Assembly: GCA_024281075.1 (NCBI GenBank)
Contig: JAMXLK010000080.1
Span: 1 to 34,540 of the forward strand
Length of the DNA stretch: 34,540 nucleotides
From: Vulcanimicrobiia bacterium
Lineage (GTDB): Bacteria; Vulcanimicrobiota; Vulcanimicrobiia; Vulcanimicrobiales; Vulcanimicrobiaceae
Direction: 5' to 3'
The notes under the pieces: model-generated
The model's input: the letters and a program-made list of their open reading frames with translations, nothing else
Told to the model about the DNA's origin: nothing
Database searches by the model: none
Program-made: the position numbers and the translations under genes
Part shown: positions 1 to 34,540 of the stretch, in pieces
How the letters are laid out: each line of letters begins with the position of its first letter
How positions within the stretch are numbered: position 1 is the stretch's first letter

Positions 1-137
1 TCCTGCAGTCCCATGTTGGTTGCGAGCTGCCGCGCGGCTTCGTCGGCGGCTTCGCTCCACTCGACCGGCAGCGTGAACGAAAGCTGCACTTTTCCGTCGT
101 TTTGCGCGTCGCCGTACGGCTTGACGATTTTAGACAT
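1..137 (-). CDS. kamE: Lysine 5,6-aminomutase beta subunit, N-terminal fragment
   Basis: Only the first 45 codons are inside the window; the gene runs off the left edge. The visible start reads MSKIVKPYGDAQNDGKVQLS and continues into FTLPVEWSEAADEAARQLA. The PYGD-x2-NDGKVQLSFTLP stretch is the known N-terminal signature of the KamE subunit. In the family this subunit carries the B12-binding Rossmann domain and the lysine that forms the Schiff base with PLP; both lie outside the window. The ATG at 137-135 follows the kamD stop by three bases, with an AAGGA directly before it, so the two subunits should be translated from one message. The gene has no complete open frame in the window and would be missed by a caller that rejects partial genes. 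Confidence 0.88.
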   Translation of the reverse strand, partial: MSKIVKPYGDAQNDGKVQLSFTLPVEWSEAADEAARQLATNMGLQ

Positions 138-140
138 TCC

Positions 141-1715
141 TTATCGGCAAGCGCTCGTAGAGCGCGCAGTCCTGAGCGAGGCGCGTAGCGCCGAGTCGAA
201 GGGATTGAAGTAATCTGAAGCACGGGCGAAGACGCCTTCGAAACCGCGCCCGCCGTCGGGAGCGCGCGAGACGTCGGCAAAGGTCGCCGCCTCAATCGCT
301 TTCATGAGCCCCATTGCCGCGACGCGCTCGAGGAGCGTCTCGCACTCGCTCAAGACCGCCTGGGCGCGCTGCTCGATGGCGCCGCCGGGACGCAGCACGA
401 TCTCGTCACCCAAGTGGCGGGCGGTGTTCATGATATAGCGGGCATTTTCGAGTGAAAGCGCGCGGTCGCCCAAGAACGGCGTATGGATCGCTTCGGTGAG
501 CATGCCGCAGAGATGAATCGTCTGCCCCGTCATCACCGACGTAAGATTGAACATCGCGTCGATGAGATGCCCCTTGAAGATGTCGCCCGTCATATGCTTG
601 GTCGGCGGCATGTACTTCAACGGCGCTTCCGTAAAGATTTCGCGAGCGAGCTGCGCCTGCGCGACCTGATAGAGAAAGCCGTCTTCGCGATCCGGATCGA
701 TCTCGTATGCGTCGCCCAAACCGATCTGGTGGTCCGGCAGGCCCGCGCGGTGGGCGAACTCTTCGTTGATGAACTGCGACGCCAAGACCGCGGGCGCCTG
801 ATCGACCGCATCGGCCGTCGTTAAATAGTTGTCTTCGCCCGTGTTAATGATGATGCCCGAATAAGCGTTCAGCATCCGGCTGAAATGTTGGTCCACGAAC
901 GTGCGCTTCATATTGATGTCGCGGAAGAGAATACCGTACATCGAATCGTTGAGCAGCATGTCCAGACGCTCGAATGCCGCCATCACGGCAATCTCCGGCA
1001 TGCATAGTCCGCTCGCATAGTTCGTCAGCATCACGTAGCGGCCGAGCCGTTCGCTCACCTCGTCCAGCGCGGCGCGCATGATCGCAAAATTCGCTTGCGT
1101 CGCGTACGTGCCGCCGAAGCCTTCGGTCGTCGGTCCAAACGGCACGAAATCGAGCAGCGATTGGCCGGTCGACCGAATGACGGCGACGACTTGCGCGCCC
1201 GCTTCGGCGGCTGCGACGCCCGCCGTTCGATCTTCGTAAATGTTTCCGCTTGCGACGATCACGTACAGCAGCGGAGGCGGAAGCTGAGGACAACGCGCGA
1301 GCCGCGAAGCGCGATCTTCTCGTTGCGCGGCGATCCGGGCGAGACCGGATTCGACGTACGGGCGAAGGGCGCCGCGGGCGGCGGCAGCTGGAGTTTCCGC
1401 GAACTGCGCGAGCGCGATGCGACCCTCCGTCAGCGCGCGCGCGAGCCCGGCGGGATCGAGGCCGGTCTCGGCGAGCGCCCGTCCGAACGGCATGGCGGCG
1501 CCGCCGGCCAGCGTTTCTTGCGAAATAGCGTCAACGACGGCATTGGGAAACGGAACGTCCTCGGCGGTCACGCCGTCGACGCCAAGCAGACGCAGCACGG
1601 CGCGCTCGACCGACACCGTCGAATGTGCCGCGATGAACGCTTCGACCGGATCGGCAATCGCGGCCGCGAGCTGCCGGCAGCGATCGACGCGAGCCCGATC
1701 GATTTTAAGTTCCAT
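141..1715 (-). CDS. kamD: Lysine 5,6-aminomutase alpha subunit
   Basis: The 524-residue protein matches the alpha subunit of lysine 5,6-aminomutase, which with KamE moves the terminal amino group of D-lysine or beta-lysine to carbon 5 using adenosylcobalamin and PLP, a step of lysine fermentation. Family-like segments are TNYASGLCMPEIAVMAAFER, LNDSMYGILFRDINMKRTF, MPPTKHMTGDIFKGHL and a C-terminal GLMKAIE-ATFADV-R-DGGRGFEGVFA-YFNPF. In the family the alpha subunit is a TIM barrel binding the cofactors. The ATG at 1715 has GGAG four to five bases upstream. The usual end of the family is just after YFNPF; here about 18 extra residues follow, encoded by a dispersed repeat (171-204). No other lysine-fermentation gene (kamA, kdd, kce, kal) is visible. 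It lies 52 bases downstream of rfbD on the same strand, so read-through from the sugar genes is possible. Confidence 0.93.
   Translation of the reverse strand: MELKIDRARVDRCRQLAAAIADPVEAFIAAHSTVSVERAVLRLLGVDGVTAEDVPFPNAVVDAISQETLAGGAAMPFGRALAETGLDPAGLARALTEGRIALAQFAETPAAAARGALRPYVESGLARIAAQREDRASRLARCPQLPPPLLYVIVASGNIYEDRTAGVAAAEAGAQVVAVIRSTGQSLLDFVPFGPTTEGFGGTYATQANFAIMRAALDEVSERLGRYVMLTNYASGLCMPEIAVMAAFERLDMLLNDSMYGILFRDINMKRTFVDQHFSRMLNAYSGIIINTGEDNYLTTADAVDQAPAVLASQFINEEFAHRAGLPDHQIGLGDAYEIDPDREDGFLYQVAQAQLAREIFTEAPLKYMPPTKHMTGDIFKGHLIDAMFNLTSVMTGQTIHLCGMLTEAIHTPFLGDRALSLENARYIMNTARHLGDEIVLRPGGAIEQRAQAVLSECETLLERVAAMGLMKAIEAATFADVSRAPDGGRGFEGVFARASDYFNPFDSALRASLRTARSTSACR
171..204. repeat. 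Dispersed palindromic repeat, copy D, at the kamD 3' end
   Basis: On the plus strand this begins CCTGAGCGAGG and ends GAGTCGAAGGGA, with a perfect 5-bp hairpin inside (GGCGC at 180-184, loop GTA, GCGCC at 188-192). The ends match the CCYGAGCG...GTCGARGGG core of the copies at 32051-32094, 33351-33382 and 34227-34274. It supplies the last coding residues of kamD after the conserved YFNPF. Inference: a REP-like element that has extended the protein at its C terminus. Confidence 0.6.
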
Positions 1716-1767
1716 TGCTCCGTCTCATGGCGACTGCCTATCTTAAGCGAAGCCTGACGGAATCTCT

Positions 1768-2613
1768 TTAGAGGCTCCGGAGGTACGCCGCGATGCCGGC
1801 CTGCCAGGACGGCATCGCAATCCCCAACGCGTCGAGTTTTGCGTTGCGCAACGCTGAAAAACGCGGTCGCGCTGCCCGCTGCTTCCACTGCGCCGCCGGG
1901 ATCGGCTGGATCGCGATTTCGACTCCGCCCTGACGTGCGGCCTCGCACGCAAAATCGTACCAGCTGACCGGTCCGGTATTAACGGCGTGATAGAGCCCAA
2001 ATGACTTCGTCCCGATCAGGCGCCGGAGCGCTGCGGCAACGTCACCCGCGAAGGTCGGCGAAGCAACGACGTCCTCGACGACGCGCAGCGGCGGTTCGCC
2101 GCTCGAGGTTTGCAGTACGCGTTCAATTAACGAAGAGCGCCGGCGGCTGCTGGCGGCGCCGTAAAGCCCGCACGTCCGAACGACGTAGGCTTCCATATGC
2201 AGAGATTCGACGAGATATTCGCCGGCAAGTTTTGATGCGCCGTAAAACGAGATGGGATGCGGCGGAGAACTCTCGCCGTACGGTTCGTGCGCGGCTCCGT
2301 CGAAGACGTAATCGGTGCTGACGGTTGCAAAGACGATCCCACGATCGCGCGCCGACCGCGCGGCTTCTCCGACGGCGGCCGCATTGATGGCGAAGGCCTC
2401 CTGTGGCTCGTCTTCGCAGCGGTCGACGTCGTGAAATGCCGCGGCGTTGACGAAAACATCGGGCCGAACGGCGTCCAGCGCGTCACGCACGGCACGCGCG
2501 TCGGCAAGATCGAGCTCCTGATGCGGTGGCGCGGCGATCTCACAATCGCTCCACTGCTGCCTAATCGCGGTGCCGAGCCGCCCCGAGCCTCCAATTAGAA
2601 GAACGCGGGTCAC
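1768..2613 (-). CDS. rfbD: dTDP-4-dehydrorhamnose reductase (RmlD family)
   Basis: This 281-residue protein is an extended-type short-chain dehydrogenase that would reduce dTDP-4-keto-L-rhamnose to dTDP-L-rhamnose in the cytoplasm. Visible are the nucleotide-binding GGSGRLG (residues 8-14), the STDYVFDG segment (about 99-106), and the catalytic YxxxK as Tyr124 and Lys128 in SFYGASKLAGE. A longer open frame runs upstream to 3231, but its extra part is the antisense shadow of the flippase gene. The start is the GTG at 2613, which forms a 4-base GTGA overlap with the flippase stop. With the neighbouring epimerase this gives two of the four rhamnose-pathway enzymes; rfbA and rfbB are not in the window. 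A related 4-keto-deoxysugar reductase of different product specificity is the main alternative. Confidence 0.9.
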   Translation of the reverse strand: MTRVLLIGGSGRLGTAIRQQWSDCEIAAPPHQELDLADARAVRDALDAVRPDVFVNAAAFHDVDRCEDEPQEAFAINAAAVGEAARSARDRGIVFATVSTDYVFDGAAHEPYGESSPPHPISFYGASKLAGEYLVESLHMEAYVVRTCGLYGAASSRRRSSLIERVLQTSSGEPPLRVVEDVVASPTFAGDVAAALRRLIGTKSFGLYHAVNTGPVSWYDFACEAARQGGVEIAIQPIPAAQWKQRAARPRFSALRNAKLDALGIAMPSWQAGIAAYLRSL

Positions 2614-3920
2614 ACGGTCGAGCGCCGGCCGCTCGTATTCTGTTGCGCCACGAGCGCGATGCTCACCGCGAGCGTGCCGACCGCATTTCCGATGACCAGA
2701 ATCTCGACGACCGTCCGGAGATTCGGATGAATTGCGACGATGGCCGCGAGCGTGCCCAGCGTGCAGGTCAAAAGCGGAACGGTGAAGGCCAACCGGTGCG
2801 TCGCAATTCCGTAATAGCTCAAGGCGTTCGTGAGCGCCAGCAGCACCATCGCGAGACCGTACGTCCCCAGCAACGGCAGCGCCGCGTCGAAAGCGTGCCC
2901 GACCAGCGCGTGCAGTACGAATAGACCGAAATACTCGAAGACGAAGAGCCCGAACGCGGCGACGATTGCGAACATGAGCAGGCTGCCCGCCAAAACTTCG
3001 CGCGTTTGCGCGCCGCGCGCATGCCGATCGGCCGCCTGCGGCAGCAGCACGGTTGGAATAAAGCCGACGAGATAGAGCAGCATCTTGCCGCCCAGCGCCG
3101 CCGCGGCGTACAGACCGGCCTGGTGCGGGTCGAAGTAGTGCTTCACCAACACCACGTCGGCGGAGCCGATGAGCGCGAGCGAGATCGTCGCAGCGGCGGA
3201 ACCGGCGCCGGCATTGAGAATGCGGCGCCAATCGTAGCGGAGGCTGCGCGATTGTGCCACGGAGTAGCGTTTACGCAACCGCATTCCCAGGTAGAAGAGC
3301 GCGCAAAGCGGGCCGATGAAAAATCCGATGATGCCTCCGCCGAGCTTGAGTCCGACAGCCAGCAGCACGCCGATGCCGACAACCTTTGCGATACCTTCGA
3401 TCGAGTTGGAGAGCGCGAAGCCGATGAAATCTTGGGTGCCCTGTGCAACCGCTCGCAACGCACTCAGATACAGCGCAGCCCCGGCGATGAGGCCGACGAA
3501 CTGAGCGGACCAAACCGGTACGTGCAAGAACCACGAGAACGGAATCGCGGCGAACGCGGCGACGACCATGTACAATAATCCGAGTCGCGCGAATCCCTCG
3601 GCAACGTTCTCGGTCAAACCGCGGAGATGCCCGTCGTCGTGCAACGCGCGAAATTCGGCGGACAACTGCGCGACGACCGGACCGACGAAGGCGGCCGGAA
3701 GAGCCGCAATCATTGCGGCATTGATCAATGCGTACAGACCACCGTAAACGACGACGCCCAACTCGCGGCTGGCAACGGCATGTGCGATAAAGTTGCACAG
3801 GTTCAGAACCATACTGCCGGTGAAGACCAGCAGGCTCTGTTTGAGCATCGCGCTCGCGCGCAGACGCTCGAGCCCGCGCCGGAGCACCAAAGTGCCAGGC
3901 GGACTCATACTGCCGTTCAT
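2610..3920 (-). CDS. Wzx-type polysaccharide/oligosaccharide flippase
   Basis: This is a 436-residue polytopic membrane protein with about twelve hydrophobic segments, starting with the one in residues near 27-50 (SLLVFTGSMVLNLCNFIAHA). It fits the oligosaccharide flippase branch of the MOP superfamily by length, by an early ASRELGVVVYGGLYALINAA segment, and by position beside rhamnose genes. Its role would be to flip lipid-linked sugar repeats across the inner membrane. It ends in a GTGA overlap with rfbD. The start is uncertain: ATG 3920 would leave no room for a divergent promoter with rfbC; ATG 3908 (MSPPG) and ATG 3848 (MLKQSLLVF) are alternatives, and none has a strong ribosome-binding site. 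It is only distantly like the MurJ-type protein at 21517-23061. Confidence 0.82.
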   Translation of the reverse strand: MNGSMSPPGTLVLRRGLERLRASAMLKQSLLVFTGSMVLNLCNFIAHAVASRELGVVVYGGLYALINAAMIAALPAAFVGPVVAQLSAEFRALHDDGHLRGLTENVAEGFARLGLLYMVVAAFAAIPFSWFLHVPVWSAQFVGLIAGAALYLSALRAVAQGTQDFIGFALSNSIEGIAKVVGIGVLLAVGLKLGGGIIGFFIGPLCALFYLGMRLRKRYSVAQSRSLRYDWRRILNAGAGSAAATISLALIGSADVVLVKHYFDPHQAGLYAAAALGGKMLLYLVGFIPTVLLPQAADRHARGAQTREVLAGSLLMFAIVAAFGLFVFEYFGLFVLHALVGHAFDAALPLLGTYGLAMVLLALTNALSYYGIATHRLAFTVPLLTCTLGTLAAIVAIHPNLRTVVEILVIGNAVGTLAVSIALVAQQNTSGRRSTV

Positions 3921-3935
3921 CGTATGCCACTTCTC

Positions 3936-4472
3936 ATGGAGGTTGAGGAATTACCTCTCACCGGCGCACTGCTGCTGACGCCGCAGATCTTCGCCGACGA
4001 GCGCGGCTACTTCACCGAAACCTATTCGCGCGAACGCTATCATGCGTGCGGCATCACCGACAGCTTCGTTCAGGATAATATCTCGCTTTCGCATCGCGAC
4101 GTGCTGCGAGGCCTCCACGGCGACCGGCGCATGGCCAAGCTGGTCAGCGTTCTTCGCGGCAGCGTGTTTGACGTCATCGTCGACGCAAGACGTGCGAGTC
4201 CCACGTACGGTCGCTGGTGGGGAGCGACGCTAACCGCAGCCGCCGGCCGGCAGGTGTACGTTCCTCGGGGCTTCCTGCACGGCTACCTCGCCCTCGAAGA
4301 TGAGACCATTTTTGCTTACAAGCAGAGCGTCGCGTACGACCCCGCGGTGGAAATTGCCGTTGCCTGGAACGATGCCGACGTGGGTGTCGCATGGCCGCTG
4401 GAAGACCGGCATCCAATTCTGTCACGTCGCGATGCGACAAACCCAACGCTTGCATCGCTTCGGCCGGCGTAA
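3936..4472 (+). CDS. dTDP-4-dehydrorhamnose 3,5-epimerase family protein (RmlC-like)
   Basis: This is a 178-residue cupin-fold epimerase. It has DERGYFTETYSRE (residues 21-33), the VLRGLHG segment with the expected catalytic His61, VYVPRGFLHGYLAL, the FAYKQSVAYDP region where the family tyrosine lies, and the WNDADVGVAWPL segment that corresponds to the family NDPDIGI-WP motif. The usual RGLHYQ reads RGLHGD here, a variant seen in some sugar epimerases of this fold, so the substrate may not be the rhamnose precursor. An upstream ATG at 3924 would add four residues; the 3936 start fits the family N terminus better, and neither has a clear ribosome-binding site. The gene is divergent from the flippase and rfbD, and likely works with rfbD in deoxysugar synthesis. 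Confidence 0.85.
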   Translation: MEVEELPLTGALLLTPQIFADERGYFTETYSRERYHACGITDSFVQDNISLSHRDVLRGLHGDRRMAKLVSVLRGSVFDVIVDARRASPTYGRWWGATLTAAAGRQVYVPRGFLHGYLALEDETIFAYKQSVAYDPAVEIAVAWNDADVGVAWPLEDRHPILSRRDATNPTLASLRPA

Positions 4473-4524
4473 CAAACCGCGCCGCCCTAGGTAGAAGTCG
4501 CCAGAGGAACCGAATCGAGGGAGA

Positions 4525-5166
4525 ATGGCATTCCATGATCAGAGCGACGAAGCTCTGGTGCATCGAGTGCGCTCCGGGGAAAGAGAGGTCTTCGGCGTGC
4601 TCGTGGATCGCTATAAGCGGGGGATCGCAAACTTCATCGGCGCGACGGTGCGAAACTCGTCGGAGACCGCCGATTTATCCCAGGAGACGTTCCTGCGGGC
4701 GTACGCGCATCTCGGCACGTTCAACCCGCAGCTCGGCAAATTTTCAACTTGGATTTATCAAATCGCACGAAACGTGATTCGAACGCATCTGGCTAAATCG
4801 TCCCGCGCTCCGCAAATGCAGGAGCTCGGCGAAGATCAAACGCTCGAGAGCACGCTTGCGGACTCGTCGCCGCAAGCCGATCCGGCGCGCGGCGTCTTGC
4901 GCGAAGAGGCCGAGCGCGAATTGCGGGCTGCGCTCGCGGAGCTTCCCGAGCGCATGCGTACCGTACTGGCGCTGCGCTATTTCGACAGCATGGAGTATCA
5001 AACGATCGCAAGCACGCTCGGATTATCGCTCGGAAACGTCAAGACGCTGATTCATCGCGGCAAGATCGCTCTGACGAAAAAGATGCACGAGCGCGAGCAT
5101 CGAGCGATCGACGCGCTGCAGGTCGTCGCTCAAAGGGGAGGCTCGAATGCGCTGCTTCTCGTGTGA
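4525..5166 (+). CDS. RNA polymerase ECF sigma factor (RpoE/SigW-like)
   Basis: This 213-residue sigma-70 family protein has only regions 2 and 4, as in ECF sigma factors. Region 2 spans about residues 9-91, with DLSQETFLRAYAHL (50-63) and FSTWIYQIARNV (73-84). Region 4 spans about 128-187, with the helix-turn-helix segment EYQTIASTLGLSLGNVKTLI (157-176). It should direct RNA polymerase to a stress or envelope regulon. The ATG at 4525 follows GAGGGAGA, a good ribosome-binding site. Its 3' end overlaps the anti-sigma gene by 20 bases, the usual sigma/anti-sigma pairing, which implies matched production of the two proteins. The rfbC-like gene ends 52 bases upstream. Confidence 0.94.
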   Translation: MAFHDQSDEALVHRVRSGEREVFGVLVDRYKRGIANFIGATVRNSSETADLSQETFLRAYAHLGTFNPQLGKFSTWIYQIARNVIRTHLAKSSRAPQMQELGEDQTLESTLADSSPQADPARGVLREEAERELRAALAELPERMRTVLALRYFDSMEYQTIASTLGLSLGNVKTLIHRGKIALTKKMHEREHRAIDALQVVAQRGGSNALLLV

Positions 5167-5686
5167 GCCGCTGCTCGACGGCTATCTCGAAGGTGCCTTG
5201 CGATCGCGCGAAGGCCGGTTAGTCGCGGAGCATCTTCGCGAATGTGCCGGGTGCACGCGGCTGCTCGACGAGCTGCGCGTCGTCGATGCCCTCTTGACCA
5301 CGGCCCGCGCACCAAGCGTTCCGCGCGACATCACGGCCGCCGTTGTTTCGGTCACGGCGACTTCACGGCCGCACGCACGGCGGCGCGTGCGTCTGGGCGT
5401 GGCGCTTCTCCTTTATTTGCTCTCGGCGTGGGCGCTCGCCGCGGTGGCGGTCGCGCGATTACCCGATTTGGCGCAACTGGGTTCGGTTTCGGTCGTTTTC
5501 GCCCAGCGCGATCTCGCGGCACTCGGCGCGGCATCGCGCGCACTCGCGCCCGCGACGCCGCTGGCAGCCGCCGTGGTTACCGGCGTTCTATTGATTGACG
5601 TCCTTCTGCTCGCTGCGACGTTCTACGCATACCGCCGGCTGCGCCCATTGCTGGCGTTCTACCTCGGGCGAGGGTCGCGTTCGTGA
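5147..5686 (+). CDS. Membrane anti-sigma factor with N-terminal zinc finger
   Basis: The 179-residue protein starts with a ZAS-like zinc-binding motif: Cys3, Cys6, His29, Cys33 and Cys36 (EHLRECAGC gives the H-x3-C-x2-C core). Two hydrophobic segments follow at about 82-104 and 138-161, so the N terminus should face the cytoplasm and hold the sigma factor at the membrane. Its start ATG at 5147 lies inside the sigma gene and is preceded by AGGGGAGG at a five-base spacing, a near-perfect ribosome-binding site. It ends in a GTGA overlap with the next gene. Two membrane spans rather than one is slightly unusual for this group. Function follows from the zinc motif and the neighbour; the signal it senses is unknown. 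Confidence 0.87.
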   Translation: MRCFSCEPLLDGYLEGALRSREGRLVAEHLRECAGCTRLLDELRVVDALLTTARAPSVPRDITAAVVSVTATSRPHARRRVRLGVALLLYLLSAWALAAVAVARLPDLAQLGSVSVVFAQRDLAALGAASRALAPATPLAAAVVTGVLLIDVLLLAATFYAYRRLRPLLAFYLGRGSRS

Positions 5687-6513
5687 AGCGCCGCCTGATG
5701 ATGCTCATCGTTTGCGTTGCCGTGGCACTCGGCATCTCGTCCACGCCGGCTCGCGCGGAGTCACAAGCCGTCTATCACGGCGGCACCTATTTCGGATCGG
5801 TCGTCGTCGAGCCCGGGCAGGTCGTCGATGGCGATCTCACGGTCATATTCGGCGACGCAACCATTGCCGGTGTCGTCCAAGGCGACGTCAACGTGGTCGG
5901 TGGCAACTACGACCCCCGTCCCGGCGGCATCGTCACCGGTCAAATCAATCAGATTGGCGGCGCGGTTACCCAAGCCGTCGTCCCGTGGGCGCCCGCCGAG
6001 TCGACGTACAATCCTTTCGTTCCCGATCACCGCCTGCTTTGGCGGCTCTCTTGGAATCTGCTGGCGCTGCTCGTCTTTTTGATCTTTCCGCTGCGCACGC
6101 GGATGGTGCTCGACCGGCTCGAGCGGCATCCCGGCCTGAGCGTCGCTGCCGGCGTTCTCGGGAGCGTCGCGGTGATTCCCCTAGCCGTGTTGCTGGCCAT
6201 CACAATCCTGTTGATTCCGCTGATTCTGCTCGAGTTCGTCTTCGTGCTCGCGGGCGTCTTCCTCGGGACGGCCGCGCTCGCGCTCCTCATCGGAAGGCGG
6301 CTCTGCGAGCTGCTCAGCCCCTCGACAACGCCGACGCCATTGGTCGCGCTCCTGGCGGGTATCGCGCTGATCACCGCCGCAGAGCTCGTGCCGGTCGTCG
6401 GGACGCTGGTGCTGATCTTCGTCGGGCTGATCGGCCTCGGCGCGACGATCCTGTCGTTCGCGGGCGACGCCTTTGCAAGCCAGATTAGCGGACCCCCAAT
6501 GGCCACCGGCTAA
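5683..6513 (+). CDS. Secreted/membrane protein with bactofilin-like repeats and multiple transmembrane segments
   Basis: The 276-residue protein has a signal peptide (KRRLMMLIVCVAVALGISS, likely cleavage after ARA at 25), then about 65 residues of short hydrophobic/Gly repeats such as VVDGDLTVIFGDATIAGVV and QGDVNVVGG, resembling the beta-helical rungs of bactofilins (polymer-forming cytoskeletal proteins). Residues 118-260 hold about five hydrophobic segments. The arrangement places the rungs outside the cytoplasmic membrane, unlike classical bactofilins. The GTG start at 5683 overlaps the anti-sigma stop as GTGA, so the three genes form one coupled unit and this protein could be the effector or sensor of the sigma system. 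That role is inference; no enzyme motif is visible. Confidence 0.75.
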   Translation: MKRRLMMLIVCVAVALGISSTPARAESQAVYHGGTYFGSVVVEPGQVVDGDLTVIFGDATIAGVVQGDVNVVGGNYDPRPGGIVTGQINQIGGAVTQAVVPWAPAESTYNPFVPDHRLLWRLSWNLLALLVFLIFPLRTRMVLDRLERHPGLSVAAGVLGSVAVIPLAVLLAITILLIPLILLEFVFVLAGVFLGTAALALLIGRRLCELLSPSTTPTPLVALLAGIALITAAELVPVVGTLVLIFVGLIGLGATILSFAGDAFASQISGPPMATG

Positions 6514-6525
6514 AACTAGCGGGGT

Positions 6526-7734
6526 ATGACGGCCATCTCGCGAGCGGCGCAGTTTGCGCAGCGGACCGCGCATCTGCGCGCGTCGACGATTCGCGAGATG
6601 CTCAAGGTAACCCAACAGCCGGACGTCATTTCGTTCGGAGGCGGTCTTCCCGCGCCGGAACTCTTCCCAACCGAAGCGATCGCACAGGCGACGCAGCGCG
6701 TCATGGAACGCCTCGGTTCGGCGGCGCTTCAGTACAGCGTCACCGAGGGCATTCCAGAGATGCGAATTTGGGTCGCCGAGCGGCTCACGCGTCGCTGCGG
6801 CGGTATCTTTTCCGCCGAGGCGGTCCAGATCGTCAACGGATCGCAGCAAGGTCTCGATTTGGTCGGAAAGATTTTTCTCGATCCCGGCGATCACGTCGTG
6901 CTCGAAGATCCGTCGTATCTCGGCGCCATTCAAGCGTTCGACGCATACCAAACGCGGTACCTCACCGTCGAAACCGACGAGGACGGGCTCGTTCCGGAAT
7001 CGCTCGAGGAAGTGCTCGAGCGTGCCGACCCGTTTCCGAAATTTCTTTATCTCGTTCCAAACTTTCAGAATCCGACCGGACGAACGCTCTCGGGACGGCG
7101 GCGCGAAACCGTGGTGCGCATCTGCGAGCACTTCGGATTGCCGATCGTCGAGGACGATCCGTACGGGGAGCTGCGCTTTGAAGGCACCGATCTGCCGCCG
7201 CTCCTGTCGTACCGGTCGACCGCGCCGATCATCTACTCGGGAACCGGAAGCAAAATTATGGCGCCGGGCATGCGCATTGCGTGGCTGCTCGTGCAAGACG
7301 AAGCCATTCGCGAAAAGATCGTGCTGGCCAAACAAGGCGCGGATCTTCACAGCGGAACCTTCGCGCAGTACGTTTTTCACGAATACGTCAGCGATGGCGA
7401 CGCGTTCGACGCGCACGTTCGCCGAATTGCGCAGACGTACGCCCACCGGCGCGGCGTCATGGCCGAAGCGCTTGCGGAATTTATGCCGGAAGGCGTGCGA
7501 TTTACGCGCCCCGCCGGCGGCATGTTCCTGTGGGTGACGGTGCCGAACGTCGATACGGCGGAGTTGCTAAAAATCTCCGCAGCGTCAAAAGTCGTCTTCG
7601 TGCCGGGCGTAAATTTCTATTCGGGACGCGACGTTCACGACGGCATGCGGCTGAACTTTTCCAACGCTACCGAAAAGAATATCCGGCTGGGCGTCGAACG
7701 GCTCGCCCACGCCATTCGGCTATACCAACGTTAG
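6526..7734 (+). CDS. PLP-dependent aminotransferase, class I/II (LysN/2-aminoadipate transaminase-like)
   Basis: The 402-residue enzyme has the fold-type I pattern: SFGGGLPAPELFP near the start, QYSVTEGIPEMR (69-80), NFQNPTGR with Asn182, IVEDDPYGELRFEG with Asp210 as the PLP ring partner, and the Schiff-base Lys243 in SGTGSKIMAPGMRIAW. Family relatives accept 2-aminoadipate, branched or aromatic amino acids; the substrate cannot be fixed from sequence. The glycine before Ser-Lys (TGSK rather than SFSK) is a small deviation. ATG 6526 follows AGCGGGG. It starts 12 bases after the bactofilin-like gene and may be co-transcribed with the following gene. A link to the lysine aminomutase at the left end is possible but not shown. 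Confidence 0.9.
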   Translation: MTAISRAAQFAQRTAHLRASTIREMLKVTQQPDVISFGGGLPAPELFPTEAIAQATQRVMERLGSAALQYSVTEGIPEMRIWVAERLTRRCGGIFSAEAVQIVNGSQQGLDLVGKIFLDPGDHVVLEDPSYLGAIQAFDAYQTRYLTVETDEDGLVPESLEEVLERADPFPKFLYLVPNFQNPTGRTLSGRRRETVVRICEHFGLPIVEDDPYGELRFEGTDLPPLLSYRSTAPIIYSGTGSKIMAPGMRIAWLLVQDEAIREKIVLAKQGADLHSGTFAQYVFHEYVSDGDAFDAHVRRIAQTYAHRRGVMAEALAEFMPEGVRFTRPAGGMFLWVTVPNVDTAELLKISAASKVVFVPGVNFYSGRDVHDGMRLNFSNATEKNIRLGVERLAHAIRLYQR

Positions 7735-7746
7735 AGGAATACAAGC

Positions 7747-8220
7747 GTGGCATCAGGCCTAGTCGTCGGCATCTTCTCCGGCTCCGATCCAAAGGCGCTG
7801 GAGAGCGCGCTTGCCGCACAGCAGATCGATTTAAGCAAAGTTAAGGTGGTGAGTACCACCGTGGATGACGACGAAGATGAGGGCTCCCAGCTGGAGTTCG
7901 TCGACGTCATCGCCGACATGGAGGACAACTCTCGGGCCGACGACATGACCCGCGGCCTCGGCGTCTGGGACGAGACCGGAACTGGAGTTCCGGGGGTCGG
8001 TGACGGCCGCCAGGCAACGCTCGGTCAGTTCCAGCACCGCGACGATCCCACGCGGCGCTACCTCGCCGGCTACGCCATTCCGTCGGATGAAGTCGATAAC
8101 TTCGGTGACGCGGTCGCCGAGGGCCGCGCGGTCGTACTCTACTCCGAGGCGGGCCCCGACGCGCAAACCGTCGCTGCCGCGTTCAAAGCCGCCGGACTTC
8201 GAAACGTCCGGGCGTACTAA
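7747..8220 (+). CDS. Hypothetical acidic protein of 157 residues
   Basis: I do not recognise a named family. The start is GTG 7747, preceded by AGAGGA eight bases upstream, and the protein opens with a hydrophobic stretch (ASGLVVGIFSG), followed by an acidic run DDDEDEG (about residues 39-45) and a Gly-rich middle (TGTGVPGVGDGRQ). Towards the C terminus, alternating segments such as AVVLYSEAGPDAQTVAAAFKAAGLRNVR look like a small alpha/beta domain, similar in flavour to general-stress (YflT-like) proteins; this is only a resemblance. It is probably soluble. It lies 12 bases after the aminotransferase and its last codons overlap the reading frame of the lipoprotein that follows. Confidence 0.72.
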   Translation: MASGLVVGIFSGSDPKALESALAAQQIDLSKVKVVSTTVDDDEDEGSQLEFVDVIADMEDNSRADDMTRGLGVWDETGTGVPGVGDGRQATLGQFQHRDDPTRRYLAGYAIPSDEVDNFGDAVAEGRAVVLYSEAGPDAQTVAAAFKAAGLRNVRAY

Positions 8221-8497
8221 GAAAGCGCGCAGAGCCGCACTGCTCGCCGGCGCATGTATTGCGTTGGCAGGATGCGGACCGACGCAAGCCTACAGCTATA
8301 CGCATCTCCCATCAGGTTATCACTGGCGTGCCGTGTACGATCGAACGACCAATGCCGTCGTCTTTTACGGACAGGACCCGCTCACGCTCGAAACGGTCTA
8401 CGTGGGTCCGGATAACAAATTCTTCATCTACCGGCATTCCGGTCCCATCGGCCCCAAAGATCTGACGATGCCCTGGGATCCGCACGATGCGCGATAA
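8174..8497 (+). CDS. Small lipoprotein lacking an ATG/GTG/TTG start near its signal peptide
   Basis: The reading frame shows a clear lipoprotein signal: basic RTKKARR, hydrophobic AALLAGACIALAG, then the lipobox Cys (LAGC), followed by a roughly 70-residue domain rich in aromatic residues (GYHWRAVYDRTTNAVVFYG, then NKFFIYRHSG). The stop at 8497 overlaps the next gene by 11 bases. No ATG, GTG or TTG lies close upstream of the signal peptide. The coordinate given uses the nearest CTG (8174); the nearest ordinary in-frame start is a GTG near 8105, giving an implausibly long N-terminal tail. A non-standard start, a frameshift from the upstream gene (stop 8220), or a base missing from the assembly could each explain this. 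The protein is convincing; its start is not. Confidence 0.55.
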   Translation: MPRSKPPDFETSGRTKKARRAALLAGACIALAGCGPTQAYSYTHLPSGYHWRAVYDRTTNAVVFYGQDPLTLETVYVGPDNKFFIYRHSGPIGPKDLTMPWDPHDAR

Positions 8498-9527
8498 CCG
8501 CGTGCGTCGCGTCATGATCACCGCCGCAGGGACGGTGACCGCGCAATCGCTCATCAAAGCGTTGCGCGACGACGGACGAGCCGAGTTCATCGCGGCCGGC
8601 GACATGAATCCGCTCTGCGCGACGCGGGCGTTCGTCGACGAATTCGTTCTGCTTCCGCAGGCCGGCGCGCCGGACTTTGCATCCCGATGTTTAGAGGCCG
8701 CGCGACGCATGCGGATCGATCTGATCGTTCCGCTGATCGTCGAAAGCGAGTTTCTCCCGCTCGACGACGCGCGAGAACGCTTTGAATCGATTGGCTGCCG
8801 GCTGCTCGTGCCGCCGCGCGACATCGTGGAGCGTGCCGGCGATAAGCTCGAGTTCGCGACGTACTTGCACGAAATCGGCATTCCGGGTCCGGTCACCGTC
8901 GCATACCGCGCGGATGCGGCCGTCGAACGATTTCCGGTCTACCTCAAGCCGCGCCGCGGCTCGGGTTCCGTGGGAACGACGCGAATCGAAAGTCTGCATT
9001 CGCTCCACGAAGCGGCGCGTGGGCGCAGCGACCTCATCGTGCAAGACGCCGTCGACGGCACGGAGTTTACGGTGGATTGTTTTGCTGCAGCGCCGGGGCG
9101 CGTCGTCGCGGCGGTTCCGCGAGAGCGGATTGCCATCAAGGCCGGCGTCTCGGTAAAAGGCCGCACGTACCGGCATCAGGCCATCGAGGGGATCGTCCGG
9201 CGCGTCGTCGAGAAAATCGGGCTGCAAGGCCCGGCGAACGTTCAAGGCATGTTGCGCGACGACGGCACTTTCTCGATTATCGAGATGAATCCGCGTTTCT
9301 CCGGTACGCTCGCGCTCACGACCGCGGCCGGCATCAACTTTGCATCGCTGCTCATCGATATGATTGAAGGTAATCCGATACCGGATCTGCTGGACCGCCA
9401 TGAAGACGGCCTAACGATGATGCGTTACTGGAGCGAGGTCTTTGAAAACGGTGCGGGCGAGATGCGGCTAGGCACCGCGCTTGAACCGGCGCGCCGCCAC
9501 GATGCCGGCTTGGCGCCAAAACTCTAA
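8487..9527 (+). CDS. ATP-grasp domain carboxylate-amine ligase-like protein
   Basis: The 346-residue protein has an N-terminal Rossmann-like preATP-grasp part (VMITAAGTVTAQSLIKAL), a central ATP-binding loop (KPRRGSGSVGTT, 154-165), the IVQDAVDGTEFTVD strand (184-197) and the metal/ATP site EMNPR (Glu266, Asn268, Arg270) followed by FSGTLALTTAAG. Such enzymes form an acyl-phosphate and join it to an amine or carbon nucleophile; relatives include CarB-like and PylC-like proteins found in polysaccharide and natural-product loci. The substrate is unknown. The ATG at 8487 lies inside the end of the lipoprotein gene. Its last 60 bases overlap the end of a convergent glycosyltransferase gene (9468-9527), an unusual tail-to-tail overlap. 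Confidence 0.85.
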   Translation: MRDNRVRRVMITAAGTVTAQSLIKALRDDGRAEFIAAGDMNPLCATRAFVDEFVLLPQAGAPDFASRCLEAARRMRIDLIVPLIVESEFLPLDDARERFESIGCRLLVPPRDIVERAGDKLEFATYLHEIGIPGPVTVAYRADAAVERFPVYLKPRRGSGSVGTTRIESLHSLHEAARGRSDLIVQDAVDGTEFTVDCFAAAPGRVVAAVPRERIAIKAGVSVKGRTYRHQAIEGIVRRVVEKIGLQGPANVQGMLRDDGTFSIIEMNPRFSGTLALTTAAGINFASLLIDMIEGNPIPDLLDRHEDGLTMMRYWSEVFENGAGEMRLGTALEPARRHDAGLAPKL

Positions 9528-10460
9528 GCCGAACGCCGCGCTCACGAAGGGATGATAGAGCCATTCTAAGCGCCGGTCGCGCACAAAGCCGCCGAGAGCG
9601 GCGGCTGCCGGCAAAACGAAGCTGACCGAGTAAAACGGCCACACGTAGGCTCGCAGCCGCCGCGTTCGTGCGATCGATCGCAAGCGTCCCCACACCGGTA
9701 TTTGGGAATCGGTCAAGCGCGCGCGAAAGCGCGGCCCGAATTTGCGCAGCGCATCCCCGATATCGCGCACGGTATGGTGTTCGAGCGCCGCGCTCTCGAC
9801 GTAAGCGATCTCCGCACCTCGTGCGAGCAGCATCTGGACGGGAGCCACGTCGTCTTCTTCCGTGCCTGCGGGCTTGCGATAGGGCAAGCGCATCGTAAAG
9901 CCTTGCGCCAGCGCGACGAGCGGAGCCGGACCTGCGGCAAAATCGTAGACGGCGTAGTCGGCGGTCCGCCGCTTCATGCGATACGTGCGGTGGTACGACG
10001 CCGGCGAGGTCGCCCCGCCGTAAAGAAAGTGATTGAATGGATCGCTGAACGCATTAAAGTAGCGCGTGGTCCCGCCGTCCTGCGCCGTGCTGACCAGCCG
10101 CGGAAAGGCACCGACGATCGCAGGATCGCGAAACGGCGTGGCCATCTTCTCAAGAAAGGTTTTGCCCGAGAACGCGTTATCCGCGGCGAGCCACATCGCG
10201 ACGTCGCCCGTCGCCTTTTCTAAAAGCATTCCCGCGCCCGGCTCGGCGCGTCGCACCGGATTGTGGAAGACGCGCGCCCCAAAAGCCTGTGCGATGGCGA
10301 CGGTCTGGTCGGTCGATCCGCCATCGGCTACGAGCAGCTCGACGGCATCCTTCGGGTAACGTTGCGCTGCGATCGAATCCAGTATGGCCGGCAGGCGTGC
10401 CGCTTCGTTGAAGACCGGCAGCATCAACGAGAAGCGCAGCGGCCGAGAGGCAGTACTCAC
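9468..10460 (-). CDS. Glycosyltransferase family 2
   Basis: The 330-residue GT-A enzyme opens with FSLMLPVFNEAARLPAILDSIA, has the VADGGSTD nucleotide-binding segment (residues 44-51) and an AADN at about 92-95 where the metal-binding DxD is expected, then GTEEDDVAPVQML. A hydrophobic stretch near the C terminus (AYVWPFYSVSFVLPAAAALGG) suggests membrane attachment. It would transfer a sugar from a nucleotide donor during surface glycan assembly. Start is GTG 10460, a GTGA overlap with the upstream oxidoreductase. It is the last gene of the 11-gene minus-strand operon. Its 3' end overlaps the convergent ATP-grasp gene by 60 bases. The altered DxD (AADN) is worth noting. Confidence 0.88.
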   Translation of the reverse strand: MSTASRPLRFSLMLPVFNEAARLPAILDSIAAQRYPKDAVELLVADGGSTDQTVAIAQAFGARVFHNPVRRAEPGAGMLLEKATGDVAMWLAADNAFSGKTFLEKMATPFRDPAIVGAFPRLVSTAQDGGTTRYFNAFSDPFNHFLYGGATSPASYHRTYRMKRRTADYAVYDFAAGPAPLVALAQGFTMRLPYRKPAGTEEDDVAPVQMLLARGAEIAYVESAALEHHTVRDIGDALRKFGPRFRARLTDSQIPVWGRLRSIARTRRLRAYVWPFYSVSFVLPAAAALGGFVRDRRLEWLYHPFVSAAFGLEFWRQAGIVAARRFKRGA

Positions 10461-11473
10461 ACGTCGACCTTCGAGCCCTGGCGTTGCGCAGAGCGCAGCG
10501 CCGCTTCGATCACGCGCACGACACCGGCGCCGAACTCACCGTCCGAACGCGTCGGCGTACCGGCACGGATGGCGCGCGCAAAGTCGGCGACCAGCTTGAC
10601 GAGCGCCTCGCGATTATCGACGAGCGGAACGTGCAAGTCGCCCAAGCGATACGAGACCATCTGTTGCTGCAGCGTCGAGCTCGTTGGATCGAGGATCACC
10701 CCTTTGTCGTAGATGTAAATTTTTTCCGTCGGCTCGACGTCGTCCCAGACGGCCATCTTGAGGCTGCCGGAGACCATCGTTCGCCGCACTTTGACCGGCG
10801 ATAGCCAGCTCAAGTGAACGTGCGCGAGGCAGCCGCTCGGATACCACATGGTAAGAAACGCGACGTCGGGCACTGAGGCGTGGACGCACGTACCAAGATG
10901 CAGGGCTACGGAGCGGGGAACCTCGTCAAGCACGTAGTTGGCCATCGAGATGTCGTGCGGCGCCAGATCCCAAACAACGTTGCTCTCTTGAAAGAGCCCA
11001 AGGTTTACACGCGTCGAATCGATGTAGTAAATCTTTCCGAGCTCGCCGCTTGCGCGAAGTTCCTGCAGCTTCTCGACCGCGCCGGTATACAGAAACGTAT
11101 GATCCGCCATTAAGCGCACGCCGGCGCGCCGCGCCCGCTCGCAGAGGTCCTCGGCGTCGCGGGACGACTCCGCGAGCGGCTTCTCGACCAAAACGTGTTT
11201 TCCGGCATCGATCGCGCGAACCGCAAGCGCGTAATGCGTGCGCGGTGGCGTCGCAAGTGCGACGGCATCTACTGCCGGATCGGCCAGCGCCGCATCGATC
11301 GAAGTGCTGCCGGCGATTGCGGGATAGAGCCGTACCACGCGCTCGAGCCGCGCGGTGTCCTGGTCAACGATGTAACGAACCGACCACTGGTCGGAGGCGT
11401 AAAAGTTGCGCACCAGATTGGGACCCCAATAGCCCAGGCCTACGACTGCTACGCCGAGCGGCTTGCCTTCCAT
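10457..11473 (-). CDS. Gfo/Idh/MocA family sugar oxidoreductase
   Basis: The 338-residue NAD(P)-dependent enzyme has the Rossmann motif GLGYWG (12-17), the EKP motif at 97-99 with catalytic Lys98, and WDLAPHDISMANY (168-180) with the usual active-site His173. Such enzymes oxidise a nucleotide sugar at carbon 3 to give the ketone that a DegT aminotransferase then aminates (as in WbpB/WbpE or WlbA/WlbC pairs). That is the likely role here because the DegT gene lies 29 bases upstream. The open frame extends upstream to 12082 but that part is antisense to the aminotransferase; ATG 11473 is the sensible start. It is coupled to the next gene by a GTGA overlap. Confidence 0.9.
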   Translation of the reverse strand: MEGKPLGVAVVGLGYWGPNLVRNFYASDQWSVRYIVDQDTARLERVVRLYPAIAGSTSIDAALADPAVDAVALATPPRTHYALAVRAIDAGKHVLVEKPLAESSRDAEDLCERARRAGVRLMADHTFLYTGAVEKLQELRASGELGKIYYIDSTRVNLGLFQESNVVWDLAPHDISMANYVLDEVPRSVALHLGTCVHASVPDVAFLTMWYPSGCLAHVHLSWLSPVKVRRTMVSGSLKMAVWDDVEPTEKIYIYDKGVILDPTSSTLQQQMVSYRLGDLHVPLVDNREALVKLVADFARAIRAGTPTRSDGEFGAGVVRVIEAALRSAQRQGSKVDV

Positions 11474-11502
11474 TGCTTCGTCTCGAGACGGTGAAGAAGT
11501 CG

Positions 11503-12618
11503 CTACGCCACGACGAGGGCTTGCGCGCTCGCCAGCGCGCCCGTCACGAGATCGATTTGCTCCTCCGTGAGCTCGGGAAACATCGGCAACGACAGCACGC
11601 GTTCCGCGCTGCGCTCGGTCTGCGGAAACGCTCCGCGCGTCAATCCGAGCTCGGCGTACGCAGCTTGCAAGTGAATCGGAATCGGATAATGTATTCCGGT
11701 TTGGATTCCGCGGTCGCGCAACGCCGAGGCGACGCGATCGCGATGCTCGATCTCTATTACGTATAAATGATAGACGTGGCTTTCGTCGCTTCGGCGCACC
11801 GGCGTTGCAATTCCCAGGTCGCTCAAACGCGCGTCGTACGCCGCGGCGTGACGCCGCCGGGCGGCATTCCAATCGTCTAAGTGAGTCAGCTTGACGTCGA
11901 GCACCGCGGCCTGGATCGAATCGAGCCGGCAGTTTGTGCCTTTTACGAGATGTTCGTACTTCTTGCGCTGCCCGAAGTCGCGCATCAGCCGCAGACGATC
12001 GGCGATCGCCGCGTCGTCGGTAACGATCGCGCCGCCGTCCCCGTATGCGCCAAGGTTCTTCGCCGGATAAAAACTGTAGCATCCGGCGTGCCCGAACGTT
12101 CCCGCGCAGCGTCCGTTGTGCCGGGCACCGTGCGCCTGCGCGGCATCTTCAATGACGACGAGATCGTGGCGCCGCGCAAACTCGAGGATCGGCTCCATCG
12201 GCATGGCTTGTCCGTACAGATGGACGGGCAGGATCGCTTTCGTTGCCGGCGTCAGCGCGGCATCGAGTAAGTTGGGATCCATAAAATACGTGCTATCGAC
12301 GTCGACCAACACCGGGCGTGCGCCGACCGTCGAAACCGCGACTGCCGACGCGATGTAGGTCGTGGCTGGAATGATGACCTCGTCGCCCGGCCCGATTCCG
12401 AATGCCTCGAGGGCGAACTGCAAAGCCGCCGTTCCGGATTCGACGCCGACGCAGTGGCGCGACCCAAGGTACGATGCAAAATTCTCTTCGAAGCGCGCGA
12501 CGTCGGGGCCGAGGATAAATGTCGCATCCTCCATCACTTGCGTCACGCGCGGCAGGATCTCCGAACGCAAGGAACGGTACTGCGTCTTTAAGTCGACGAA
12601 TGGAACGAGTGTGGTCAT
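11503..12618 (-). CDS. DegT/DnrJ/EryC1/StrS family nucleotide-sugar aminotransferase
   Basis: The 371-residue PLP enzyme begins VPFVDLKTQYRSLRSEI, has GVESGTAALQFAL (58-70), IEDAAQAHGA with Asp158 facing the PLP ring, and the Schiff-base Lys187 in SFYPAKNLGAYGDGGAI. The family aminates a 3- or 4-keto nucleotide sugar with glutamate as donor. With the neighbouring Gfo/Idh oxidoreductase a 3-amino sugar is most likely; the exact sugar cannot be told. Start ATG 12618 overlaps the stop of the upstream membrane protein as ATGA. The longer open frame to 13347 is antisense to that upstream gene and was trimmed. No matching acetyltransferase is present in the window. Confidence 0.94.
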   Translation of the reverse strand: MTTLVPFVDLKTQYRSLRSEILPRVTQVMEDATFILGPDVARFEENFASYLGSRHCVGVESGTAALQFALEAFGIGPGDEVIIPATTYIASAVAVSTVGARPVLVDVDSTYFMDPNLLDAALTPATKAILPVHLYGQAMPMEPILEFARRHDLVVIEDAAQAHGARHNGRCAGTFGHAGCYSFYPAKNLGAYGDGGAIVTDDAAIADRLRLMRDFGQRKKYEHLVKGTNCRLDSIQAAVLDVKLTHLDDWNAARRRHAAAYDARLSDLGIATPVRRSDESHVYHLYVIEIEHRDRVASALRDRGIQTGIHYPIPIHLQAAYAELGLTRGAFPQTERSAERVLSLPMFPELTEEQIDLVTGALASAQALVVA

Positions 12619-14882
12619 GGCCGCACGCGCTTCGTCGGCCGATTCGCAAGCGCCTTCAGTAGGGCGAGAACGAAAACGAGTCCGACAATTTCCGCAAGCA
12701 GCTGCGCGACCGCGGTAACCTGCACCAGCACCACGCGCCCCGACGACGTAAGAAGCCAGCCGTTTACCGACATATCGACGCGCACGTGCCGCGGCGCCGT
12801 TCCGGCGGCAAACGCAGCCCACGCCGAATCGTATCGTTCGTTGAACCGCAGCAATCCCGCAGCGCCTGCATCGACGAGGTACAACCACGGCGTAACGTAC
12901 CGAAACGGCAGGGCGCGGGGCGCCGGCGGACTTCGCGGTGCCGGGACATTCGGAGCACTGTTCGCTTGTGCGACCAACTCGCACAGTCCCGCGCAACGCA
13001 CCGCTTCGATCTGCGGCGGTACGTAGGTCCAGGCGAACGAACCGGAACGCTTCGCAAGCGTACTTCCATCCGCAGCGAGCAGTGCTCCACGCACGTATGC
13101 GAGCAGCCACGAGTTCGGCTCGACGCGCCAGAGTACCGGCGACTGCGTCAACGTTCCGCCGAGCGCTTGCGCGAGCGCGGGAACTTCGGAGAAGGTCAGG
13201 CGAGCATCGATCCACGCGGTGCGGGCGTCGATGGAGTCGCTCGGCGGCGTAATGGCGCGGATCGTTCCGTATCCCGGCATATCGCCGAAGAACACGTCGC
13301 AAGCTCCCAGCGGCGCTCCGACGTCGACGATACGCACCGCGGCGCACTGCGACAGCAGCGGCGTTACGCCGCTTACGTGATGCGCGGCCTCAAGGGGCGC
13401 GCGTGCGGTGGGCGGTGCGAGCGATGCCCCGGCGAGGCCGATTCCTACTTGCGACTTCGAGACCAGCCAGGGACGCGGTATCACCTCCGTTACTCCGAGG
13501 ACTCGCAACGCCGCGTCGTCGCCCGATTGTTCGTAACGCGCGAGCGCCATGTCGACGGGATACGTCGGAAAGTATTCGTTGAGCGCCGGCACGACGTGCG
13601 GGTACACGAAGGCATTGGGATCCGCTCCGTCGCCGGCTCCGGTTCGCAAGCCCAACGGTTGAAACGCCGGAAGCAGCGCGATGCGTGCGAACGGGCGCGC
13701 CGTAACGACGGGGTGCTGATACGATCGCGCGCCGGTCCAGAAATCGCTCGGAGGATGCAGCGCCCACGCAATCGGGAGCGTCACGCCGGCGGCCAGGGCC
13801 GCGTAGCCGAGCGCGCGGATGCGCGCGGCGGCCGCGCATGCCAGCAGCGCGAGCAGCGCGGCGATGATGCCCGCACCATCGTACAGCTCGCGATAGACGC
13901 CGCTTTCGGGAATATTGCGAACGACCCACGCGTACGGAACCGCGAGAGGACCGTGCACGCCGAGGATTGCGACGTAGAAGACGACGGCCGCCGCGAAGAC
14001 GATCGAAGCTGCGATGCGGCGATGCGCCGCAATCGCACCGATGAAGGCAAGCGCGAGCACGATCCAAACGGCAATCGAGCCCGCGATACCGAGCCGGTCC
14101 GCGTAACCGGCGAAGTATCCGCCGAGCCCCAGCAATGGAGCCGGCGCGACCGATTGGTTCGTTTGCCATTCTACTTCGTATGGTATGTTCAGCAAAGAGC
14201 CGCGCTCCGCGATCAAGCCGACGACCGACGGCATTGCAACGATGGCGCCGGCAATCGGCGGGAGCCACTTTCGCGTCGCAATTGCAAAGGCGACGAGCGC
14301 GGCCATTGCCAAAATGAAGAATTGGAGCTGCGCCGCAACGAGCACGATCCACAGCGCAAGCCGCACCGGCGACGCGTCGCGGCCGCGCAGCATCTCGGTG
14401 AAGAGTCCTAGCAGTCCGGCATATGCGAGCACCATAACGAGATGGCCGGCGACGACCTGATTGTAGACCCAGGGATTGAAGAGCGCGAATAAACCGATAC
14501 CGAGCGCCGCGGGCCATGCGGCGCCCCACTCCCAAGCCGCGCGCTCTGCGGCTCGCATGCACGCGTATCCAATTACCGCTGCAAAGAACGCCAGCGCCGC
14601 GAGGGGACCGGCAATCCACATGACGGCGACGAGCGGAATTGCGATCAGATAGGTCGTCGGATGCGGATTAGCGGTTCCGAGCGAGTCGGAGAGCCAGCCG
14701 TTAAAAGAGGTACTCGCGAACCACGGTATTGCGCGCCCGTCGATCGGCCACGTCCAATCGTGACGCAGCGTCGGAACTCCCTTAGCAGCAACGAAGCCCG
14801 CGAAAAGCAACGCGGCTAGGAGTGCGAACCATCGTCCAGCGGGAGTTCTTGCGGAGCCGGCTAGGACCGCAATCGCCGGCAC
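12615..14882 (-). CDS. Large GT-C/YfhO-like membrane glycosyltransferase candidate (755 residues)
   Basis: About ten hydrophobic segments fill residues 17-375. A long, probably extracytoplasmic region follows (380-710) and one C-terminal membrane span (720-742). This layout, and a C-terminal module reading FNERYDSAWAAFAAG then H-V then VNGWLL, matches the layout and end of the 1303-residue AftD-like protein in the same operon (FNEAYHPEWSATLNG, H-V, ANGWIVP). I infer a GT-C transferase using a polyprenyl-phosphate sugar on the outer face of the inner membrane; the catalytic acid is not pinned down. GTG 14882 overlaps the previous gene by 22 bases and lacks a well-spaced ribosome-binding site, so the start is uncertain. 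The end overlaps the DegT gene (ATGA). Confidence 0.7.
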   Translation of the reverse strand: MPAIAVLAGSARTPAGRWFALLAALLFAGFVAAKGVPTLRHDWTWPIDGRAIPWFASTSFNGWLSDSLGTANPHPTTYLIAIPLVAVMWIAGPLAALAFFAAVIGYACMRAAERAAWEWGAAWPAALGIGLFALFNPWVYNQVVAGHLVMVLAYAGLLGLFTEMLRGRDASPVRLALWIVLVAAQLQFFILAMAALVAFAIATRKWLPPIAGAIVAMPSVVGLIAERGSLLNIPYEVEWQTNQSVAPAPLLGLGGYFAGYADRLGIAGSIAVWIVLALAFIGAIAAHRRIAASIVFAAAVVFYVAILGVHGPLAVPYAWVVRNIPESGVYRELYDGAGIIAALLALLACAAAARIRALGYAALAAGVTLPIAWALHPPSDFWTGARSYQHPVVTARPFARIALLPAFQPLGLRTGAGDGADPNAFVYPHVVPALNEYFPTYPVDMALARYEQSGDDAALRVLGVTEVIPRPWLVSKSQVGIGLAGASLAPPTARAPLEAAHHVSGVTPLLSQCAAVRIVDVGAPLGACDVFFGDMPGYGTIRAITPPSDSIDARTAWIDARLTFSEVPALAQALGGTLTQSPVLWRVEPNSWLLAYVRGALLAADGSTLAKRSGSFAWTYVPPQIEAVRCAGLCELVAQANSAPNVPAPRSPPAPRALPFRYVTPWLYLVDAGAAGLLRFNERYDSAWAAFAAGTAPRHVRVDMSVNGWLLTSSGRVVLVQVTAVAQLLAEIVGLVFVLALLKALANRPTKRVRP

Positions 14883-15664
14883 TCCATTGCAACGCCGAAT
14901 GCAGCGGCGAGTGCGGCGGCATACGCCGCGATCGCAAACGGCTCACGGTACGGCTCCGGAAGAAAGCTCGTTGGAACGATCGCCGCAATGGCGACGATCG
15001 CGGCGTAACTGGCGGTGCGCTCGAAGACGAACCCGCGCGCCAGCCGATCGAGCACGGCAATCGTGCGGACATAGGTTTTTTGCACGAAGATGCCGGCTTT
15101 TGTCGGCGTCAATAAGGATGCCGCAATCAGAAGCGTTGCAGCCACGGCGACCTGAAACGCGAAAGTCACGAAGACGTCGCCGGCATACCCGCCCAGCAGC
15201 GCGCCGATCGCCAACGCGCAAACTGCAATCAGCACGGCATACCGCGAGGCCGCCACGATGAGGCCGCCGCGCGTTAGCGACGCATTGAACGCGGACATCG
15301 CTCCGCAGCGCACGAGCACTGCGACGACGACCAGCACGGCGCAAACGATCAGAACGAACGTCTCCGCGCCCGGCTGCGAAACCAGACCGGCAATCACGCT
15401 CACGAAGAGCACGACGACGAGTGCGCTGGTCAAGAACGCCGGAAAAGCGGGGGCGACCGCGGCTTCGTCAGGAGCGGTGTTTGGCAGAAAACGGCCGATC
15501 GCCAAGGCGACCGCCGCGAAGATCGCGGCGATGTAGGCCGCCGTAGCGAAGCGTTCGGCCGCGCTTCCGGAAAGCGTCGTGGAAAGAATCAGCGCAACGA
15601 CGCACGTCCCGATTGCAAAGCGCAGGGCGCGTCCGACCGCCCATGCGAACGTCGCGCGGTTCAA
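14861..15664 (-). CDS. Polytopic membrane protein of unknown function (267 residues)
   Basis: I do not recognise the family. Roughly seven hydrophobic segments are visible (about 12-31, 40-60, 78-95, 100-119, 135-158, 163-184, 218-260) joined by short basic loops, with almost no soluble domain. The start chosen is TTG 15664, which forms a TTGA overlap with the AftD-like stop, the same coupling seen at other junctions in this operon; the longer frame to 15820 is antisense to that gene. It sits between two GT-C-like genes, so a role as a partner or transporter for lipid-linked sugars is reasonable inference. It ends with TAG at 14861, 22 bases inside the next gene. Confidence 0.7.
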   Translation of the reverse strand: MNRATFAWAVGRALRFAIGTCVVALILSTTLSGSAAERFATAAYIAAIFAAVALAIGRFLPNTAPDEAAVAPAFPAFLTSALVVVLFVSVIAGLVSQPGAETFVLIVCAVLVVVAVLVRCGAMSAFNASLTRGGLIVAASRYAVLIAVCALAIGALLGGYAGDVFVTFAFQVAVAATLLIAASLLTPTKAGIFVQKTYVRTIAVLDRLARGFVFERTASYAAIVAIAAIVPTSFLPEPYREPFAIAAYAAALAAAFGVAMECRRLRS

Positions 15665-18600
15665 CGATCCGGCGCGACCGGCCACAAGTCCGGAGCCCAA
15701 GCCAGCGTAATCATGATCAGCAGCGCGATGACCGAAATCGCCGCCGAAATCACGTAGAACTGTTGACCCGAGAAACTCAGCGCGATCTCGCCGCCGTCGG
15801 GAAGGCTGGGGACGATCCATCCGTTCGCGACGCCGTTTACGATGACGTGCGGGAGAACGTCACCGTTGAGCGTCGCGCTCCACTCAGGGTGGTACGCCTC
15901 GTTGAAGACGAGTAGGAACGGACTCGCGCTGCTCTTCACGGTAACTCCGACCGATGTTGTCGAGTGCCGCTGCCAGAGTACCGGAAAATCTCGCGTCCGC
16001 GGGAGCGTCAGCGGTTCGGTCGTGAGCAATCCGATCTTCACCTGTTTGTCGGCGCTCGTCACCACGTGCCGCCCGCTGGTCAGGTAGAGCGGCGCGGAGC
16101 CGACGAGCCTGCCGTCGATCTTGTATCGAAGCGAAGCGAGCGCTTGCGGGCGGCGCAGATTTTCACCCGGAAGCGCGTGAAGATTGTAGTAAAGATCGGT
16201 GAGCTTTGGATTTACGCCACGCGAGAAGAACCAAATGCCGAGTACGCGCAGCGAATCGTCGCTCCAGCCGTTCGGAAACGCGTGAAGGAAGTTGATATCG
16301 AACGATCCGTCGCGCGAGATCGGGAACGTGCGATAGATCACACTTCCGCGATCCTCAAGTGCGACCGCAATCGACGCGCCGACGCTTCCGGTATTCGAAA
16401 GTGTCCCGACGATTTCCGGATCTCCGGTCAGCGCGGCGGGAGAATTTGCGAGCCGCACCGCGGCGAACGCGCTGTCGCGCGTTATGGGCCCCGCCGCACC
16501 GGCACTGCCGTTTCGCGTAAACGTCAGGTCCGGAGCGACCGCTGCGGAGATAACGTCGGGACCAAGATCGAAACGCTCGCCGGGCGCTACGTGAAAGTCG
16601 AACGCCACGTCGTTCCAACCCGGCCGCAGCGAGATCGGGAACGCAACTGCAACGGGAGGCGGGCCGTCGAGGCGGTCCACGGTGTCGTACTGTTGATCGC
16701 TCGCCGCGCGACCCGGCAGCGTAACGTTGACCGGCGAACCGCCGTCATCGCTCACGGTCAGCAGATCGGAGACCTGAAGACGGCTTAACCGCATCGTTAC
16801 GTTTGCGCGTACGGCGTTTTGCCCGGGCACGAAGACGCGCACGTGCGAATGCTGCGCGAAGAGAAACCACGACATCGGGTCGCCACGCTGCCACGAGTAG
16901 ACGCGGGGATCCTCGCGATACCATTCCGGCGGCATCATCAAGGCCGACGTAGCGGCTACGCCGTTCTCGAAGATGTACGGCAGCGTTGCGCCCAGGCCCG
17001 CGGGAACGCTCCGCGACGCGGAGCCCTTCACAAGGCGCGTCCGCACGACTCCGTCGGGACCAAACGGTCCGACGGCCGTCGCCGCAACGCGGTACGTACC
17101 GGAAGCCGGTATATTGATCGCGGCCTTGCGGGCGTAGACCAAATTTGCGGTCGCAAGATTCTGCGGAAGCGCGCGTACGAGCGCGGTAATGCGATCCTGC
17201 CACGCGCGCAGATCCTCGGCACTGACGATCGCGACGACGAGGTCCGGGTCGAGATAGCCGTCGGAAACCCAATGGACTCCCGGCGTCAAACCGATATTTC
17301 CGTATTGCGTCCAGGCGCCGCCCGTGGTTTGCACGGGAAGGTACTTGCCGTCGATCTCCAGCGTTTGCGGCGCGGGACGGTCGAAGAGCATTGACTGATC
17401 CAGCGCAAAGATTGCATACGCACCGCCGCTCTTAACGTTGAATCGCGTCAGCCAGGCAGCATCGGCCGAGGGCGGCGAAACGCGAATGCCGTGGGCCAGC
17501 GCTTCGTTGACCGCAAGGTCGCGAATTTGATCGGCCGACCCCGGAAGAATCGGCGCGAGCGACTGCATCGCCGTCGAGAATTCGTCGGCAGATCGTGTCG
17601 GCGGATCGAACTCCGCGCGCCCTTTCGCCATCGCATTGACGTCGCCGAGATACGCATCCGAGAACGTGGGTAGCGTGCTGATCACCGGATGCGTCACGCC
17701 GTAAAAGAGCGGCAGGGCGTGGTCGAGACGATACGTTCGCAGCGGGCCGTCGACCCGTGACGGCGCGGCACCCACGACGCGCTTCAGAAGATCGTGCGTC
17801 AGCGTCGTGCTGTTGAAGCGCCATTCGCCGGGCGAACTGAAGTCGATCGCCGGGATGAAGTCGTCGCGCTCCAGGATCGTGTCGACTCCCATCGCGCGGA
17901 ACATGTCCGCCGAAAAGTCGAGTCCTTCGCGGGTCGCGCGGTAGGCCCGCCGGACCCACATGTCCGTTCCTTGCGAAGGTTCGCTGCCCAAGAGTCCCAT
18001 GATCAGCGGCCGGCTCACGAGCGAATCCTCGATATAGAACTGCGGGTTTCCCCAATCGAACTGCTCGAGAAATTGCGTGGGGAAGAGTGCCACGCGCTGG
18101 GATTCGTTGGAGCCGATCAGCGCGCTCTCGCGGTACTCCCACGACGGGATCGGCTGACCCGGATAGTTCATTTTGCTCACGAGCACCGGAACGAAGATGA
18201 GAATCGGCAGCGCGATGATGACCGTGCGTAACCCGGAAACGAGCCACGCCCAATTACGACGCTCGAAGGTTGCTAATCGCCCGATATGTTCGCGCAGGGC
18301 GGCGACCATTGCAAACGCGCCGAGCGCGTAGAGCCCGCTAATGCCGAATTCGACGCCCGCCACCCACTTATAGGAGAACCGGAACATCTGAAAACCGGGA
18401 AAGTTTCGATAAAATTGGTCGTAAAGCGGCGTCGTGACGGCGTCGCCCAGCTCGTCGTGATAGTAGCCGACGACGATCGGCACAGAAACGATGGTGACGA
18501 GAAGAAAGAAAAGGGTTACCGGCCGCTGATTGCGGCGAAATGCGATGCCGCCGAGTGCAACGATCGGGACGAACCACAGCAGCGCACCGAACAACCCTTG

Positions 18601-19572
18601 GGCGTATGCCGCGGCCCACGGAAAGTACGCTCGGCCGGCAAACGAAACGAACGTCGCCCAATGTCCCAAACCGCGCAGCACGTTGGCAAACGAGGTCGCG
18701 GCATTATGCATCGAAGGTGCTTCACTCAGTACGCCGTTGAGCCAAACGCCTCGAAAGTAGTCGACGAACGGAACGAGCCAGTAAAGATTGATGGCGATCG
18801 TTGCGACGAAGGCTGCTGCAATCAACGGCACGGTGCGGTTGATCGCCGCCGTCGGCTTGGGATCGAACGCTATCGTGACGATCAGGAAGATCGCGAGCAC
18901 GATAACGTTGATTGCAACCAGCGGCGGATTGATGCCGCCGCCGACGAGCACCAGTAACGCGATCGCAAGTGCCGCGCGCCACAGATTCATCTCTCCGCGC
19001 ATCGCACGCGCCATAACGCCGATCATTGCCGGCAGCGTGCCGTACGTCAGAAGCCATACGATCTGAGCCTGCGAGTTCAGCGCGACGTACATATTGAAGA
19101 GATACGCGATCGAGCCGGCGATGCGCGAAATCTCGTCCAACCACGGCGCGACGCCGCGCAGGCAATAGTACATCGACCACAAGCAGCCGAAATAAACCAA
19201 GAAAACCGCCGCGTGCTGCGCGAGATCCTGCGGCACGTGCAAGACTTGCGCGAGTCCGTATGCCCACGAGTACGGCGTCTGGTACGGCACCCAAAAGCCC
19301 GTGTGCGTACCCATGGCGAGCGCCGGATTCCAAGCGTGCAGCAGTTTGCCGAGGAACGCAAGCGGATTGATGTGCAGCCCCGCTTGGCCGTCGTTAAGCT
19401 GAACGCCGCTGCCGTAGCCCGCAGTTACCAGCAGAGCAAGTGCGGCAAAGAGCGCCGGAACGAGCGCTTTTTGCAACGCCGCCGGAAGCGGACGATCCAA
19501 AGCCATTGCGCGTAACGCGGCCGTCATCGGCCGCGCGGCCGGCCCGCTACCCTCGGCGGTCTGCTCTTTCAC
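15661..19572 (-). CDS. AftD-like (alpha-arabinofuranosyltransferase/DUF3367-type) GT-C glycosyltransferase, 1303 residues
   Basis: This is the largest gene in the window. The N-terminal 450 residues hold about eleven membrane spans, starting near 36. After the first span comes LNDGQAGLHINPLAFLGKLLHAWNP (59-83), which parallels the short acid-containing loop and 'NPxxFL...LHxWxP' of mycobacterial AftD; Asp61 is the candidate catalytic acid. Then come GFWVPYQTPYSWAYGL and SWMYYCLR-like segments. About 750 residues of beta-rich extracytoplasmic sequence follow, probably carbohydrate-binding sandwiches, then a last span at about 1272-1290. AftD itself is of similar size (about 1400). Arabinose as the sugar is not proven. 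Start is GTG 19572, GTGA-coupled to GT9; the end is TTGA-coupled to the next gene. Confidence 0.78.
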   Translation of the reverse strand: MKEQTAEGSGPAARPMTAALRAMALDRPLPAALQKALVPALFAALALLVTAGYGSGVQLNDGQAGLHINPLAFLGKLLHAWNPALAMGTHTGFWVPYQTPYSWAYGLAQVLHVPQDLAQHAAVFLVYFGCLWSMYYCLRGVAPWLDEISRIAGSIAYLFNMYVALNSQAQIVWLLTYGTLPAMIGVMARAMRGEMNLWRAALAIALLVLVGGGINPPLVAINVIVLAIFLIVTIAFDPKPTAAINRTVPLIAAAFVATIAINLYWLVPFVDYFRGVWLNGVLSEAPSMHNAATSFANVLRGLGHWATFVSFAGRAYFPWAAAYAQGLFGALLWFVPIVALGGIAFRRNQRPVTLFFLLVTIVSVPIVVGYYHDELGDAVTTPLYDQFYRNFPGFQMFRFSYKWVAGVEFGISGLYALGAFAMVAALREHIGRLATFERRNWAWLVSGLRTVIIALPILIFVPVLVSKMNYPGQPIPSWEYRESALIGSNESQRVALFPTQFLEQFDWGNPQFYIEDSLVSRPLIMGLLGSEPSQGTDMWVRRAYRATREGLDFSADMFRAMGVDTILERDDFIPAIDFSSPGEWRFNSTTLTHDLLKRVVGAAPSRVDGPLRTYRLDHALPLFYGVTHPVISTLPTFSDAYLGDVNAMAKGRAEFDPPTRSADEFSTAMQSLAPILPGSADQIRDLAVNEALAHGIRVSPPSADAAWLTRFNVKSGGAYAIFALDQSMLFDRPAPQTLEIDGKYLPVQTTGGAWTQYGNIGLTPGVHWVSDGYLDPDLVVAIVSAEDLRAWQDRITALVRALPQNLATANLVYARKAAINIPASGTYRVAATAVGPFGPDGVVRTRLVKGSASRSVPAGLGATLPYIFENGVAATSALMMPPEWYREDPRVYSWQRGDPMSWFLFAQHSHVRVFVPGQNAVRANVTMRLSRLQVSDLLTVSDDGGSPVNVTLPGRAASDQQYDTVDRLDGPPPVAVAFPISLRPGWNDVAFDFHVAPGERFDLGPDVISAAVAPDLTFTRNGSAGAAGPITRDSAFAAVRLANSPAALTGDPEIVGTLSNTGSVGASIAVALEDRGSVIYRTFPISRDGSFDINFLHAFPNGWSDDSLRVLGIWFFSRGVNPKLTDLYYNLHALPGENLRRPQALASLRYKIDGRLVGSAPLYLTSGRHVVTSADKQVKIGLLTTEPLTLPRTRDFPVLWQRHSTTSVGVTVKSSASPFLLVFNEAYHPEWSATLNGDVLPHVIVNGVANGWIVPSLPDGGEIALSFSGQQFYVISAAISVIALLIMITLAWAPDLWPVAPDR

Positions 19573-20645
19573 GCGTAAGCCTTTCCGTAGAGGCGGTATG
19601 GACCTTCCAAGACGACTTGCTGCTCGACGGCCTCGCGCTCAAAAAGTTCGTCGACCTTCTCGCGCACGGGATCGTACTCGATATCGCGCGCGATGCACCG
19701 GTAACCGATATTGCGAACGCACTCAAAGCCGCGCAAGCCTTCATCGTGGCAGGGCGGACAGAGCGACGGGCGGTACGCAACCGCGGGTCCAACGGGAGCA
19801 CCTCGAATCTCGCTGGTCATGCCGTACAACGCGAGCGTCTTGACGCCGAGGCCCGACGCAAGATGGCTGAACCCTGCGTCGTTACCGACGAAGACTTCGC
19901 ACTCCGCCAAAAGCCGCGCCGCCTCAACGAGCGGCTCGCGAACGATGCTGATTCTTGCGTGGTCACGAAAATCTTGCTCCGCGCGCTCCGCTTCGCGCTG
20001 CTCGTGCGGTCCGAGGAAAAAACGGACGCTGCGGCCGCGCGCCGCTTGTGCGAGCGCCAGCGCCGCAAAATGCTCGTACGGCCAACGCTTCACTTCGTTC
20101 CCTTTCCAAGCCATCGACCCCGGGTGAATCCCGAGCATTCCGGGAATGCGCGCGGCGTGCCACGACTCGGGGATCCAATATCGAAGCTCGTTCGGGTCGG
20201 GCGGCAGGCCCAATGCGCGAGCGAGCCGGAGGTTCTCGCTCAGGCGCTGGCCGCCGCGAAGCGCAACGCGCGCATTGCGCGTGGTCATTGCGATTGCGCT
20301 TGCTGCGCCGCCGTACTCGTGCATCCAAAGCTTGCGCGCTCCCACGCCACGAGCGATAAGCGCATACTGCCAACGCGTCGCCGGAAATGGCAGAATTGAG
20401 GCGTCGTAGCGACGCGGACGCAGTCCGCGGATGCAGGCAAGCGCGTCGAGAGCGGTGGGACGCAGCGGCAGCTGCGTGATGTCGCGCACGATTCCCAGCG
20501 CCTCCAGATAGGCGCTCACGGGTGGATGCATCGTCACGGCATCCAGCGTCCAGCCGTCGTTGTGCAAGCCGCGTAAGAGCGGACTCGCAGTCAGGGCATC
20601 GCCGAGCCCTGGTAGCAGCAGCACCAGCGCGGTTTGGGACCCCAC
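19569..20645 (-). CDS. Glycosyltransferase family 9 (heptosyltransferase-like)
   Basis: The 358-residue GT-B enzyme shows the GT9 pattern: LVLLLPGLGDALTASPLLRGL at the N terminus, GIHPGSMAWKGNEVKRWPYE in the middle, VGNDAGFSHLASGLGVKTLALYG with the conserved nucleotide-sugar-binding Asp, and a Cys-containing CPPCHDEGLRGFECV segment also seen in ADP-heptose:LPS transferases. It probably adds a heptose or related sugar to a lipid-linked glycan or LPS core at the inner face. No heptose-synthesis gene is in the window. GTG 20645 lies six bases after the preceding stop, and the gene ends in a GTGA overlap with the AftD-like gene. Confidence 0.88.
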   Translation of the reverse strand: MGSQTALVLLLPGLGDALTASPLLRGLHNDGWTLDAVTMHPPVSAYLEALGIVRDITQLPLRPTALDALACIRGLRPRRYDASILPFPATRWQYALIARGVGARKLWMHEYGGAASAIAMTTRNARVALRGGQRLSENLRLARALGLPPDPNELRYWIPESWHAARIPGMLGIHPGSMAWKGNEVKRWPYEHFAALALAQAARGRSVRFFLGPHEQREAERAEQDFRDHARISIVREPLVEAARLLAECEVFVGNDAGFSHLASGLGVKTLALYGMTSEIRGAPVGPAVAYRPSLCPPCHDEGLRGFECVRNIGYRCIARDIEYDPVREKVDELFEREAVEQQVVLEGPYRLYGKAYA

Positions 20646-20651
20646 GATGAT

Positions 20652-21449
20652 TTACTCTCCGATAACGACTGGAACGACGATCTCGTGCGAGCCTGCTGCG
20701 CGGTCGTGACCGACGGCGAAGCGCTCCGGACGATCGTAATAGTGCAAGATTCGCATACGATAAAAAATGGCCAGCGTATCGAGGAAGACGTTCCAGACGG
20801 CGCGTAGGCGCAAGCGGCTGCAAACGCGCGTAAAGTTGACCGTTACCGGCGCCTCGGCGATGCGGTAGCCGAAGTGATGGACGTTCGCCAGCAGTTCCAG
20901 ATCGAAAGCGAATCGCTTGACCAGAACTCGCGGCAGCACGTGCTCGAGTACCGGACGCTTGAAGAGTTTGATGCCGGTCTGCGTATCGCGCACCGGTAAG
21001 CCGAAAAGCGATCGCACGAGCATGTAGTAGAAGAAACTGTAGACTCTTCGTAGGGGCGGATAATCGACTTTGGAGCGGGGATGGAATTTCGACCCGATCA
21101 CGGCGTCGGCATTGCGCGCGTCCATAATCGTAAAAAAGTCGGCGAGCTGTTCGGGATGCAAATCCATGTCGGCATCGAGAAACGCGACGTGATCGCCTCT
21201 CGAATAGAGCGCTCCGCAGATTAACGCGTTGCCTTTGCCTTCGTTACGCGTGCAGCGCACCACGCGAACCCGGTCGGGCCAAGCCCGGAGCGCTTGACTC
21301 GCTGCGGTATGCGTTCCGTCCATGCTGCCGTCGTCGATCACGATAATCTCGAAATCGATTCCGAGAGCGCGCATAGTCTCCACGGTTTCGCACACGTTTT
21401 CAGCGATTGACTGCGCCTCGTTATACGCCGGCATCAGGATCGAAAGCAT
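20652..21449 (-). CDS. Polyprenyl-phosphate sugar synthase-like GT2 (DPM1/ALG5 type)
   Basis: The 265-residue GT-A protein begins MLSILMPAYNEAQSIAENV, has VIDDGSMDGT (37-46), NEGKGNALICGALYSRGD (69-86) and the metal-binding DAD in FLDADMDL (90-97), then DTQTGIKLFKR. The pattern matches dolichyl-phosphate mannose/glucose synthases, which move a sugar from a nucleotide to a polyprenyl phosphate. No C-terminal membrane spans are seen, as in the soluble DPM1 subtype. Its product would be the donor needed by the two GT-C-like proteins downstream in the same operon, which is a good functional fit. It starts 67 bases after the flippase gene and ends six bases before GT9. Confidence 0.88.
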   Translation of the reverse strand: MLSILMPAYNEAQSIAENVCETVETMRALGIDFEIIVIDDGSMDGTHTAASQALRAWPDRVRVVRCTRNEGKGNALICGALYSRGDHVAFLDADMDLHPEQLADFFTIMDARNADAVIGSKFHPRSKVDYPPLRRVYSFFYYMLVRSLFGLPVRDTQTGIKLFKRPVLEHVLPRVLVKRFAFDLELLANVHHFGYRIAEAPVTVNFTRVCSRLRLRAVWNVFLDTLAIFYRMRILHYYDRPERFAVGHDRAAGSHEIVVPVVIGE

Positions 21450-21516
21450 GGCGAAGGTAGGTTTGCTCCTCGGAAAAGGCTAGCCTGCAGTATTGACGCC
21501 GAATGCAGCCGAGAGG

Positions 21517-23061
21517 CTACGCGATCGGCGCTTCCCGGTTTTCGGGCGGGCTGACGAGATTCCGCTCGAATTTGGCGACGATCGTGCGCCATGCGAGATC
21601 GAGTTCCTCGACTCCAAGCATGCGCGCGACCGCCACGAATACCGTTCCGCCGATGGCGATTTGGCCGAAAAGGAACCAGGCACGCGACGCGAGCGACGCT
21701 TCCGGCGTCACCCCGAGGGCGCCAATCCACCCTAACGCAGCCAGCATCGCGAGCGAGCTCAGGACGACTTTTCCGGTCGAAATCACCAAGACGCCCCAGT
21801 CAACCCCGGTGACCAGACGCGCAATGACGAGCAGCAAGAGTATCGCTTGCATGCTTTGACTCAGCGAGTTAGCAAGCAAGAGCCCGCGCGCCCCTAGGCT
21901 CGGAAGCCAAATCATCGAGAGCAGCACGTTGACGACCACCGTGACGACGGAGATCGTAACCGGCCAAAGCGTTTCGCGGCACGCGAAGCAGCAACGCGTC
22001 AAAACCACGTTTGCGGCAAGCGCGATTAATCCGATTGCGGCGTATGGCAGCAGCGACGCGGTCAAATCGGTCGCGCCGGCCTGAAACGTACCGCGTTCGA
22101 AGAGCGCTTGGATCATCGGATGCGCGAGCACGATGAGCGCACAGACCGACGGGATCGTAATGAAGTTGACGAGACGCAGTCCGGTGACGACGCTGCGTGC
22201 GACGCCTCGGCGATTCTCGCGCGCAAACTGCGCGGCGAGTAGGGGAAAGATGACCGTCGCAATCGCGGCGGCGAATATTTGCTGCGGAAAGTTCACGAGC
22301 TTCGTCGCGTAATTCATTCCGGCGATGTAACCCGGTGCGAGCGTTGAGGCAAAAAAACGATCGAAAAACAACGCGAGCTGGCCGGCAGCAGAGCCGACGA
22401 TGATCGGACCGAGCAAAACCCAGATCTTTTGCAGGCCCGGATGCCGAAGATCGATGATGGGACGGTACCGGCCGATGGAAAGGAACGACGGTACCTGAAC
22501 CAGCAGCTGGGCGGTCAAGCCGAGCGCCGTTCCCAGCACGAGGGCATAGATCCCCATGTCGTGTGCGAAGATGAGGACGCAAAGGATCGTTACCGTGTTG
22601 ACGGCGACGCCGACCAACGCTGCGGATCGGAAACGATGGTAGGCATTGAGCATCGCCGACAATACGCCGCTCAAGCTCACGGCGACGATGCTCGGCATCA
22701 ACCAGCGCGTCATCCTGATTGCAACGCCCATCTGCGGCGCCGGGAAGCCGTGCGCGATGATCGGCACGTACCAGCGCGCCGTAAAGAAGCCGATGAGCGC
22801 GCAGGTCGTCAGGACGATCGCCAGCATGTTGAGCACCGTGCTCGCAAGCCGCCATGCTTCTTCTTCTTTACGATGCGCGAGATACTCTGAAAACGTCGGA
22901 ACGAGTGCGCTCACCAGAGCGCCGTTGAAGACGCCGAAGAGGATCGTAGGAATCGTCGCCGCCGCTAGAAACGTGTCCATCTCCCAACGGGTCCCGTAAT
23001 AGCGTGCGCTCACGACCTCGCGCAAGAAGCCTAGCAGCGTGGACGCAAAGGTCGCACCCAT
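21517..23061 (-). CDS. MurJ/MviN-family lipid-linked glycan flippase
   Basis: The protein of at least 514 residues has about fourteen membrane spans and the MurJ-type N terminus GFLREVVSARYYGTRWEMDTF, followed by FGVFNGALVSALVPTFSEYL. MurJ flips lipid II; this copy sits right after a phosphoglycosyl transferase gene, so it may instead flip the operon's own glycan. The start is unresolved. ATG 23061 trims about ten residues of the first membrane span. The next ordinary start is a TTG at 23223, deep inside the upstream gene. An ATT at 23145, joined to the upstream TAG stop as ATTAG, would give a normal 542-residue protein. Whether the genome has another murJ cannot be seen here. Confidence 0.85.
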   Translation of the reverse strand: MGATFASTLLGFLREVVSARYYGTRWEMDTFLAAATIPTILFGVFNGALVSALVPTFSEYLAHRKEEEAWRLASTVLNMLAIVLTTCALIGFFTARWYVPIIAHGFPAPQMGVAIRMTRWLMPSIVAVSLSGVLSAMLNAYHRFRSAALVGVAVNTVTILCVLIFAHDMGIYALVLGTALGLTAQLLVQVPSFLSIGRYRPIIDLRHPGLQKIWVLLGPIIVGSAAGQLALFFDRFFASTLAPGYIAGMNYATKLVNFPQQIFAAAIATVIFPLLAAQFARENRRGVARSVVTGLRLVNFITIPSVCALIVLAHPMIQALFERGTFQAGATDLTASLLPYAAIGLIALAANVVLTRCCFACRETLWPVTISVVTVVVNVLLSMIWLPSLGARGLLLANSLSQSMQAILLLLVIARLVTGVDWGVLVISTGKVVLSSLAMLAALGWIGALGVTPEASLASRAWFLFGQIAIGGTVFVAVARMLGVEELDLAWRTIVAKFERNLVSPPENREAPIA

Positions 23062-23140
23062 GATAAAGAACGTGGAGCCGGCAATCGAGATGCGCTGACG
23101 CGGACGAAGCTGCGGAACGACGCGAAGGTGAGGGGGTTGC

Positions 23141-23794
23141 CTAATGTGCTCCGTTCCTCCGTATGACGGCCGGAATCGTCTTCGCGACGATGAGCAAATC
23201 GCCCAGCGGCGTCCATTCGTCAACGTAGCGATTATCCAGTTCCATCCAATGCTCGAACGAGACGCCGCTGCGTCCGTTGATCTGCCAGAGGCACGTTACG
23301 CCCTGTGGAACGCTGAGGCGCCGGCGCGCAAAGACGTCGTAGTGCTCGACCTCGCTCGGCAACGCCGGGCGCGGACCGACCAGCGACATCTCGCCGCGTA
23401 CGACGTTGATGAGGTTCGGCAGCTCGTCAATGCTGGTGCGCCGCAAGAAGCGTCCGAGCGGATGAAGGCGCGGATCGTTGCGGATCTTAAAGACGGGTCC
23501 ATCGACCTCATTGAGGTGCATGACGCTTTGACGCATCGCATGCGCGCCGTTGACCATCGTACGGAGCTTGAACATTTTGAACTTTCGGCCGTGCATGCCG
23601 ACGCGTTCCTGCGTGAAGAACGGCGTACCACCGGTTACGCAGGCGATCGCGAGCGCGGCGAGGCCGACGACGGGCGCGGTCACGATGAGAAGCAGCACCC
23701 CGAGGACGACGTCGGTGCCGCGCTTGAGCGCGTGCCACGAGGCCGGAACTTGACGCCCGGCCGGAATCGCCATCGCGATCCGCACGGCGTTCAT
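23141..23794 (-). CDS. Bacterial sugar transferase (monotopic phosphoglycosyl transferase, WcaJ/PglC-like)
   Basis: The 217-residue protein has a single hydrophobic segment (27-53), then the PGT core: PFFTQERVGMHGRKFKMFKLRTM (58-80), the catalytic Asp123-Glu124 in TSIDELPNLINV, and MSLVGPRPALPSEVEHY (136-152). It moves a sugar phosphate from a nucleotide sugar to undecaprenyl phosphate and so starts the lipid-linked glycan. Length is that of the small core form, without the extra membrane domain of WbaP. It is ATGA-coupled to deoB upstream and runs directly into the MurJ-like gene, which could flip its product after extension. Confidence 0.94.
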   Translation of the reverse strand: MNAVRIAMAIPAGRQVPASWHALKRGTDVVLGVLLLIVTAPVVGLAALAIACVTGGTPFFTQERVGMHGRKFKMFKLRTMVNGAHAMRQSVMHLNEVDGPVFKIRNDPRLHPLGRFLRRTSIDELPNLINVVRGEMSLVGPRPALPSEVEHYDVFARRRLSVPQGVTCLWQINGRSGVSFEHWMELDNRYVDEWTPLGDLLIVAKTIPAVIRRNGAH

Positions 23795-24915
23795 GCCAGC
23801 AGCGCCTCTCTGACGGTTCGCCCCACGAAGTCCAGGCCTTCGACGTCCGGCAGCACGGCGCCGCTTTGCCCGTTGGCGGTCAGATGGACGAACGGCACGT
23901 ATTCCCGGGTGTGATCCGATCCGGGCGCGGTCGGATCGCAGCCGTGATCCGCAGTCAAAATCACCTCGTCGCCGGCACGCAACCGCGCCTCGAGACTCGG
24001 CAACATGGCATCGAGTTCTTCAAGCGCACGCGCATATCCGCGTACGTCGCGCCGATGACCGTACTTCGAATCGAAGTCGTTGAGATTCGTGAAGATGAAA
24101 CCGCGATCGACCGCGTCGAGAAGTTCGAAGGTCTTTTCCATCGCGTCACGGTTGTCGGCCGCGCGAATCGATGACGATATTCCACGTCCGCAGTAGATAT
24201 CCGAAATCTTCCCTACTGCATACACGCCGACATACCCGGTCCGGAGCTCGTCGAGCAGGTTCGGGGGCGGCTCGATTGCATAGTCCCGTCGATTCGGCGT
24301 CCGTCTGAAAGCCCCCGGTTCGCCCACAAACGGGCGGGCGATGACCCGGTTGACTGCGTGCGGAGGCTGCAGCATTTCGCGGGCCTCCCGGCACCATTGA
24401 TAGAGCCGGCTCAACGGCACGACTGCTTCGTGCGCCGCGATCTGAAAGACCGAGTCGGCTGACGTATACAGTATGGGCCGCCCCGTGCGGATGTGCGCTG
24501 CACCCAGCTCTTCGATGATCTCGGTGCCCGACGCTGGCACGTTGCCCAGCGGCGGCTTGCCGGCAATTTCCGAAAATGCGGCGACGACCTCGGGGGGAAA
24601 TCCATGCGGATAGGTTGGGAATGCGACCTCCGTGACGATTCCCATCATCTCCCAGTGGCCCGTGATTGTATCTTTTCCGCGACTCCGTTCGCGCAGTCGC
24701 GCCAAGCGTGCGCGCGGTGGTTCGGCCGCGCGAAGGCCCGGGATATCGGTGAGCGCCCCAATCCCAAGCCGCTGTAAATTCGGAATATGTAGCGTGCCGA
24801 CGCTGCGAGCTACGTTGCCGATCGTGTTTGCGCCGGGCGCGTCGCCGTAGTCGGACGCATCTGCGAGCGCGCCGATACCGCCCGAATCAATGACGATTGT
24901 GACCACGCGCTTCAT
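23791..24915 (-). CDS. deoB: Phosphopentomutase
   Basis: The 374-residue alkaline-phosphatase-superfamily enzyme interconverts ribose 1-phosphate (or the deoxy form) and the 5-phosphate. Seen are the metal-binding start VVTIVIDSGGIGAL with Asp10, KDTITGHWEMMG (81-92) carrying the threonine nucleophile, NLNDFDSKYGHRRD, and ILTADHGCDPTAPGSDHTREYVPF with the C-terminal Asp/His metal ligands. ATG 24915 is chosen over 24960 because the family starts at this point and the extra 15 residues are unconserved. A perfect 7-bp hairpin lies just upstream. It is the first gene of the long glycan operon and is ATGA-coupled to the sugar transferase, an unexpected place for a nucleoside-salvage enzyme. Confidence 0.93.
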   Translation of the reverse strand: MKRVVTIVIDSGGIGALADASDYGDAPGANTIGNVARSVGTLHIPNLQRLGIGALTDIPGLRAAEPPRARLARLRERSRGKDTITGHWEMMGIVTEVAFPTYPHGFPPEVVAAFSEIAGKPPLGNVPASGTEIIEELGAAHIRTGRPILYTSADSVFQIAAHEAVVPLSRLYQWCREAREMLQPPHAVNRVIARPFVGEPGAFRRTPNRRDYAIEPPPNLLDELRTGYVGVYAVGKISDIYCGRGISSSIRAADNRDAMEKTFELLDAVDRGFIFTNLNDFDSKYGHRRDVRGYARALEELDAMLPSLEARLRAGDEVILTADHGCDPTAPGSDHTREYVPFVHLTANGQSGAVLPDVEGLDFVGRTVREALLA

Positions 24916-24921
24916 CTGCGG

Positions 24922-24946
24922 CCGACTCTTTCCCTCAAGGAGTCGG
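24922..24946. promoter_or_regulatory. Perfect inverted repeat in the divergent deoB / lptD-like intergenic region
   Basis: CCGACTC (24922-24928) and GAGTCGG (24940-24946) pair perfectly over seven bases around an 11-base loop. The site lies in the only divergent promoter region of this size (57 bases between 24915 and 24973). In the deoB message it would form a hairpin ending six bases before the start codon, with GAGGG in the loop. It could be a protein operator serving both genes or a translational control hairpin; the sequence does not decide. No clear -35/-10 pair was found. Confidence 0.42.
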
Positions 24947-24972
24947 TTCTTACTCTCCAAAAAAGTGGGGCC

Positions 24973-26895
24973 GTGCCACGAATTGCGGTCTCGGCGGCGT
25001 TCGTAACGCTGGTATGTTTGTTCGCGTGCGGCACCGCCCGCGCCGCAACGCCCTCGCCGTCACCCGCTCCAACGCCGACGCCGGCACCGCCGCGAACGCT
25101 GCTCTATCTCGACGCGACCCGGCTCGATTTCTATTACAATCAATTTTTAATCGAGGGAGACGGCAAGGTGCGGCTGCGCACCAGCGACGGCTTCACGGTC
25201 ACCGGCGATGCGTTCACCATGGACCTGAAGCTCAATCGTTTTATGGTCGCAGGAAACGTCACGCTGCACGATGCGACCGGAACGGTCCACGGTGCTGCGA
25301 TTTCCAGTTTTTTGGACTTCCGCCGAATCTATTTTGTGCCGGTGACGTCGGCGCCCGACCGCTGGACCTTCCTCGACGGCGATCTGGCACATCCCGCAAA
25401 AGGCCGCGAAATGCCGGGCGACGCGTTTTATTTTCCGGAGGTCAACGGCAATCCGAGCATTACGGGGACCGGCGCAGTAATCGAAAGTAAGACCTACGTG
25501 CGCTTCATCAACGCTCACACCTACTTCCTCAACGCCGGTGTGCCGCTCGGAACGTACGTCGTCAATTTCTCCTCGAATCAATACTTCGCGCAAAACACGC
25601 TCTCCGGCGCGACCGTCGACCTCACCTGGAATATGGCGGGCAGCCCCAACGCGCTGACCGCCCTGCATCTGCGGTACGACCCGACGTACAAGACGTATCT
25701 GTCGGTGGAACAGCACTTGGTCGGCGACCATGAGTATGCGATCTTCTCGGTCAATCCGGCGACGCGTGACCAGAAGTGGTGGAACTTGGCGCTCTATGAA
25801 AAACTGGGCAGCCGGTTTCAAATTCAGAGCTTCACGCAGTATTACGCGCAACAGGATTGGCTGCGCGAGCCGCGCGCGGCGCAGCAGACGACTTTCCTGA
25901 GTGCGACCTACGCCTTTCCTCACTCGTACGTAACGGGCACGGCGCAGCTGACGAATTACAGCCTCCTCGGCCCGGGAGCGCTCGAACCGCCCAACACGAT
26001 CGCGGGCAGTCTCGATCACCCGTCGCAGGTTCAGCTGACTGCGACGAGCTTCCAAAACCGCATTTTGAACTGGCCCCTCTACGAGCAAATCTACGAAGGC
26101 TACGGCTTCAGCCACGATACGGTTGGAGGTAACCAATACTTGCAGGGCTTCCCGGGCCACGGGCCGCCGATTCCGGTTCCGGGCCTGCAGGCGTACGGCG
26201 CGCCGTGCGAAGATCAGCACGGCGTTAAGCATCCGCCGGTTTATTTCTGTCCGGTATACACGACGATTTGGAATACGGTCTTCGGCTTCAACTTATTTAC
26301 GCCGTCCATCAAACTGAATAACCCTCCGAGTCCCTACGAGACGTATTTTTTCAACGCTAGTTTCAACAAGCAGTACCAGTGGAACTCGCTGCCGCACTGG
26401 ATCAGTACTACGTCGACGAACTTCAGTATCAGCCGGCAGTTCTCGCGTCCGATCAACACGTATCTGAGCTACCAAATCTTGAACGTCGGCGACCATTACA
26501 TCAATGGCGGTTACGTGCCGTGCCAACCGGTCAACACGTTCTACTGTCCGCTCAGCTTTACGTCGTTCCGCGGCGTCTCGACGCATCACACGACGAGCTT
26601 CGGGCTGAATTGGGTACCCTCGCCCGAGTTCAATTTTTCACTGCTCGCTCGGCATCACGTCGATTTCCCGATACCGGTCCCGGGAGTTTTCGGCTTGCCG
26701 CCCAACAACATACTCGGGCAACCGCTTTACACGTCGTACCTCGGTCAGCCGCCGTACGACGCAACCGGAGAAGTACGCTTCAAGGTCTTGTCTCATGCGA
26801 TGCTCGACGTCTCCCGGACGTTTTACTGGTACGGCAATCCGTATAGAACGCAGTTTTGGCAACCGACGTTCGTGATACAGCTCTTGCCCATATGA
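24973..26895 (+). CDS. LptD/OstA-like outer-membrane barrel protein
   Basis: The 640-residue protein has a signal peptide (1-24, ending ARA), a Pro-rich linker (PSPSPAPTPTPAPP, 27-40), an N-terminal OstA/LptA-like beta domain (about 42-125) with EGDGKVRLRTSDGFTVTGD and MVAGNVTLHDATGTVHG, and then 500 residues of alternating aromatic strands typical of an outer-membrane beta-barrel, ending FVIQLLPI. LptD inserts lipopolysaccharide into the outer leaflet; its partner LptE is not seen. Four cysteines occur near residues 415-428 and 516-525, so LptD-type disulfides are possible but not established. GTG 24973 follows GTGGGG at a good distance. It ends in an ATGA overlap with the next gene. It could be a related outer-membrane assembly or transport protein. 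Confidence 0.72.
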   Translation: MPRIAVSAAFVTLVCLFACGTARAATPSPSPAPTPTPAPPRTLLYLDATRLDFYYNQFLIEGDGKVRLRTSDGFTVTGDAFTMDLKLNRFMVAGNVTLHDATGTVHGAAISSFLDFRRIYFVPVTSAPDRWTFLDGDLAHPAKGREMPGDAFYFPEVNGNPSITGTGAVIESKTYVRFINAHTYFLNAGVPLGTYVVNFSSNQYFAQNTLSGATVDLTWNMAGSPNALTALHLRYDPTYKTYLSVEQHLVGDHEYAIFSVNPATRDQKWWNLALYEKLGSRFQIQSFTQYYAQQDWLREPRAAQQTTFLSATYAFPHSYVTGTAQLTNYSLLGPGALEPPNTIAGSLDHPSQVQLTATSFQNRILNWPLYEQIYEGYGFSHDTVGGNQYLQGFPGHGPPIPVPGLQAYGAPCEDQHGVKHPPVYFCPVYTTIWNTVFGFNLFTPSIKLNNPPSPYETYFFNASFNKQYQWNSLPHWISTTSTNFSISRQFSRPINTYLSYQILNVGDHYINGGYVPCQPVNTFYCPLSFTSFRGVSTHHTTSFGLNWVPSPEFNFSLLARHHVDFPIPVPGVFGLPPNNILGQPLYTSYLGQPPYDATGEVRFKVLSHAMLDVSRTFYWYGNPYRTQFWQPTFVIQLLPI

Positions 26896-27779
26896 TGCGT
26901 TTGATATCGGCAGTCGCGGCGGCTGCGCTTGCCGTGCTTCTCCTCGCCGCCGGGCCGCCGGTCATCGTGAGCGGTCAACTTTTGGCTTATCAAGACGGTT
27001 TTGTATTCTTCACGACCGGCGACGGTTTTCACGTTGCCGGCAACGTGACGATCAAAGACGCGAAAACGGGCGGTGCGACAGCTTTGAAACCCGCGCCGCG
27101 GATATGGGCCCGCGCAACGTTCGATGCAAGCGGCACCGTTACGGAACTCGACCTCTCGCGTGCGCCGCTCCCGCCGCAAGGAAACTTCGCCGACGTTGCC
27201 CACTTCGCCGTGGCGATCTCGTCGCCGGTACCGAATCCCGATCTTCTGCGCAACATCGAGACGCCGCCGCCGGGCGCCCCGATAACGGTCGCAGCAGCGC
27301 GTCACTTTTCGGGCCGGCCGGTTTTGGTGACGTTCATCGTGCAGGTGCCGCCTTACACGCCGTTCACCTCGTCAATCTATATCACGACCGACCAGAGCGG
27401 CTGGAACGCCCAGGCCGTACCGATGGATCGCGTCGACGCGCTCCATTATCAGATTACGCGCCGTTACAACTCCGGAACGGTCTTTCAGTACCTCTACGAT
27501 CGCGGCTCGCTGCAATCGCAGGAGGTCGCGCAAAACGGATTAGCGCGTACGCCGCGTTCGCTGGTCGTCACCGACGCCGACGTGCGCGTGATTCGCGACA
27601 CCGTGTTCGCCTGGCAAGACTCGGCGCCCGGACAAGTGAACGCGCCGCAGCCGCAGATCATGCCGACGCCGTACAACCCGGCGCCGTTCCCCAATCTGCC
27701 AAACTGCTTGCCGCCGCCACAACCCGGCGGTAAGCACGGACCGCCGCCGCCCGGCTGCCCCGGCGCACCGCCGCCGTAG
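26892..27779 (+). CDS. Secreted protein with a starch-binding-like (CBM20/CBM48-type) domain
   Basis: The 295-residue protein has a signal peptide (MRLISAVAAAALAVLLLAAG) and an N-terminal beta-rich part beginning VSGQLLAYQDGFVFFTTGDG. A domain at about 144-242 follows the CBM20-type pattern: TFIVQVPPYTPF, SIYITTDQSGWN (Trp171), MDRVDALHYQITRRY, FQYLYDRGSLQSQEV and VIRDTVFAWQD. The C-terminal 50 residues are rich in Pro and Gly (PPPPGCPGAPPP). It probably binds glycan in the periplasm or at the surface; no catalytic domain is seen. The ATG at 26892 is ATGA-coupled to the barrel protein, so the two proteins likely work together. A hairpin with a T-run follows the stop. Confidence 0.75.
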   Translation: MMRLISAVAAAALAVLLLAAGPPVIVSGQLLAYQDGFVFFTTGDGFHVAGNVTIKDAKTGGATALKPAPRIWARATFDASGTVTELDLSRAPLPPQGNFADVAHFAVAISSPVPNPDLLRNIETPPPGAPITVAAARHFSGRPVLVTFIVQVPPYTPFTSSIYITTDQSGWNAQAVPMDRVDALHYQITRRYNSGTVFQYLYDRGSLQSQEVAQNGLARTPRSLVVTDADVRVIRDTVFAWQDSAPGQVNAPQPQIMPTPYNPAPFPNLPNCLPPPQPGGKHGPPPPGCPGAPPP

Positions 27780-27787
27780 CCACCCGC

Positions 27788-27808
27788 CGGGGTTAACCGC
27801 CCCGTTTT
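27788..27808 (+). terminator. Probable Rho-independent terminator after the starch-binding-like gene
   Basis: CGGGG (27788-27792) pairs with CCCCG (27800-27804) around a seven-base loop and is followed directly by TTTT. The stem is short but all G-C. It lies nine bases after the upstream stop and directly before the ATG at 27809, so it would also shape the 5' end of the next message. Confidence 0.5.
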
Positions 27809-29167
27809 ATGGCAAGAACCGCGGCAAATTCCTTACGGAGGGCCTTGCCGTGTTTGCTCTTTGTTGCGCTTGCCATAACGCTTTGCGCAATCGTGCAATG
27901 GCGCTACGCCATTTTTCGTAACGACGTCGACCTGGGAATCTTCACGCAGGTTATCGGCGGTCTCGGCCGCGGGTTTTCGAGCACTGCCGAGGGCCGCGTC
28001 AACCACCTGCTCGTCCATTGGTCCCCGCTCGTCGTTACCGCCTGGCCGTTTCTGCGCGTCTTTGGCCCCGTCGGTCTGGAGTATTTCCAGGCGCTCCTCG
28101 TCGCATCGGTGGTCTTTCCGATCTTCGCCCTCGCGCGAGCGAGGTTTAACGAGATAGCTGCTCTCGGAGTTACCGTCGTCGCAACGTTGTACCCAATCCT
28201 TTGGGCAAACGGCGTCGGTGATTTTCACGAGATGGCATTCGTGCCGCTGCTGTCGGCCACACTTGTTTACGCTTTGGATCGGCGTCGTTGGTGGCTCGCT
28301 ATTGTGGCCGCAACACTGCTCCTTTGCACGAAAGAAGATCAATTCTTCATACTCGCCTTCAACGGCCTGGTCTTCGCGGCAATTTCACGCGGCGACGTTC
28401 GAGCCCGGCGCACAGGACTGCTCATTGCGGGAGGGGCGTTCGCAATGGCGCTCATCTACTTCGGAGCCGTGCGGCCCTCGTTAAACCCGCACCTCGCGTA
28501 TGGAGCTTTAGAATTCTTCCACTGGAGCACGCAGCAGCCGTACGACCAAGGCGTCCTTTTCGACGTCCTGCTTTCCCGGCTACGATACATTTTTATAATG
28601 TTACTGCCGTTGGCGTTCTTACCGTGCCGGTCCCGATACGGATGGTTTTTGGTACCGGGTTTCGTGGAGATTCTCGCGTCGAACAAAACTGTCACGCTCG
28701 CGCCTGGTGCCCACTATACCGCACTCTTGACCGGTTACGCCTTGGCGGCGTTCGTCGACGGTGCCTATCTACTACACGCAAAGAGCTCACGTATCGCTGC
28801 AGGAATGATTTTTGCCGCCGCGGCCGCGTCCGTATGCATCCAGATCTTCGCAAGTCCCATGGAATATTGGTACTACCTTTACCGGCGTCCGGAGGCACAC
28901 GATGCACTCCTTACGCAGACGCTCGCACGACTGCCCCCAGGCGCCGACGTTGGCGCAGAAGATGAGATCTTCGCGCACCTCGGTCTAGATCGGAACGCCT
29001 CCGTAAACTTCAACGACCAGCAGTGGTTCGTTTACGATCGGACCCATTATTCGCAGCGGTGGCAAAGTATCGACGAACCCGCGGTACGCAATGCGATCGC
29101 CCTCCGCCGATACGTTGCGGTGAGCGATCGCGACGGAATCGTGGTTCTCAAGCGCGTTGGCCGCTAA
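27809..29167 (+). CDS. DUF2079 multi-pass membrane protein
   Basis: The 452-residue protein has about ten hydrophobic segments and the DUF2079 pattern: FRNDVDLGIFTQVIGGL, then NHLLVHWSPLVVTAWPFLRVFG, YPILWANGVGDFHEMAFVPL and LLCTKEDQFF. The family is of the GT-C type and is thought to act on lipid-linked sugars; its reaction is not established. ATG 27809 gives a basic N terminus before the first span but has no ribosome-binding site and touches a terminator-like hairpin. TTG 27845 follows GGAGGG with a short spacing and would give 440 residues. The gene has AT-rich patches (for example 28587-28603) unlike its neighbours. It faces the next gene tail to tail. Confidence 0.85.
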   Translation: MARTAANSLRRALPCLLFVALAITLCAIVQWRYAIFRNDVDLGIFTQVIGGLGRGFSSTAEGRVNHLLVHWSPLVVTAWPFLRVFGPVGLEYFQALLVASVVFPIFALARARFNEIAALGVTVVATLYPILWANGVGDFHEMAFVPLLSATLVYALDRRRWWLAIVAATLLLCTKEDQFFILAFNGLVFAAISRGDVRARRTGLLIAGGAFAMALIYFGAVRPSLNPHLAYGALEFFHWSTQQPYDQGVLFDVLLSRLRYIFIMLLPLAFLPCRSRYGWFLVPGFVEILASNKTVTLAPGAHYTALLTGYALAAFVDGAYLLHAKSSRIAAGMIFAAAAASVCIQIFASPMEYWYYLYRRPEAHDALLTQTLARLPPGADVGAEDEIFAHLGLDRNASVNFNDQQWFVYDRTHYSQRWQSIDEPAVRNAIALRRYVAVSDRDGIVVLKRVGR

Positions 29168-29174
29168 GGCCAAC
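29156..29174. terminator. Hairpin between convergent genes, possible bidirectional terminator
   Basis: GTTGGCC (29156-29162) and GGCCAAC (29168-29174) form a perfect 7-bp stem with a five-base loop that contains the DUF2079 stop codon. Convergent genes end on each side (29167 plus, 29178 minus). No T-run follows on either strand, so termination would have to be weak or Rho-assisted. Confidence 0.45.
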
Positions 29175-29177
29175 CGG

Positions 29178-29747
29178 CTAGCGTACCGTCAGCGGTATCG
29201 CTCGCGTCGCCGCATCCCCGCGGGTGTTGCGCGCGATCACCTGCATCGTAAAGTTACCCCGAACGAACCACGGCAGCGGCCCTACGGTGTAGTGCAGCTC
29301 GAACCTTCCGACGCCGACCTTCACCAAGCTGACGGCATAGCCGCCGATGCGAGCCTCGACGCTGGCGACGTTCGACGTGGTGACGACGCGCCCGAAGACG
29401 TGGTCGCCGGGATGAACGTCGGTTTGGCTCACCGTCACATCGAGAATCTGCGGTGCGGCGTCGGGCGGCAGACGAGGTACGTGTTCGATCGGCGCCGGGA
29501 GCGCGGCCGCTTGCTTCGCTGGCGACGCACTCGGCGCGGCCGTTGCCGGTGAGGCCGCTGCCGACGGTTTGGGCGCGATGCTCGGCGGCGCGGAGGGTCG
29601 CGGCGACGGCGGGCGGCTCGGCGCTGCCTCGCGTGCCGGCGTCTTCACGGGGGCAGTGGCTTGCGCGCTCGGCGAGCGAAGCGGATGACTGCAACCGCAG
29701 ACCACGATTAGGGCGACCCCAACGCCGACGGCGCGGACTCGGAGCAT
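29178..29747 (-). CDS. Lipoprotein with proline/alanine-rich linker and Ig-like C-terminal domain
   Basis: The 189-residue protein has a short basic start (MLRVR), a hydrophobic stretch and a lipobox ending in Cys19 (VCGC). Residues 22-95 are low-complexity Pro/Ala/Ser sequence, a typical spacer that lifts a domain off the membrane or through the cell wall. Residues about 100-189 look like a single beta-sandwich of Ig or bacterial fibronectin-like type (DVTVSQTDVHPGDHVFGRV, RFELHYTVG, FTMQVIARNTRGDAA). ATG 29747 is preferred over 29792 because it places the lipobox at the right distance. Function unknown; binding or adhesion is a guess. It is divergent from the GT2 gene. Confidence 0.72.
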   Translation of the reverse strand: MLRVRAVGVGVALIVVCGCSHPLRSPSAQATAPVKTPAREAAPSRPPSPRPSAPPSIAPKPSAAASPATAAPSASPAKQAAALPAPIEHVPRLPPDAAPQILDVTVSQTDVHPGDHVFGRVVTTSNVASVEARIGGYAVSLVKVGVGRFELHYTVGPLPWFVRGNFTMQVIARNTRGDAATRAIPLTVR

Positions 29748-29790
29748 CCGGCTTGGTTCTGGCGTCGTTAGGTTGAAAACCCTTCCAAGC

Positions 29791-30747
29791 ATGAGGACTT
29801 CCGAACGGCCGTTGCTGAGTATTGTCGTTCCGCTCTACAACGAAGCGAGGAACGTATCGCCGCTCGTCGAGCGGATCGGCGGCGTCGTCGATCGCCTAAG
29901 CGCGGCATACGATCACGAGATCGTGCTGGTGAACGACGGCAGCAGCGATGACACGGGCACGGCCGCGCGCCGTGAGATGGAGCGTCGCTCCCATATTATC
30001 CTCGTCACGCTGTCGCGGAACTTCGGCCACCAGCTTGCCGCAACCGCAGGCCTTGAAATTGCGCGCGGCGCGGCCGTCGTGTTAATGGACGGCGACCTGC
30101 AAGATCCGCCGGAGCTGATCGAAGCGTTCGTCGCCAAGTGGCGCGAAGGATTCGACGTCGTCTACGCGGTGCGGCGCACGCGCCCCGGCGAGAGCCCATT
30201 TAAGCTCTTCACCGCCCGGTTGTTCTACCGGATCATCAAACGGTTGACGAAGGTATCGATTCCGGTCGATGCGGGCGATTTTCGCTTGATGAGCCGCCGC
30301 GTCGTCGACGCGCTGCGGCGTTCCCCGGAGCGCAACCGGTTCTTGCGCGGCATGGTAAGCTGGGTCGGCTTCAATCAGACGGCGGTCGAGTACGATCGCG
30401 ACGTTCGCCACACGGGAACGACGAAATACCCGTTGAGCAAGATGATACGCTTCGCAATGGACGGCATCACCTCGTTCTCCGACATTCCGTTGCGCTTTGC
30501 GTCCTATTTCGGATTCATCGTGAGCGCGATCGCCTTTCTGTATGCCATCTACGTCATCGTTTCGAAGGTTTTCAACGTCAGGCCGCTCGCGTATACGCCA
30601 GGCTGGGCGTCGACGATCGTTGCGGTGCTCTTCCTGGGCGGCGTGCAGCTCATGAGTCTCGGTATCCTCGGCGAGTACCTCGGCCGGGTCTACGACGAAG
30701 TCAAAGGGCGGCCGCTCTACCTCATTAGCGAGGTGGAGCGATCTTGA
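29791..30747 (+). CDS. Membrane-anchored GT2, polyprenyl-phosphate glycosyltransferase (GtrB/ArnC-like)
   Basis: The 318-residue protein has a GT-A domain with IVVPLYNEARNV, LVNDGSSDDT (47-56), SRNFGHQLAATAGLE (76-90) and the DGD metal site in LMDGDLQDPPE (98-108), then two membrane spans (about 236-260 and 273-296) and the hallmark GEYLGRVYDEVKGRPLY ending. This group loads glucose, GlcNAc or aminoarabinose onto undecaprenyl phosphate for use outside the membrane. ATG 29791 is chosen over TTG 29773; neither has a strong ribosome-binding site. It is seven bases upstream of the O-antigen ligase-like gene and may feed the GT-C proteins here. Confidence 0.93.
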   Translation: MRTSERPLLSIVVPLYNEARNVSPLVERIGGVVDRLSAAYDHEIVLVNDGSSDDTGTAARREMERRSHIILVTLSRNFGHQLAATAGLEIARGAAVVLMDGDLQDPPELIEAFVAKWREGFDVVYAVRRTRPGESPFKLFTARLFYRIIKRLTKVSIPVDAGDFRLMSRRVVDALRRSPERNRFLRGMVSWVGFNQTAVEYDRDVRHTGTTKYPLSKMIRFAMDGITSFSDIPLRFASYFGFIVSAIAFLYAIYVIVSKVFNVRPLAYTPGWASTIVAVLFLGGVQLMSLGILGEYLGRVYDEVKGRPLYLISEVERS

Positions 30748-30754
30748 ACGTGCA

Positions 30755-32056
30755 TTGATCTATCGCCCCGTCGTCGATCGTTTCGCCGTATCCGTCCCGC
30801 TCGATCCGCCCTCCGCCGTAATGTTCGTCGCCGTCTTCATCGGCGCCGCACTGCTGACCGTCCGCCGCCCCATCTACGGCCTTTGTGTGCTGCTCGCCGC
30901 GACGCCCATCGCCTTCGCGCACGAGGTTTTGGGGACGACGCTGACGCTCGAGAAAGCGGCCCTGCTCGGCGTTCTGCTCGGATTGACGACGTACCGAGGC
31001 AACACGGCATTGCTGAGGCGGCGTCCCGCGCTCGCGCTCTTCGGCGTTCTCAGTGCCTTCGTCGCCGTTACCGCACTGACGGCAATCGACGCGGTGCATC
31101 GCGGTATCGTGCTGCGCGAGTCGCTCAAAGCGGTGCAGTATGCCGCGACCTTCCTCGCGGCGTACCTTTGTTACGCGCGTGACCGTGATGACCGCGCGCT
31201 CGTCCGCGTTCTCTCCGTAACGGCAATCGTCGTAGCAGTCTCGGCACTGGCGCAAGAGATTCTCGGCGCGCCGTCGGGGTTGTACATCGGCGCTGCAATC
31301 GTTCCGCGGATCGCCGGACTTATCGAAGGTCCCAATCAACTCGCCGCCTATTGCGAAATTGTACTTGCTATGCTCGGCGCCTGGGCGCTCGTGCGGCGTT
31401 CGCGGCTGCTCGACACCGCGCTGGTATTGACGGTCTGCGCGGGAGTGCTCACGTTCTCGCGCGCGGGCTGGTTCGCGCTCGCCGCCGTTGCGGCGATCCT
31501 GATTGCGGCGGGCGGACGCGCGGCTTGGACCGCCCTGCGGCCGGCCGCTGCCGGTCTCGCGATTGGGATCGCAGGCGCACTCTGGTGGGCGGTGTACGCG
31601 CATACGCCCGGCGTGCTGCGCGCCTCGCTGGAACCGAGTCTTTATTCAGGCGGCGTCGGAAATCGCAGCGAGCTGTGGCACGCAGCATGGCAGATGTGGC
31701 GGGCGCACCCGATTCTCGGAGTCGGCGCCGGCAATTTTGAATTCCTTCTCGCGGCGTACGGCGTCGTGGGCGTGCGAACGCATGCGAATAGTTGGTATCT
31801 GCAATCTCTTGCCGAAGGCGGCGTGCTGCTCTTCCTGGCGACGATTGCGCTGCTCGTCACGATCGTTGTCAGCTTTGGTTACGGCGGATCGCTTCGGCGC
31901 TTGCGCGCTGCGTCGCCGTGGGTGCTTGCAGCGCTCGCAGCGACGGTCGCGCTCGCACTGCATCAAGTCGTCGATTACCTGGTCTTCTATCCGAAGATCG
32001 GCAACGCGTGGTGGCTGCTGATCGGCATCGCTGCCGCCGCGGTGAGCTTGCCCTGA
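30755..32056 (+). CDS. O-antigen ligase/Wzy-like polymerase family membrane protein
   Basis: The 433-residue protein has about eleven membrane spans. The Wzy_C/WaaL-type features are Arg185 before GLIEGPNQLAAYCE, TFSRAGW (233-239), a large outer loop with NRSELWHAAWQMWRAHPILG (303-322), GVGAGNFEF, and THANSWYLQSLAEGG with His343. It would join or polymerise lipid-linked glycan on the outer face of the inner membrane. Start at TTG 30755 is uncertain; an ATG at 30821 is also in frame. It follows the GtrB-like gene closely, and the stop lies inside a copy of the dispersed repeat. Confidence 0.88.
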   Translation: MIYRPVVDRFAVSVPLDPPSAVMFVAVFIGAALLTVRRPIYGLCVLLAATPIAFAHEVLGTTLTLEKAALLGVLLGLTTYRGNTALLRRRPALALFGVLSAFVAVTALTAIDAVHRGIVLRESLKAVQYAATFLAAYLCYARDRDDRALVRVLSVTAIVVAVSALAQEILGAPSGLYIGAAIVPRIAGLIEGPNQLAAYCEIVLAMLGAWALVRRSRLLDTALVLTVCAGVLTFSRAGWFALAAVAAILIAAGGRAAWTALRPAAAGLAIGIAGALWWAVYAHTPGVLRASLEPSLYSGGVGNRSELWHAAWQMWRAHPILGVGAGNFEFLLAAYGVVGVRTHANSWYLQSLAEGGVLLFLATIALLVTIVVSFGYGGSLRRLRAASPWVLAALAATVALALHQVVDYLVFYPKIGNAWWLLIGIAAAAVSLP

Positions 32057-32094
32057 GCCCCTCGGCTCCGCTCGGGGTAAACTTCGTCGAAGGG
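32051..32094. repeat. Dispersed palindromic repeat, copy A, between the ligase-like and MptB-like genes
   Basis: The segment starts CCCTGAGC, where TGA is the stop codon of the ligase-like gene, and ends GTCGAAGGG just before the GTG at 32098. Bases 32057-32088 are an inverted copy of 33351-33382 with two mismatches in 32. It contains the arms CCCC (32058-32061) and GGGG (32074-32077). The final GAAGGG may act as the ribosome-binding site of the next gene. Confidence 0.7.
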
Positions 32095-32097
32095 CCC

Positions 32098-33327
32098 GTG
32101 ACGGTGCCGCAGCCGCTGCTCGTCGTTACCGGCTGGGGTCGCGCGGGTGTGGTACCGATCGCCACGCTGCTCGCTGCAATTGCAGTTGCGGCCGTTGCGT
32201 ATCTCTACGCGTTGCGCCGTTCGCGTCCGCTGCCGTTGCGCGTCGTCGTACTTATCAGCGGCGCCGCGATGGCGATCGCGTCATTTGCGCCGCTGCTCTT
32301 CTCGAGCGACGTTTACGCCTACGCCGCTTACGGCGAGATGGCACGGCTCGGGATGAATCCCTACGCGCATCCGGCGGCGGGGATTGGCGACCCCGTTATC
32401 CGCGCCGCGCAGCTCCAATGGATCACGGCCTTCCCGATTTGCGTGTATGGCCCGGCGTTCGTCGCGTTCGCGCGGGCTCTCATGACGGCATTCGCGCCGC
32501 TCGGGTTTGCGGCGCAGCTCGGCGCGTTTCGTGCGATTGCCTGCGGCTCGCTATTGCTCTGCATCGTACTGGCTTATTGCTCGTATCGCGGCGACCGCGC
32601 ACATCGCTTGCGGGCGGCCGCAGCAATCGGACTCAATCCGGTCGTGATTTGGTCGGCCGCCGAGGGCCACAACGATGCACTCGCGCTCGCGGTCGTGCTT
32701 GCGGGTTTCGCAGCGGCGCGGCGTTGGCCGGCGATCGGCGCAGCGATCGTCGGTCTTTCCGCATCGATCAAGGCCCCCGGGGCGGCAGCCGCACTCGCTT
32801 ACGGCCTGCTCGATCGTCGCGCGACAATCGGTGCAGCCGCCGGCCTTGCGCTTGCAGCATACGGGTCGGCCGCACTCTTCGCCGGTATCGCGGGGAACCT
32901 CGCACCGCACGGCCACTACGCGCCCTCCGTCTCGCTACAAGGCGTCTTTGCACCGCTCGGAGTGCCGTTCGTGCTTGCCGTCACATTCGGCGTCGCATCG
33001 CTGCTGGGAATCCGCGGCGTGCAGCTGTTGCGTCGGCGCGACGACGAAGGGTGGATTTGGCTCGGCATCGCCACGTGGACTCTCATCCCCAATCCATATC
33101 CGTGGTACTCGCTGTGGTTGATCGCTCTTGCTGCGGTCTCGCTTCGTACGCGAGCCGCCGGCGTAGCGATCGCGCTCTCGCTTACCTCTGTGCTGCGCTA
33201 CGTGCCGGATGCAATCGGCGTTGTGCCGGCGCCGCTTTCGCTGGTGCTTGCCATTGTCGCTTCGCTTCCGTTGGCGGCCTTGATACCGCTACGCGCGGTT
33301 CGCGAGTATAATGAGCGACTCGTATGA
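32098..33327 (+). CDS. MptB-like polyprenol-phosphate-mannose-dependent GT-C mannosyltransferase
   Basis: The 409-residue membrane protein has about twelve spans. The GT-C active loop is FSSDVYAYAAYGEMARLGMN (68-87), with Asp71 the likely catalytic acid, followed by NPYAHPAAGIGDPV. Also visible are VYGPAFVAFARAL (117-129) and NPVVIWSAAEGHNDALALAV (180-199). These resemble the alpha-1,6-mannosyltransferases MptA/MptB of Corynebacteriales, which use polyprenyl-phosphate mannose on the outer face. Start GTG 32098 follows GAAGGG; GTG 32104 is possible. The open frame upstream to 31792 is a shadow of the ligase-like gene. It ends in an ATGA overlap with mfd and is flanked by inverted copies of the dispersed repeat. 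Confidence 0.8.
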   Translation: MTVPQPLLVVTGWGRAGVVPIATLLAAIAVAAVAYLYALRRSRPLPLRVVVLISGAAMAIASFAPLLFSSDVYAYAAYGEMARLGMNPYAHPAAGIGDPVIRAAQLQWITAFPICVYGPAFVAFARALMTAFAPLGFAAQLGAFRAIACGSLLLCIVLAYCSYRGDRAHRLRAAAAIGLNPVVIWSAAEGHNDALALAVVLAGFAAARRWPAIGAAIVGLSASIKAPGAAAALAYGLLDRRATIGAAAGLALAAYGSAALFAGIAGNLAPHGHYAPSVSLQGVFAPLGVPFVLAVTFGVASLLGIRGVQLLRRRDDEGWIWLGIATWTLIPNPYPWYSLWLIALAAVSLRTRAAGVAIALSLTSVLRYVPDAIGVVPAPLSLVLAIVASLPLAALIPLRAVREYNERLV

Positions 33328-34540
33328 CGGTTGAACTTAAGGCGCTCCGAGACGGAGTTTACCCCGAGCGGAGTCGAGGGGCCGACGCGCTTCTCGATGC
33401 GCTCGAATCGAACCACGCTTGGCAAGGCGTGCTCGAGCGAGTCGGTGCGCTGCGGCGTCTGCCTTCAGCCAAGCCGGCCGGCTATGCGCTTCACGAGACG
33501 ATCGCGGCCGCACGTTCGCCGCTCTACGCGTCGCTGCAACGCTCGCTCGGCGGCACGGTCTTCGTAGCCGTTGCGACGCCGGACGCGGCCGAGCGTGCCT
33601 TCGCGGATCTGCTTTACTACCTGAGCGACGACGGCGAACGCGTAGCGCTGCTGCGTTCGCGCGAAGAGGCCGTCGGCGCTATTGAAAGCCCGTCGGAACG
33701 CAGCGCCCGAATCACGCTGCTCTCCGACCTTGCCGACTCGGCGCCCCGCATCGTGCTCGCCCCTATCGCCGCGCTGCGTCAGCGTTTCATGCGGCGCGCG
33801 GAATTCGAAAGCCGGCGCTTCGCGCTACGCCCCGGCGACGAGCCTGGCTTCGAATCGCTGCAACGCCGCCTTTTCGACCTGGGATACGCTCGCAGCGACG
33901 TCGTGAGCGCGGTGGGCGAGTATGCGGTTCGCGGCGGGATCATCGATCTATTCGCCGCGACATCCGAGGCACCGACGCGCATCGAGTTCTTCGGCGACGC
34001 CATCGAGTCGATGCGCAGCTTCGGCATCGAATCGCAGCGCAGCAGCGCCGCCATCGAGCGACTCGACGTGGCGCCCTGGACCGATCGGTCCGACGACGGC
34101 ACGAGCATCTTCGATTACCTCCCGCGGGATGCGACCATCGTCTTGGAAGAGCCGGCAAAAATCGCCGCCGTTGCGGGCGCGCTCGACGACGAACGCACGC
34201 GCGAACGCCACACGCTGCTCGCGGACCCCTCGACGGAGCCTGCCCTGAGCGGCGTCGAAGGGCTCGGGGCAGGCTTAGTATCGGCCGGCACGCTAACCGC
34301 CGAACCGATCGGGCTAACGGAGCTGCGCGAGCCGATCGGCGACCATGCCACGCTGATTCTCCCCGGCGCGATTGAAGCGGGCGGAACGCCGGAGTGGGTT
34401 CCTGCGGTGCTCGAGTCGTTCGTTCTCGAATCCCGCCCGGTCGAACACTTCAATCGCCAAATAGCGCTGTTTTCGGAAGCCATGCGCGAGTGGAGCAATA
34501 CGGGCGAACGGGTGTATATCGTCAGCGCTGCGGTTTCGCG
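33324..34540 (+). CDS. mfd: Transcription-repair coupling factor, N-terminal part (cut by window edge)
   Basis: The frame from ATG 33324 stays open to the right edge (405 codons). Residues about 50-300 match the UvrB-homologous N-terminal module of Mfd: IAAARSPLYASLQRSLGG, RIVLAPIAALRQRFM, RFALRPGDEPGFESLQRRLF, LGYARSDVVSAVGEYAVRGG, IIDLFAATSEAPTRIEFFGD and FDYLPRDATIVLEEP. Mfd removes stalled RNA polymerase at DNA lesions and recruits UvrA; the RNA-polymerase-binding and translocase domains lie outside the window. It is ATGA-coupled to the MptB-like gene. Two copies of the dispersed repeat lie in frame, at codons about 10-20 and 302-317, where no conserved motif is expected. The gene is easily missed because no stop is in the window. 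Confidence 0.9.
   Translation, partial: MTVELKALRDGVYPERSRGADALLDALESNHAWQGVLERVGALRRLPSAKPAGYALHETIAAARSPLYASLQRSLGGTVFVAVATPDAAERAFADLLYYLSDDGERVALLRSREEAVGAIESPSERSARITLLSDLADSAPRIVLAPIAALRQRFMRRAEFESRRFALRPGDEPGFESLQRRLFDLGYARSDVVSAVGEYAVRGGIIDLFAATSEAPTRIEFFGDAIESMRSFGIESQRSSAAIERLDVAPWTDRSDDGTSIFDYLPRDATIVLEEPAKIAAVAGALDDERTRERHTLLADPSTEPALSGVEGLGAGLVSAGTLTAEPIGLTELREPIGDHATLILPGAIEAGGTPEWVPAVLESFVLESRPVEHFNRQIALFSEAMREWSNTGERVYIVSAAVS
33351..33382. repeat. Dispersed palindromic repeat, copy B, inside the mfd 5' coding region
   Basis: This 32-base segment is the inverted counterpart of 32057-32088 (two mismatches) and contains the core CCCCGAGCGGAGTCGAGGGG at 33362-33381. It is read in frame as VYPERSRGA near the N terminus of Mfd. 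Copies A and B together bracket the MptB-like gene as inverted repeats about 1.27 kb apart. Confidence 0.75.
34227..34274. repeat. Dispersed palindromic repeat, copy C, inside mfd
   Basis: CCTGCCCTGAGC (34239-34250) pairs with GCTCGGGGCAGG (34262-34273) over 12 bases with one G-T type mismatch, around an 11-base loop. The core CCCTGAGCGGCGTCGAAGGG (34243-34262) matches copies A, B and D. It is read in frame as STEPALSGVEGLGAG within a probably variable linker of Mfd, adding about 16 residues without breaking the gene. Confidence 0.75.

Follow-up and report, generated by a model that had tools for sequence, protein, structure and literature searches.

The window (the whole 34,540-nucleotide stretch of DNA analysed here) carries what is probably, at a confidence of about 0.65, a variable surface-glycan locus, in which an anchor of deoB, a phosphoglycosyl transferase (PGT) gene and murJ is followed by an eight-gene cassette of the genus. 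Gene content, gene order, conservation within the genus and turnover between genera were demonstrated by genome comparison, and soil bacteria of the Eremiobacterota tend to keep the three-gene anchor and then to carry changing sets of sugar-coat genes. Among the genes of the set used here is one for a protein distantly related to a mycobacterial cell-wall enzyme. The locus maps, at the level of genes, the way in which surface sugars may be varied in a diderm phylum with hardly any cultured members, and it places AftD-type enzymes in a diderm surface-glycan setting, outside the mycobacterial group.

The eleven-gene run and its conservation in the genus

Eleven tightly packed minus-strand genes occupy positions 9468-24915, from deoB to a GT2 gene (Table 1); all had been listed in a first-pass annotation, and the families named there were mostly recovered by profile matches. 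With the chosen starts, nine of the ten junctions are the five 4-base overlaps already described, one 22-base overlap between the small membrane protein and GTC2, and three gaps (67, 6 and 29 bases). At the tenth, PGT/murJ, a murJ start at TTG 23223 gives an overlap of 83 bases and a start at ATG 23061 a gap of 79 bases. The start of murJ lies at one of these two codons or somewhere between them; because this choice sets the PGT/murJ junction, the earlier count of two longer overlaps and a largest gap of 67 bases holds with the TTG start and fails with the ATG start. An in-frame ATG, GTG or TTG was located 67-79 bases past the PGT stop in at least 24 of 38 family relatives, among the candidates listed, no more than four for each genome. 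A promoter and terminator scan of the window returned fewer sites than its own shuffles and was uninformative on transcription.

Table 1. Features of the locus, with strand and principal profile evidence.
Feature	Coordinates	Strand	Evidence
deoB, phosphopentomutase, first anchor gene	23791..24915	-	TIGR01696 422 bits, cut-off 341; also above NF003766 cut-off
PGT, short PF02397-type phosphoglycosyl transferase	23141..23794	-	PF02397 194 bits
MurJ-family flippase (open frame)	21517..23223	-	PF03023; TIGR01695 325 bits, cut-off 235.55
GT2, polyprenyl-phosphate-sugar synthase type, first cassette gene	20652..21449	-	PF00535 109 bits
GT9, heptosyltransferase-like glycosyltransferase	19569..20645	-	PF01075 77 bits
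AftD-like GT-C, 1303 aa	15661..19572	-	PF11847 GT-C_AftD 48.2 bits, cut-off 26
Small polytopic membrane protein, hairpin repeats	14861..15664	-	no Pfam match
GTC2, second large GT-C-like protein, 755 aa	12615..14882	-	no Pfam match
DegT-type PLP sugar aminotransferase	11503..12618	-	PF01041 400 bits
Gfo/Idh/MocA oxidoreductase	10457..11473	-	PF01408
GT2 (GT2b), last cassette gene	9468..10460	-	PF00535 70 bits
Flip2, Wzx-like flippase, outside the run	2610..3920	-	PF01943 22.0 bits, below cut-off 28.2
Wzy/WaaL-type polymerase or ligase, outside the run	30755..32056	+	PF04932 57.6 bits
Right-hand conserved group	4525..8220	+	ECF sigma factor, zinc-finger (anti-sigma-like) gene, orf5683, aminotransferase, orf7747
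orf24973 + orf26856, left-hand anchor, divergent from deoB	24973..27779	+	no Pfam match

An orthologue of the AftD-like protein was found in 16 of the 17 other genomes of the genus, and the stretches from those 16 genomes revealed no contrary gene order. All eleven genes were found on a single contig in nine genomes (G001, G002, G006, G007, G008, G010, G013, G014 and G017). In G007 and G008 the contig ends within deoB; in G017, GTC2 and DegT are separated by about 2.7 kb and a short membrane protein. The last cassette GT2 falls to about 50% identity in some members. These data confirm that the eleven genes are genuine and that their order is kept across the genus, more than by chance.

A family-wide anchor and a changing remainder

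To the comparison within the genus were added 39 loci or stretches from family genomes outside it, most genomes compared being fragmented assemblies. PGT adjoins murJ in 38 of these loci, deoB lies upstream of murJ in 34, and a relative of orf24973 lies divergently upstream in 31; the deoB-PGT-murJ trio also occurs in the two f2 genomes whose stretches were fetched. Outside the genus, PGT-murJ and in most cases deoB persist, whereas the eight genes downstream of murJ are absent, substituted or rearranged. A GT-C protein of either kind was found in 17 of the 39 stretches, in differing arrangements, relatives of DegT and Gfo/Idh together at the site in nine, and a relative at least 50% identical to the DPM-like GT2 in eight; the association of this GT2 with a GT-C over the 39 loci was not significant (6/8 versus 11/31, Fisher p 0.059). 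The first-pass annotation had treated the run as one unit and had held that genes scattered or unlinked in relatives would speak against this. The order is indeed kept within the genus; outside it the eight post-murJ genes are unlinked from the anchor, and for those eight the single unit was therefore abandoned. Because contents and distances past murJ vary outside the genus, the eight genes are best read as a genus-specific cassette within a variable glycan locus that reaches beyond the eleven-gene run. The fixed part in the family is best taken to be deoB-PGT-murJ, with the divergent orf24973/orf26856 pair to the left and the sigma-factor/aminotransferase group farther to the right.

In the window, 13.3 kb separate murJ from the right-hand conserved genes, and in the 11 family stretches showing both the distance is between 22 bases and 12.4 kb, the right-hand group being outside view in the other 28. 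Relatives of GT-C, GT2 or Wzx-like genes lie beyond the aminotransferase gene in G112 and G118, so the variable genes are not restricted to the interval between murJ and the right-hand group. A Flip2 relative was found downstream of murJ in 19 of the 39 stretches, and a Wzy/WaaL-type relative in seven; in G046, too, such a relative is present, in the order deoB-PGT-Wzy-murJ. The wider locus also carries RmlC/D and more glycosyltransferases outside the run.

Wzx/Wzy-type O-antigen and capsule loci have conserved edges and a variable middle. The present locus resembles them in its PGT, Wzx-like, Wzy/WaaL-like and nucleotide-sugar genes (PF02397 and PF04932 matching above cut-off and the Wzx-like PF01943 below it) and in its stable edges and changing contents; however, the anchor here is deoB-PGT-murJ, the variable part often includes large GT-C proteins, and the cassette contains neither the Wzx-like nor the Wzy-like gene. 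In the open-access literature, no paper combined Eremiobacterota with arabinofuranosyltransferase or with DUF3367, and, as judged by title and the start of the abstract, none of the open-access papers on Eremiobacterota and glycosyltransferases was about this locus.

Predicted pathway and the cassette proteins

Protein families suggest a pathway in which the PGT likely starts a lipid-PP-linked glycan by loading a sugar phosphate onto undecaprenyl phosphate. GT9 and GT2b may then lengthen the lipid-linked glycan on the cytoplasmic side, and a MOP flippase, either Flip2 or MurJ, would turn it over. The DPM-like GT2 would synthesise a polyprenyl-P-sugar, to be moved by the small repeat protein or by a different flippase; the two GT-C proteins would attach the polyprenyl-P-derived sugar outside, and the Wzy/WaaL-type protein would polymerise or ligate the product. 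Excerpts of PMC7389260 describe teichoic acid and Gtr systems that follow a similar logic, with a cytoplasmic GT2, a small flippase and a GT-C. The cassette shares with CsbB/GtcA/YfhO and GtrB/GtrA/GtrX a cytoplasmic polyprenyl-P-sugar-type GT2, a small membrane protein and an outer-face GT-C; unlike these three-component systems, it has two large GT-C proteins, and its small protein, which varies in repeat number, lacks a match to GtrA.

The best solved relatives of the first cassette GT2 were dolichol monophosphate mannose synthase (5mlz) and undecaprenyl-phosphate 4-deoxy-4-formamido-L-arabinose transferases, and a Kyte-Doolittle scan of this protein found no hydrophobic segment. For the AftD-like protein, a PDB profile search matched 6w98 and 6wbx, which we take to be AftD, at 4e-7, with profile positions 1144-1276 aligned to 1145-1280 of 6w98 (whole-sequence E 4.2e-7). 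The earlier pairing of a GT-C with a polyprenyl-P-sugar-type GT2 was borne out by these relatives and by the PF11847 match. An N-terminal GT-C core is followed by a C-terminal module with the last TM, the same order as in the AftD arabinofuranosyltransferase of Corynebacteriales (PF11847); the likeness is at the level of sequence, and the window protein differs in having no F5/8-type or any other further domain in Pfam. Asp61 is near-invariant.

The description of the GT-C enzymes as Actinobacteria-like proved too narrow, since PF11847 matched in 33 of 149 phylum genomes, 31 of them above cut-off. A match lay within 20 kb of murJ in 10 of the 16 matched genomes outside the genus, counting those of G111 and G112, which are below cut-off. 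In G033 and G100, the stretches fetched around the AftD-type match contained no murJ match, in G035 and G114 the two genes were on different contigs, and the remaining two, G079 and G054, were left out of the distance lookup.

PF11847 was not among the Pfam matches of nine GTC2 members; hhalign of GTC2 against the AftD-like profile gave 88%, the HMM of the AftD-like C-terminal module matched GTC2 at 1.4e-7, and Asp42 was invariant in all nine. By sequence comparison, then, one GT-C protein is AftD-related and GTC2 has the same C-terminal module. A PDB profile search with GTC2 returned 14 phycobiliprotein chains (best E 0.025), which were judged to be chance matches. Fold prediction gave unusable models for GTC2 (pLDDT 40.8) and for the small membrane protein (51.2). 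The latter varies in repeat number, with one-unit versions of 130 aa, and may, speculatively, be a candidate polyprenyl-P-sugar flippase. Its assignment as a GtrA/GtcA flippase was rejected, as no GtrA family was among the matches of eight members at E up to 10, a search in which HMMER filters discard most weak matches.

The top solved relatives of DegT were 7b0d, 2oga, QdtB (3frk), 7n63 and WbpE (3nyu), with QdtB and WbpE scoring higher than perosamine synthetase and ArnB; the best NCBIfam match of the Gfo/Idh protein was UDP-GlcNAc 3-dehydrogenase (NF040723, 121 bits, below the cut-off of 450). The amino-sugar role claimed earlier agrees with these relatives: a nucleotide sugar would be oxidised and then aminated, probably at C3, and the predicted 3-amino product is plausible. 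Alternatively, the two enzymes could serve lipid A as a GnnA/GnnB-like pair making UDP-GlcNAc3N, and not the glycan of the locus. The 3-dehydrogenase match would fit this, the GnnA/GnnB sequences themselves being outside the comparison, as would LpxC, found in 16 of 18 genus genomes; however, the pair sits within the cassette and occurs at the site in only nine of 39 family stretches, although lipid A should be general, and a lipid A role is thus very unlikely. LpxC also upholds the diderm host of the first-pass annotation, in line with excerpts of published work on Eremiobacterota.

MurJ and Amj

One MurJ was found in each of the 18 genus genomes (in G009 as two pieces), and identity over the 39 family loci was 50-83%. 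In the window protein, the equivalents of R18 and R52, essential in E. coli, are T and F, R24 and D39 are retained, and K stands at R270. R18 and R52 were replaced in all 48 family sequences. In a set from f2, f3 and f6, all 12 sequences had R52 replaced, and the same held for R18 in each of the 11 covering its position. Eremiobacterota MurJ thus differs from that of E. coli in the loss of both arginines and, in the family, in adjoining a PGT gene. Two controls, Haloferax volcanii and Methanosarcina acetivorans, also gave PF03023 matches above cut-off, and the Pfam family is therefore not lipid II-specific.

Amj is an alternative lipid II flippase. Both families are present by curated scores. 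Amj was detected in 142 of the 149 genomes of the phylum, including all 85 with at least 90% completeness and at most 5% contamination, and in all 18 genus genomes; the idea that the sole MurJ is the only lipid II flippase was accordingly dropped. Five of 58 family genomes had no MurJ match, and Amj was found in all five. A single MurJ lacking two E. coli-essential arginines, together with widespread Amj, leaves room for MurJ to flip a glycan.

A reading in which the housekeeping genes deoB and murJ are passengers, with murJ encoding the lipid II flippase and PGT, cassette and flanks alone building the glycan, is a serious contender, a little short of even odds. It accords with the single, well-conserved MurJ and its TIGR01695 equivalog score, with the presence of SEDS proteins in all 18 genomes of the genus, and with six of seven f3 genomes and G057, where neither a PGT nor a deoB relative was found in the stretch fetched around murJ. 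Set against it are Amj as another possible lipid II route, the very stable PGT-murJ adjacency across the family, the changed cavity residues, and four of five genomes outside the class without a full-length MurJ match (G055, G056, G058 and G059; completeness 62, 96, 86 and 75).

That the MurJ-family protein flips the PGT-started glycan and not, or not mainly, lipid II, with Amj moving lipid II and the eleven genes forming one pathway, is in keeping with this adjacency (also seen in both f2 genomes), the replaced arginines, the distribution of Amj and the breadth of PF03023. It is nevertheless rather unlikely: the eight downstream genes are unlinked to PGT-murJ outside the genus; the same six f3 genomes and G057 share the residue changes or Amj, yet no PGT adjoins their murJ; the window MurJ scores above the equivalog cut-off and keeps R24 and D39, with K in place of R270; a distinct Wzx-like protein is present in the locus; and absent murJ genes may reflect assembly gaps. 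Some E. coli-essential residues also differ in other working MurJs, according to excerpts of PMC4790310. The broader proposal that in Eremiobacterota Amj flips lipid II, and that the PGT-linked MurJ of the family and its sister f2 is the flippase of a variable, AftD-type-decorated surface glycan, is tentative and quite unlikely as a whole. How MurJ and Amj divide their work is disputed, and this phylum allows the question to be tested.

Gene run in the window and within the genus

The first-pass annotation had described eleven minus-strand genes running from deoB to a GT2 gene (GT2b), and this run was confirmed in the window, which is the whole of contig C80 from a draft genome of 164 contigs that is 86.5% complete. 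The single weak point is the start of murJ: murJ overlaps the PGT gene by 83 bases if it begins at the TTG at 23223, the ATG at 23061 leaves a 79-base gap, and a candidate start lies 67-79 bases past the PGT stop in 24 of 38 family relatives.

Features of the window and their coordinates
Feature	Coordinates	Strand
D-lysine 5,6-aminomutase alpha subunit gene	141-1715	
Flip2 (Wzx-like flippase)	2610-3920	-
Right-hand group (ECF sigma factor to orf7747)	4525-8220	+
ECF sigma factor and zinc-finger (anti-sigma-like) gene	4525-5686	+
ATP-grasp gene	8487-9527	
Eleven-gene run	9468-24915	-
GT2b (last cassette gene)	9468-10460	-
GTC2 (second GT-C-like protein)	12615-14882	-
Small membrane protein	14861-15664	-
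AftD-like GT-C protein	15661-19572	-
DPM-like GT2 (first cassette gene)	20652-21449	-
MurJ	21517-23223	-
orf24973 and orf26856	24973-27779	

The AftD-like protein was found in 16 of the 17 other genus genomes, the sole miss being G003 (68% complete), and all 13 named loci matched by its profile in the genome collection belong to 'Candidatus Eremiobacterota' MAGs. Stretches from these 16 genomes were compared, and the proposed gene order held within the genus: nine stretches have all eleven genes on a single contig and in matching order, and no contrary order was seen in the remainder, which are interrupted by contig ends. Exceptions are G017, where ~2.7 kb separates GTC2 from DegT, and GT2b, whose identity falls to ~50% in several members. 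The ATP-grasp gene, convergent with GT2b and overlapping its end, is present in only some members. In G009 (locus L053), murJ and the AftD-like gene are both read as two pieces, perhaps through assembly errors. Outside the locus of G010, on the GT87 side, the open frames, read by eye, begin like glycolysis or other housekeeping genes.

Anchor and variable region outside the genus

MurJ matches were obtained in 53 of 58 family genomes, 42 of them outside the genus, and stretches were taken from 39 of these. The PGT gene adjoins murJ in 38 of the 39 and deoB lies upstream in 34, while a relative of orf24973 is divergent on the far side of the trio in 31; neither orf24973 nor orf26856 has a Pfam match. 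Gene content 3' of murJ varies among the stretches. Individual cassette genes have recurring relatives in them: a GT-C protein of either kind occurs in 17, DegT together with Gfo/Idh in nine and a DPM-like GT2 relative (at least 50% identity) in eight; for the small membrane protein, none of the 39 yielded a relative. G029 and G111, of the genus whose murJ is most similar (82-83%), have a different gene run after it, with DegT and Gfo/Idh relatives (57-63%) farther along and reversed. The earlier gene list was right and its part names mostly so, but the view of eleven genes as one linked unit does not extend beyond the genus; a better description is an anchor shared across the family, deoB-PGT-murJ, joined to a genus-specific cassette within a variable glycan locus. 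This kind of locus is already familiar; the anchor-plus-cassette version is what is new.

The right-hand group is visible as well in 11 stretches, where its first gene lies 22 (G069), 225, 472, 1380, 1398, 1629, 1793, 5263, 5418, 11674 or 12446 bases from murJ; in the window this distance is ~13.3 kb (murJ end 21517, orf7747 end 8220). The right edge of the variable region is not clean, because GT2, GT-C or Wzx-like relatives lie past the aminotransferase gene in G118 and G112, as do RmlC, RmlD and a Wzx-like gene in the window. Several genera have the ECF sigma factor and zinc-finger genes on the right-hand side of their variable region, and the aminomutase gene is also found farther right in several other genera.

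In other families, the trio occurs in both f2 genomes sampled (G037, G038) and the f3 genome G046 has the order deoB-PGT-Wzy-murJ; murJ stands without PGT or deoB within the stretch in the other six f3 genomes and in G057 (f6). Near murJ in G045 (f3, locus L162) are relatives of GT9 (49%), the DPM-like GT2 (54%) and GTC2 (35%), which may be a sign of transfer of cassette parts.

Cassette proteins

The AftD-like protein (1303 aa) exceeds the PF11847 cut-off, and a profile of eleven relatives matches two PDB sequences, 6w98 and 6wbx, which we take to be mycobacterial AftD, at 4e-7. N- and C-terminal stretches align in the correct order, the N-terminal one alone not being significant (6.2 bits); it contains the near-invariant Asp61. 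GTC2 has no PF11847 match, but an HMM built on the C-terminal module of the AftD-like protein detects it at 1.4e-7, profile comparison of the two proteins gave 88%, and its Asp42 is invariant in 9/9 members. In GT-CA enzymes, the tip of the first juxtamembrane helix carries an essential aspartate (PMC12041299), to which Asp61 and Asp42 would correspond. Matches to PF11847 occur in 33 of the 149 phylum genomes (31 above cut-off) and, among 14 control genomes, in Corynebacterium glutamicum only. Of these 33 genomes, 16 come from outside the genus, and placement relative to murJ covers 14 of the 16: the match is at most 20 kb from murJ in ten (below cut-off in G111 and G112), only on other contigs in G035 and G114, and in stretches with no murJ in G033 and G100.

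The small membrane protein is built of repeated two-helix hairpins whose number varies between close relatives, which measure 130 aa (the G015 and G017 loci), 266-284 or 332-343 aa. Its gene sits between the GT-C genes, behind a polyprenyl-phosphate-sugar-type GT2, a position that suggests a putative flippase comparable to GtcA (PMC7389260); Pfam matches of eight members gave no sequence support, and no structure model was usable.

The best solved relatives of DegT are 7b0d (named glutamine-scyllo-inositol transaminase), 2oga (named transaminase; presumably DesV), QdtB, a putative aminotransferase and WbpE, ahead of perosamine synthetase and ArnB. DesV, QdtB and WbpE act at C3. The best match of Gfo/Idh is an archaeal UDP-GlcNAc 3-dehydrogenase, far under its cut-off. 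Together, these matches make a 3-amino sugar a plausible product.

MurJ, Amj and Flip2

The diderm host that had been assumed is upheld by LpxC in 16 of 18 genus genomes, in agreement with an outer membrane visible in thin section of Vulcanimicrobium (PMC9758169) and with LPS and BamA genes reported from WPS-2 genomes (PMC6664022). All 18 carry SEDS proteins, Amj and one MurJ (in two pieces in G009). Amj (PF10997) is present in 142 of 149 Eremiobacterota genomes (e.g. G000:C36:36391-37179), including all 85 with at least 90% completeness and at most 5% contamination, and among the 14 controls in Bacillus subtilis only.

At the position of E. coli MurJ R18, family sequences carry T, S, A or M, and at that of R52 they carry F (48/48 aligned); R24 and D39 are kept, and K stands at R270. 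Those of f2, f3 and f6 have F at R52 in 12/12 and M or T at R18 in all 11 covering it. Equivalents of R18 and R52 are missing from the window MurJ and all 60 aligned phylum sequences (one not covering R18). No full-length MurJ match was found in four of five genomes outside the class (G055, G056 with a weak partial match, G058 and G059), and no match in five family genomes that are at least 90% complete; all nine have Amj. A quick conclusion is cautioned against by other working MurJs lacking some of these residues (PMC4790310), the rescue of B. subtilis lacking both murJ and amj by increased Und-PP synthase (PMC12096821), the ability of an O-antigen flippase to replace MurJ (PMC4990322), murJ without PGT in most f3 genomes, and possible gaps in draft genomes. 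The MurJ/Amj side finding is the part most deserving a bench test. The PGT-started glycan may be turned over by MurJ, Flip2 or both.
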